Part shown: positions 1-64,000 of the stretch, one piece after another
Position numbering within the stretch: the first letter of the stretch is position 1
Layout: each line of letters starts with the position of its first letter
From: Polytrichum commune
Lineage: Eukaryota > Streptophyta > Polytrichopsida > Polytrichales > Polytrichaceae
Assembly (NCBI GenBank): GCA_950295325.1
Contig: OX485809.1
Coordinates: 39,401,081 to 39,465,080 of the forward strand
Length of the DNA stretch: 64,000 nucleotides
Reading direction: 5' to 3'
Program-made: the position numbers and the translations under genes
The notes under the pieces: generated by a model
The model's database searches: none
What the model saw: only the letters and a program-made list of their open reading frames with translations
Told to the model about the DNA's origin: nothing

Positions 1-102
1 CGGGACATAATTATCGTTTCCGTTGGGGTCAGACACTGACTCTGGTAGCTGATCTATCTGCACTGCGAACATCTCAATGGCGCTCCTGCTCGGTCTAGCC
101 AT
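1..102 (-). CDS. Start of the element's cargo gene, left copy (partial)
   Basis: Reading leftward from an ATG at 102 there are 34 open codons beginning MARPSRSAIEMFAV, which run off the window edge. The right copy at 28363 reads MARSSRSAIEMFAV and stays alignable to the edge (both end NGNDNYVP). The two differ at scattered positions but keep the frame, which supports real coding sequence. In the right copy the ATG follows directly on an intron-like acceptor (TTGCAG). Here the matching bases read TGCAA, so if that acceptor is real it is damaged in this copy. The function is not recognised. Confidence 0.5.
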   Translation of the reverse strand, partial: MARPSRSAIEMFAVQIDQLPESVSDPNGNDNYVP

Positions 103-129
103 TTGCAGAGCACATAAACATTTAGTATT

Positions 130-665
130 GTGTTTACGAACGAGCGTTCGTAATTGACAAGCAAATCATATATACTAATCAATGAACGCTGGCTATGGGT
201 ACCCGTGAGGAGTTTTAATTATGTTTTCGTTGATTTCATTTACGAACGATCGTTCGTAAAGAATGTGGTTGCTAAGGTGTATTTGACACAAGTTTACGAA
301 CGTGCGTTCGTATTGTTTGTAAACAAGTCCACGAGTTGTCCAGTGTTATCTAATTTCCATGAGGGTTGTTCGAATTTCCATGAGCATCTTCTAAATAGGT
401 GAATTAATACTTTAGTTCTTAATTACGAACAATTACCATTAAGGGTTTGGGATATTATTATAGTTTGTGATTACGAACGTTCGTTCGTATTTTTGTATGT
501 TTCATTTGGATTTGAGGATTTGAGGATGTACAGGGTATAGACGAATATACGAACGTGCGTTCGTAAAAATGGAGGGCGAGGTGCGTATTTACGAACGCAC
601 GTTCGTATATGTTTGTGGGACAAGGCATGTTTTCACGCCACATTTATGAACGAACGTTCGTAAAT
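130..665. repeat. Palindrome cluster 1, left copy (7 sites)
   Basis: Seven copies of the core TACGAACG-NN-CGTTCGTA lie near 136, 240, 293, 472, 547, 590 and 646, usually extended by A/T to TTTACGAACG...CGTTCGTAAA. The central two bases vary (AG, AT, TG, TT, CA, AA). Spacing is irregular (50-180 bp) and the spacers are unrelated to each other. The mirror cluster is at 27745-28340. The symmetrical 8-bp half-sites around a 2-bp centre look like a binding site for a dimeric DNA-binding protein; that role is inferred. Confidence 0.85.
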
Positions 666-689
666 GTGGTCATCTGGGATTAGGAAATG

Positions 690-760
690 GTATATTTATT
701 TATATACATATATCCGTACATATACGTATACGTATATGCACATATACATATATATGTTGT
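690..760. repeat. TATACGTATA-type low-complexity tract
   Basis: Alternating TATACATATACGTATA-like sequence lies just inside palindrome cluster 1. The mirror position in the right copy (about 27670-27725) holds a similar tract. No gene is seen from 700 to 1500. Confidence 0.6.
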
Positions 761-1189
761 TATGAATGTTGCGATCTGGCATTGTTCATGATCCTGCAAC
801 TCATGATCAGATTGATGAAACACAAGTGAAAAATGGAATCAAAACAAAATTGCGAGTCAGTGATTGATAGTTCAGAATGAAGAGGAAAGTGTTATTTCAT
901 ACAAAACATGCCATGCCTCATAATGCAGAAAACAAATCACAAGGAATTCATCAAACAACAATTTCAGATTGTGAAGGACTGATTTGTAAAGGAAACCTGT
1001 ACTCACATTGAATTGTTGCACAGAAAACCTCCTGCCTCCTACTGAGAAATCCAGAAATCCTCACAAATGCACACCAAATTGTCTTTCAAAAGCGCTGAAT
1101 TCGCTTTCAATTGCAATTTCACTTTGTCACACTCTCAAGCCTTCACAACTTTTATGCAAATCCTACACAAACCCTGATGTACACAACTC

Positions 1190-1500
1190 ACAACCTTCAG
1201 AAATCTCAAGCTTTCTGAAACTCTCAAGCTCTCAAGCTTTCCTACTCTCAAGCTCTCAACCTTTCTGAAACTCTCAAGCTCTCAACCTTTCTAAAACTCT
1301 CCACTTCTCAATCTTTCTAAAACTCAAGCTCTCAAGCTTTCTAAAACTCTAAACCTCTCAAGCTTTCTATAACTCTCAAGCTCTCAAGCTTTCTATAACT
1401 CTCAACCTCTCAAGCTTTCTATAACTCTCAACCTCTCAACCTTTCTATAACTCTCAACCTCTCAACCTTTCCTACTCTCAAGCTTTCCTATTCTCAAGGT
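1190..1500. repeat. Tandem repeat of CTCAAGCTTTCTAAAACT-like units
   Basis: Degenerate units of about 20-30 bp built from CTCTCAA(G/C)CTTTCT and AAAACT repeat for about 300 bp. The mirror region in the right copy (26880-27260) has the same AAGCTT-based composition but a different unit organisation, so the arrays have evolved separately in the two copies. Confidence 0.75.
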
Positions 1501-1694
1501 TCTGACAACACAACAAAACAACATACACAATGACGCTCTAAAATTGGCAAGGGCTTCGCCGCACCTAAGAGCTCCTCTCCCCCTCTGCTCCAAATGACAA
1601 ATGAGGAGGAGAGAGAGGGGCGCGGGGAGGTAGTCGGCGCCGCTAGGGTTTCCAAGCGGCAGCCACGTGGCTAGTGGCCACTGGCTAGGGCTGG

Positions 1695-1935
1695 GATGGG
1701 GGAGGGGGATGGGGATGGGGATGGAGGGAATGGGGAGGGGATGGGATGGGATGGGGGGGATGGGATGGGGGGGATGGGATGGGGGGGATGGGGGGGATGG
1801 GATGGGGGGGATGGGGGGGATGGGATGGGGAGGGGAGGGGATGGGATGAGGATGGGATGAGGATGGGATGGGATGGGAGAGGGGGAGGGGGAGGGGGAGG
1901 GGATGGGGATGAGGGGATACCATGGGGACATGGAA
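1695..1935 (+). repeat. G-rich GGGATGGGAT tandem repeat, G-quadruplex-prone
   Basis: About 240 bp of GGGGGATGGGATGGG-type sequence with runs of 3-7 G on the plus strand every few bases. Any reading frame here (glycine/methionine-rich or proline/serine-rich) is a compositional artefact. The mirror tract in the right copy, near 26620-26700, is shorter (about 80-100 bp) and C-rich on the plus strand. The array has therefore expanded here or shrunk there. Confidence 0.85.
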
Positions 1936-2163
1936 GGATGAGGGTTCAGGAAAAATGAAATAGGAGATGGGAGGAGCTTAGTTTAGGGACATAAATTTAA
2001 CTTTCCGTATCCCCTTAGTACCTCGACATATGGATTCCTTGTAAACATATATAAATGACTCAATTTGAATTGTGGAGAGGGGCTATCTGATTCTCCACAA
2101 GAGGTGGATGAAAATTCAATTTTCAATACGATGTCATTAATTTAATGAGGTGTTAGCTTGAAC

Positions 2164-2510
2164 CACCCTTAATATGATATTTAGTGTTAGATACTCTAAA
2201 TACAAACGCATAGTACACTAAATATCACTAACCCTATGAAAGTAACTACTATTCATTGTGAATTCAAACACTTAATTTCAACTATAATGGCAATATGTGG
2301 ATGTCGCATGCACAAATTTTGTGTAAGGAAATTAATATGAAAAAAACAATTAACAATGATAAAAGCATAAAGGACATGGTAGTAGGAAATGTGGTGGCCC
2401 ATTTAATATGTCCAACACTAATTATCAAATAATTGAAATTTAGTGTTGACCATGATAGTGTAACAACACTATATTATACAATCAAATACTTAATATCATA
2501 TTTAGTGTAG
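2164..2510. mobile_element. MITE-like insertion with TTAATATGATATTTAGTG-type ends
   Basis: The left end contains TTAATATGATATTTAGTG and the right end contains its near reverse complement (TTAATATCATATTTAGTGTAG). At the matching place in the right giant-element copy (about 26180-26210) the flanking sequences GTTAGCTTGAAC and TTTTGCTAG are almost joined, with no such insert. This is a presence/absence difference that marks a post-duplication insertion. A related element is at 59793-60167. The exact target duplication is not clear. Confidence 0.6.
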
Positions 2511-3480
2511 TGTATTATAGCCATGTGGTCGCATGTTTTGCTAGTAGTATCAATAATTGATAGTATGAGCTTCCCATAAATTAAGTTAGTGCGATATGGA
2601 TTATTTAGGAGTCGATATTGTTTGTGTATATAATGCATTGAAGTAACGATCTAAACCCTAAGCCCGCAAACCACATAGACAACTTTCACAAACTCTATAC
2701 CCTAACCCCAAACCCTAAACCCTAAACCCTACATCTTTTTATCTTACCAACCTTTTTTATATATGGCCATGTTGTGGTCTATGCGCATCATGTCAAAATG
2801 GTCTACGAATGTTGGTTCGATTGGAACTTGCCTTATTTGGGTCATAGCAACTATAATAATCTAGACTCATGCCAATAATTGTCATTTTGATATAAAACAT
2901 TGGTTTAGGGGGTGAAAAATGAATCTTGAAATGCTAGCCCTTTCACCTTAATAGTTTTGAGTGCAATTTGATCACAAAATACACACTTAGTCTTATTATA
3001 ACATGAATGGTTTAAGACTTCAACTTAAATCAACAGTTTAAGCTATGGTCATGCACATACTTCTTGTTGCAAATAATACAAATATATAATTGTAAGTGCA
3101 TACTATTGTATGCACCATTCCAAATTAGTTATCCATTTCCACACCATGGTGGACCTAAAGTGAATTTCCAATAGGACGTCAAGTCATTTAATTAGGTGTC
3201 AACTTGAACTAACGATCGAATACTAGTGCATTAAACTTTAATTTTCACCAATGATGAATTGCAACAATGAGTCATATTAATATGGGGCGATGTTTGGTGA
3301 GCCTCCAGTTCCAAATGTCCTCAATCTACCTAGCACAAGCCACTATGAATTAAGCGACTTTTTATTGGTATTCATGCACTTGGTGACCATATTACAAGCA
3401 TTTTTTTTATGTGAATCATATGATACCTACAATTTTAGGGGATTCCACAATATGTTCTTAGCCACTCTTACCTCATTGTG
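2511..3480. other. Gene-free AT-rich spacer of the giant element
   Basis: No coding region is convincing here. The spacer is alignable in reverse orientation with roughly 25380-26150 of the right copy; for example, a stretch containing GCATACTATTGTATGCACC is present in both. It contains the telomere-like tract at 2695-2735. Confidence 0.5.
2695..2735 (-). repeat. Interstitial telomere-like CCCTAAA repeats
   Basis: Several CCCTAAA/CCCTAAC units in a row (TTTAGGG type on the minus strand). The right copy has the mirror tract at about 25978-26030. Presence in both copies shows that it belongs to the element and is not a chance telomere-healing scar here. Confidence 0.8.
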
Positions 3481-3629
3481 TGTGTGAATATATATATATC
3501 ACTTAGACCTTCATCAATTCACTTGGACTTCACACCTTAGTCGCAAATAATTTAATATTCAATGTTAACCCATCAACCCATATATATATAATATAATAAC
3601 CCATATATAAAATAGTAAAATAGTAAAAT

Positions 3630-4170
3630 ATACATATATATACACATATATACATATATATACACATATATACACATATATACACATATATATACACATA
3701 TATATACACATATATACACATATATATACATATACATATACATACATATACATACATATACATACATATACATATATACATATATATACATATATACATA
3801 TATACATATATACATATATATACATATATATACATATATACATATATATACATATATACATATATATACATATATACATATATATACATATATACATATA
3901 TATACATATATACATATATATACATATATACATATATATACATATATACATATATATACATATATACATATATATACATATATACATATATACATATATA
4001 TACATATATACATATATATACATATATACATATATATACATATATACATATATATACATATATATACATATATACATATATATACATATATATACATATA
4101 TATACATATATATACATACATATATATACATATATATACATATATACATATACATATATATATATATTTA
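3630..4170. repeat. Long (TATACA)/(TA) microsatellite
   Basis: About 540 bp of TACATATATATACATATA sequence. All three minus-strand frames stay open and give Tyr/Ile/Met/Val/Cys-rich strings, which are artefacts. At the mirror position of the right copy (about 24815-24850 and 24955-25005) only 30-50 bp of similar sequence remains, so this is an expansion private to the left copy. Confidence 0.9.
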
Positions 4171-4291
4171 TATATATACATATAGACATATAGACATATT
4201 TTCGTGCGACCTTGGTAACAACTAAGGTGTGCGACGGATTTATAGATTTACAATATGTTGCGTGCACGCAACACATGTTCCATACATAATG

Positions 4292-4302
4292 CTATTTATA
4301 TA
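4292..4302 (-). promoter_or_regulatory. Conserved TATA box candidate, left copy
   Basis: TATATAAATAG on the minus strand sits within a block of about 280 bp (4280-4560) that is much better conserved between the two element copies than the neighbouring spacer. The block includes GCGGATTCCCGCC, AGAGCTCTT-like and GCGCACACTTG motifs. The mirror TATA is at 24709-24719. It would drive transcription toward lower coordinates here, away from the DUF7869 gene. No nearby ORF of convincing length follows, so the transcript is unknown. Confidence 0.4.
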
Positions 4303-4569
4303 TTGCGCATGAATGAAATGGCATATTGTTAGGTCAAAGTAGGCGGCGGGAATCCGCTTTTTAAATAGCATCCAAGGGATTTTGAACCATCGGGGGAAAG
4401 GTACTTAAAGCTCTTCCCCCCACAGAAGAGCTCTTTTCTGCGGCACATCCAAGTGTGCGCTCCACAGACCTGACTGGAACGCGCTCAAACCATTTTCTTG
4501 TGCGCCAACCCCACACCTCCTAGGTCCACTACAGACTGCACATACCCGTATATACCGCCGCAAATACCG

Positions 4570-5880
4570 GACGTTTACGAACGCACGTTCGTAAACGTGA
4601 ATTGGTAGTACATGCAGAAGAGGTACATAGAGATGATGTGAATTGTTTACGAACGTGCGTTCGTAAGTTGTTCACAACCGTACTCGACATTGAGTTACTT
4701 ATAGACAGAACTAGGCACGAAAATTGTGTCGATTATATACGAACGTACGTTCGTATATCTGCCTTCAAGACCCAGACGCGCATGAGTTCCCGTGTAACCG
4801 TTTTCTCCAACGGAACATCTGATGATGGGATATTTACGAACGTGCGTTCGTAAATATCATCTGGGATTATTTTTCAAGAATCCATAAACATTCCTTAATT
4901 TATACACTTCTGTGCATTGGCCACGTTAACAATATGGAAGTTAAATACGAACGCTCGTTCGTATTTCTTACTACCATTTATGTCCACAGAGAATTATGTT
5001 TTCTAATTTTACGAATGCACGTTCGTAAATACCACCTGTCCACCGTCCATGCATCCACCAACAGAACTGTTAACGCAAGCATGTGTGGAGGACTACACCA
5101 TGTTTAGGATAGATACGAACGCTCGTTCGTATTTGGCACTACCATTTATGTCCACGGAGAATTATGTTTTTGAATTTTACGAACGCACGTTCATAAATAC
5201 CACCTGTCCACCGTCCACGCATCTACCAACAGACCTGTTGACGCAAGCATGTGTAGAGGACTACACCGTGTTAATGATAGATACGAACACTCGTTCGTAT
5301 CTGTTCAATCACGATTTTAGTGATAGATGTCGATTGCCATTTTCCACTGGATATTGAATTTCATGTATCCCTGTAACGTGGCTATAGATATCTCTATTCG
5401 GACGTGTCCAATCATTTTTGCCTAACAATGTCACGGTTGTAACATACATATGATCGGTCGTATGCATCCGCCCCTATGTTTCGGCTGGAACTTACGAACG
5501 ATCGTTTGTGTACATAAGCCCTCCATTTTGGCTGTAGCTAACGAACGATCGTTCGTAAACTCTCGCCCATCAAATACACGCCCCTCAAATATGATGTTTA
5601 CTGCATGTGAATAAAGTGGCAAGTATATTTTTGGTGCTCTTATAATATGTCCCATTTAGATTTTATTGTATATTGGGTTGATGTTTTCGTCCTCGCGTTC
5701 GTGAATATATGTGCCTGTGTTGTCCCTTGGTGGTGGAAAACCCTTCCAATGTTTTATTTGCGACTCCACCCAAAGCCCTTCATGGGAAATATATATCGGA
5801 ATGGGGTTCCGTTGTGCAGGGACGTCTGAGTCTCGTATAGGATTTGTATGTCATGGGGATGTTGTCGAACGCACGTTCGT
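4570..5880. repeat. Palindrome cluster 2, left copy (12 sites, partly tandem)
   Basis: Sites lie near 4573, 4647, 4736, 4832, 4946, 5009, 5114, 5176, 5280, 5492, 5539 and 5866. Between 4944 and 5300 they sit in a tandem unit of about 167 bp containing two palindromes, repeated twice with a partial third. A few half-sites carry single changes that look like CpG decay (ACGAATG, CGTTTGT, ATAAAT). The block lies directly upstream of the DUF7869 gene that starts at 6024. Confidence 0.85.
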
Positions 5881-6023
5881 CTTCATATGTGAGGTCCCTC
5901 AACGGTGTGTCGAGTGTTGGTTGTGATTTTTCAGCCATATATGTAGGCATATCTCGTATCCACTTTTGTATGCATTGCGGTTGTTGGTGTGTTGGTCATT
6001 TATTGGTGGTTTGTTTAGGTTGG

Positions 6024-9000
6024 ATGGCGATGCACGTTGGATATAGTTCATTGGAGTTTTCCACAAAAGCTTCCTCTTCCGATGGTGACTGTAAACTATC
6101 TTCGGCATCGGCGGGTAGTCATGGCATGGCAAATGCCATGGATGGGTTTGTGGATGCATCCTCCCACGAATCATTTGAAGCGCATGAACAATCTGTACGT
6201 TCTGGGGATGACAATGATGACATTCCGTTATGTGCCGGTTTCGGTAGGGAGCAATGGGTGGGCCTTGATGTTGTTCTTTTCAACGATGTTGGTGTCCCGG
6301 TGGCAGATGGCATATGTAGAAACTCCGATCCCCGTGATTGTGTGGATGCCAACCCCCTTGGTCCCGATGATGTGGGTGTGTGCATCTTGAATTCTTTGCT
6401 TCCGCTTGACGTCCCGGTGACATGGAGATTTTCCTTGCGTCGATGGCCTCTTTGTCGGGTTCTCCATGACGGAGTAAGCTTGTTGGACCATGAGCGGCGC
6501 CATAAGCAAACGCAATTAGCTTTGTTGGCCAAAATACGTCCTCGCAAAGGCCTACGCAGATATGATTCTAACCGTGTGCCTCGTGGAGATAAAGAACGTC
6601 GACGGGATCGCATATTGGGAGACGAATCTATCCGTCTTGTGTCTGCCAAGGACTGTTGCGAGAGGAAATGTTGCCAATTTTTCCCGCGGGAGAAAATTAA
6701 GTCCCTACGTCAAGAGATGTGGCTTGCGGATTTCCGTATGAGATCGGCAAAGAAACTCGAGGTCCACAGAAATGTCCACATTGACACCCATGGGCATAAG
6801 GTGGTCACACTTGAGAATGTGGAAGTGTGTTGTACTGCGTGGTATACTATCCACGCTGTGTCAAAGTCTGACTTTTATAGGTTTCAAAAGTATTCATCGT
6901 TGGGTCGCCGCTCTCGATTTCATGGCAATTCGGGCACAAAGAAACCTAGGGAGGCTACACTCCAAGCCTCCGCGACACTCTCCACCATCATAGTCCCATT
7001 GGCCGATGCAATGCCCCACAAGACGAGGACATTGTCGTCAGGGGAGAAAGTTGTACAAATGGTGTTGCCCACGGGTACAAAATGGAAGAACATATTAACG
7101 GACATCAATGAAGTAGGTCGCATAGCGGGATGTGGGCCCATTTCTTTGTCCAAGTTGAGTGTGATTAAAAACCAACAGTTTGCCGAATACATTTTGAAGA
7201 GACCTGGGGACAAGTTCGCTAGGTGTACGACGTGTGAAAAATACAAAGGTCTACGAGACGCCCACCCCATAGGCACCGAATCCCACACTAGACACCAAAC
7301 AAAATATATTGAACATGTCAACAACCAAGAGGCTCACCGTCAAGATTACTACAAGAACCGTGCTCTATCCATAATGAGGCCTACAGAGGTTCTAACAATC
7401 ATCCATGATAAAATGGACCACGCCAAGACCGCATGCCCTTGTTATGCACACAAAATAAAGGCCACGGATGGTCTCTTCAAGTTGCCCGTATCTGTCACAG
7501 GTTTGTATTGAATCACAAATAATCTGTATTGAAATTCTCTCAAATTTTACTGGGTGTGTTTGCCAAATGTCCAATTTCATACCTCCGTTTGGAGTTGTCG
7601 TTGTTATTGTTGTTATTCAAGCATCGTTTGTTTTTTTCCGCAGGGATGATTGCCCACGGCCATGGAGACGTAAAGTATGCCCATTATGGGTTGGATTTTT
7701 ACCCTGGCGATGCTAACCACACAGTGGATTCATTTGCAAAACTCTTGCGCGATCTGGAGAAGCCGCCGTTACATTCATCACGTGCACTTTTTGATGGTTG
7801 TGGAATGACACCCCTTTACGAAGCAGTGCTTGCGGGGAAGGAGGTTTGTATGTCGTCATTGCCAAAACCACCGGAAGAACCTATTTGTGCAAAACCATTG
7901 CCTCCAACTCTTCACGTTCAACTTGATAATTGCGCGAAAGACAACAAATGTCGATATGTATTTTGTTATTGGTCATTGCTCGTGGCGAAAGGAATCTTCA
8001 AGGAGGTGTTTGTGTCGTTTTTGATGGTGGGACATACACACGACGACATTGATGCATCATTCGGACGGTGGAGCATGAAGTTGCATGAAGAAGATTTTCC
8101 AACCATACCTCTTCTTATGAAATCGTATATGGATTTGGACCATATGCTAGTAATTCCGTACATGATTGAGGAAGTACCAGATTTCAAGGCCTTCATAAAA
8201 TCATACATGTTAAAGGGAGGGGACCGTTTGGTGGGGCATACCAAAGCACAACAATTCCGATTCTATATAAGGGATGATGGTCTCCCAGCCATGCAATTCA
8301 AGCTTTTGTGCACATCTCCTAATTGGGGCCCGGATGATGGTATACTTGTATGGCGTCAAGACAATGATGGCAAATGTTTGCTCCCGGATGGGGATCCAAA
8401 GCCTTGCAAACCCGACCCCATGAGGAATGGGCCGGAAATCATCAAAGGCATATCCGGATTCATTGAATATTGGAAAGAGTTGTGTGAGGAGGACATTACT
8501 AGACGTGTTAGAGATACTCATGAACCTTTGATTGCGTATTGGGATCACATTCGTTCCGCCCTAATGACACTTGGTGGTGACACCCGTACAACTTTAACAC
8601 AAGGATTTTGGCCACAAAGTCGTTTGATGTTTGTCGAGTCCGACACCATGGTTTTTAGCAATGGAGACGTTCGTGAAGAGTTCGTGAAGAGTTCGCAATG
8701 GACGAGCATTACGTTGGCCCTGCCCGCAATCGACCGGCACCGTCGTTTCGTGTAGGTGTTGATCGCCATGAAGGTTATTTGGTCCTTGTACGAGCAGGGG
8801 ATGAGGAACATCCCAAGCCAATTTGGTTGGTGAAAGCATTGTCTTCACCCAATTTTGTTCGAACTAGCCCCAACTTTCGTCAGATTGAGGTGGAATATTG
8901 TCGTCCAAGTACTAAAGACCAGAACGTGCTACGCACTTATTTAGGTTGGAACACCAAAAAGAATTTTAAGTGGACAGTGGACTCAGCGTACACACCGGTT

Positions 9001-9174
9001 TGGATAAACACGGATACTATACTTTGTGCTTGGAAGCCGCGCAAAGGGTCCAAAACAGAAACAATGACCATCCTCCAAAAACATATAGATTTTGCCAAAG
9101 ACAACTTGGCACGTATTGCAGCGGCAGAAAATGACGCCGATAATAGATATGAAGCGGAAGATGGAGATGTGTAA
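6024..9174 (+). pseudogene. DUF7869-type RNase H-fold transposase-like gene, left copy
   Basis: Two exons, 6024-7500 and 7644-9174, with a GT-AG intron of 143 bp in phase 1, give about 1000 codons. The start at 6024 was chosen because alignment with the right copy begins at the same ATG. A Cys-rich patch (CCERKCCQFF) lies near residue 210. Candidate acidic catalytic positions are the Asp residues of IIHDKMDHAK (about 462), LDNCAKDNK (about 587) and GHTHDDIDASFG (626-629), in the order expected of a DDE/D RNase H-like fold. The GHTHDDID block is typical of proteins annotated DUF7869; the transposase role is inferred from fold signature and position at the element end. An 11-bp tandem duplication (GTGAAGAGTTC) near 8670-8692 shifts the frame, so this copy is broken near residue 840, while the right copy is intact at that point. 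It sits about 400 bp from the element terminus. Confidence 0.75.
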
Positions 9175-9540
9175 ACATAACATATTAGGTGGGAGTTAAT
9201 GGCGAAAAACATGGGCGATTAGTAGATTTGGTTTTTAATAGACTTAGTGGACTTGTCACACTCCATTGTGGTATACGTTTGGGATGTGCCATCCAAAACC
9301 ATAAGAACCTTACTTATGGGATGCGCACCCCAAACTCTATAATGACATAAACCATTTGTTTTTTAGATTCGCTTGTTATTTTCCACATGGAGTTCACGTT
9401 TTCATTATAATTGCAATTTTCTATTTTTAGTATTAGGAATATTCTTTACGTGCGAAATTTTAAATCGTCATGTTCTTGATGTTCCCCATATTCCGTATGC
9501 CCACAATATTGGCATCCCAAACCACGGGCATATTTATTTT
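9175..9540. other. Subterminal region of the giant element (3' side of DUF7869 gene)
   Basis: Gene-free and almost identical in reverse orientation to 19371-19737. It contains internal short repeats (GGGATG-GCACCCCAAAC and TTTGGGATGTGCCATCC) that could be subterminal binding sites. No palindromes of the TACGAACG family occur here. Confidence 0.5.
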
Positions 9541-9578
9541 GAGACTTTCAAAAGTCTCCAATTAACGAATATAGTGTT
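9541..9578. repeat. Terminal repeat of the left giant-element copy
   Basis: Identical in reverse complement to 19333-19370. It ends ...CGAATATAGTGTT at 9578 and includes a small internal hairpin (GGAGACTT / AAGTCTCC). Flanking DNA outside it (from 9579) is unrelated to DNA outside the right copy (before 19333), which places the boundary exactly. Confidence 0.85.
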
Positions 9579-10173
9579 AGTAAGAGAGAAGGGCCGAGAG
9601 GAACTGTATGGAGAGGTAACTTTACTGCCCCCTCTGAGTGATGAACTGGTTCTTTCTCGAATTTGGCCTCGATTACATCAGCAAGTGAATGTTTCTCTCC
9701 TGTGGAGATTGAGAAGGGTGAATAGAGCATGGAGAAGAAAGGTGGGTACTTCCCTGGAGTGGGCAGCCTTGGAAATGGTGAGGGTAGATACTCTAGGTCT
9801 CATTCGTTACTTGGAGAGGAGAGGTGAACGCCGTCCATCTCTGCAGGAGCGAGTGGAGAGCGAGCTGAATTCGCTTGCTGTGTTTCTTTGTGAGCAACCT
9901 TCCGATTACGTTCCTCAGCCGTTGCCGTCTGCTGCGAGTGCGGTCGACGTTGAAACACCTGGAGTCGGCGACGAACAGAGTAGCATTGGTTGTATTCCGA
10001 GAGGAGTCACCGGTTGCGCCTGTAATTGGGTTGATTTTGGACAGTTTGAGGAGTTTCAGGGTAGATATAGGAAAGAGTACAATTGGAGTGAGGAGGAGGG
10101 AGTTGAGGCTTATGCTTCATCTTCAGAGGGCTCCCTGAGGGCATACTATCCTCGTCATTTCTTGAGGGTTTGA
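9579..10173 (+). pseudogene. Truncated F-box-like open reading frame
   Basis: Open from the element boundary to a TGA at 10171-10173. The first ATG in frame is late (9775), so the 5' end appears to have been cut off by insertion of the giant element at 9578. The start has an F-box-like flavour (LPPLSDELVLSRIWPRL, then LLWRLRRVNRAWRRKV). The middle is charged (LERRGERRPSLQERVESEL) and the tail acidic, ending YYPRHFLRV. The end overlaps by 19 bases the region read as the 3' end of the copia polyprotein on the other strand. The F-box assignment is weak; it could instead be a repeat-associated ORF. Confidence 0.4.
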
Positions 10174-13100
10174 CAGAATTGACTGTGAAGGTGAAGTCTG
10201 TTTCTACAATTTTCGAACTTAATCCTCCCTAGAGACTTGGTAAGAATATCGGCAGGTTGTTCCTGAGAGGGAACAAATTCCACCTTAATGGTGTTGTTTT
10301 CAACCTTTTGACGAGTGAAATGATAGTCTATTTTGAAGTGTTTGGATTTCTCATGAAACACAAGATTGTAACTAAGTTTTATACTACTTTGATTGTCGCA
10401 ATAAAGGTAAGTGGGTTTATCATCCAAAATTCTACGTTCTTTCAGTAGTCTACGAATCCAAACAGCTTCGCATGAACAATGAGCAAGGGCTCTATACTCC
10501 GATTCACATGATGACCTAGAGGTACTAGATTGTTTCTTGGAGTTCCATGAAATGGGAGAGTTACCAAGAAAGAAGATATATGCACCCACGGAGATTCTAT
10601 CATCTATGTCTTGTCCATAATCCGCGTCGGTATAACCTTGCAGACGGTTCTCCTTCCCTTGTTTAAAAAACAAGCCTAAGTCTGGATACCGACGGACATA
10701 GCGTAAGATATGTTTTGCTGCTTGAAGGTGGGCTTCTTGTGGGTTTTGCATAAACCTACTTACTACACTGACGGCATAGGTGAGGTCAGGACGAGTTTTT
10801 GTAAGAAAAAGAAGTTTGCCTACAAGCATGCGATAAAGAGTAGCATCGACAGGGGATGTAGCGGAGTCCTTGGAGAGAATAAGGCCTTCAGGAAGAGGGG
10901 TGAGAGAGGACTTACAGTCTTCCATGTGGAAGAGTCGAAGAATGCTCAAGGCATACTCTCTTTGATGCATGTGGATTCCTGTAGGAGTTCTGTCAAACTG
11001 AACGCCCAAGTACCGTCGAATCGGGCCAAGGTCGTTAGTCTTGAACTGTTGATGAAGGTAAGTCTTGAGTTGAGCGATGAGCGTCGGGTTGCTGCCGGTA
11101 AGTAAAATGTCGTCAACATACACAAGAAGGGCGATAGTATCGGAACCAACATGGGCAAAATATAGGTTAGGATCAGACGCAGATTGAATAAGTTTCCAAG
11201 CGAGAAGAGCCGCGTGAAGATGAGCGTACCACGCTCTGGGACTCTGCTTGAGCCCATACAAAGCTTTGTGGAGCTTGCACACTAAATGTTCAGCACCAGC
11301 AGCCACAAAACGAGGTGGTTGATACATGTAAACATCTTCTTTGAGAAGACCGTTCAAAAAAGCAGTAAGCACATCCAACTGATGAATTGGCCAATGGAGG
11401 TGAACCGCAATGGCTATCAGTATATGGATCGTTTCCCACCTGACGACTGGAGCAAAAGTCTCCAAAAAATCAACTCCATCTTTTTGCTCAAACCCCCTGG
11501 CGACGAGACGAGCCTTGTATCTCGTGGGAGTAGCTGGAGTGCCAGGTTTCAGTTTATAGACCCATTTAGAGGAGATCGCCTTCTTGTCTGGAGGTAAAGG
11601 AACAAGAGACCACGTCCGATTACTGTGAATAGAATCAATCTCAGCCTGCATAGCGGAACGCCAATGAGGGTTTAAGTGGGTTTGTTTAAAAGTGAGAGGT
11701 TCGGCAGAGTCTTCGGGGATGAAGTCTTCGACAACATCTGTAGGAGGTTGTAGTTGGACAGTTGCCGCGAAATCCTGCAAGTGCTTGGGAAATCTGCGAA
11801 CACGGTCCGAACGGCGAGGAGCGTTGATAGGAGTCGGAAAGGAATGGAGGGATTCTGAAGGAAGGGAGTCCTGGGGAGACTGCGTAGAGGGATCCTGCGT
11901 AGAGAGCGTGGGAGAAGATGGGCGAGGCGGGGAGACAGGGACAGAGACGTCGAAGTCAGGTAGAACGTCGTCTTGATGCTCCTCCCTGTCGATGAGAGCC
12001 ATGCGCTCCTCTTGGCGGGTTGGTGCAGGAGTCGTGTCGAGGTTGTGCTCATCCATATCCTCCCTATCAGTGGAAGGAAGGACAGAAGAGACCTCGTCGG
12101 CAAGAATGTCCCGAGATATAAACACCTTCTTAGTGGACGGTCGATAGCAGCGGTATGCCTTAGCTTCGTAGTCGAAGCTGAGAAGGATACATTGCTCTGC
12201 ACGAGGGTCCAGCTTGGACCGGGAAGGCTTCGTGGTATGGACATATGCAGGGGAGCCAAAAAATTTTAGATGAGAGATAGACGGCTTTTTACCTGAGAAA
12301 AGCTCTTCAGGGGTTTTATCCGGGTGCCGTTTGGTGGAGCGGAGATTGAGCAAATCGCCTGCCGCCTTGATAGCCTCCCCCCAGAGGTGGCCTGGAAGTC
12401 GCTTGTCCAAAAGCAGACATCTTGTAATGTCAAGCAATGAGCGGTTGTGACGCTCAGCAACACCATTCCGCTGCGGTGTGTATGGCGGTGCGAACTCGTG
12501 GGCAATCCCCTGTTGAAGACAATAATCTCGAAAGGCAGAGGATGTATATTCTCCGCCATTATCTGTTCGGAGGGTCTGGATGGTTTGTCCCGTGAAGTTT
12601 CTGAGCATATTGACTAAGTGTTGGAACTTAGTTAGTACTTGACTTTTGTGAGTGAGAAAATAGATCCAGGTTTTTCTCGAAAAATCGTCTATAAAGGTGA
12701 CGAAATATCTTGCACCGCCTAGGGAGTTTGTGCGAAACGGGCCACAAACATCTGAGTGTATAAGTTGAAGGATCTTGGTGGCGTGAAACGTTGCCTCCTT
12801 CGGCATCTTTGTTTTGACCTGCTTCCCTAGCTGACAACCTGTGCATGGTTGTCTGGAGTACTGGAGAGAAGGTAATCCCCGAATTGCGCCGAAGTTAAAC
12901 ATGCGTTGCATGCCTTTGGTATGAAAATGGCCGAGGCGCTTATGCCACAATTCCGCTTGGGAGTTTTTGTGGAGAAGATTAACCTCCGGTTGGGACAGAT
13001 GACAGAGACTTGAAAGTCTGTAGAGACCATGACAGCGAGCTCTCGAAGCAAAAGCTTCGACCTTGAGGGAAGAGTTGTTAAAGATAAAGCATCCACTTGA

Positions 13101-13412
13101 CTTGAAGACAAGAGTTTTGTCTTGATCGGTGAGAGCTCCTACGCTAAGCAGATTTTTGGTGATCCCTGGAGTATACAAAACAGAAGAAATTGATTTTATT
13201 TCTCCGGAAGAGAGTTGGAGTTCGACATTCCCGACTCCGGCTACAGGGTGGCTATGTCCTCCTGCCGATCTAACTTGTGCTTCACTAGTGGAGCGAATTG
13301 AAGTAAAAACATCTTGCTCACCAGATACATGATGCGTTGCTCCCGAATCCAAAATTAATACCAGGAAGTGGAGTTCTGGGGAGTCTCTATCAAGTTTGAT
13401 TCTATAAGACAT
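10155..13412 (-). CDS. Copia pol: protease, integrase, reverse transcriptase, RNase H
   Basis: 1085 open codons with the copia domain order. Protease has LDSGATHH at about residue 21. The integrase zinc finger has HKRLGH (about 157) and CTGC (about 190), followed by the catalytic D of HSDVCGP (about 219), D of RTDNGGEY (about 282) and E of GVAERHN (about 319). Reverse transcriptase starts near residue 590 with LDVLTAFLNG and YVDDILL. RNase H has TDADYGQD, SSCESEYRAL and the terminal PADILTKSLG block. The frame is uninterrupted, but it is out of frame with the upstream zinc knuckle region (offset near 13370-13410). The last codons (near 10173-10155) may derive from adjoining sequence, because the expected 3' LTR is absent. 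Confidence 0.92.
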   Translation of the reverse strand: MSYRIKLDRDSPELHFLVLILDSGATHHVSGEQDVFTSIRSTSEAQVRSAGGHSHPVAGVGNVELQLSSGEIKSISSVLYTPGITKNLLSVGALTDQDKTLVFKSSGCFIFNNSSLKVEAFASRARCHGLYRLSSLCHLSQPEVNLLHKNSQAELWHKRLGHFHTKGMQRMFNFGAIRGLPSLQYSRQPCTGCQLGKQVKTKMPKEATFHATKILQLIHSDVCGPFRTNSLGGARYFVTFIDDFSRKTWIYFLTHKSQVLTKFQHLVNMLRNFTGQTIQTLRTDNGGEYTSSAFRDYCLQQGIAHEFAPPYTPQRNGVAERHNRSLLDITRCLLLDKRLPGHLWGEAIKAAGDLLNLRSTKRHPDKTPEELFSGKKPSISHLKFFGSPAYVHTTKPSRSKLDPRAEQCILLSFDYEAKAYRCYRPSTKKVFISRDILADEVSSVLPSTDREDMDEHNLDTTPAPTRQEERMALIDREEHQDDVLPDFDVSVPVSPPRPSSPTLSTQDPSTQSPQDSLPSESLHSFPTPINAPRRSDRVRRFPKHLQDFAATVQLQPPTDVVEDFIPEDSAEPLTFKQTHLNPHWRSAMQAEIDSIHSNRTWSLVPLPPDKKAISSKWVYKLKPGTPATPTRYKARLVARGFEQKDGVDFLETFAPVVRWETIHILIAIAVHLHWPIHQLDVLTAFLNGLLKEDVYMYQPPRFVAAGAEHLVCKLHKALYGLKQSPRAWYAHLHAALLAWKLIQSASDPNLYFAHVGSDTIALLVYVDDILLTGSNPTLIAQLKTYLHQQFKTNDLGPIRRYLGVQFDRTPTGIHMHQREYALSILRLFHMEDCKSSLTPLPEGLILSKDSATSPVDATLYRMLVGKLLFLTKTRPDLTYAVSVVSRFMQNPQEAHLQAAKHILRYVRRYPDLGLFFKQGKENRLQGYTDADYGQDIDDRISVGAYIFFLGNSPISWNSKKQSSTSRSSCESEYRALAHCSCEAVWIRRLLKERRILDDKPTYLYCDNQSSIKLSYNLVFHEKSKHFKIDYHFTRQKVENNTIKVEFVPSQEQPADILTKSLGRIKFENCRNRLHLHSQFCQTLKK

Positions 13413-14554
13413 GCATTGACTATCTGATCCGCTGTGTCTTGATCGTTCGAGAGTTGATCCTGCGGAAACAACTCACTCGGCTCCTCCAGGTGATGTACTT
13501 GGCCGTCGAGATTTCGTTGTCGCTGCTCAAGTAGTCGATGTTCATAGTCCTTCATTTTGTCCAGAATCGATCGAAGATCGCATTCTCGTTCGAAATGCCC
13601 AATTAGCCCGCAGAAGTTGCACTTCTCACTTCGAGGCCGTTCCGGTCCTCTGTCTCTGCTGTACCGAGGTTGATACTGTGTCAACGTTGCGTTTCTCTGG
13701 TTCACAGCCGGTTGAGACTGATGGTATCTGGTTGCTGACGATCCTCCTTGATCTTCATGACTGAAAGACTTGTTGCCAGAAAAGATACTGAACTCTGTGC
13801 GCCATTTGCCATTCGGAGCAGATCTGGCATTGTGCGGCGGCTGGGAGTAGTTTCTTGAGCCGATCTGTGGACGCCTGTTTCGATCGCGATGAATCGATAG
13901 AGCTTCTCCATCCTCCTTCTACTGGCTTTCTATCTTGAGAGCCGTTTCTTCCGAAATCAACTTCGCTTCCAACTGCTCGTAAGTAGGTAGGGTTTGCGCC
14001 GCTATCTGCATCCGCTTGAAAATTTCATACTCCTTGGGCAGATTTTTCAGTGTATAAAACACGATTACATCCTCAGGTATGATCACCTGCACTTCTTCCA
14101 AGAGGTTTGCCACCTCTTTCACTTCAGTGAGGTGAGTATCCATAGAAATGGCCTCAGTTTTTCGCAGTGCAAAAAACTTCTCGAGGAGCATCACCCTTCT
14201 CGGACCACTGTCCGATTCGTAACGAGTCTTCAAGCCGGTCCAACACTCATAGGGGTCTTTGTAACGTCGGAGAAGCTTGAGAGCACTATTCTTCGCGTTG
14301 CTGTTGATGATGCTCATCACTCGTTGGCGTGCCATTTTCTCCTCCTCACCCATGACCTTGCTAGGTGCCGTGAGGCAATAGTGAAAACGACCATCCTTTT
14401 GTAGCAGACTCTTCATTCTATAAGCCCATACCCCAAAGTTACCTCCACCATCAAGGTGGTAAGTTTTTGGGAGGGAACTATCTCCGGCCATGGTGGAGGA
14501 ATGATTCCTAAGAGTCTGGTGGCTAGCTGCTGTGTCAACTTCAATGGACGACAT
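13355..14554 (-). pseudogene. Copia gag with zinc knuckle, one in-frame stop
   Basis: Starts at ATG 14554. The first 211 codons match the plant copia gag type (LDGGGNFGVWAYRMKSLL, then LKNLPKEYEIF). A TAG at 13921-13919 interrupts an otherwise open frame that continues to a CCHC zinc knuckle (CNFCGLIGHFEREC, near 13610-13570) and on to 13355. The stop and the frame offset into pol mean this copy cannot make a normal Gag-Pol. A single nonsense change in an otherwise clean frame suggests a fairly young element. Confidence 0.85.
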
Positions 14555-14606
14555 CTGAAAGAGAGACAGATCGAGCTTCTAGTCCTATACTACATGCTTC
14601 TAACCT

Positions 14607-14618
14607 GCTCTGATACCA
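14607..14618 (-). other. Copia primer binding site
   Basis: On the minus strand the sequence is TGGTATCAGAGC, complementary to the 3' end of plant initiator Met tRNA and typical of copia elements. It abuts the 5' LTR end (...CCAACA). Confidence 0.9.
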
Positions 14619-14815
14619 TGTTGGTATCGTGACTAAAATACTATTTCGACGTAGAGACAGACTCACTGACTCGAAACAAACTGTTCGATTAGAGCCTTGA
14701 GAGGCTTAAGAATAAATACAAAGTCCCTAAACCTAATTAATTAATGCTAACCCTAATCAGCTACGCCTAACCCTAACTTAACTTCTACTTTTAACCCTAA
14801 GGTGACAAGTGTACA
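14619..14815 (-). repeat. Copia 5' LTR
   Basis: Directly upstream of the primer binding site. In element sense it reads TGTACACTTG...CCAACA, giving TG...CA ends over about 197 bp. The outer end is inferred from the TG and from the start of lectin-gene sequence soon after; with no second LTR it cannot be confirmed. Confidence 0.6.
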
Positions 14816-14851
14816 AATCACAGTGTGCCCTGTGCGCATATGGACCAACAG

Positions 14852-15933
14852 ATTGTATTCGAATCCGACGAATACCTGGTGCAAGTGACGGGAACTCAAG
14901 GCATAGCGTACGGCACGCTCACGCTGGTGACCTCGCTGACACTCATCAGCAACAAGAGAAGCTACGGGCCATATGGCGATGTGTCTGGAACTAGCTTCCA
15001 GACACTCCCGAACGCCCAGGTGTTGGGATTTTACGGGCGTTGCGGTTGGATGGTGGATCAGCTGGGCGCCTTCGTGGCACGTCCCTCACTACTGCCAGTC
15101 ATTATGGGCGAGGCCTGGGGAGGAGGCGGAGGCTCTGCCTTTTACGAGGGCCGTGGTGAGATCGGCCAAATCACGGTCGTGTACACTGGCGAATTCATTT
15201 GCAGGCTCCAGGTCACCTACCTCCAGGGCGGCGAGAGCTTTGAGGCTCCCACACATGGCACCGCACAAGGCCGAATTGTGGTGGTAGGTGTCTCACGAAT
15301 ATGATTAACTCGGTACAAATTTAGGAACTAATCTGATAGCTGCTACATTCATACACAAATTGTTATATTTTGATGGTTGTCTCCTCAGTCATCTGTGGAG
15401 ACCAATTTTGATTATGTTGAGTCAACCAGTGTGACATGTGTAGCTGCATATAATATGTCAATGTCGACATGGCTAAGTATGTCTGCGAACAAGGAGTCCG
15501 GATCAAGTCATGTGCAGCCATGTCCATTTGTCGCACTTCGGGTTGGACCAACTAATAATGTGCGATAATTTATCAATCGCCATGTGATTACCATCACGTA
15601 TGATCTGAAATTAGATAATCTTGCTTATAATAGATACTTTGTTTGACATGATGATTATATATCTCTGTTTCGCTCCACATGTAGATCAAGCTGAACGCCG
15701 GTGAGTACGTGGTGCAAGTCCGGGGCACACACGGGCGAGGAGCTATTATGGCCGACTGGATTCGATCCCTCCAGTTCATCACCAACAAGACGACCTATGG
15801 GCCTTACGGCAACACTTTGGGAGGAACCTCTTTTGCTTCGTCCACAGGGGGACGTGTTGTGGGCTTCTTCGGACGCTCTGGGGATCTTCTCGACCAGTTG
15901 GGTGCCATCGTGGCTCCGACCAACAACTTCTAG
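14852..15933 (+). CDS. Tandem jacalin-related lectin, 3' exons
   Basis: Two exons are visible: 14852-15283 and 15685-15933, with a phase-0 GT-AG intron of 401 bp (15284-15684). Exon 1 begins right after an acceptor CAG and encodes the second half of one jacalin beta-prism domain (V-T-G-T-Q-G, SYGPYG, VLGFYGRCGWMVDQLG), then the first part of the next (GEAWGGGGGSAF). Exon 2 completes that domain (GEYVVQVRGTHG, TYGPYGNTLGG, VVGFFGRSGDLLDQLGAIV) and stops at 15931-15933. The intron falls at the same place in both domains, just before the I-x-[LF]-x(3)-EY strand, so the tandem arose by exon duplication. Jacalin domains bind sugars; plant members are cytosolic or secreted stress and defence lectins. 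Upstream exons are missing: the copia element ends about 35 bp before the acceptor. Whether this remnant is expressed is unknown. Confidence 0.85.
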
Positions 15934-18562
15934 ACGTGATTGGCTTTATCTAAAGCTGATACCTATCTAGGCCTGCACAATGCGGTCGAGTATTGGAGTT
16001 TAGATAGACAAACCTGTCAGTCTAGTGGTGACTGTGATGATCTATGATTGTATATACTATACTGCTGCACTTGTGCGCGTGGGATGGACTTGACGAGCAG
16101 TGGAATCTTCTCGGCTCTTAGATGGACAATATCAGTGAAATTACACCAGCAAGATCAAATACTTCTTAGATCTTCTCGGAGTGTGCACGCAAGCAAGTAT
16201 ATGTAAGACTAAATTTGTGTAGATTGCAGCAATGGCTTGTTCTCTTGTGTACAAGAAAATTTAGCCAAACCTGTGAGACTTGTTGATTCTATAAAGCGAT
16301 GTGTCATGGAAATTTCATCCAACAATTAGTCACTCTGGACATTCTCCTTTACCTTATGGCCCCTCAATCTGTTTTGATCAAAATGTACGTCCAGCAGTGG
16401 AAGTTGTGGTCATCGTCCGATCCAATTACACAGCCCTTTTCTTTTTGTAAAGTTGATCATTCGCAAAAGAATTGGTAGCCATCCCTTGCTTAACTTATGT
16501 TGTGTCAGCAACCTCTTATGCAAAAGCAAGTTGAGTGGCCCAATCGACTGCCAGGTGTGTTGTGGAGAGAGGGAATTATCGCATACAAGCGCACCTCCCA
16601 TCCATCGAACGTAAATAACCTCACTCCATATAGGTTTGCTGCCGGGTCATCTCAGATGACCTCAAGTAAACGAATTGGGGACCTTTAAAGGCTACTTCCC
16701 GTGTCAATTCATTCTTTCAAAGTAACCTTCACGCTGCATACTATTTCAGGGCTTTCATGTTAGATGAATGAGAGGTATGCTTGTCTATGACAATTCCCTC
16801 TCTCTGTCTGTATGTTGTAGGCTGACAATGTAAAAACCAAGCTTGAACATCAGAGAATCCTCAAGGCCCCAATACATTTCAAGACGAACCCATGTTGATT
16901 CCAGTGTTGGATAAGTGATGGTGCATGGTGCATTTCCACCTCCAATAATCTCCTTCCCCAAATTCCGCCTCGGATGAAATTTTTCTAGAAGTGCTTGAAT
17001 CGCTCCATATCTTTTGGCTCACACCCAGCGTAGAGAGAAGGACCCTCCTCTGCATCGTGCAGTCAACGTTACCTTCAAATCTCATCCTGATCTCTACAAA
17101 TTTGGATTTAGGATCTAAAGTTTGTAGACTCCAAGATGAGGAGGTCTGTTACCGATTCATTTCAAATGACCTCATGTACAGTACTTCGAAGTCTTTAAAA
17201 TCAGTTATGGTGCCAAATCAACTAAAGAAATTAACCTCCAGGCTGCATGCTATTTCAGGGTTTTGATGTTGGAGGAATGAGAGGTACGCTCATATATGAT
17301 AATTCCCTCTCTCTGTGATCTACTGTGTGCTTGCTGTTTGAATTAAACAAGTTCTACGTACGACATAAGCTCCTCCAAATCTGGTGTCCACCAAGTATGC
17401 TTGGGACAGAATTGTTGACCTGACCTTTTAGGAAGGTCCAAATATATTGCGGCGCTCTTCTGCAACTCGGGACCGAAGCTTGATCAAATTTTGATCAGCT
17501 ACTATTTACTTGTACAAAAGGGAACTGTGGTTCACGTGATCACCGGAAATGCACTCATTATTGTACACTCTGTGCAATCTAATGATCAAGAATTGCCATG
17601 ATATTGGGTTGTATATAAAAACATAAAACCCTACATATCCTATAGGCCTTGGTTGCTTAGAATTGCTCAATATGGCAGAATGAATTTTAAGACATCTTGC
17701 CTTATTCTAGAGGACTACATCTTTGAGCAATTTTTGCTATATACGTACATTGGCATTAATATTTGGCATAGATTTTTTTCTATGTAAACAAAGTGAAAAA
17801 AAATTCGTCATACTTGTTTTTGAGTTTATTTCGTCATTTTAATTAGTCGTAAATTTTTAAAGTGATATGCTAGAGTGCTATAAAAGATTTTAAAAGGTTT
17901 CATTTTAGACTTAGGAGGTTGGGGAACCTTAGGACCCTATTCTTTGAATTTGTTCCCTAAAGTTCAGCGAAAGAGCATCATCTCAATATTAGGATAGTAT
18001 ATCTTACAACCTAGAGGTCATGACATTCTACTTGTGGAAGTCAAGTAAAGACTTAGAACAATTTGTTGAATCTTACTTGAAAGCTTGGAGAAATCCAAGG
18101 GAAAGCGAACATAAGAAATGCAAACACAACAAAAAGTTGTACCATGCACTTCTAACAACCCATACAAGGAAATTGTTGTGCCACAATGCACATTGCATGC
18201 AGTGACATTATGAGAAAACTCTAAACCCTATATGTAGGAACAAAATTCACATGTAGAGTCTCTAGTGCAACAAAATCCTTGACGGTAAAAAATAATCACT
18301 TTGTACTCCAAAGCTTAACAATATGGAAAGCAAGATCCAGAAGCATGTGGAAGCCCTTCAACCCTAAATCCGCAAGGAGAGGCTTGCCAACCCCAAAACC
18401 TAAGCTTGGATTGCCATCATTTATCAACCCGACAATGCACTATGATCCATTTTAAATAATTTTAAATACAGAAAATAAAGTGTCAAGACTCACCAATGTT
18501 ATAGCTTCATGTCATTGTTCACTGCTCACCACTCACATTTTAGCATTCCATGGGATCAGTAT

Positions 18563-18594
<32 letters not shown>

Positions 18595-19126
18595 TATTGT
18601 TAGCTTCCTAGGTCTTAAAGCAAGCATAAATGAAGAACTTCTATGCCCATAGACTATTTTCACCTTTTTGGGGAGTTTAGGTTTTGTGGTAACAATGAAA
18701 CAATAGGTCCAGCTCACGGGGAGGTCATTGGCGAAAATTATAGAAAAAATGTGCAATAAAAAAATAGGGTCTAATATATTTATTGTAGGTAAATTTTGCA
18801 AAAAATGTACATATAATGTAGGGGGTTTAAAAATAATGAAACATGTTTACATGTAAAATACCATTACATATAATGACCTCTTTAATCTAGTCGGTACATG
18901 TAAAATAGCATGGAAACAATTACTAGGGGAAGCGGGTCTAGGGTAGGGTTTGTGCTAGTGGATGAGAAAAGGCAATTTTCTGTTGAAATTGCTTGGATAG
19001 ATGACTTCGCACGCTGGCTTGCTTGAACGTTACTGAACCAACATTTCCAATGTGGAGTTAATGGTCTCTACCCATGTGTCAGGAGGGAAAATTTCAGCGC
19101 TTGGTTTGACTTTATTTAACAGTCTA
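15934..19126. other. Gene-free host spacer between lectin gene and foldback element
   Basis: No convincing ORF. A diverged direct repeat is present: the stretch near 16640-16800 resembles 17145-17330 (shared CTGCATGCTATTTCAGGG, AATGAGAGGTA, CAATTCCCTCTCTCTGT). A trinucleotide repeat (TAG)n lies at 18563-18597. The rest is AT-rich. Confidence 0.5.
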
Positions 19127-19332
19127 AGGGCCGCTTTACACCTAGACGTTGGGCCAATTCCTCTTGAGGCCGATTGCATGAAATTTCAGCCCTTTTTGGG
19201 TTGGAGGCCAGTCTCAATTACACATTATAATAAGATTATAATGGGGGTTAATTTTCCCATATGTAAAGGCCTTAGGGCCAAGAAGCTAGGCCGATTCAAT
19301 AAATCTAGCATATTCCAACAGATTTAGCCTAA
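19127..19332. mobile_element. Left half of a foldback/MITE-like element split by the giant transposon
   Basis: Begins AGGGCCGCTTTACACCTAGA; the reverse complement of 51108-51075 begins with the same bases (about 30 of 34 match). The giant element sits between the halves, with CTAA duplicated at the junctions (19329-19332 and 50776-50779). The intact target would have been about 535 bp. Its own target duplication is not clear. Confidence 0.65.
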
Positions 19333-19370
19333 AACACTATATTCGTTAATTGGAGACTTTTGAAAGTCTC
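19333..19370. repeat. Left terminal inverted repeat of the giant element
   Basis: Starts AACACTATATTCG and contains TTGGAGACTTTT followed by AAGTCTCC, which can fold as a short hairpin. Identical to the terminus at 9541-9578 in reverse complement, and similar to 50747-50775. Outside it lies CTAA. Confidence 0.85.
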
Positions 19371-19737
19371 CAAATAAAATATGCCCGTGGTTTGGGATGC
19401 CAATATTGTGGGCATACGGAATATGGGGAACATCAAGAACATGACGATTTAAAATTTCGCACGTAAAGAATATTCCTAATACTTAAAATAGAAAATTGCA
19501 ATTATAATGAAAACGTGAACTCCATGTGGAAAATAACAAGCGAATCTAAAAAACAAATGGTTTATGTCATTATAGAGTTTGGGGTGCGCATCCCATAAGT
19601 AAGGTTCTTATGGTTTTGGATGGCACATCCCAAACGTATACCACAATGGAGTGTGACAAGTTTACTAAGTCTATTAAAAACCAAGACTACTAAGCACTAA
19701 TGTTTTTTCCCGCCGTTAACTTTCACCTATGTTATGT

Positions 19738-22700
19738 TTACCCATCTCCATCTTCCGCTTCATATCCATTCTCGGCGTCATTTTCCGCAGCTGCAATACG
19801 TGCCAAGTTGTCTTTGGCAAAATCTATATGTTTTTGGGGGATGGTCATTGCTTCTATGTTGGAACCTTTGCGCGGCTTCCAAGCACAAAGTATAGTATCC
19901 GTGTTTATCCAAACCGGTGTGTACGCTGAGTCCACTGTCCACTTAAAATTCTTTTTGGTGTCCCAACCTAAATAAGTGCGTAGCACGTTTTAGTCTTTAG
20001 TGCTTGGACGACAATATTCCACCTCAATTTGACGAAAATTGGGGCTAGTTCGAACAAAATTGGGTGAAGACAATGCTTTTACCAACCAAATTGGCTTGGG
20101 ATGTTCCTCATCCCCTGCTCGTACAAGGACCAAATAACCTTCATGGCAATCAACACCTACACGAAACGACGGTGCCGGTCGATTGCAGGCAGGGCCGACG
20201 TAATGCTCGTCCATTGCGAACTCTTCACGAACGTCTCCATTGCTGAAAAACATAGTATCGGACTCGACAAACGTCAAACGACTTTGTGGCTAAAATCCTT
20301 GTGTCAAAGTCGTACTGGTGTCGCCACCAAGTGTCATCAAGGCTGAGCGAATGCGATCCCAATACGCGATCAACGGTTCATGGGTATCTCTAACACGTCT
20401 TGTGATGTCCTCCTCGCACAACTCTTTCCAATATTCAATGAATCCGGATATGCCTTTGATGATTTCCGGCCCATTCCTCATGGGTTCGGGTTTGCAAGGC
20501 TTTGGTTCTCCATCCGGGACCAAACATTTCCCATCATTGTCTTGACGCCATACGAGTATACCATCATCCGGGCCCCAATTAGGAGATGTGCACAAAAGCT
20601 TGAATTGCATGGCCGGGAGACCATCGTCCCTCATATAAAATCGGAATTGTTGTGCTTTGGTATGCCCCACCAAACGGTCCCCTCCCTTCAACATGTATGG
20701 CTTGATGAAGGCCTTGAAATCTGGTACTTCCTCAATCAAGTGCGGAATTACTGGCATATGGTCCAAATCCATATACGATTTCATAAGAAGAGGTATGGTT
20801 GGAAAATCTTCTTCATGTAACTTCATGCTCCACCGTCCGAATGATGCATCAATGTCGTCGTGTGTATGTCCCACCATCAAGAAAGACACAAACACCTCCT
20901 TGAAGATTCCTTTCGCCACGAGCAATGACCAAAAACAAAATACGTATCGACATTTGTTGTGTTTCGCACAATTATCAAGTTGAACATGGAGAGTTGGAGG
21001 CAATGATTTTGCACAAATGGGTTCTCCGGGTGGTTCTGGCAATGACGACACACAAACCTCCTTCCCCGCAAGCACTGCCTCATAAAGGGATGTGGTTCCA
21101 CAACCATCAAAAAGTGCATGGGAAGAATGTACCGGTGGCTTCTCAAGATCGCGCAACAGTTTTGCAAATGAACCCACCGTGTGGTTAGCATCCCCAGGGT
21201 AAAAATCCAAACCATAATGGGCATACTTTACGTCCCCATGGCCGTGGGCAATCATACCTGGAAAAAACAAACGATGCGTGACCAAAATAATCAAATAACC
21301 ACTAAACGGATGTATGGAGTTGGACATTTGCCAAACACACCCAAGAAAATTGGATATACTTTAAACACGTAGTTGTGATTTCATACAAACATGTGACAGC
21401 TACGGGCAACTTGAAGAGACCATCCGTGGCCTTTATTTTGCGTGCATAACAAGGGCATGCGGTTTTGGCGTGGTCCATTTTATCATGGATGACTGTTAGA
21501 ACCTCTGTGGGCCTCATTATGGATAGAGCACGATTCTTATAGTAATCTTGACGGTGTGCCTCTTGATTGTTGACATGCTCAATATATTTTTTCTGGTGTC
21601 TGGAATGAGATTCAGTGCCTATGGGGTGGGCGTCTCGAAGACCTTTGTATTTTTCACAGTCGTACACCTTGCGAACTTGTCCCCGGGTCTTTTCAGAATG
21701 TATTCCGCAAACTGCTGGTTTTTAATCACACTCAACTTGGATAAAAAAATGGGCCCACATCCCGCTATGCGACCCACTTCATTGATGTCCGTTAAGATGT
21801 TCTTCCATTTTGTGCCCGTGGGCAACACCATTTGAACAACCTTCTCCCCTGACAACAATGTCCTCGTCTTGTGGGGCATTGCATCGGCCAATGGCACTAT
21901 GATGGTGGATAGTGTTGCGGACGCTTGCAGTGTAGCCTCCCTAGGTTTCTTTGTGCCCGAGTTGCCATGAAATCGAGAGCGGCGACCCAACGATGAATAC
22001 TTTCGAAACCTATAAAAGTCAGCCTTGGAGACGGCGTGGATGGTATACCACGCTGTACAACACACATCAACATTCTCAAGTGTCACCACCTTATGCCCAT
22101 GTGTATCAAGGTGCAAATTTCTGTGGACCTCGAGTTTCTTAGCCGACCTCATACGAAAATCCGCAAGCCACATCTCTTGACGCAGAGACCTAATTTTCTC
22201 CCACGGGAAAAATTGGCAACATTTCCTCGCGCAACAATCCTTGCCGGACACTAGACGGATAGATTCGTCCCCCAAAAGCCGATCCCGTCGACGCTCCTTA
22301 TCTCCGCGAGGCACACGGTTTGAATCATATCTACGGAGGCCTTTGCGAGTACGTGTTTTGGCCAACAAAGCTAATTGCGTTTGCTTATGCCGCCGCTCAT
22401 AATCCCACAAACTCACTTCCTCATGTAGAACTTGACGAAGCGGCCATCGACGCAAGGAAAATCTCCATGTCACCGGGACCTCTACCGGAAGCAAAGAGTT
22501 CAAGATGCACACGCCAACATCATCGAGACCTAGGGCGTTGGCATCGACACAATCACGGGGATTGGAGTTTCTACATATGTCATCTGCCACCGGGACACCA
22601 ACCTCGTTGAGTAGAACGACATCAAGGCCAACCCATTGCTCCCTCCCGAAACCGGCACACAACGGAATGTCATCGTGGTCATCTCCGGAATGCAGAGATT

Positions 22701-22866
22701 GTTCGTGGACTTCCAAAGATTCATGGGAGGATGTATCCACAAACACCCCCCTCACGTTTGGCACACCATTACTATCTGCCGACGGGGAAGACAGTTCACA
22801 TTCAGCATCGGATGACGATGCATACGTCGACAACTCCAATGAACTATCACCCACATGCAACGCCAT
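19738..22866 (-). pseudogene. DUF7869-type RNase H-fold transposase-like gene, right copy
   Basis: Homolog of 6024-9174. Exon 1 is 22866-21391 and exon 2 is 21257-19738. The protein is over 90 percent identical by eye to the left copy across the catalytic blocks (HDKMDHAK, LDNCAKHNK, GHTHDDIDASFG). It carries its own lesions: a 1-bp loss near 21660 (TACGACTGTG versus TACGACGTGTG), a Trp-to-stop change (TGG to TAG) near 20290 and a Gln-to-stop (CAG to TAA) near 19988. It lacks the 11-bp duplication that breaks the left copy. The two copies therefore died independently after they separated. The intron donor region also has a substitution, though a GT remains. Confidence 0.8.
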
Positions 22867-23099
22867 ACCGCCTAGACCAACCACCATGAAATGATCAACC
22901 CAACCACCACCGCAATGCATACAAGAGAGGATAGAATATATGTGGAGATAAATGGCCCAAAATTGACAAACAAATTTTGGTGCACCATTGGAGAACCACA
23001 CGCACAAAGACGAACATGCGTCCCAAAAAAACGTTTTAAGCATACATCTAGGAGCCTCACTAATGTAAACAATACATGGACAAAGAGGAGAACAATCGT

Positions 23100-23300
23100 T
23101 AGTCGTCCAGGAGGGCCCTGCTGTTCGGACCAGCGCCTGTCCCCATACAACCGACAACGAAATCAGAAATCCGAGAACGCCACATGCATTTACGAACGCG
23201 CGTTCGTGACCTCAGTAACTTCTCCATGTGCAACCGGCGGCCTTCGAGATCCCTCATCTGAGAGCACCCTCAGGAATATCGGTTTTGTAGGTCAAAGTAC
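23100..23300 (+). pseudogene. Diverged duplicate of cargo-gene exon/palindrome/exon segment
   Basis: Aligns in the same orientation with 47815-48022. Both carry GGAGGG-CCTGCTG-TCGG-CCAGCGCC, then a palindrome with CG at its centre (23190 versus 47906), then GGCCTT-CGAGA-CCCTC, then GGTTTTGTAGG or AGTTTTGTAGG, the donor side of a 17-codon exon in the cargo gene. It is degenerate and lies just upstream of, and opposite to, the DUF7869 gene. It shows that palindromes have at least partly spread by copying of exon-intron blocks. No mirror of it was found in the left copy. Confidence 0.6.
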
Positions 23301-24445
23301 CATGTTGACTTAGGAACCTGCGCGATATACTATCACAAGAGAACACTTGTCCATACGCACAAAAGTAGTAAATCTGCAGATGATGCCTGAATCAACTCCA
23401 ACAATATTTTGAACACTGAGCACCTTCATATTGTGAATTTGATTATGTTGACTTTTGCGTACCTACCCATTTACGAACGGACGTTCGTAAATGGGTGCGA
23501 CCCCGTGTTCACATCCTTCACGGACGAACGATGAGCATATTTTTCTTGCTATTCTGTGTTTGTATATTACTGCCATACTGATGTGTATGAATGAAGATGT
23601 GTTGCTGGATGCGTAGACAATAATGACATGTATTTACGAACGCACGTTTGTAAATTCCCGACCATCAGGTACCAATAGATACGGGTCAAATAAGTATGTA
23701 TGATCCTCGAAGGCATACTTACGAACGCACGTTCGTAAATGACTGTCATGGATTAAGTGCATATGACTAACCATATGAGTAGCTCAATCCAGAACATGCT
23801 CTCATGTGGGATTTACGAACGCACGTTCGTAAATTACCGACCATCAGGTACCAATAGACACGGATCAAATATGTATGTATGAACCTCGAAGGCATATTTA
23901 TGAACGCACGTTCGTAAATAAATGCCATAGATGATGTGCATGTGACTATCCATGAGTAGCTTAATCCAAAACATGATCTCTTGTGGGATTTACAAACGCA
24001 CGTTCGTAAATTACCGACCATCAGGTACCAATAGATACGGGTCAAATATGTATGTATGATCCTCGAAGGCATATTTACGAACGCACGTTCGTAAATAATT
24101 GCCATGGATTATGTGCATGTGACTATCCATGAGTAGCTCAATCCAAAACATGCTTTCAGGTGGGATTTACGAACGCACGTTCGTAAATTACCGACCATCA
24201 GGTACCAATAGATAAGGGTCAAATATGTCTGCATGGTCCTCGAAGGCATATTTACGAACGCACGTTCGTAAATAACTGACATGGATTACGTGCATGTGAC
24301 TATCCATATGAGTAGCTCAATCCAGAACATGCTCTCATGTGGAATTTACGAACGCACGTTCGTAAATCCTTGCCATGTACAGGTCCGAATCGTTTGTCTA
24401 AACCTGAAGCTCCTCATCTTTACGAACGTGCGTTCGTAAAGTTCC
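23180..24445. repeat. Palindrome cluster 2, right copy (12 sites, tandem 177-bp units)
   Basis: Sites lie near 23190, 23470, 23632, 23718, 23812, 23896, 23989, 24073, 24166, 24249, 24346 and 24419. From 23632 to 24365 they alternate at spacings of about 84 and 93 bp, forming about four tandem units of 177 bp with two palindromes each. Spacers include GACCATCAGGTACCAATAGA. These spacers are unrelated to those of the tandem units at 4944-5300, although the palindromes are the same. Confidence 0.9.
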
Positions 24446-24708
24446 GGTATTTACGGCGGTATATGCGGTAGGTACAGCCTGTACTGTACCTGGGTGGTGT
24501 AGGGTTGGCGCACACGAAATGGCTTGAGCGCGTTCGGTGAGGTCTGTAGAGCGCACACTTGCATGTGCCGCTGAAAAGAGCTTTATTGTGGGGGGAAGAG
24601 CTTTAAGTACTTCACCCCGCTGGTTCAAAATCCCTTGGATGCTCTTTAAAAAGCGGATTCCCGCCGCCTTCTTTGATCTAACAATCTCCCATTCCATCCA
24701 TGCGGAAT

Positions 24709-24719
24709 TATATAAATAG
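24709..24719 (+). promoter_or_regulatory. Conserved TATA box candidate, right copy
   Basis: TATATAAATAG, followed by a conserved stretch with ATGTATGGAACATG. Mirror of 4302-4292. It points toward the second palindrome cluster and the cargo gene start at 28363, about 3.6 kb away. It could mark the cargo transcript's start if a long first intron or 5' leader exists; this is inference. Confidence 0.4.
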
Positions 24720-25977
24720 CACTGTCATGTATGGAACATGCCTTGCATGCACGCCAACATATTGAAAATATATAAATCGGTTGCACACCTTAGTTGTGAC
24801 CAAGGTCTCATCGAAATATATGTATATACATATACACATAATGTCTAAATATGGAGATGGTTAACATTGAATATTTAATGATTTGCGACTAAGGTATGAA
24901 GTCCAAGTTAATTGACAATTGATGCCTAATAAAGTTATGAATGTCGAAGTCATAGATATATATATCTATACATATATACACATATACACACACACACACA
25001 ATGAGGTCAGAGTGGCTAAGAACATGTTGCGGACGCCCCTAAAATTATAGGTATCATATGTTTCACATCAAAAAATGACCGTAATATGGTCACCAAGTGC
25101 ATGAATACAACTAAAAATCAGGTTAATCCATAATGGCTTGCACTAGGGTAGATTGAGGACATTATGAACTAATTATACCTAATAATATATGTAAGTTAGG
25201 TCTTCTTTCAAATGGTATCTAGGTGTAAAAATAAGGAATTAAAATGGCATGAGTAGGAAGGATTAATCAATTTGTAATGCTGCATAGTATGATAGCGTAA
25301 TGATCATTGAGACTTGAAACCATACTAGCTACCGTAACGTTGAATCATAGTTACAATTATTATGTGTTTGACGTCCTATTGGAAATTGAATTTTCGTCCA
25401 CTTGTTGTAAGGGTACGGATACACATTGGTTAAATGTTTATTAGATCATTAGTGATATTTATAGTTGAATGCATTGTTTGATTGTTAGTTTAAGTTGACA
25501 CATGATTAAATGAGTTGAGGTCCTATTGGAAATAGACTTTTAGGGTTTGGGGAAATGCACTATTAATTTGGAATGGTGCATACAATAGTATGTATTTACA
25601 ATTAATATATGTTTTGCATCCTATGAGAAGGATGTGCATCATCATAGCTTAAAGTGTTGATATAAATTGAAGTCTTAAGACATGCATGTTATTATAATAA
25701 GATCGTGGATTGTGTGATGAAATTTCACTCAGAACCATTAAGGTGAAAGAGGGAATATTTGAAATTTCACTTATCACCTAAACCAAAGTTTTATCTCAAA
25801 TCTATTAATTTGGAATGTGAAAATGACAATTGGCATCATTATCAATTATTATAGTTGTTATGAACGGAATTAAGCATTCTCCATCCAACCAACATTGGTA
25901 GACCAATTTGACATGCCCTTAGACAACAACATGGCCACATATAAGAAAGGTTGGTAAGATAAAAAGATGCAGGGATG

Positions 25978-26030
25978 TAGGGTTTAGGGTTAGGGTTTCG
26001 GGGTAGGGTTTAGGGGTTTAGGGTTTGTGA
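25978..26030 (+). repeat. Interstitial telomere-like TTTAGGG repeats, right copy
   Basis: GGGTTTAGGGTTAGGGTTTCGGGG and further TTTAGGG units. Mirror of 2735-2695. Confidence 0.8.
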
Positions 26031-26619
26031 AAGTTGTGTATGTGGTATTTGGGTTTAGGTTTTAGATTGTTACTAGGATACATTACACACACAAACAATA
26101 TTGACTCCTCAAAAACCCTTGTAATTGCACTAACTTCATTCATCGCAAGCTCGTAGTTGATGCTAGCAAAATAGTTGACCACTCCAGAAATGCATTAGTT
26201 CAAGCTAACACCTAATATTGGAACTTGAATTGACATCCTATCATATAGCAACTCTCCGCAATCTCATATTATTATAAATTCTTTTTTGCATGTAATATTT
26301 ATTTGAGGAACCATCGAATGAATTGAAAGATATCTAGCTCTTACGTAAACTATATTTTAAAACACCATATACATATCTTTGGGGGTGGATTCTACATTGT
26401 AAACCTAGGAAATGACCTGCATTGTTTATTACGAATTAACTGAGCATACTTTTCTAAAATATGTTTACAAGGAATCCAAATGTAGAGGTACTAAGGAAAT
26501 AAAACGAGTAAAATTCATGTATTTGAACTTAGCTTTTCAAGTTAATGCCCTAAACGCGTCCATTACATATAAATATGTCAAAGCATGAGTATAACATGAA
26601 GGGTTCCAATATACAACCA

Positions 26620-26700
26620 GCTCCCATCTCCCATCGCATCCCATCCCATCCCATCCCTTCCCATCACCTCCCATACCATCCCATCCCATCTCCCTCCCAG
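26620..26700 (-). repeat. CCCATC repeat, right copy
   Basis: ATCCCATCCCATCCC tract; the short counterpart of the 240-bp array at 1695-1935. It is followed by a conserved GC-rich block (GCGGCGCAGCTACCTCCCCGC region) shared with 1600-1680. Confidence 0.75.
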
Positions 26701-26879
26701 CCCTAGCCAGTGGAGTTGTGCCACGTGGCAGGTGCTGAGAAACCCTAGCGGCGCAGCTACCTCCCCGCGCCCCTTCCTCTTCTCCTCATTTGTCATTTCG
26801 AGGAGAGGAGGAGCGGAGCGCTTAGAGAGCGAAGCTCTTGCTTTTTTTAGTTTTGAAGTTTTAAATTAGTTTTGTTGCA

Positions 26880-27260
26880 AGTTTTGAGAGATTTCAGATT
26901 GAGAGCTTGTGTGAAAGCTTTTGAGTTTGTGAAAGCTTGTGAGTTTGTGAAAGCTTTCAGTGTGAGAGTTTGTGAGTTTCAAAAGCTTGAGAGCTTGAGT
27001 AGGAAAGCTTCAGAGTTTCGGATTGAGAGCTTGAGGGTGATCTTTAGAAGCTTCAGAGTTTAGGAAGCTTCAGAGTTGAAGCTTCAGAAGTGAAGCTTCA
27101 GAGTTTAGGGAAGCTTCAGAAGTGAAGCTTCAGAGTTTAGGGAAGCTTCAGAAGTGAAGCTTCAGAGTTTAGGGAAGCTTCAGAAATGAAGCTTCAGAGT
27201 TTAGGGAAGCTTCAGAAGTGAAGCTTCAGAGTTTAGGGAAGCTTCAGAGTTAAGGGTTTG
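26880..27260. repeat. Tandem repeats of GAAGCTTCAGAGTTTAGG units
   Basis: From 27050 to 27245 a unit of about 32 bp (GAAGTGAAGCTTCAGAGTTTAGGGAAGCTTCA-like) repeats about six times with few changes. The earlier part (26880-27050) is a looser GAAAGCTTGTGAG-type repeat. Counterpart of 1190-1500. Confidence 0.85.
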
Positions 27261-27744
27261 CTTAAGAGTTCAGAAGCTTGAGAGCTACAAGCTTGTGAGT
27301 TTTGTGTACATGGGAGTATACTAGGGTTTGTATATAAGCTGTGAAGGCTTGAGGTCTGCATTAGAGAGTTATCTGAGTGTGCATTTGAAAGGCAATTGAG
27401 TGTGCAGTTGTGAGGATTTCTGGGATTTTCAGAAAGAGAAGAAGCAGGGTTTGAAGTGTGCAGCATTTCAATGTAATTTGTTATCCTTTCCAACTCCTCT
27501 CACATTCTTGAATTCAATTTGTTTTGTTACATGCAATGTGAATTATCACTTTCTTCTTCATGTTTCATTCTGCATCTCATTCTGCATCTCAATTGCTTTA
27601 TGATTCAAGATTTGCATCATTCTGACCAAGATTTGCAGGCACGGCTGCAAGCAAAGTAGCTAATAAGTGAGTTATATACGTATACGTATATATACATATT
27701 CGTATATATACGAAACATATATGTACGGACAGGGGATCCCAAAA

Positions 27745-28340
27745 CCATCACATTTACGAACGCTCGTTCGTAAATGGACATACACTGCATACCGAACCTC
27801 CATTTACGAACGTGCGTTCGTAAATACGCACTCCACGTTCTTTGAAATGATCTATATTTACGAACGCACGTTCGTAAATATACTCAAAATATCACTCAGA
27901 TGGAACCTTAACTTTAATATGAACCTCTACGAATATCTAAAGAACAAATATAATTTTGCGAACACCAATAAAACAAATCACATGTACTTACGAAAGATAA
28001 ATCAACCAAATGTCCGAAAAGATAGACCAAATGGACATACTTACGAACGCATGTTCGTAAATAAAACCAAATCTATAAAACCTATATCTTTTACGAACGA
28101 TCGTTCGTAAAAATAACCAAATATATTACAAATACATTCATGACGAGTAGTCTCTTTGATCTTCATATCTTTTACGAACGCTCGTTCGTAAACTCAATAC
28201 TAAAAATTTATATGATCTTGCAACCCCTCATTTACGAACGAACGTTCGTAAATATAATTACATCAATTGCAAAGACGCATTAACACTGCGTAGTATGTGG
28301 GATATGCATGTCATTTACGAACGTTCGTTTGTAAAGTCAC
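27745..28340. repeat. Palindrome cluster 1, right copy (8 sites)
   Basis: Sites near 27753, 27803, 27857, 28040, 28091, 28172, 28231 and 28315. Irregular spacing. The last is about 35 bp before the acceptor-like TTGCAG that precedes the cargo gene ATG at 28363, so the cluster probably sits in a leader intron. Confidence 0.85.
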
Positions 28341-28362
28341 TAATTGTTTATATTCTGTTGCA

Positions 28363-28558
28363 GATGGCAAGATCAAGCAGAAGCGCCATTGAGATGTTCG
28401 CGGTGAAGGTCGATGGCCTCCCAGAGTCGGTGTTAGACGATAACGGCAACGACAACTATGTCCCCAAGGAAGACTTCATGGGGGAGTGGACGGCACTGCC
28501 AGAGAAGATCGGGGATGGGTGGAAGCATCCTTGGGTGGAGCCACTAGGAACCACTTAG
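28363..28558 (+). CDS. Cargo gene head exon, right copy
   Basis: Begins MARSSRSAIEMFAVKVDG directly after TTGCAG. The first 34 codons are conserved with the left copy (102-1, minus strand). From about 28519 the sequence matches, on the opposite strand, the start of the ParB-like exon (see 34631-34690). The native exon therefore ends at a rearrangement breakpoint, and the last dozen codons to the TAG at 28556-28558 are probably not original. It is likely the first exon of the ParB/FCP1 cargo gene, judging by position; the join itself is not visible. Confidence 0.45.
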
Positions 28559-28575
28559 GTAAATTTCAGGAAATG
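28519..28575. repeat. Breakpoint repeat, copy 1
   Basis: GAAGCATCCTTGGGTGG, two mismatches, CCACTAGGAAC, then GGTAAATTTCAGGAAA. The same run occurs at 34631-34700 with an 18-21 base difference in the middle. Both copies are in the same orientation now. When the inferred inversion of 33571-41786 is undone they become inverted to each other. Confidence 0.6.
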
Positions 28576-29084
28576 GATGGTGGACGACAATTAATTATAT
28601 TTTTGTGGGTTCAATAATTAGACTTTATTCCTACTGGCTCTTTCTACTGACACCTTTATCATCTTCGCTGGCCATGGAGAGAGTCCCGCGGCTCCCGCCT
28701 ACGTCGAAGGCAAGCTAAGCTTGCTGTCCTTCTTGAAACGTCCCGCCTGTCCCCGCCTTGTCCCGCCGAAACTCAATACGACCAGAATAGAATCTATGCG
28801 TGGTTTAGAGCAAAAATTGGCCGATAGGGTAGGGTTTTTGTGCGAGGAAAGAGGGTCTGGCTTGCGCGCAAGAGTTCGAGGGAGCGGCAACTTCAGGTTG
28901 TACACAGATTTCAATGCATGTTGCTTGTTTAGCTTTGTGTCTTGAAACTCATTGCGTTTTGGGTTGGCTATGGCGAATCAGGTGTGTTTTGGCCATTTCA
29001 GATTTCAAATGTACATGTTCATCTACTCTTGGACCTACCTGTGATTGTTCATCTCCTCTTATGCATTGTGTGTTCTCATTCCAG

Positions 29085-30646
29085 GATGAATCCATTTTAG
29101 ATCTCCACTATTTCATCAATATTCAAGGTTTGAGAGGAGAAGGGAGGGAGGTGAAGTCTTTGCAAGAGGGGGACGTTTCTAATGAAGAGATCTGTGAGAT
29201 TTTTGGACCTCGCAAGGATAAGAATGGTTGGAAGGTCAATGAGAAGCCTAGTAGGGAGTTCCAAGAATCTGTGGCGAATTTGTACTCAAGAGTGACCTCA
29301 GGGATCAAGTCCTCAATGACCAATTGACATTGGAGTGGGCTAGAGCCATTGTTGCAGAGAACAAGGGTATCCCTGTTAATTGGGCATCATTTGCAGTTCA
29401 CCTGCACAAAAAACGGGTGTCTCTGGAGAATGTGAAAAAAACTAAGAGATTTGCCAAGGAGGGCACCAGTTCAGACTCGCTCAAAGTCACAACCACATCG
29501 TGCCCAGAGCGTGGTAACCAAGCTACAGGAAGTTCCATTTCCCAACTTCATGTTTCTGCTGTAGGAATTGTTTCTCAACATTTTTCTCCAGCCCAAAACC
29601 CTCTGTCTACTGGTTCTTTCTTAGGGCCTGATAGGAAGGGTAGTTTTCGAAAACCTGTTAATCGTTCGTTTTTGTTGCGTGCAACAAAGGTGAAGGCTGA
29701 AGCTGGTGTGTCAATTAAGCGCAATAACCTAAGTGTGTTTAATCCAAGGGTGAAGGCAATGATGGCCTCAGATCCACTAAAGAGTGGAACAGAGGACATC
29801 ATCACTAGACTACATGAGTTGCTTCTATCAAAGCATAAGACATTGCTAGAGTCAAAGGAGCGTCTTCGTGCCACTAGTGACACTAAATCAAATTTTGAGA
29901 TGGACTTCAAACGAGCAAAACTCATGCTAGATGTTCTTAAAGGTCTCCATACTGATGCTAAATGTGAACTCTCCAGAGCTCGTCTTACTTTGCAAGATGC
30001 ACTCTCATTTGAGTCTAATCATATTCCTACAACTGATGCATCTGTTGTGGGGGAAGAATATGTTGAGAGACTTTCATCAGTTGATGCACATCAGGAGGAA
30101 TCTGTTGCTCAACTGCAACAAAGATTACGCTGTGAGGAGAGGAATGTTCTATCATCTCTTTCAAAACTTTCTGCAGCTGAGAAATATTTTATTCTCAAAG
30201 AAAGTGAACTTACCAGTAGTGAAGAGGCATATGGAGAGGAAGTTCAACATCAAGTTGTCCTAGAAAAGATGTTGACTCTCATAGCAGATTATTTGTCTAA
30301 GTTGAAGGGTGGCACTTTACTAACCACCCACCCTGAACCTATTGGTAGGGCTGATAGGACTAAGGCACAAAGTCTTCAACTGAATGTTGAAGATTGTACT
30401 TTTTGCAAAGAAAGCTTCTATGTTAATGATATATGTGTTTCGTCATGCGGTCATTGTTACCACCCTTGGTGCCTTGGTGTGCACATCAACTCTTCCAACA
30501 AATGCAAGCTGCAAAGTTGCCAACAAGAATTTGATTTACAATGGCGATTGTCATTTGGATATGTCCTTCCCAAAAATGGTGATCCTCCACTCCCATCTGC
30601 AGCTATGTCTGGTGAGCTCAAACCCAAATTTATTGTTGCCCAATAA
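29085..30646 (+). pseudogene. RING-like zinc finger / coiled-coil protein, frameshifted
   Basis: The exon probably starts at 29085 after CATTCCAG. An N-terminal charged region (EICEIFGPRKDKNGWKVNEK) is followed by a 1-base loss near 29323 that shifts into the longer frame (LEWARAIVAENKGIPVNWASF). The middle (about 29800-30320) is heptad-like and Glu/Lys/Leu-rich, likely a coiled coil. The C-terminal part has a zinc-binding pattern C-x2-C (CTFC), C-x-H-x2-H (CGHCYH), C (WCLG) and C-x4-C (CKLQSC), followed by FDLQW, and ends at 30644-30646. A RING/E3 role is possible by family resemblance only. Its relation to the giant element is unclear: it may be cargo or part of a nested element. Confidence 0.6.
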
Positions 30647-30731
30647 TTTAGTTTCTGCATTTTTTATAGCATTTTGTGCAGTGGGTATAAGATGTTTAGG
30701 TCAAAAAATGTTTGCATCATGCTAAGCTATG

Positions 30732-33570
30732 TGTGAACCCTTTGAGTGGTCCACCACTCTGCGGGATCACTTTTAGTTAGAATGTTAGCATTAAAAGTTA
30801 GAATTGATAGGGAATTTAGGAAAAATTAGTTCATTTAGCATTTAGCCTAAAAGAAGGAAGGTCAAAATGAAACTAAGTAGTGCTAGAAGATAGCAAAGTA
30901 GAAAAAATGTGCTAGCTAGTAAAAACAACTAGCTAAGCAAATATTAGTAGATGCTAGTTATTAAGCAAATGTTAGTAGATGCTAGCTAAGCAAGTGTTAG
31001 TTTATTAGTTAGTGTGAGGCACACAAGACTATTGGAGGTGTTTTACGTAAGAAGATAAAATCGGCGTGAAGAATTTTGAAGACAAAAAAGAAAGAGAGCA
31101 AGGGGGATACTTGTCCACTTGCCCCCTTGCCAACTCGATGGCGGAAAAATTAGAAAGATTTCTAAAGGTTTTTTGTCGGAGCCACCTCGGCGAGAGGGTG
31201 GCAACCTCAACCGGGAAAACCCCCGAGCCAAAATTTCGGGAAAGGGTTTGAAAAATGGATCCGGTGGAGGAGGGGTCCAACCCTTTTGTGAGAGGGTTTA
31301 AAAACCCCTCCTTCCACCTTGTAGCTCTCTCTTTTTCTCTAGTTTTTGGGCGAAGCCCTGCTTCAATGTAGTTAGGAAAAAATCCTTTAGCATGTATTCT
31401 CAATGGTCTAAAAGAAAGGCTTGAGAACCTCCTCTACTCTCTCTCTCCTAGTTAGGTTGTGTGTTTATTAACACACCAACAAAATTATTCCTTCTTTTGT
31501 AGAGGTAGGTTGGATGGTAGAGTTTTGAGTAGAGGCATTATAGACCTCATCTGCCAATGCCCTGAAGGCTTAGTTCAAAAGCTAGAACAAGATACTTATC
31601 ATTTTTCTCTTAGAGAGATTTCATATAGCCATCCATAGCCGTTTCCCATTTGTGATTTGGTTGAGATGACAATTAGTTATGGATTTTCAAAGATGGAGTA
31701 GAAAAACTGGGTGGTCTTGTGGGTAGCGGCTGCTAGATCAGACCTGCGAGCCCAATAGGAATTTTAATTCCAAGAAATTATATTTTTCCCAAGTAGAACT
31801 TTTGTGTAGCTTTCCAAAATGGCTTAGAACATTTGATTTGAGCATGATTTGAATTAGATATGAATTGTGCAAGATGGGACACATAGTTTGAGAACTTTTG
31901 GTTGACTGCTGCATTACAGAGGACCTGCTGGGTTCACTTCGGCTTACCTTTCTAATCACATATTTTTATCAAATACATCTTTTTAATATCTCTCCAGGGT
32001 CATATAGAACGTTTGATTTGACTAAGATTTGAATTAGATATGAATTGTTGAAGGCGAGATACATAGTTTAAGCCTTCTTGATTGACTGCTGTGTTACAAG
32101 GAGTCCGCTGAATTTCTATTAGCTTAACCTGCTGATGTCATAATTTTTCTAGTTAGAGCTTGTTCATAGCTTTCCAATGGTATAAGGAAAGCCTAGATCC
32201 AAGTAGTAAGGAATGTGCTATGAATTTTTGAAGTTAGAAGGTAGATAGGTGGGTTGGAAGGGTCGGTTGAATCGACCTCACACTTCCAACCCTCATAACT
32301 TTTGCATTTCTTATCCGATTAGAGTGATTTTTAGATCATTGGAAAGATAATTTGGTGCACTAAGTATAAATATTATGCTTAGGATTAAATTACAGGGCAA
32401 AATAACACTTTATATTTTAATTGTTAACTAAGGTACGCTTACTACCAAACTAGTTACAAAGAAGGAGGCAAGGTCGACGCTCGGAAAGTGGAGCAAGGAA
32501 GGAGGTAGCGGCTCGGCCTACATCAAGCCCAAATCAACCGAGGAAAATTGAGGTAAATTAACTAACCTTAAGCCTTCCATTTAGGATTGGAGGGAGCACG
32601 GCTAAGGTACGCATCTCTAAACCCACTCACCTATCTCGTAAGGTCAAGTGGCTTGACCACTTGACCGCCAAGGGAGTACCCAATTCCATTGTTTTCGGGG
32701 CCCTTGGTATGTTTTGTGGTAGTAGCTTCATTTATTAGCAAGTTTCGTGTGTGGTAAGTCGGATTAATCACCGACACGACCACTCTGAATGTTGTTGGTG
32801 GAAAGGTGGGGTTAATGACCCGCGAATCCACTATTATGTTGTTGGCCCCATAGATTGGGAGTAATGGCCCCAATTTATGAAGATTGCGCAACAGGTTGAA
32901 CCTACAGGTCGCCCGTCACCCTGGTCCCATTGAGTTGCATTTCGTGGTCTATCCAGTGTAAACACATTTAACAATCAAAACATACAAAATAAATCGTAAA
33001 CCCTTGTTGGCAAAAGACCCGAGGTAAGGGGTGATGCCTAATATATTAATGTAGTAAGTTAGGACGTGCAAACAAAAGTAAGTAATTAAGAAGGAATTTG
33101 TGTGAAGGGTGGGACTTAGGCCAAGTTCCCCCGCTTAGAAAACTAAATAGAACTAAATAAAGAAATAGGAAGAATTGAATGGTCCATCAAATTGTCGTTA
33201 TTCCGTTCGTTGAGTTGGGGTGGTATGAGTCACACCCGGTTGGGTGTATCAGAACCATCCCAATTCACAAATTAGGATTGCCTTGGTTTCAAGGCTGGTG
33301 CGTCTGCGCGTAGAATAGGTTGTAGGTTAAGGTTAGAACTAGATATGAAATTGGTTAGTGGAGTTTAAAGCCACACTAGTAAAAAACTAAGGCCTAACCT
33401 CCGGAGGTACTACGACGCATATTTAATCTCCCTTAAAAATCTAACTACTCACGTTATACACCTATCATCCGGGTTCGGCTTGGGCGCCTGCAAATGCAGG
33501 CCACCTTCACCGAAGGGCTTGTGTGATACTTTTAGGCTCCCTCGAAAGGGGGTGGCCCAAAAGTACCACA
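30732..33570 (+). mobile_element. LTR-like element copy 1 (about 2.84 kb)
   Basis: Starts TGTGAACCCTTTGAGTGG and ends GGCCCAAAAGTACCACA, i.e. TG...CA ends, matching 44758-41787 in reverse orientation at very high identity. An internal diverged tandem duplication of about 200 bp (31740-31960 and 31980-32160; shared GATTTGAATTAGATATGAATTG) is present. It lacks about 135 bp that copy 2 has near 42330-42470. No polyprotein is inside, so a solo LTR of a long-LTR element or a non-autonomous element fits. Its outer flanks do not form a matching duplication (CTATG on the left, GATGC on the right); the right flank matches copy 2's flank instead. Confidence 0.75.
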
Positions 33571-34680
33571 GATGCCCACGACGCCTCAAAGGCCTTGATC
33601 TTGTTGCCGGAGTTGAGGAAGGTGGATATCTTCCGCAGCTTGTCCCAATCGTCCGACCACACCAAGAACGCCTTCCAGTAGCGCAAGTCCTCCTTCAGCT
33701 CATGCTGGAAGTTGTCGTCCTTGAGGATTATCTGGGACGCCTCCAAGCTGTGTTGTCCGTCTATGATCCAGAACTCTCCATTCTGGATCCGTGCCAGTCC
33801 TTCTCCGTCGGACGGGATGTCAGCCCCTTCGGCATGACGCAGACGGTCTGCCTGTCCCACTTGACGTTGTTCATTAGATTATTTATCTGCCACTTCACAC
33901 CACCGCTCTCGCGAGACTGAACCACCCATTTGTTGGGGGACATCTCGTACTTGAAGCAGTCCACGTTGAATGTGAAGTGGCGTCCCATGGGCCAGCAATC
34001 CTTCGAGTAGTTGTTGAAGTCTCGAAGGATCCTCGTGGCTTTCACAGCGTCAGGGTTCTCGCCCTTTTTCAAGGGGGTGGGCATTACGACAGGCGAGGTC
34101 ACCTCCGCGGTCTCTGTTACTCCCGATTTCTCCATCTCGTCCCTTGTCCTCTTCGATGGCGTGGAGTGTCTACTGGGGCCCTCCGTCGCCCTGCTCGCAG
34201 AAGGCACAGGCCTGGGTGCACTTCTAGATCCTCCTGCCCCTGATGTGGATGGTTTCCTGGGGCTCTTCTTCTTCTTGTTTGCCTCAGTGACCACACTGTT
34301 GTATTTGGAGATGTTCAATGCAAGGGCGGTCAATTTCCTTGCCGTCCAGTATGGGCTCAACGCATATTTGGAGAAGAGGCCGTCCAGGTCGAAGTGCTTG
34401 GCATCTTCCGCTACGTTATTGGTGGCGTATTGGTAGGAGAAGGTATTTTTCTGGAAATGCAACAAGAGGTTGATATGATCCTTCTTGTTCTTCATGTCCA
34501 GAATTACATACTCCCCCTGGGCCTCTATGGACTCTATCTCCCACGTCTTCATTTGAACCCACTGTTCAGGCTGGTCCGGTCTTGTCTCCAGCTCGTAGGT
34601 GAAGCGCATGCAGAAGAGGCCGTCCGGGAGGAAGCATCCTTGGGTGGCTCCACTAGGAACGTCACACTCAAATTTCACTT
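33571..34680 (-). pseudogene. Cargo gene 5' part: ParB/DGQHR-like domain protein
   Basis: About 370 codons on the minus strand from near 34680. An N-terminal half (DVPSGATQGCFLPDGLF, then LDGLFSKYALSPYWTARKL) is followed by a basic Ser/Pro/Arg-rich linker. Then comes a ParB/sulfiredoxin-like signature: SRPTEKDWH, a 1-base loss near 33791, then GEFWIIDGQHSLEAS. The DGQH-x-x-EA block is diagnostic of ParB/DGQHR folds, which bind or cleave DNA or use nucleotides (CTPase in ParB). The frame runs to GCATC at 33575-33571, where the LTR-like element begins, and resumes in the same codon phase at 44759. The exon starts after an AG near 34681 and shows no ATG. This copy is dead. Confidence 0.65.
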
Positions 34681-34700
34681 GACAAGGTAAGTTTTAGGAA
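34631..34700. repeat. Breakpoint repeat, copy 2
   Basis: Partner of 28519-28575. On the minus strand it encodes the first visible codons of the ParB-like exon and the preceding intron end, so this copy is the functional context and 28519-28575 is the displaced duplicate. Confidence 0.6.
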
Positions 34701-35948
34701 ACTTGTTTTCAATCTTAAGTGGTTTTTTTTTTCCTTATGAACACATTTTAAGGTCAATTAGGTTTAGGTGTAGCCATTCATATAAAAGAATAAGAAAAAA
34801 CCATGTCTTTTCAACCTTGAAAGGGTTGTTAGCAAAAAATTTCAGGAATGTCATTTGTATACTTATAACTTTAGGAACCAAGTAGGAATGCAAAATAATA
34901 TCAATTATCTTTGGGTTCATTTTTGCATGGTAGCCTCTGAATCTATTAATGCTACCTACTCATTATTTGCAGAAAATAGTGGTTTAGGTAATTTCTAGGG
35001 TCACTTGACTTTCAGGAAAGCAGCTTTCCGGGGGCAACGTCATTAAGGACACCTACATTGATTGTTTTTGGTGTTGTTGCTCATCCTAAAGCTGCTTTAA
35101 GGCATCTTCTAGTGAACCAACATCCATATATTGAAAAAAAACAAATTGAGTCTTCAAGCTGCCCTCCATGCAAAAATTTCAAGAAAATCAGGAACGGCAT
35201 AGGAAGCGTTCCGAGGAAACGTCCTACTGCAAAGTTGACGGCTCTCACCTGACACAATCTGGCCTTTAATTTCTCACTCTCCGATTGAGAGCTCTTTTTG
35301 TGTGAGCCACTAGATCTCTAACTACCGATAAGTTCTCAAAATAGCGCTGCAAATTCGCACTTTGGTGAGAGAATGTTTGCCACTGATATTCCAAAGTTGT
35401 AGAGGATGCTTGCCGCCCTTACCTAGTGGCTATGGTGGTATCAGCTTCGGAAGTGTGTGCAGTGCCAAAACGTGTAGGATTACACTGATTTCTGGGTTTA
35501 GAGAGATTTGTCATTGGATTTGTCATGGGATTTGTCATGGGAGTTCCTAAATGATGTTCGCCGCCTTCCCACTCACGGCTATGGTGATTTGAGCTTGGGA
35601 AGCTCCAAAACAGTGGGTACTGCCAAATTGTGTAGCATTAGACTGAAGAGGGTTGTAATGGGATTGAGACCGAGGCAGATTTTGGTTGCAAAACACTCCC
35701 AGACACTGATTACAGATTTCTTCAAGGGTGAGAATGTAAAGCATGAAGAGGGAGTCACATCAGAGAGTGTTTCCTCTTGCGAATGTTGGGGCTCATCGGC
35801 ACCTTCTAATTCTTCCTCCTCTTCTCAGAGTGTCCATAGAACTCCACCCTCCAAAAGTTCTCCTTTTTGTGAATTTACATCAGCTTGCTCTTTGAGTCAT
35901 GTTAGTGAGACCTGCATGTCATAGGGTTAGTCATTCACCTCCAATTAC
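34701..35948. other. Gene-poor spacer upstream of the second transposase-like gene
   Basis: A possible upstream reading frame (35508-35924, Ser-rich, ending SHVSETCMS) runs close to the next gene's ATG and may be a decayed 5' exon, but no clear splice links them. The rest shows nothing. Confidence 0.4.
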
Positions 35949-38900
35949 ATGGCAAATCAACGGAATAGAAAAATGCCAGGTCAAGGTACAAGAGAGCGTC
36001 TTGCTAGAGAATTAGAAGAATCTAATAGAAGACAAGCTCAAAATGAACGGCAAAGAAGGTGTAGACAGAGAAGGTCTGAAGGTGTGAGAGCTCTATGTGA
36101 GGAACTAGAGTCCCAAGGGTCTGAGGATAGCAACATTAATGTGGAGAGGTCAACTTCTAGGATGGCAGAGAACTTTGCCCTTCAATGGTATCAAGAAACA
36201 GCAGGAAGGGGTCTCCAATATCAAAGGGTCTTGATTCCAAAAATACTGAAACATGTTGTTTGGCAAAGTGTCCTCCCCAACTACTCTGAAATGGAACATG
36301 CTTGGGAAACTGTAGGGAATATAGCTAGGGGGTGGCAACAAATCAAAGGTTGTCACTCCAAGGATGATCAAAGGGCAAGGAATGTTATCATTCCTATGGT
36401 TTCCAGTGTGAATACAAGTATGAGGCAGACAATGTTGCTCACTGGGATCCATGGGATAGTGAGGCGGTTGAGTTTAGACGCCCATGTAGATCGCTCTTTG
36501 TGGGCGCTTTGTGGAAAATCAAAGCATATAGATGCCACGCCTTCGAGTGTTTGTGAACTCATTGTTGAGTTCTGGTGCCTTAATTCTAGGGTAAGTCCTA
36601 ACAGGAAGGATGTTGTGAGGAAACGAATCGACAGTGGAATGTGGGAGACGCATGCCACCCACCACCTCATGGAATCTCAGGTACACCTTACCATGTCCCA
36701 TTTCTATATATGTTGAAATGCTTGTGTACTGAAACACGCACAATGTTGTCGGCAATTTGAATTCTCAAAGCGTGTTGTCATTGCAGGTTTCTGTTTTGGG
36801 GGTTTACATGACAACACTCCCCTATGATCATATTTTCCAGTGCTTGCATTTTTTTTTTAATCTTGAACAAGGGTTGCTGAGTTTCCGTGTGTTTGCTAAG
36901 GTCCACTGCCATTGGATTTTCAGCGTGTGCACCCCTGCACACGATTTTGTTTCCACCTTTCACACTTTTGTATTTCCTATTGCCTTACCTAATTCTATGA
37001 AGTTGTAAACGATTTGTGGAACTTTACCTCACTCTTCCGGTGATGTTTAGGGTCCATGATTTTAGTGGGCCTAGTAGTTGTGTTTTCTGGATCATTGTGT
37101 GGTCCTACTCGCTTCAGGGGATTTTAGAGGCCCCTTGAATGATTTCATGGAATCAGTAGTTTCCTTGCATTTTTGGTACATTGGATTGTGCTCTAGGGAG
37201 ATGCCCAAGGTCCAAGCATGTTTTAATGTGGTTCATGGGGTTGTGATCCATTCAAAATTTAGTCCTTAGGGCTCATGAGGATTTAGGGTTTTCCTAGCAA
37301 ACTGTTATGGTTCCTGAGGGGCGCCCCTCAATCTCAGAACACTTCCTTCTGGACCATTCTAGAGACTTGGGTCTTGAAATGTTTCCAAAGTTCTGATTAA
37401 AAACCTAGTGGTTCCTGTGGATTATTTCTTGTCTTCCTTAAGCCTTTAATTTTGCTTCCCAAGCGTTCAATCCTTTCTTGTGCTAGAGTTTATATATCCT
37501 GAACTTGTGATATTGTTCAGGAAGTGGCTTCATCGTTGTAGGAAACTGATCCGATTTCCATATTTCATTTCTATATTCCTGGTGACTAACCTCATTCTTG
37601 ATTATTCCTTTTTCCTTTTTCTCTTGTTTCCTGATATTCCTACCCCTATATCTATATTTCCTGATGATTCTTACTTCCTGTATCAATGATTCCTGATGAA
37701 ATGCAATTATCCGGACAATTCCCTTCTTTCCTTTTTCTGTCATGATCCCCAATGCTATATGTCCTTATGATACACCCCAATCCTGATGATTCCTACACCT
37801 CATTTCTATGGTTCATGATGTAGTTATTGATTTCACAAATGTTTGTATAGTTTGAACGTGCACTAATATTTGGAAATGTCTTATGTATTGCAGCTTTCTT
37901 TGTACACACGATTCAAAGAGGAAAATCCAAATGTGGATGTTGGCCTCCGTATATTTGAATCATTGAAGCCTTGGTATGTGAAGAGGTTGCAAGAATTCAA
38001 TTCTTGTTGCTGTCGCTATCATGTGCAGATTGCAGAATTAAAAGATGGTTTCAACATCATGAGACGAAGAATTTTGCACCAAACCTGTAGCTGTGGTTGT
38101 GTGGTTTGTGGTGCACGTGGTCCTGGAACGCCGTGTTGGGCTCCTTCAGCTACAGTTGAAGGAGTGAGGGCCATGTGCGATCTGGTGCTTTGTCCAAAAC
38201 TAGAGTCCATGGACTTCCACAAGCTTGAGTGCATAAGAGGAAATTGTCCTGACTGTGGTGTGTGGAAATTGCCATTGTGTCCACATGAGGTGGACCCCAA
38301 TTCCACAACACTGATACCTTGGAGAAAGTTTGAGAATGTTTTTGTAGGCCAAAATTCTGAAGGTGGTGATCGCCATGCTCTGAGATTGGAGCACAAGACC
38401 ACTCCTCCTTCCGAATTCATATCCTTCCTCAAACCCAAGCTTGCAGAGTTCGTGGGCCACAATTTTGAGGCAAAATGGCAAGATGGTCAATTTAAATCTT
38501 GCCTTGAAAACTTGTCAATTGACCAAGTCTTATCTGTTATTGACTTTGCTGAGAACTATTCCTTCAAATGGCAAAACGAGGTGCAATCCCAACATTGGCA
38601 GTCATTCTAGGTGACAATATTGGTGCATATTACCTTCCGAATAGATCCTAGCTGGGATGAAGTGGATGTTAGGGCCAAAATACTTACTGAGTATCACTTC
38701 TACATTAGTGATGACAAAACCCACGATAATTTGTTTGTCCAATATTGTTTTGGTTTACATTGGTTTTTTTTGAGAGATTCTGGCCATGCACTACCAGTGG
38801 AGCACATAGTTTTCTCAGATGGGTGTTCTTCTCAATTTAAGTGTGCTAGGTCCCTTTTTTTTGTGACACGTTATCCTACGCTAACCTTAAGTCCACAACT

Positions 38901-39114
38901 ACCTAATGGGTGTGCTATGCAATGGAATCACTTTGGCTCTGGGCACGGAAAGGGACGTTGGGATGGGGCAGGAGCTACTATCAAACAAGCTCTTCGAGCA
39001 AAGCAGGTGAAACCTGATGGTATTAGGCTACACAATGCTAGTGATGCAGTTGCTTACCTTAGGCAATATATGCACTACAACAAACCTTGTCCATTCCAAC
39101 CAGGGTATCAATGA
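35949..39114 (+). pseudogene. Second RNase H-fold transposase-like gene
   Basis: Exon 1 is 35949-36680; the intron is 36681-37893 (GT-AG, phase 0); exon 2 is 37894-39114. The N-terminus is Arg/Glu-rich (NERQRRCRQRRSEGVRALCEE). The middle has a Cys/His cluster (CCCRYH, CSCGCVVCG, CPDCG), likely zinc binding. The C-terminal RNase H-like core has the Asp of DFAENYSFKWQ, the Asp of FSDGCSSQFK and the Asp of GSGHGKGRWDGAGA. Related proteins with DFAENY, SDG-x-SQYK and SHGKG blocks occur widely in animals and non-seed plants and look like DDE/D transposases. An in-frame TAG at 38608-38610 replaces the Gln expected in HWxxxQVT, a C-to-T change. The end at 39114 may be truncated by the CACTA-related sequence that follows. 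It is unrelated to the DUF7869 gene. Confidence 0.65.
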
Positions 39115-39978
39115 CTCAGTGTCCTAAACAACTCATTAAACGACTGTGATGCCTGATGAAGTCACCTTGTGTGACGTGGCTAACATGTGAGTCATTGTTT
39201 AGTCATTTAAATGACTAAAGATGAACTCTGTTGACGACCGCACAACATACTCATTTTATGTCTAACAAATTTCATCCACTACATCCATTCGTGTATGACG
39301 TGGATAGAATATCTTGACGTGGCTGACTGTTAGTCATTACCTGGTCGTGATTTAACGACTACGTGTTTACTATTATTTAAAAATAACACAAATATGTGAT
39401 GTGGCACTTACATCCCTCTAATGACGTGGAAATTAGGGATTAATTGAGTGAAAATTATTCTCGATAATAGTGACCTGTCAAAAGAATGACTACGAATTTC
39501 GAGCTCAATGACTGACTCACACGCCTGCCAAGATTGGGATGACGTGTACAAGCGTTTAGTCATTGTTCAGTTACTGAAATGACTCGTGGATGACATGTGC
39601 AACTTTTGGTGAAAGGTTAGTTATTCATCGTCCAACTCATCCATGCCGGTGTGACGTGCCAAAACAACTCTCACATAGCAACTGTGCAGTCATTTCTGTG
39701 TTGCCCTTCACCAACCCATACTTAACCATGACTCTCCAACAGATTGCAAGTACATATATGGAAGATATACATTGCCAATGTGCACATATGATGCAGGTCT
39801 GAAATCATGTGTTCAATGGAGGGCACTGGGCAAGAACAATCATTTTCATTTATCATGCCACGTACTCGATGACGTGGATGTCTAAGTCATAGTGGAGTTG
39901 TAGTTCAGTCACAATATTGTTAAATACAACCACTAAGGACATTTGTGACCCCAGCTAGGCTTCAGTAAAAACAAACAC
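39115..39978. other. Gene-free CACTA-related spacer with GTCATT / GACGTGG motifs
   Basis: Scattered short motifs (AGTCATT, TGACTAA, GACGTGG) recur many times in both orientations, as in the subterminal regions of CACTA elements. No convincing ORF. The CACTA terminus was not located. Confidence 0.4.
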
Positions 39979-40708
39979 CTAAAATTTAGCTAGTACTAAT
40001 GAGTTATCGGAATCTGATAGTTCTATGGCTCCCACCAATGACGCTGTGGTGGGCGGGGGAGGCACATGGTTTGCCAACTGCATGCCATCCGTTTCTTCGG
40101 TGGTGGTCATAAAGACATCTTGTGTGCTCTGTTCATGTCTTTGGGAGCGTGCCTCCTTTGCCAAAACTACTTTCCACCCCGGTTTCCGCACTTCGTCTGA
40201 CCAAAATACTTGAGTCGTTTGGCTGGGAAATATGAACGGATCCAACATCTGAGGAACCCTGTGGCGGAAATTCACGACCATGAATCCAGCCTCATCTCTT
40301 ATATACGTTGGGTTGCCCCGATTGTCAAATTGCTTCATCCACTCGCACCTAAGAAGTATGACAGGTGTACGAATTGGCCCATAATTCAATTTTAGTATAT
40401 CCTTTAGTACTCCCACATAATTCAATGTCACCTCCTCCGAACCCTCGCAGGGCATGTGAAACACAGAGGCAACTCCGCTATCGTAGGTTTTTAATGTCCT
40501 GGACTGTTGGTCCTCCACCCGAAAGTGGTTTCCATATGCCTTCATCCTCGTATATCGTGTGGCTAACTGTGACGGTCTGCTGCACATTAGAACCCTATCC
40601 ATGTCATCCTCATCGTTCGGGTCAACGGGGTGATTGCGTACTACGTCTTTAATCCAGTTTCCAAAAGCCGAGATGTTGGGATTCGCCTCCTGTTCCACTT
40701 TCCATTGC
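39979..40708 (-). pseudogene. CACTA transposase C-terminal exon with DUF4216
   Basis: Starts after CTGTACAG at 40709 and ends with a stop at 39981-39979. It contains the DUF4216 block: LNYVGVLKDILKLNYG, then VILLRCEWM, then GFMVVNFRHRVPQMLDPFIF, then TTQVFWSDE. In plants DUF4218 and DUF4216 occur together in En/Spm (CACTA) transposase proteins. The reading frame continues from the DUF4218 exon across the intron (codon split 2+1). The exon itself is open; the gene is broken upstream. Confidence 0.8.
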
Positions 40709-41087
40709 CTGTACATCCAACCAGTCATTCAATAGTCATACACCAGTCGCTGAATAGTCGCTCATAAGTCACTCACTAGTCCTTCACCAGTCGCTAACTA
40801 GTCTCTCATAAGTCATTCAATAGTCATACACCAGTCGCTCAATAGTCCCTCATAAGTCATTCACTAGTCCTTCACCACTCGCTAACTAGTCGCTCATAAG
40901 TCATTCAATAGTCATTCACGAGTCGCTCACTGGTCGCTCATTAGTCATTCATTAGTCATTCATTATTCATGACGGACTCATCCGCCCGCTCAGGCAGTAG
41001 GGGTTTACAGAGGCGTTCATGTTTTGCAAAATAACAGGGCACATTGACACAAGAATGTGCAATAAAAAAAAACACGGTCACACTCAC
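40709..41087 (-). repeat. Intron built of an 11-bp tandem repeat
   Basis: Between GTGAGT at 41087 and ...TGTACAG at 40709. From 40723 to about 40975 the plus strand reads AGTCNNTCANN units at an exact 11-bp period, at least 22 in a row. They show a higher-order pattern: units 3-7 recur as 11-15 (an 88-bp block). The remainder is simple spacer. Confidence 0.85.
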
Positions 41088-41786
41088 CTATGCAAAGGTG
41101 CCATGAGGGATAAATTCGTCAAAGCATATTGGTGGGCTACATCTCTCAATGCTGGTGCCATCAAGTACTTTGTTCCTGCCCCTTCTAGCACCTCCTCTGC
41201 ATCTCCGTACTCCTCATCCGCATCCCATACTCGACGGTCAACCACTTCAAACTTGTGTAGATATTCCGTGATGAAACCTAGGCATTCATCCCTCGCGTAA
41301 CCCTCTGCCATGCATGCCTCCGGTGTTGCCATGTTCCGAACATAATGCTTTAGGGTTTTCATGTATCTTTCAATAGGATACATCCACCTTGTGGAGACGG
41401 GACCACACATGTCCAATTCATCGACAAGGTGATACAATAAATGCGTCATAATGTCAAAAAATGAGGGAGGCAAATGAATCTCCAGAAGTGCCATGCTCCG
41501 TGCGACGTCCGCCTGAAGAGCTTCAAACTCCAATGGGTTCCAAACACTCCCACATATCCTTCAGAACACTTTCGAAATCCTTATCACCGCCATTCGTGGA
41601 CCAGGTTGTAAAAGACCTCGTAGTGCTAGTGGCATGATTTGCTGCATAAGCACATGGTAGTCATGCGACTTTAAACCCCCGAACGTCCTCTTCTGTACGT
41701 ACTGAGCCATGTTGGAAACATGTCCTGATGGTGTCTTCAGGTTCTCGATAACACTGGCAAATACTTCGAACTCTTCGCTTGTCAAC
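41088..41786 (-). pseudogene. CACTA transposase fragment with DUF4218
   Basis: Minus strand. Upstream part: GLKSHDYHVLMQQIMPLALRG. A TGA at 41563-41561 then stands where an Arg codon is expected (VF-stop-RICGSVW). DUF4218 proper follows: LPPSFFDIMTHLLYHLVDE, then CGPVSTRWMYPIERYMK, then YVRNMATPEACMAEGY. Truncated at 41786 where LTR-like copy 2 begins, so the N-terminal catalytic part is missing. Confidence 0.85.
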
Positions 41787-44758
41787 TGTGGTACTTTTGG
41801 GCCACCCCCTTTCGAGGGAGCCTAAAAGTATCACACAAGCCCTTCGGTGAAGGTGGCCTGCATTTGCAGGCGCCCAAGCCGAACCCGGATGATAGGTGTA
41901 TAACGTGAGTAGTTAGATTTTTAAGGGAGATTAAATATGCGTCGTAGTACCTCCGGAGGTTGGGCCTTAGTTTTTTACTAGTGTGGCTTTAAATTCCACT
42001 AACCAATTTCATATCTAGTTCTAACCTTAACCTACAACCTATTCTACGCGCAGACGCACCAGCCTTGAAACCAAGGCAATCCTAATTTGTGAATTGGGAT
42101 GGTTCTAATACACCCAACCGGGTGTGACTCATACCACCCTAACTCAACGAACGGAATAACGACAATTTGATGGACCATTCAATTCTTCTTATTTTTTTAT
42201 TTAGTTTTATTTAGTTTTCTAAGCGGGGGAACTTGGCCTAAGTCCCACCCTTCACACAAATTCTTTCTTAATTACTTACTTTTGTTTGCACGTCTTAACT
42301 CACTACATTAACATATTAGGCATCACCCCTTACCTGGTTGGTGCACCCCTTACCTCGGAACCTTCTAAGGCCTCGTGCAGGTCCTTTGAAGGTCGAGTAA
42401 CATCTCAAACCCTTCGGACATCAATGGTTCGAAGGGTGGTGTCACTCTACCGAGTTAAGTTTCCGATTCGGGTCTTTTGCCAACAAGGGTTTACGATTTA
42501 TTTTGTATGTTTTGATTGTTAAATGTGTTTACACTGGATAGACCACGAAATGCAACTCAATGGGACCAGGGTGACGGGCGACCTGTAGGTTCAACCTGTT
42601 GCGCAATCTTCATAAATTGGGGCCATTACTCCCAATCTATGGGGCCAACAACATAATAGTGGATTCGCGGGTCATTAACCCCACCTTTCCACCAACAACA
42701 TTCAGAGTGGTCGTGTCGGTGATTAATCCGACTTACCACACACGAAACTTGCTAATAAATGAAGCTACTACCACAAAACATACCAAGGGCCCCGAAAACA
42801 ATGGAATTGGGTACTCCCTTGGCGGTCAAGTGGTCAAGCCACTTGACCTTACGAGATAGGTGAGTGGGTTTAGAGATGCGTACCTTAGCCGTGCTCCCTC
42901 CAATCCTAAATGGAAGGCTTAAGGTTAGTTAATTTACCTCAATTTTCCTCGGTTGATTTGGGCTTGATGTAGGCCGAGCCGCTACCTCCTTCCTTGCTCC
43001 ACTTTCCGAGCGTCGACCTTGCCTCCTTCTTTGTAACTAGTTTGGTAGTAAGCGTACCTTAGTTAACAATTAAAATATAAAGTGTTATTTTGCCCTGTAA
43101 TTTAATCCTAAGCATAATATTTATACTTAGTGCACCAAATTATCTTTCCAATGATCTAAAAATCACTCTAATCGGATAAGAAATGCAAAAGTTATGAGGG
43201 TTGGAAGTGTGAGGTCGATTCAACCGACCCTTCCAACCCACCTATCTACCTTCTAACTTCAAAAATTCATAGCACATTCCTTACTACTTGGATCTAGGCT
43301 TTCCTTATACCATTGGAAAGCTATGAACAAGCTCTAACTAGAAAAATTATGACATCAGCAGGTTAAGCTAATAGAAATTCAGCGGACTCCTTGTAACACA
43401 GCAGTCAATCAAGAAGGCTTAAACTATGTATCTCGCCTTCAACAATTCATATCTAATTCAAATCTTAGTCAAATCAAACGTTCTATATGACCCTGGAGAG
43501 ATATTAAAAAGATGTATTTGATAAAAATATGTGATTAGAAAGGTAAGCCGAAGTGAACCCAGCAGGTCCTCTGTAATGCAGCAGTCAACCAAAAGTTCTC
43601 AAACTATGTGTCCCATCTTGCACAATTCATATCTAATTCAAATCATGCTCAAATCAAATGTTCTAAGCCATTTTGGAAAGCTACACAAAAGTTCTACTTG
43701 GGAAAAATATAATTTCTTGGAATTAAAATTCCTATTGGGCTCGCAGGTCTGATCTAGCAGCCGCTACCCACAAGACCACCCAGTTTTTCTACTCCATCTT
43801 TGAAAATCCATAACTAATTGTCATCTCAACCAAATCACAAATGGGAAACGGCTATGGATGGCTATATGAAATCTCTCTAAGAGAAAAATGATAAGTATCT
43901 TGTTCTAGCTTTTGAACTAAGCCTTCAGGGCATTGGCAGATGAGGTCTATAATGCCTCTACTCAAAACTCTACCATCCAACCTACCTCTACAAAAGAAGG
44001 AATAATTTTGTTGGTGTGTTAATAAACACACAACCTAACTAGGAGAGAGAGAGTAGAGGAGGTTCTCAAGCCTTTCTTTTAGACCATTGAGAATACATGC
44101 TAAAGGATTTTTTCCTAACTACATTGAAGCAGGGCTTCGCCCAAAAACTAGAGAAAAAGAGAGAGCTACAAGGTGGAAGGAGGGGTTTTTAAACCCTCTC
44201 ACAAAAGGGTTGGACCCCTCCTCCACCGGATCCATTTTTCAAACCCTTTCCCGAAATTTTGGCTCGGGGGTTTTCCCGGTTGAGGTTGCCACCCTCTCGC
44301 CGAGGTGGCTCCGACAAAAAACCTTTAGAAATCTTTCTAATTTTTCCGCCATCGAGTTGGCAAGGGGGCAAGTGGGCAAGTAGCCCCCTTGCTCTCTTTC
44401 TTTTTTGTCTTCAAAAGTCTTCAAGCCGATTTTATCTTCTTACCTAAACCACCTCTAATAGTCTTGTGTGCCTCACACTAACTAATAAACTAACACTTGC
44501 TTAGCTAGCATTTACTAACATTTGCTTAATAGCTAGCATCTACTAATATTTGCTTAGCTAGTTGTTTTTACTAGCTAGCACATTTTTTCTACTTTGCTAT
44601 CTTCTAGCACTACTTAGTTTCATTTTGACCTTCCTTCTTTTAGGCTAAATGCTAAATGAACTAATTTTCCCTAAATTCCCTATCAATTCTAACTTTTAAT
44701 GCTAACATTCTAACTAAAAGTGATCCCGCAGAGTGGTGGACCACTCAAAGGGTTCACA
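41787..44758 (-). mobile_element. LTR-like element copy 2 (about 2.97 kb)
   Basis: Reverse-orientation partner of 30732-33570, including the internal 200-bp duplication. It has about 135 extra bp near 42330-42470. The right flank is GCATC (44759-44763). The base-for-base partner GATGC (its reverse complement) lies outside copy 1 at 33571-33575, not on the left of this copy. The 5-bp duplication of one original insertion is thus now split between two copies, which is the footprint of inversion by recombination between them. Confidence 0.8.
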
Positions 44759-46301
44759 GCATCCAACATAGTGGCTGCAAGGGACGTCTGGGTCGCCCAC
44801 GGGTGCCCCCCTAAAGAAAGGGAGAACGCGAAGACGCCGTCTCCACAATGGAAGGTGAGTTTACGAACGAACGTTCGTAAATATCTTTGACATTCAAAAT
44901 TTCAAGTTCTTTGACATTCAAACTTACGAACGTGCGTTCGTATTTTGTGCGTTACTGATGCCTTTCTTGCTGCAGGCATTCTGCGACGCGATGGTGGACA
45001 AGTTCTCCTCCATCGACATGAAGTCTACAACAACCAAGTCTGTCCTGGAGCTCAAGGGTGAGCTCCGCCTCATCTGTTGCAACAGGGACACTTGGGAGTT
45101 GTGGACACAATTTTTTGATGCGCACAGCTCGGGCGATCTGGTCAACCCCGACACCGAGGAGAAGTACAGCGCGGAGAAGACCGGGGAGGCCCCTCCACTA
45201 CTGAGGGAGTTCTTCAGGTCCCTTCAAGGGTTAACAGAGTCCGAGTTGCAGAGGTGCGCGGTGCATCTTCTTGGGAACACAGTGGGAAGAACCATCCCAT
45301 ACCCGAAGATATTTTTGAAGAGGCCAAGACACAAGCCCGGCACGTATTCCATCAAGGAATGGTGCGAACACCGCAAGCTGAAGACTGCTGCAATGAGGGA
45401 GTTGAGCGCCCTAATACCAGAGTACGCACTCATCCTAGCCGACGGGGACATTAATTGGGCCAGCTGGAAGATGTTCAAGGTCGACTACAACATCTCTGGA
45501 GCCTCAATGCGTTGTCTTGTCAAGGAGCACGCCTCCATTTTGAAGCAGAAGGGGAACAAGAGGACAAAGAAAACCGAGACGGATCCCCAGGAGGTGGAGC
45601 AATACAGAAGTTTTTTGGCGCGGAAGAGGTTGGCCACATTCGAAGGAGTGGCCAGATTTTGTTTGGTGACAACCGGAGTGGAGAGGGTCACATTTTCCAA
45701 GTGGGACCGGACCATGAGCAAGGCCGAGGTGAGGGAGGATCGACGGGGGTGCCCATTTGCCCTGATCGATTTCAGGGGGATCCCCGGTGCGTCGAGGCAG
45801 GGGGGGAAGGACATGCCTTTCTACGACCCCTTCATGGCCAAGTTCAAGGAGCACAAGTCGCCGGACATGAGGGAGCCTCACGTTTGGCTGTGGATAGTGG
45901 AGCAGGAAAAACTCTCTGCTGTAGTCGACCTGTACGAGAAGACGATCAAATTCGAGTACAACATCTTCCACAGCACTTACGTGCCCGCCAAGACGGAAGG
46001 GATCGTGGCCATCAACGAGGCCAGGGGAAACAAGCAGGTGGGGGTGGTCAGCCTCGTCTTCTTGACGTACAACGCGCTTCGGAGTGGGCGAGCACCTGTC
46101 AGGGCGAATACTACGTTCAAGAAGATCTACAGCATCCCCCATCCCCCTCCCAAGGATCTGCTGCAGGAGACCTTGTACACTGTCTTCCCGGCGATGGAAC
46201 TCATGTTGGAGTTCTACGTCTCCGTTTTGCAGAGCGTGGCAATAAGCGGAGAGACCGTGTACAACGTTTGTGGAGGCAGCAAGTTCATGTACGCTGCGAT
46301 G
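44759..46301 (+). pseudogene. Cargo gene middle exons (unknown domain)
   Basis: Exon 44759-44854 (32 codons) continues the ParB-like exon in phase. An intron at 44855-44975 (GTGAGT...CTGCAG) contains two palindromes (44862, 44924). The next exon, 44976-46301, has 442 open codons (AFCDAMVDKFSSIDMKS to SKFMYAAM). It contains FLKRPRHKPGTYSIKEWCEH, LILADGDINWASWKMF, a Lys-rich stretch KQKGNKRTKKTE and EPHVWLWIVEQEKLSAVVD. No known domain is recognised. The codons end in G/C far more often than in the surrounding AT-rich spacer, as also in the following exons, which supports genuine coding history. Confidence 0.65.
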
Positions 46302-46442
46302 GTAAGCTCTCCAACTAATATTTACGAACGCTCGTTCGTAAAGTTCACCTCAACTTGTCTTGGGTTTTGATGACATTGTTTCTCGTCGTTGATGTTTACG
46401 AACGCACGTTTGTATATTCTAACGTATTTGCTTGGATCTCAG

Positions 46443-47876
46443 ATGCTGGGGCTGGTCGTCAACAGCTTCATTGAAGCCATCGACGAGGAGGACTTCCACG
46501 TGCACAGGGCGAAGGCCTCCACGATGGACTTGGAGGACATGTCCCTCCCGAGGACGGACATCAACATGCCCGTCGACGAAGGCATGCCCGCCATGGAGAC
46601 GGACGACGACGAGCCCGCGCCCTCCTACAACGTCGAGGCGATCCTCCGATCCTTGGACGTCACTCCTCTCCGCATTTTGGCGCCGTCGGGAAATCCATCC
46701 GACGTGCAAGGGACTCCGGGTGGATACACGGGGTCGTCGGTGGGGACAACCCAGGATGTCCTCCCCGCGAGAACGTCTGGAGCGGAGGCATTCGGCACTC
46801 CCGGGGGATGCTCGACATCCGTGTCGCCCAGGCCGATCGTGGTTCCCAAGATGGAGAACCTCGACCTTCTGGACCAACGGTCCCGACTGACGTTGGACCA
46901 CTACCGCAACACGAGGCGGAGGATGAAGAAGACCCCCTACGTGGAGCTGCCTCCGGGGGCAATCATCGAGGTCTCCGATGAGGACGAGGGCGACATGGAG
47001 ATCATGGTCGAGCTGGGGGTAGACTTCGACAAGAACAAGCGGGTCAAGGAGGAGGCCCTCTCCGTCGCCGAGCTTCACGCCAAGCTCGAGCAGAAGATGA
47101 AGGAGGACATGGCGAAGGCGGCAGAGGAGAATGCCAAAAAAATGTTCGAAATTCAGGAGGAGCTGAGGCAGTCCAACGAGAAGACGGACGCCATCCTCGC
47201 CATGCTCCAGCGTATGCAGAGCTTCACGGCGCCCCCCCAGCCGGCCTACCCCTTCCCTGGAGGATACCCCTCCCAATCCCCTCCACCAGGCATGTTCACC
47301 GGAGGGCCTTCCCGCCAGCAGGCGCCCCACCCTACGCCTGTTGGCACCCCTCCACCCCCAGAGGTTCCCTCGACCACCTCCCACGATGTTGTGGCGGCGG
47401 CCATCCAGGAGGACGAGGATTTACGAATGCGCGTTCGTGAATCTTCAGGTCCTCCAGTCCTCACCCCTCCCCCTTCAAGGGTAGGACTGTCATCATACAC
47501 CGATGCGTCGTCTTTCACCGTCGTCCCCAGGGTAGTAGACAGACATGGCGATGACTCTGCGTGACACACTGACATGGTCATTGTGGAGGACACGCAGGGG
47601 AGCCCCAATGACGCACCAGGGGTGCATGGGATGGACGTGGAAGAAACCCATGCGGCGTGGATGGAGGATGTCAGGATGGACACGCTCGACCTGAGCGCCG
47701 AGGAAGAAGACGCGCTGCGCATCTAGGCGACACAAGCCTCTCAACCGGAGCGTGAGGCAGAGGCCATGGAGACAGAGGCGGCTGCAGCTGTGGAGGTTAC
47801 GAACGCGCGTTCGTTAATCGTTGAGGAGGGACCTGCTGCTCGGTCCAGCGCCGCTGCCCCTCCCCCCGATGACGAG
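46443..47876 (+). pseudogene. Cargo gene linker exon: acidic, coiled-coil and proline-rich
   Basis: 478 codons, phase 0 at both ends. Order: an acidic region (DMSLPRTDINMPVDEGMP, ETDDDEPAP), a Ser/Gly/Pro region, then a probable coiled coil (ELHAKLEQKMKEDMAKAAEE, about residues 215-270), then a Pro-rich stretch. In-frame stops at 47562-47564 (TGA) and 47724-47726 (TAG) interrupt the frame, which otherwise remains open and in phase to the donor at 47877. Both can arise from single C-to-T changes. The palindrome at 47421 is read here as DLRMRVRES. Confidence 0.6.
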
Positions 47877-47966
47877 GTAACTCTCCTCTGAGAATACCAT
47901 TTTTTTACGAACGCGCGTTCGTAACCTCTCTAACATCGCGATGTTTTTCTCTTCATCGACATCCAG

Positions 47967-49262
47967 TGGCCTTGCGAGAGCCCTCTTCAGCGGTCCCCCT
48001 TAGGGCCGAACAGTTTTGTAGGACACGGCATCATTTTGCCTTAGGAAAATGTGATAGACTTTCACGTGAGAAATGTAAATATTCAACGGATTAATATATG
48101 AGCCTATGTTATCTGCATCGCGTTGCTTCAAATTCTCTGCCCTCGACCCCTTCTCGTATATTGTATATGTTGATGAGATTATGTTCATTCTTGCATACCC
48201 ACCTCATTCGCGAACGCTCGTTCGTGAAAGGCTGCGACCCACTGTCCACCTCATTCACGAACGACCGCTCGTAAATGTACGTGTAGCCGCGCTCACGAAC
48301 GAGCGCTCGTAAATGATGCGCACCGCCCCCGCAGCCTTCATTCACGAACGCTCGTTCGCAAGTGTGCCCTTGAGCACATTTTCCTTGCACTCTCCTCACT
48401 TCCTCGTCTTTCCCCATAATGCACCGTCTTCATTTTCTACGCAAAATTTCATTATTGGATCATAGAATTAAACTAGTCGAGTTGTTCATCACAGGACCCC
48501 CCGGAGATAGGTCGCAACCCCTCGACCAGTGGACCTCCCACCCGGCACAAACCTTTCATCGTTTTTGACCTCAACGGGGTGTTGTGTCACACCCAACACA
48601 TCCCAAGGGTCCCCACGCGTCCCTTTCGTCACCCCGACGAAAGGGACTACGACGGCGAGCTCGACACCCTCATTAACCGCAAGGCTGTCCGCGCCCGTCC
48701 CGGCTTGCGTGACTTCCTTCGCGAGGTGGTCGAGTTCGCTCACGTCATTGTGTGGAGCTCCATGGTCATGGAGAACACGGAGCCCATCGTGCACTTCTTG
48801 TTCCAAGATCTCCCGAGCCCTTGCCTCGTCCTCGGCCAAGAGGACTGCGACGAGCTGCTCGACGAGAAAGGTCAACCGGTGCCCAAGTTTGGCGGTCGGG
48901 GCGGAGGACAACAGTTCCTCAAGGTCCTCCGCTCGAGACTCTGGCGAGGCGTCCCCCGTCTGCAAGGGACGCCGCACGGGTGGTGGCCGACTCCTGAGAA
49001 CACCGTCCTCATCGACGACAGCCCCACCAAGAGCGTTTTGAACCCCCCGGGGAACGTCATCTTCCCGGACACTTGGACCGGCGATAGGCAAGACACATTT
49101 TTGGTCGATAGGCTAGCCCCCTACCTTAGAAGGCTCGTGCTCCACGCCGGTAGCATCCCATTTTTTGTTAGGTCCAACCCCTTCAGCAATGCGGCGCTAA
49201 GCCCCCGCGATAATGTATTCAAGAGCATCATGAGGCTCGCCAAACTCAATAAATTGATTTGA
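47967..49262 (+). CDS. Cargo gene 3' exons: FCP1/NIF-type HAD phosphatase domain
   Basis: Micro-exon 47967-48017 (17 codons), an intron of 477 bp with four palindromes, then exon 48495-49262 ending TGA. All junctions are phase 0. The last exon has the FCP1-homology order: KPFIVFDLNGVLCH (motif I), RPGLRDFL, VIVWSSM (motif II), LVLGQEDC, then TVLIDDSPTKSVLNPPGNVIFP (motif III/IV), then LAPYLRRLV. FCP1 domains remove phosphate from Ser residues such as those in the RNA polymerase II tail. In motif I the second Asp of DxDxT/V is Asn (DLN), as in some plant FCP1-like proteins, so activity may be altered. The domain exon itself has no lesion. It appears to be the C-terminus of the same gene as the ParB-like part, because every intron phase and frame agrees; a separate gene starting nearby is possible. 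Confidence 0.75.
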
Positions 49263-49385
49263 AATGCCTCCATGTCTTTGCTTGTATCATGTGGTTCACA
49301 TTTACTAATGCTTGCTCCGTTTTTGGATGTCTTTTGTTGTTGTGATTGTTGTTGTGATTGTTGTTGTTCTTGTTCTTGCCCATAG

Positions 49386-50383
49386 TCTGCCCCCATATGC
49401 GACGCCCCTGTGGTCGACGGCCCTTCCCGTCCCCTCTCGCCCCCTGCCTCCCCTTCCCGCGACGTCACGGACTTCCAAATGCCATCCCTCTACCAGTTCC
49501 CGGCGGTCGACGCGGCCTCGGCCGTGGATTACTCCCGCGACGTCAGCATCGACGACGGCGTCGTCAACAGCCCGCCCCCGCACTTGTCGCCCGCGCCTAC
49601 GCCCCGTCGCCCTCCCCCCTCTCCAAGGAGAAACGGACGCTCGTTCGTTTGGGGCACCTCTCGCCGTCTAAGGACGACGCCGTCGCTCGTCGCGGGCCGA
49701 GCCGGCGTCTCCGCATGGAAGGCCCCCGTTGCCACACCTCCCCCGCCGACTCCGTTCCTCCCCCCACAACGTCCTCCGCGATCGTGGGCCCTCCACGCCT
49801 CGACTCCCCCCCCGCCATCCAACAGTGCAATATTTCCATCGGCTTCGGATGCTCCCGTCGACGCCCCCCTCGTTCCTACCGTTCCCCGCATGGACGTCCC
49901 CAAAGCCAAGGTGCCCTCCTCAACCCTAAACCCCTTTCCCGCTTTTGCTTCCCTTGTCTTCCGTTTGCGTGCCGTTCTCTTTACGAGCGCCCATCCCAAA
50001 CCGCCCTCATTATTTTCCCCACTCCATTCCTATTCTTATCTTCCTATGACGTTGTTTCGCAGGTGGCTACCCGCTCGCTTGGTGCCCGGCCCTCCTCCAC
50101 GTCCTCCTTGGATAGGCACGCCCTCAAGGCCGCATCTTCCGAGTCTGATCGTTGCCTGGCCCTCCGGAGAAGCGCAAGACGTTCCCTTTCGCAAACGCCC
50201 TCGCATTCTACTTATAATACCACCTCGTACAATTCGGGAGCGCGTCCTGAAACATGCAAGAACGACACATATTCCTGTCCAGGCAACACACAAGGATACA
50301 GTCGTGGGCCTGAGATTTTTAGAGCCATGGAGGCCGCCAAAAAAAAGGACTTAGCCGCAAAAAAAAATAGTGGGTCGGACTAG
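49386..50383 (+). CDS. Proline/serine-rich protein of unknown function
   Basis: Two exons, 49386-49910 and 50063-50383, with a phase-0 GT-AG intron (49911-50062). Exon 1 follows a T-rich acceptor (CCCATAG) in phase. An upstream exon is likely; otherwise the first in-frame ATG is 49479. The product is Pro/Ser/Ala-rich (APTPRRPPPSPRRNG) with a basic C-terminus ending KKKDLAAKKNSGSD. A degenerate palindrome lies in exon 1 at 49634. It is the last gene before the right terminus, 360 bp away. No domain is recognised. Confidence 0.5.
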
Positions 50384-50746
50384 TGTGACGTCTAGAAGTG
50401 TACTAGTGGGACGGACTCCCTAAATGGGCTTAGGTGTAGAACATATTTAAGTGCTTACTTTCTATGCTATTCCAAGTTACTCAAGACATTGATGGTATTT
50501 CCATTATAATTGTATTTCAATCCCAATTAATTCATTCAACTTCCATTCATTCTTCGCATCTTCCCTTCCATTCATAACGAGTTGTCATTTCATACGCAAC
50601 TATTCTCATGTATGCCTCACATTTTTGTTCACTTCCATGCCTTTATGTATAATAATAGTAGCATACCATTATACATATGGGATTTTTAGTCGTCATTACT
50701 GGTCCAATTTTGAAATGTGCATCCTTATATAGTCTCATAATCAACA
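50384..50746. other. Right subterminal region of the giant element
   Basis: AT-rich, gene-free and without palindromes. It does not resemble the left subterminal region beyond the terminal repeat itself. Confidence 0.5.
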
Positions 50747-50775
50747 AAAAGTCTCCAAATACCGAATATAGTGTT
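50747..50775. repeat. Right terminal inverted repeat of the giant element
   Basis: Plus strand reads AAAAGTCTCCAA, four variable bases, CGAATATAGTGTT. Reverse complement matches 19333-19361 at 27 of 29 positions. Followed by CTAA, identical to 19329-19332. Confidence 0.85.
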
Positions 50776-50779
50776 CTAA

Positions 50780-51108
50780 TCTAGCATAGAGCCATTCATA
50801 TTTCCACATAATCCAATGGATATGGTTCACTAAAAAAATCATATTCTTTTCTTTTTTTTAAATTATTGAAATTTGACATTGGCCCCGAGGCCAAGAATTG
50901 GCCTTTCATTTTGGGTGCACCCAATTCAATGAGCTCGGGCCATGTCATGACATGCATTTTTTGATTAAAAATTTCATACCACCAAATCGGCCCAGCCTCC
51001 AGGTATAAAGGGGTTGAGGCCAATTTCAGCCTTTTGGCCAATCACAAGTGAGGATTTCAAGCCTCTTACACAACGAATTGGCCCGGTCTCTAGGTGTAAA
51101 GCGGCCCT
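50780..51108. mobile_element. Right half of the split foldback/MITE-like element
   Basis: Ends AGGTGTAAAGCGGCCCT, the inverted partner of 19127. Internal GGCC-rich short repeats (GAATTGGCC, GGCCCAGCC) recur in both orientations. Confidence 0.6.
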
Positions 51109-54100
51109 CAAACAATGCTTCAGTTGCATGCCTTTGCCTTAAGTTTATTGTTTTGATTTAGTTCATGTGAGTTTAGCATTGTGGCTAAACTTCACAATTC
51201 ATGGTTGTAAAAAGAGAAATGTCCTTCATGAAAAAAATTGTCGCTTACAGAACCAAAATAAAATGGAATGTACAAAATAAAATGCGGTTTAAGAAAAAAA
51301 TGGACAACAGTTGGGCTCCAAGAAAAAAAGATTTGGGGTAAAGTCAAAAAAATTGGTTACTTGGAATATAAGAAAAAATACAATATAAATTGGGTATTTT
51401 TAAATGATTCCACCAAAAAACTATAAGGACTGATAGGGTCTATTAAAATACAAGCATTTACCTTTATTTTGAAAAATACCATACCTTATAATCTTTTCTG
51501 CAAGGTGAATAGCCCCCCAATAAATAACACCTGAACGCACGTTATGATACCATTTTTTTGGATAGAAAGCATAGATTTTAGTTTTGAAGAGTAGATGAAT
51601 GAGAAATTACATTCAGAACTCTTAAAATAGTAAAGATATATGTAATTAGTCACTTAGGAAAGGAAGTGAGTCTGTGAGATATGAATTACTATGCCTCACC
51701 GTAGTATAGGAGATCTCACAAGTCATGAAATTGACATGTGAGTATTAGATGACGTTTTCTAGTATCAGAGCTATGGTCAGACATGACTTTTGAGAGGAAG
51801 AAGGATAAGAAGGAGAAGGAAGAAGACAAAAAAAAGAGGAGAGCATTAATTTTTACCTACCTCTCGTGAAGAGAGTAGATTTTCAAAACTTGTTTGTCAT
51901 CTCCTCCGATTCTCGTAAGTAATTGGGTGTAAAACCCTTAGTTTCTTTGTGAATCATATTTTGAAATATATCAAGTTACATTTCAATCATCTTACTCTCT
52001 TGCCAAGTGTGTTCTCGAGTGTTAGAATGTCAAACATTGTTGTCTAATTTGAAATCAATTCGGGAGTGTGATACTCTTGAATGAAAGAACGTGGGATTCC
52101 TGAATACAGTTTAGTCCAGAATTTCTTGGACAGTATCTTACGGTTGTGATTCCAAGAGAGGAAGTTTATGGTGAGAAGTGGTCCGGTGTGAAGCCTCTGA
52201 GAATGTTTTGTGAGCTCCTTATTGAAGTATAACTGTTATGAACTCCTGAAGTGTTTGCCTTCAACCTGTATTCGGATTAATACAAATCCATTCCTAAATT
52301 GGAATTATCTGGAATGTTGAAAGGTCTCCAGAAGCCCATGCTAATTCTTGGTTGATATTCAATGGTGGAATGAGAAATTCCAATGTGTGCATGTTAAGGT
52401 TGGTAGTCTCACTGGGAAATTAATGGAAGGGATTCAAACTAAGTAAAGTAATTTGTGTAGGACTCCTGAGTGAACTTGTGGGGAGAAGTGTTTAATCCCG
52501 TCAGGGAGGAGGAATGTAGGAAGTTGTTCAAGGAGCATTGTTAAGTCTTCATGTTTCTGAGAGTTCTCCAAGCGAAATCTCTGAGTTAAAGTGTGATTAT
52601 CCCTGAAGTAACATACTTCGATGAAGAACTTGTGTGATCATAGAGCTCACTGGGTGGTCATTCAAAGTCCATCGATTCGGCATACAGTTCAAACTGCTCG
52701 CTCGTGTCAAATGCAAGTAGCAAACTCTCGATGAGTTTATATCAGGGAACTTGGGGAAGTAATTCTTCTATGTGGAATCAGCTATGATAGTTGAAACGTG
52801 AAAGTTCAGGGTGAAGATTCTACAGAGCGCAGGGAGAATGGAGATTTGGCGACGAAAACTTTTCTCCAATCACAGAATCTCTTGCACCAAGATTTATCTC
52901 AATAATAAAGATTGAATGTGCTGAAAAGAACTACGATCATCTCATTCCCTTTGGTAGAATCGTGTAAAGAGGAACAACATGATTTCATTGATTAGGTTTG
53001 CTTACAGAGGTAACAAAGTGATCTCAGCCGGAGGAATCACTGGAGAACGACGGAGTAGTTGTGGAGAAAAGGGGACCAGCTATCCCATATCAATTGGGAG
53101 AGGAGCCGGGAGCAAGTGTAAAGTGCATCCTCCCAGGTATGTTAGTGTGGCTAGATGCTTCTTCGACACTATAAGACTTGATACCTCGAAATTGGTTACC
53201 TGTGACTAGACTCTTGACTCATTACTCGCTACTAGGCTTTGTCCGTGGTTCTGTCACTTGTAACTAGACTTTTATAAAAATTTACTAAGACTTAATTTTT
53301 ACAAGTATGGAATTATGTTAAGTAGTATCACCATATGTGTAATGAATAGATCCATTTATAGTGAGGGAGTGACAAGTCAAGTCACATGAGAATAGATTAT
53401 TTGTGATAATTAAAGGTTAAACCCATTCCATTATGAGTTTGAGCTATCAATCGACCTTATCGTGACAGACTAAAGTTACATCTGACACTCATTTGGCCTT
53501 CCCTGGGGTTTTTTCTAAGTGGGAACCCTACTATTAAACCTTTACTACACACGTGTATGCATTAATTAAAGAGGGAGTGACCTCCCCGAGGTCCAGGTGA
53601 AGCCAGCCCAATAGGTTAAGTTGTGGGAGGGGAGGGCTAGTGTTGGTAGGTGTGGGTCACGTTGTGTTTGTGTTACGATCATGAAATAAATAATTTTCAA
53701 ATTTTCAAAGGTGTTTCCCTCCAAAGAAGTGTTGTTGAGAACATTTATATATTTACATTTGAATTTTCAAATATGAAAAAGAAACCAAAACTCTCCAATT
53801 TTGATTTGTTTCAGCATAATACTTGAATATGTCATAAGAAATTCTAATTGTATTATTCTTGTTACAAATTTTGATATGTGTACCATCAATATCATTAAGT
53901 ATCATTGATACATCTTGCATATAAATTTTTACAACCAAAACATCATTCTCAATTGACTTAATGACAATTTATTTGTTTCACTAACAATTGTTGCTCACAA
54001 TCTATAAATTTGATCATATTTGTCTATGCATTCTAAAATATATCATTAATCTACATATCCTAAGCATGCTGACAAAACATCTAATCAAACCAATGTCATC

Positions 54101-54114
54101 CTCATTTGTGGACA
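51109..54114. other. Gene-free spacer with weak retroelement-like sequence
   Basis: No convincing ORF. AGTATCAGAGC at about 51763 resembles the core of a Met-tRNA primer binding site, but no matching LTR pair or protein domain was seen. A 76-codon frame near 52979 is not recognised. Confidence 0.4.
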
Positions 54115-54542
54115 TTGTTTTCCCACGGGGAGGTCACTTCATTGTCAAGTTGACACCATGTGAGGACAAAGTTTGCTACCCCTATATTACATGCCATATA
54201 TAATTTTAAAATTTATGATATTTTTTCTACATATACATAACCATTGATAGTATCTTTCGTATACTTTTTTGAAATTTTTAGTCATCTTTATTTTTTTTAG
54301 TAATTGTTTTAGTTCAATTTTGTGTCATTCAAGTTAGAAATGGTATGTTTTATGAAAAAAACAAATCATCAAATTTAGTTACCTATTTTTGACTATGTCA
54401 TAGGTATTGTGTATATCTACTCATGATAAAATTTTGATAAAATTTTGACCCATTTTGGTGGTGCAACTTACCAAAAGAAGATTTTTTTTGGTCGCACGTG
54501 GTGTTCAACTTGACAATGGAGTGATCTACCCGTGTGTTTTCC
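54115..54542. mobile_element. MITE-like inverted-repeat element
   Basis: 54121-54165 and 54491-54536 are diverged inverted repeats of about 45 bp sharing CATTGTCAAGTTGA and an adjoining CAC-TG-G-GG-AC pattern. The interior is AT-rich. Target duplication is not determined. Confidence 0.5.
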
Positions 54543-54734
54543 CTTTGTTTATGTTTTACTTTGAAATGTCTTACATGAAGCTCATGACCTCATACGTACA
54601 TAAGGTTCAACCGTAAAGGGGCTCTTTGACTTCCAATCCACACAATTGCTTTATGTAGATTTAATGCCATGCTTGCATATTCTCAACTTAAAAAGGACCT
54701 TATAAATGAGAGGGAAAACCAACTTATAAAGAAG

Positions 54735-54772
54735 AAGAAGAAGATTTTTATTATTATTATTATTATTATTGA
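54735..54772. repeat. (GAA)n / (TTA)n microsatellites
   Basis: GAAGAAGAAGAAGA followed by TTATTATTATTATTATTATT. The flanking region 54773-56390 shows no convincing gene. Confidence 0.8.
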
Positions 54773-56399
54773 GAAATATTTGATGCTATTTCTGGATCCC
54801 TGAAAATAACATAGCTTAAACCCACAATCAAAATTTTCTCATAAACTTGGGTTTCATGAATCCACCAACAACTTCTATAATCTTGATGGTTATATACAAG
54901 CAAGGGACAACAACGACTTGAATAAGGTCCACCTAAGGTGGATGTGCCTAAATCCAAATACAACAATAATCCAGACACCAATATTTGATTGGTACATGTC
55001 ATTAGGTGTGGATCCAAGAATTGGCACCAAAACGACATGTGTTTTAAAAAGATTGGTCCACGCGCTCAAAATATGCTAACTATTCTAGGTTCAGTAGTCC
55101 ACATGATTGGGAATACATATATGACCACTTAATGAACACATGAATATTTACTTTGATAATGAACAAGATATTCATATGAACCTTAAATTTTATGAAACAA
55201 ATGGCTACGGACACAGTCTAAATTTGCTAATCATCTTGGACTAATCATGTATTTCATTACCTATGAGAAGTGGGTGCAAAGAGATAGTACGTGCCAATAT
55301 AATTATACTAATATCAAAACGATGGTATACTAGACTGGTCATGGTATGAAGAGTTCCAAAATTTGATCGGATGGGTATGATAATGAAATTGCATTACATT
55401 GGTCAGTTGTAGTAATCGTATGTGAGAACATACCCTAAACCCTAAACCTTGCCAAAGGACATACCTACCAAGGTACATTGCTTTATAATACTTGAGTCCA
55501 TAACATACCTAGCATAGTATGTTCTAAAAAATACTCAAGTTGAAATCATTACTACAATTAACATATCTTGGGAATTGCCTAGGTGGTAATATTTAAGATA
55601 TGACAGCCTATGATGAATAAGTAAAAAAAATGTGATGATTAAGTGCTCCCTCTAAAGGAGCTGCACTAGTTGGATGTGTGGGTAGGAACACACAAGATTA
55701 ATTATTTTGATGAATATGCAAGTGGGTATGATCACGTTAATCAATCTTGGATTGAGTAAAATGGTTGAGGTAATTAATAAAAAGGTCTGCAATACTTGTA
55801 CATTGGGTAAGGTACATACTCCCCCAATATCAGGTGAGAAAATCTTAATACCAATATGACACTTATATCTAGTCTCAAATAGATTAATACTCATACCTTG
55901 CCTATACCATAATATACAAGACTTGAGATTTGTGGCGTTGATGTCAACTAATCCATTATGGATGAAAGGACTCTAGTATAAAGAGCCCCCTGCAAGATTA
56001 AGAGTTGATTCATTCCAATTCAACACACTAGACTAACTCGGGATCTTTGACTCTATATCCAGAGTCAAATTGTCTGAAAATAGTCATTTACAATTCATTA
56101 TATAAATCGGTGCGCTTTCACCTTCGCAACGGATGCGTTTACATAGACACCACAAATCCCTAGCCCTATGTACCAATGCTTATACATTGGGCTAGACCGA
56201 TATACCGGTCCAACACTTGTAAGTACCCATCCAAGGCACATCAATTCTACCTTGTTGGGAACCCATAACAGTCCTTTAAACTATAATTCTTCCCCTAAGC
56301 CCTTGAGTTCTTTATTACAAGTGCGCAAGCTAGTGTGGCCAAGTACCACATTATAGTCAATCCCTCAAAGCACCAACAAACACTCAATGTGCAACGTTT

Positions 56400-56640
56400 C
56401 AAGCTTCGCCATCAAACTTGAATATGGAATACAATATGCACGGCTGCATGGCCTTGGCAGCCGCTACCGTTGCCGCCGCACCGTCGCGCTCGCCGTCGGA
56501 GCCTCGCCCTCGCCGCCGCAGCCTCGCCTTCGCCGTCGCAGCCTCGCCCTCGCCGTTGCAACTTGGCGCTCGCTGTTGCAACCTAGAGAAAGGACCAGGT
56601 ACACTTTGACGGGGCGGTAACCGGCCATTGTAGGTGAAGT
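56400..56640. repeat. GC-rich GCCGTCGCAGCCTCGCC repeat, copy 1
   Basis: TATGGAATACAATATGCACGG leads into a tandem CGCCGTCGCAGCCTCGCCCT-type array (about 18-bp unit). A related copy lies in inverse orientation at 61360-61530. Open frames here are compositional. No gene seen from 56641 to 58363. Confidence 0.6.
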
Positions 56641-57059
56641 GCATTTGCAAGACCGGCCATTGCAGGTCAACATAGGACATCGTGCCGGACGGGCTTCGGG
56701 GGCCTGCCCGCTGAAGAAAAAAAGGAGCGGACCGCCGTGTCCCGCATGCCCTTGTCCATGCCTCAACTCCAAGGCCAAGGCATTACTCAACACTAGGCTT
56801 GGGAGTATATTATGAGGGAAATTGATCCTTGAAATAGAATGGATCTTTATCACGGGGGGTGCACCTACACTTAATTTATGTATACACGTGCGAGAACCCC
56901 CTATTTAATGGGAGGTATTTACCTTCCTTCGTTGAATATTTTCTACCCTATAAGTAGTTAAATTTCTACTGGATGGTATTTTCTAACACCTTGTCATTGT
57001 ATATAAATTTAAAGATGCATGATTTTAATCACCCTATCTTATTTATAAATAATAAAGAG

Positions 57060-57090
57060 TTGTGGGTTTAGGGTAGGATTTAGGGTACTT
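57060..57090 (+). repeat. Telomere-like TTTAGGG units
   Basis: GGGTTTAGGGTAGGATTTAGGG. Similar short tracts lie at 55434-55447 and 58228-58265 (GGGTTTAGGGTTTAAGG). All are outside the giant element. Confidence 0.6.
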
Positions 57091-58363
57091 TTCATCCAGG
57101 TAACCGTTTCAACAACTTCATTCACATGTTCACATACATTTGTTTATTTCTCATCCAATGCCACTAATGACACATAATTTATGTTGAACCTATAAATATT
57201 AAAAAATTAAACTTATTTTTATTTATGCTACTTTATATCTAAATAATAATAAATACCACAACTTAAACCACACCATACATTATATATAATTCCCAAACTT
57301 ACATTTAGAGGACGCTATTGTATATCTAAAAGAATGTAAAAATTATGTGTCTTGAATAAAATCCACCCTATATTTTCTCACACGTGGTTTTCTAAATTTT
57401 TGCCAGCGACCCCCCCCCCCATGATCTTTATTTTAAAGATATAGTCCAATCTCTGTTCAACATATGTCCTTTTGGCATAATATAATCATATTCAAATATT
57501 ATATTATTCAAATATCTATTTTCAACTCATGTATCGTCATGAAAAGTAGGTATATTGCTAGCGTATTGGGGGTCCGCCCATACAATTCAATTATGAATCA
57601 ACCAAACAGTTCAAATCTTGGAACTATGTCCAAATTTAATCCAAAAACCGTTCCTTGTCCCCAATCTTTTTATGTGCATGGCTATAACCCAATGAAAATG
57701 AAGGTGTATGTGTCCAACCATGAGGCCCAATTGCTTGCCTCTCATTTGAGAGTTCTAATGATAAAATGAGGTAGTGGGGGATGTCAATCCAACTACACTC
57801 TTTGGACTCCTCTATCAAGAGTTTTTGAAAATATTTGTATTTGTTTGGAGTTACAAGCTCTTATTTCATACCATCTATATTGCCTAAACTTGTTGTATAT
57901 ATATGTTTAAGCTCATATTTATTATGATGATTTCGTATTCCCTCAGTAATATGACAACTTTACGCCACTTGTCATATGAATGAGAAGACGACACCTAGAT
58001 AACATGACCTTTTTGTGTTTCTCACACGTGTCATACTGAAGAGGGTGAACAATAATGACATTCATGTTCTGTTTGGATGAATTTGCATGTTAATCTCTTT
58101 AATTCTTGGAGGACATAACTCTCGTCCGTCACTTAAGGTCATCCTAAGCCAGTATCAATAAGATAACCTCGAAGTGCAAGGCTTAGAAGAAATTTCACCA
58201 GATTTTAAAAAGAACGACATAATACTATGGGTTAAGGGTTTAGGGTTTAAGGTTTAAGGGGTTTAGCATGAATGCAAGAATATTGAGTGAACATTCTTAC
58301 TTGGTTCAAGGACAATGTAATTGGCATATTGTAGTTTGCGCTTGGGTCAAGATAGTGGTATTT

Positions 58364-58699
58364 GAGTTATCCTTTAATTCAACATGACTTTTGGTAGGGA
58401 GTTGGTTGTTTTGCTTACAAAACCTTCCATGTTTGGTAAGTTTTTGGTGCATGCGTGGAGGTAGTGTGGAGGTTTGAACAAAGAACATTCTATATTGGTT
58501 CATGGAGGGTCAAACTCATTTTGGCATGCCAAGAGGTGCTAAAATGAGTTTGGCCCTCCATGAACCGATATAGAATGTTCTTTGTTCAAACCTCCACACT
58601 ACCTCCACGCATGCACCAAAAACTTACCAAACATGGAAGGGTTTGTAAGCAAAACAACCAACTCCCTACCAAAAGTCATGATGAATTAAAGGATAACTC
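58364..58699. repeat. Near-perfect long hairpin (159-bp arms, 18-bp loop)
   Basis: 58364-58522 and 58541-58699 are reverse complements with only a few mismatches, separated by GGCATGCCAAGAGGTGCT. The transcript from either strand would fold into one stem. It could be a young foldback transposon or a recent inverted duplication able to feed small RNAs. Confidence 0.9.
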
Positions 58700-59792
58700 T
58701 ATTATTTGATGTAAAGTGTAGACAACCAATCTCTGGTTATATTTGGTTATTAGATGCCTATATTTGAGTAGCACGTGGTTTGGTGTGGTGTCTACAAAGT
58801 AAGAATCAGTATTGTCGGCCCCATGCAATGGCTAAAATTATATGTGGATTTGGAAGTGCATGCAATAGGCCCACATACTTCTACTCTAATCCATGAAAAC
58901 AATGGTCTTCGCAATGGTGATTGTGATGTGGTCCTAGTCTCACTGCACATTTGAGAGGCCATGGAACCTGCTCCATCATTCTCATGTGATGAAAGATAGT
59001 GGGTGTGATTAAGATATGTGTTTACAATATATTGGACTTGTGTTCAAATCACTTAATTATTCTAGATTTAATAGTCAACACGGTCGGAGATTCTATATGA
59101 TCCTTTAATGAGCACAAGAATCTTTGCTTTGACATTGCATGAAGATATTCATACGAGCTCCACAAATCATAAGGAGAGTTGCTAAAACCTCAATTTAGGG
59201 TCTAACCATCTTGAGCTCAAGTCTCATAGTGTGTTTCATATCTTACAAGAAGTAGGGTAGTTGGAAAAAATAACAATTTAAAGACTCATCTACCTAACAT
59301 TACAATGGGTCATTCAACAATTGGTTACGCAACCGCAATAGTGAAATGCTTGCATAAAGTGCGAAGTGGCCATTTTAAGAACGCCTCACGGTAACACATC
59401 AAATAGCAATCTTGAGCCATATTGTTAAATTGGGAATACCAATCACCAAGAGAGTAGACCCTATACATATTCTACATGCTCGCTCTACACAAAGCACTTC
59501 AAGGTGTGGGACCATTAAGCTTATGGTGAGTTTCCATGTAGGTTGCTCATCCATTAGATTTTAGAAAATATTGGGTTGGAGGGGTTTGTATGTAGTTAAG
59601 CACAAGCCGTCATCCAAACACATTATGGCAGTCCGCTAGAATGTGGGGGGCCATGGACACATGCCGCTAAATTTCCATGCATCCACTAAAAAATCTTTAA
59701 CTTACACGTTTCGGACACCAAAGGATTGAAGACCCAATTTTAGCATGGAGGAGGAGGTTACTAATGGGCCTAAATTCATAAGTTGGGAGTAG

Positions 59793-60167
59793 CTACACTA
59801 AATATGATATTTAGTGCCACCAATGTTAATTGTCTTGCTCAATACCAATTGTAAACTATGGTAGTGTCACCAACACTAGATGTTAAGTTAACATTATTTG
59901 TCATTCCTTGTAATATTTTTGGGAGATTAAAGATTTACAGTGTTGTAATTACCGTCACTAATCAAGTGATTTTTCATCCAAATTTGAGTCATCCATGACA
60001 ATATTTCATCACAAATGACTAACAAGAGAAGGCAGGGCTTTGAACAATGGATGAACTCATCCATCATCAATGACAATATTTGTTGACTTATTCACAAGAA
60101 GTGCCATCCAAAAGTTACCATAGTGACATTAAGTACCATATGACACTGAATATCATGTTTAGTGTAG
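59793..60167. mobile_element. MITE with CTACACTAAA terminal repeats
   Basis: Starts CTACACTAAATATGATATT and ends with its reverse complement with two changes (...AATATCATGTTTAGTGTAG). About 375 bp with no ORF. Related to the insertion at 2164-2510. Confidence 0.7.
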
Positions 60168-61359
60168 TTGGCACATGCGAACCCTACCCACTAGATTCCC
60201 TCTACAATTGGGCGGGTTTGTCCTTATTAATACTAGAATATGGCAGGCAAGGGGCCTACATGAAAACTCATCCTTTTATGAACTTGCAAAATATGAGCTT
60301 TTGCATAGAAAAATGGAGCTAAAATTCTATTTGGTCAAAGATTACAAATTATTGATGGTTGATTCCTTTATGTAGGGGTGAAGATCTCATACACTCCATA
60401 TGTTGCATATTTGAAGGGGAGAAGCCAAGTTCTATTTTGCGAGGATGGATCATGGGAACATGTGCATGACTGCTCTTTGGTTCAAATTCAACCTTCAACA
60501 TACAATTGGAGATGTTGGTATTGACAACATGTCCCAACATTGTCTAGTGCTCTAACCATGTTTTAGGATTGCCAAGGTGAGATTTTACAAAGTAGGTATG
60601 CACACATTATCGTTATTTGCAAATTAGAGATGTTATTTCCATTTTAAACTCTCCCAACCCCTTCAAAATGCAACATAGAGGGGGGACAATATCAACTCTT
60701 ATATAATAAGAGAATCATTCCCCACTTATGTCATGATTTTGATTAATATGAAGTCATGGTTTCAAAAAAAAAAATTGGAACTCTTATGTATTGCAAGAAA
60801 CTAGTTGTAACTCGTGCCATCCCAACATGTTGCACCCTTGCATATGAAATATGAAAACATTAAATGAAGTCCGCTTGTGATCTAAGCTGACCCCTTTGCT
60901 CATGTTCTTAGAATGATGGGACAAGGCCCTCACACTCACCAACTACAACTATGTTGTATATATAATTTACTTTTACGTATTTTAGAATAGATCATAAGAC
61001 CCAAAGCTTGAAGTGCTCATATAGAGTGAATGTGTGGAACACATAGATGTAAACTGACACTCACATCATGAATTATCACATAATTGGTGTGTGGGTTTAG
61101 ATTTCAGTACAACTACTGAGTTTAAAATGTTTTTGGCCCTTGAGTTTGATTAGGTCAATGAGTTTTTGTGTGTCATGAGATGTAAAATGGAACTCACATC
61201 ATGAGTTTTTGTGTGTGATGCGATTTAAAATGGCACTCACATCATGAGCATGAGTTCCTCCATGTCTCTTTGGGGAGGGGACGTCATTACCCTTGCATTT
61301 TCCTCGGGCAGGCTTGGTTGCCCGGGCGATGTCAATGACGCCCAAGTACAACCGGTTGC
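60168..61359. other. Gene-free AT-rich spacer
   Basis: Nothing convincing seen, apart from a short repeated phrase around TGGCACTCACATCATGAG at 61170-61250. Confidence 0.4.
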
Positions 61360-61530
61360 TCCGGTAGCCACCCGTCAACGATGACGGGCGTACTCACCAA
61401 CCGCGGGTGCAAGGGTACATCAGCGAGAGCGAGGCTACGACGGCAAGAGCGAGGCTGCGACCGCGAGCACCATGCCGCGAAAGCCAAGCAACCGTGCATA
61501 TTGTATTCCATACTTGAACCCATGCAAGTG
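61360..61530. repeat. GC-rich repeat, copy 2 (inverse orientation)
   Basis: GCGAGAGCGAGGCTACGACGG-type units, then CCGTGCATATTGTATTCCATA. Reverse-complement relative of 56400-56620. Confidence 0.6.
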
Positions 61531-61681
61531 GAGGTGAGAGGACAAGCATTAAAGTCATGTATGTTGTGTTGGGACAAGGCCATCACAATTGGGACATGTG
61601 CCACAATAAGTGACAAGTACTTGCCACTCACTAACACACCCATCACACATGACCTTTGCCATATTATGTATACATTCAACA

Positions 61682-62290
61682 CAAACTCCCTTATGATGAC
61701 ATGTATTTAGGTGTTCATATCAATCCGGATTTCGGATTCTAGGTATGTCACATGTGCAACACTCATCACCAATACTCTCATTACCAAATGTCTTAACTTA
61801 TCTCATTACCGAAAGTCTTGGACTTATTTTGTTGAAGGTAATTCTCACTAATGCATAGTACAAACATATATCATTAGACTCACCACTAACAAACCATTGA
61901 TGTATATGCAAACTCCCTCATGATGACATGTATTTAGGTGTTCATATCAATCCATATTCCGGATTTTAGGTATGTCACATGTGCAACACTCATTGCCAAT
62001 ACTCTCATTACCAAATGTCTTGGACTTATTTTGTTGAAGGTAATTCTCACTAATGCAAAGTACAAGCATATATCATTAGACTCACCACTAACAAATGACT
62101 ACACATAGTCTTCAACGTGTTATGTATACATGTTATGTATACGCAAATTGCCCTTATGATGACATGTATTTAGGTGTTCATATCAATCTGGATTTCGGAT
62201 TCTAGGTATGTCACATGTGTAACGCTTATTGCTAATACTCTCATTACCATATGTCTTAATTTACTTTGTTGAAGGTAACTTTTGCTAATG
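61682..62290. repeat. Tandem repeat, about 2.6 units of roughly 230 bp
   Basis: ATGATGACATGTATTTAGG recurs near 61693, 61921 and 62157, followed each time by GTTCATATCAATC and GGTATGTCACATGTG. Copies differ by small substitutions and indels. Confidence 0.85.
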
Positions 62291-64000
62291 CATAGTGGGT
62301 GCAAGCACGATAAAGTGGACAACTCCTGATCCTTGCCTAGTGTTTAGTGAAAGTGTTTCAAAACTATACACTAAATTTGAATTATGTGAAGAAAAAAATT
62401 CCAAGAAAAGTCTACATATTTTAGAAGACGGTGCAAGTGGTGTACAATAGATGTGTTAGTTTCGTCTAGTTCACAATTTCATCCATTGTTGTCATATGAC
62501 AATAGTCCTCAATGACTCCCTTGTCCATTCTTGTTAGGGTTCGCATTTGGGTTATAGGACAAGCTAGAGGCTCTTGGAGTGCACATGGGCTCCTTGAGTT
62601 TTTCTCTCTAGATCATGGCTAGGTTATTTTGCTCTTGTCTTTGTTTGTTTGATGCAATCGTTAGATTAAATGCTATGGATGAAAAAGTTCAATGACTTTC
62701 TCATTAAAAATTGAACATGGATTTTACATGTAATTGAAGGAATACTTAATTCATGATTTACATTTTGTATATGTAGTGGAGGCATTTATCACATAAGCTT
62801 CATATGACTACACAAGTCCATATTCTAGCATGTTGTTAGTACATATAATTTGTTTTTCTCTATAAACATTTCGTACGTAAGGTATTAAGTTCTAAAGTGG
62901 TATGTGATCTTAAATGCTTTATAGCATATAATTATAAATTCAAGTATGAAATGTACATATTTGAACAAACATCATTTAAGAAAATCTATGAGCACCACTT
63001 CAAGAATTCTTAAGATATTCACTTCATTCCAAAAATAGCAAGACCAACTCTCATGTTTCTTAATAGATTTGCTAGGTGTTCATGTAAGTTTTCTTGGAGT
63101 GTCAAACCAGTACATATGGTGGAATGCTAGAAGTGTCCACTTTAGGCACACTTATCTTAGGGGGTTCAATTTCATAGAGACCCATGCACATCATTTAGGT
63201 TTCCAATAAAGAGCCCCCCCCCCCCCCGGCGCAGCGGGTTTGAAAAATTGGGTGACCACCAAACATTCTCCAATTCAATTTAGCATACTATGTCGCTTTC
63301 TCATTCATTTTCTAACAAGGCATTCTTTTTTATTATGACCTTGTGTAAAGTGAAGTGGGACCACCACTCGTTTCTCAATCCATGAAGGAATATAGAAAGT
63401 GGTAGTCACAATCCATGGTCACTAATGTAAACATGCTTGAAGGGCCCAATGACATTGTTACAAGTTCTACCTATACATGTCAAGCTCTATAAGTCCTCAC
63501 CAAGTCTCAAATCATGTTATTTAATAAAGGGCTTGAAACTTTATTTCGTACATTAACTTATGTGAAGTGGAAAGAAAATTATAGTCATTTGTGACATTGA
63601 TGATTGATTCACACTGAGTATGTAGTTGCATCCAAGAGCACCCCCGGGGAAGGCACCAATATAGAAAATTGGCAAACATGTGCGAGAACCAAGTATTTGT
63701 TTCAGGGATATATATCTTAGTCTTTGAATTTTTTGGACCCTATAATAATAAAAAGAATCCTACTTCTCAGCATTTTCCTCCACCCTGTAGGTAATTATAG
63801 ATCCATAATTTTGCAATAAAGTGCACCTTTTTTTATCTATAAAAAAGTAGGGGTTCAATTTTTTTTCCTCATGGTATTGGAGTGGAGTTATCTATTTGTC
63901 GATTTTTATCACATAAAGAAACATAGCAAAATGACAAAATGTTTGAACAGTCTAAAGAAAACGTGATTTTGCAACTGAAGCTTGAGGTAGCTATGCAAAA
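62291..64000. other. Gene-free AT-rich sequence to the window edge
   Basis: No convincing ORF. A run of 16 C lies at about 63213-63228, a likely length-variable or assembly-sensitive site. Confidence 0.4.

Follow-up and report, generated by a model that had tools for sequence, protein, structure and literature searches.

A multi-copy, probably Sola-type transposon family of Polytrichum commune with a ParB/methyltransferase-like gene and lineage-specific palindromes

A stretch of 64,000 nucleotides from Polytrichum commune (the window) contains a segment that the original prediction took to be a 31.4-kb DNA transposon of unrecognised type. The locus raises the question of what kind of element this is, how much of its length is its own, and which protein might read the palindromes that it carries. 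Our reading, to which we assign a probability of roughly 60%, is that the segment belongs to a multi-copy transposon family with AACAC-type ends and 4-bp target-site duplications (TSDs), likely Sola-type and likely moved by a DUF7869 protein, with a second protein that likely binds the palindromes of its own lineage.

The segment, here termed copy B, carries AACACTATATTCG at 19333 (+) and 50763–50775 (-), with TTGGAGACTTTT inside both ends. A recount gives 27 equal positions out of 29 between these terminal inverted repeats (TIRs), as had been predicted, and direct reading bears out CTAA on either side. The predicted second copy, ending at 9578, is also present: this third end of the family lies at 9566–9578 with the flank AGTA, and its partner end falls beyond the window. 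Allowing up to two mismatches, the 13-mer end occurs four times in the window, three of them exact; shuffled sequence averaged 1.58 matches, and since 6 of 100 shuffles also reached four, the 13-mer count alone is weak. Across the 64 contigs (407.8 Mb) of the host assembly the two-part end had 151 forward and 173 reverse matches, 324 in all, and the reversed control had 0, which rules out a chance origin of the ends. Exact 4-bp TSDs of varied sequence flank 9 of 14 facing end pairs, that of the window included, the other five having no exact 4-bp duplication; the rate becomes 9 of 11 once three pairs that are probably not single elements are dropped (their ends, of unlikely types, are separated by 36 kb, 46 kb and 1.4 Mb). 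Both the further copies and the consistent duplications by which the prediction was to be checked were thus found. Copy B belongs to a DNA transposon family that is present in many copies, has inverted ends of the AACAC type and makes 4-bp TSDs.

Table 1. Features of the window, with strand and supporting evidence.
Feature	Position	Strand	Evidence
Copy A, inverted relative to copy B, runs off left edge of window	1..9578	.	5917-9578 vs 22973-19333 at 90.7%; 13 exact palindromes
TIR of copy A	9550..9578	-	end comparison
Left TSD CTAA	19329..19332	.	direct reading; repeated at 50776-50779
Transposon copy B	19333..50775	.	inverted ends and CTAA; 31,443 bp present length, ~16,253 bp minus inserted block
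Left TIR of copy B, transposase side	19333..19361	+	sequence and end comparison
DUF7869 gene (likely transposase), exon 2, frame broken in copy B	19741..21264	-	Pfam PF25273 E 1.1e-40; tblastn P0001, L001 protein
DUF7869 gene, exon 1, frame broken in copy B	21386..22758	-	tblastn of full-length L001 protein
Palindromes clustered 5' of DUF7869 gene, 9 exact, in part arrayed in tandem (177/356 bp)	23192..24437	.	
Palindrome cluster 5' of ParB-like gene, 6 exact sites	27756..28249	.	
ParB/methyltransferase-like gene, first piece	28364..28515	+	tblastn P0172; blastn to E6 99.5%
Foreign block: LTR-like insertion, CACTA-type fragments, inversion	28516..44758 (28521-44762 in palindrome count)	.	absent from E6; self-blast, flanks
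ParB-like gene, middle piece, inverted in copy B, contains DGQHS motif	33573..34625	-	tblastn P0172; blastn to E6 97.3%
ParB-like gene, last main piece, with predicted methyltransferase-like domain	44759..46313	+	tblastn P0172; blastn to E6
Intronic and intergenic palindromes, 5 exact (44863, 44926, 46324, 47799, 47907), 2 imperfect (48211, 48344)	44863..48359	.	
ORF 3' of methyltransferase-like part, likely its C-terminal continuation	46374..47564	+	in 9/10 fetched relatives (not E9)
FCP1/NIF-type phosphatase gene	48477..49262	+	Pfam PF03031 E 2.3e-16
Right TIR of copy B	50747..50775	-	sequence and end comparison
Right TSD CTAA	50776..50779	.	direct reading

That the ends read AACACTA, and that a DUF4216 ORF lies at 39982–40728 inside copy B, would suit an EnSpm/CACTA element, an identity that we consider highly improbable. 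The 4-bp TSD begins outside the AA, so that the element starts AACAC and not CACTA; the DUF4216 ORF sits in a foreign block that is missing from the relative E6; and each of the ten relatives fetched has the DUF7869 gene by tblastn. CACTA TSDs are given as 3 bp in the relevant part of PMC10741241.

The native size did not hold up. About 15 kb of copy B is a later insertion, accompanied by an inversion within one gene, and length arithmetic leaves a native part of approximately 16.25 kb of the present 31.44 kb; seven of ten complete relatives are 14.6–19.1 kb long. E6, the nearest relative, is collinear with copy B at 93–96% outside the inserted block, and its sequence continues across both junctions of the block (blastn). 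We thus reject 31.4 kb as the native length, the block being missing in E6. Also rejected was a nested 14-kb foldback transposon at 30729–44762, whose arms resemble a single LTR-like repeat present twice in inverted orientation; these arms start TGTGGTAC and end TTCACA, and GCATC adjoins exon sequence at both outer junctions.

The DUF7869 gene adjoins the left end as predicted. Its product has a predicted RNase H fold (Z <8 and Foldseek E >0.001 in the structure comparisons), and it likely moves the element by cut-and-paste. A PDB sequence search with the DUF7869 exon gave no useful match, comparison of the DUF7869 alignment with viral contigs found no relative, and the name 'DUF7869' was not found in the literature searched. 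This predicted fold, the 4-bp TSDs and a divergently oriented ParB/methyltransferase-like gene make the element likely Sola-type. As far as the passages on Sola in PMC10741241 and PMC3627910 describe them, Sola elements have 4-bp TSDs, a DDD-type transposase, variable TIRs and lengths mostly of 2–9 kb, with some >15 kb, and have been reported in the moss Physcomitrella. The window family shares the 4-bp TSDs, while private palindromes go without mention for Sola in those passages.

What the prediction left as an unrecognised type is hence a genuine transposon with the ends, genes and palindromes described, but its type is not unknown, as a similar Sola1 element has been published. The relevant part of PMC12477816 describes a 21.5-kb element of Ectocarpus, Sola1-1_Ec32, in which the transposase and a ParB-like plus DNA methyltransferase gene occupy opposite strands, and cites similar proteins from green and red algal transposons; in our search for literature on ParB and transposons, this paper was the sole find. 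The window element is alike in being large and in the accessory ParB-like and methyltransferase gene opposite the transposase, and nested insertions are noted there as common in such giants. By that published description the two differ in that the predicted product of the Ectocarpus methyltransferase is N4mC or N6mA, whereas the window domain is a predicted fold only, with motif IV changed, and in that an FCP1-type phosphatase gene occurs in the window family, unlike in Sola1-1_Ec32. The string 'palindrom' is absent from the main text of that paper.

The cargo near the right end was predicted to include ParB-like and FCP1 genes. The latter is confirmed by its Pfam match, and 9 of the 10 fetched relatives carry it (one partially), with 61% identity in the other clade. 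The ParB-like part is likewise real, but the gene is broken into three pieces in copy B; its predicted ParB-like motif, a DGQHS stretch, lies in the middle piece. It runs in the opposite direction to the transposase in the window and in nine relatives (E1–E8 and E10); by tblastn, E9 alone of the ten lacks it. A Pfam search of the window lineage returned no ParB and no methylase family. All 50 matches listed for the predicted structure of the second protein have a methyltransferase fold. Confidence in the modelling is low: the model of P0154, from another ParB-like clade, has pLDDT 50, with Foldseek matches that are not significant (best 0.11). Profile comparison of the window-lineage protein with that of the fern-bin relatives aligned only 20–21 columns (E 0.068 and 0.04), the second of these comparisons being an hhalign of concatenated protein pieces that aligned 21; two larger alignments (A5, A6) were left out, their N-terminus being misaligned (P0172 20%). 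No relative of the ParB-like alignment was found in viral contigs, the fern-bin ParB ORF had no match among phages, and an Rfam search gave no match. Motif IV of the methyltransferase-like domain reads IDFRxIP instead of DPPY/W, and because this catalytic motif is altered, the host-lineage protein probably acts by binding.

The fern-bin elements L003, L008 and L009 are 6.0–7.8 kb long with AACAC-type TIRs; one of the three has an exact 4-bp TSD, L003 and L009 being without one. They resemble the window family in a DUF7869 gene divergent from a ParB-like and methylase gene and, in most, in palindromes between the two genes, L009 having none of the seven palindrome motifs counted. They differ in their palindromes and in an intact methylase motif (N6_N4_Mtase, E 8.6e-8), a standard motif which suggests that in these relatives the DNA itself may be methylated.

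The palindromes are element-specific, as predicted: all 33 exact ACGAACGNNCGTTCGT sites in the window fall within copies A and B, with none in the 22,979 bases outside the copies and none in the inserted block of copy B. In relatives with the P0154-clade ParB-like gene the palindrome is changed symmetrically on both arms, from the ACGAACGNNCGTTCGT of the window clade to ACGGACGNNCGTCCGT, a variant first inferred from protein tails and then found in the DNA of those relatives. Yet another palindrome occurs in a third lineage of the same genome. E2 and E10 each contain one site of the other clade's type. One palindrome of L001 is exact and several others are imperfect. In L065, which represents a DUF7869 lineage further removed, a near-palindrome that is not exact sits within 59-bp tandem repeats. 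Viral contigs gave seven palindrome matches, one site each, which we take as chance.

Could these sites have no recognition function, having spread passively by tandem duplication in fast-evolving non-coding DNA and so come to differ between lineages? Several do sit in tandem arrays (23632–24367 and 4945–5300 in the window, and a 47-bp array in L064). We regard such an origin as quite unlikely, since in a consensus of 119 window-clade sites many have nothing but the palindrome in common, their flanks being different, since the two arms change in step from one lineage to another, and since the positions of the sites are kept between the window and P0154 clades.

It is harder to decide which protein reads them. 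Palindrome type follows the transposase clade and the ParB clade alike and, because the two diverge together, the switch of palindrome is silent on this point. The palindromes might instead be sites through which the DUF7869 transposase or a host factor autoregulates the element, the ParB/methyltransferase-like protein having another role; each of the three own-genome lineages examined has them 5' of the transposase gene, and in the third of these they turned up only in the vicinity of that gene. Even so, they are missing from the terminal few hundred bases of the elements, the usual place of transposase action, and in the window and P0154 clades they also lie directly 5' of the ParB-like gene and within its introns. 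Accessory proteins such as VANC are, moreover, known for lineage-specific motif switching (PMC5735166, in part). We judge regulation by the transposase or a host factor unlikely, though less so than passive spread.

VANDAL elements are Mutator-type. Membership of that group is rejected for the window family, since its TSDs are 4 bp and not the 7–12 bp given for Mutator in the relevant part of PMC10741241. The likeness to VANDAL and VANC of Arabidopsis, as far as the pertinent part of PMC5735166 describes them, is in arrays of short motifs in non-coding DNA, both upstream and within introns, which are multiplied by tandem repeats and differ between lineages along with an element-encoded protein; the family here is unlike them in that its protein is ParB/methyltransferase-like and its motif a perfect palindrome.

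By analogy with VANC, we propose that the ParB/methyltransferase-derived protein binds the palindromes of its own lineage. The DUF7869 protein would cut and paste the element; the element would express the second protein, which would return to the palindromes that lie 5' of the transposase gene, 5' of the gene encoding it and within that gene's introns; and once bound it would keep the element's promoters active or marked, a form of self-recognition such as VANC provides for VANDAL. The palindromes look to be a new part of the system. We hold more tentatively, at somewhat short of even odds, the fuller version: that each lineage has its own protein and its own palindrome, switching together, and that a methyltransferase has here become solely a reader, seeking out and activating copies of its own lineage and no others.

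To our knowledge, a transposon that acts on its own copies without disturbing its host is well documented in only a few systems, VANC among them. In the present case no fewer than three sister lineages, each with a different palindrome, share one genome, and two of them have defined ParB/methyltransferase-like partners, so that specificity is testable by direct swaps between those two. If the reading is true, it would supply a candidate DNA target for the published ParB-methyltransferase accessory genes, would place such elements beside land-plant-like hosts (the fern-bin contigs), and would offer a model for how a jumping gene distinguishes its own DNA from that of its host.

An element with inverted ends, as claimed in the original prediction, is indeed present in the window: each end starts AACACTATATTCG, the two match one another at 27 of 29 positions, with CTAA flanking both (copy B in the table below). 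The second copy proposed on the basis of an identical end, copy A, is likewise real; it lies in inverted orientation relative to copy B, exits the window on the left, and is 90.7% identical to copy B across its final 3.67 kb. In the host assembly, which comprises 64 contigs totalling 407.8 Mb and holds the window at C7:39401081-39465080, the two-part end has 324 matches, while the reversed end, used as a control against the same sequence, has none.

Features located in the window
Feature	Position	Strand	Remarks
Copy A	1-9578		identical end closing at 9578
Copia-type retrotransposon	10158-14578	-	RVT_2, rve and gag domains; in the stretch that separates copy A from copy B
Jacalin-like lectin ORF	14801-15301	+	Pfam E 2.5e-26; beside the copia element
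Copy B	19333-50775		
LTR-like repeat, inverted pair	30729-33570 and 41787-44758		99.5% identity across 2.3 kb
Middle piece of second gene	33573-34625		inverted
ORFs of foreign block	37867-39111	+	DGCSSQFK / GSGHGKG pattern

The size of copy B is not that of the native element, which is about 16 kb. The second gene, a ParB/methyltransferase-like gene on the strand opposite the DUF7869 gene (the likely transposase), is broken in the window at 28515, has its middle piece inverted, and resumes at 44759; in E6, one of the relatives fetched from the host genome, which is 93-96% identical to copy B along most of its length, the same gene reads without interruption. With 28516-44758 taken out and the middle piece's length added back, copy B comes to 16,253 bp. 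The ten complete relatives, E1 to E10, measure 19.1, 17.4, 16.6, 18.2, 16.3, 18.6, 14.6, 19.9, 7.6 and 33.7 kb. The shortest, E9 (G000:C1:21542854-21550411), has both ends and the transposase, lacks the ParB-like gene, and carries only 6 exact palindromes. Within the foreign block of copy B, GCATC adjoins the interrupted exon at both outer sides of the LTR-like inverted pair, which points to an insertion followed by an inversion. The first exon junction is broken at 28516 and at about 34626, and inverted GGAAGCATCCTTGGGTGG sequence lies at each break, perhaps representing the ends of another TIR element. The pattern in the ORFs of the block at 37867-39111 resembles that of a different RNase H-fold transposase family.

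Target-site duplications were assessed in 14 pairs of ends: ten facing pairs picked from among the first matches listed, those of three further elements found via the second gene, and that of the window. The 4-bp duplications were exact in nine of the 14 (TTGT, ATGG, CATA, ATCT, CGAT, ATGT, TTGG, AAGG and CTAA), and a tenth was off by a single base (CTTA/CTTG). One further pair was flanked by CCAT/AATG. In the remaining three the two ends, separated by 36 kb, 46 kb and 1.4 Mb, probably do not belong to one element. Rebuilding the empty site of E6, by joining its flanks minus one AAGG, gives a continuous open frame, presumably that of a Harbinger-type transposase. Further relatives, L001 to L009, come from contigs placed in cyanobacterial genome bins, yet these contigs carry eukaryote-type transposons, and so the bins are probably contaminated by plant host; for ERR2144891 we infer that this host is Azolla. 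Among the fern-bin copies, L008 interrupts a Ty3-like pol frame, which becomes whole again once one AACA is deleted; L003 and L009, both ends of which are present, show no target duplication in their flanks.

The element is best described as Sola-like, a probable assignment based on its 4-bp duplications and predicted fold. A review (PMC10741241) describes Sola elements as having a DDD transposase, 4-bp duplications and lengths of up to over 15 kb, and as being present in Physcomitrella. A giant Sola1 element of Ectocarpus with a ParB-like and DNA methyltransferase accessory gene has also been described (PMC12477816), so this kind of transposon is already known. No other report of a ParB-like gene paired with a transposon was found in the literature searched, which covered few subscription journals.

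The most informative part of the element is its palindromes. The window holds 33 exact ACGAACGNNCGTTCGT sites, every one of them in copy A or copy B, with none in the 22,979 bases outside the copies and none in the foreign block. In second-gene homologs, protein tails run into introns and so translate the palindrome, and the tails of one clade implied a variant; predicted in this way ahead of retrieval of the DNA, that variant was found in the DNA of that clade. E1, E2, E3 and E10 carry 12 ACGGACGNNCGTCCGT sites apiece and 0, 1, 0 and 1 sites of the window type, whereas E4 to E9 carry 24, 25, 23, 26, 21 and 6 sites of the window type and no ACGGACGNNCGTCCGT. The change between ACGAACGNNCGTTCGT and ACGGACGNNCGTCCGT is symmetric, affecting both arms. 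A third DUF7869 lineage of the same genome has CACGGGTGNNCACCCGTG (8 and 5 sites in two copies), which is absent from all other elements counted. Fern-bin relatives have additional private palindromes, mainly between the two genes, L009 having none of the palindromes counted; L002 has one of them, and L001 has TTTAGCTCGANTCGAGCTAAA as one exact and several imperfect sites. At a distant DUF7869 gene (L065, G000:C3:1633201-1639200), the gene is followed by long 59-bp tandem arrays with the near-palindrome GGTGAGGCATATGCCCCACC.

Sites in both own-genome clades are concentrated upstream of the transposase and second genes, as well as at intron positions. Matches from tblastn overlap 22 of 163 palindrome sites, which we read as matches extending through introns. 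The word stem "palindrom" is absent from the main text of PMC12477816. According to PMC5735166, the motifs bound by VANC proteins form arrays within the proteins' own VANDAL elements, both upstream and in introns, and are multiplied by tandem repeats; this layout is strikingly similar to that of the present palindromes, although the proteins are dissimilar. The main rival explanation is that the palindrome is read by the transposase instead, since the transposase gene and the second gene diverge together. Our best reading is that this is a Sola-like transposon whose ParB/methyltransferase-derived protein would recognise the palindrome of its own lineage.
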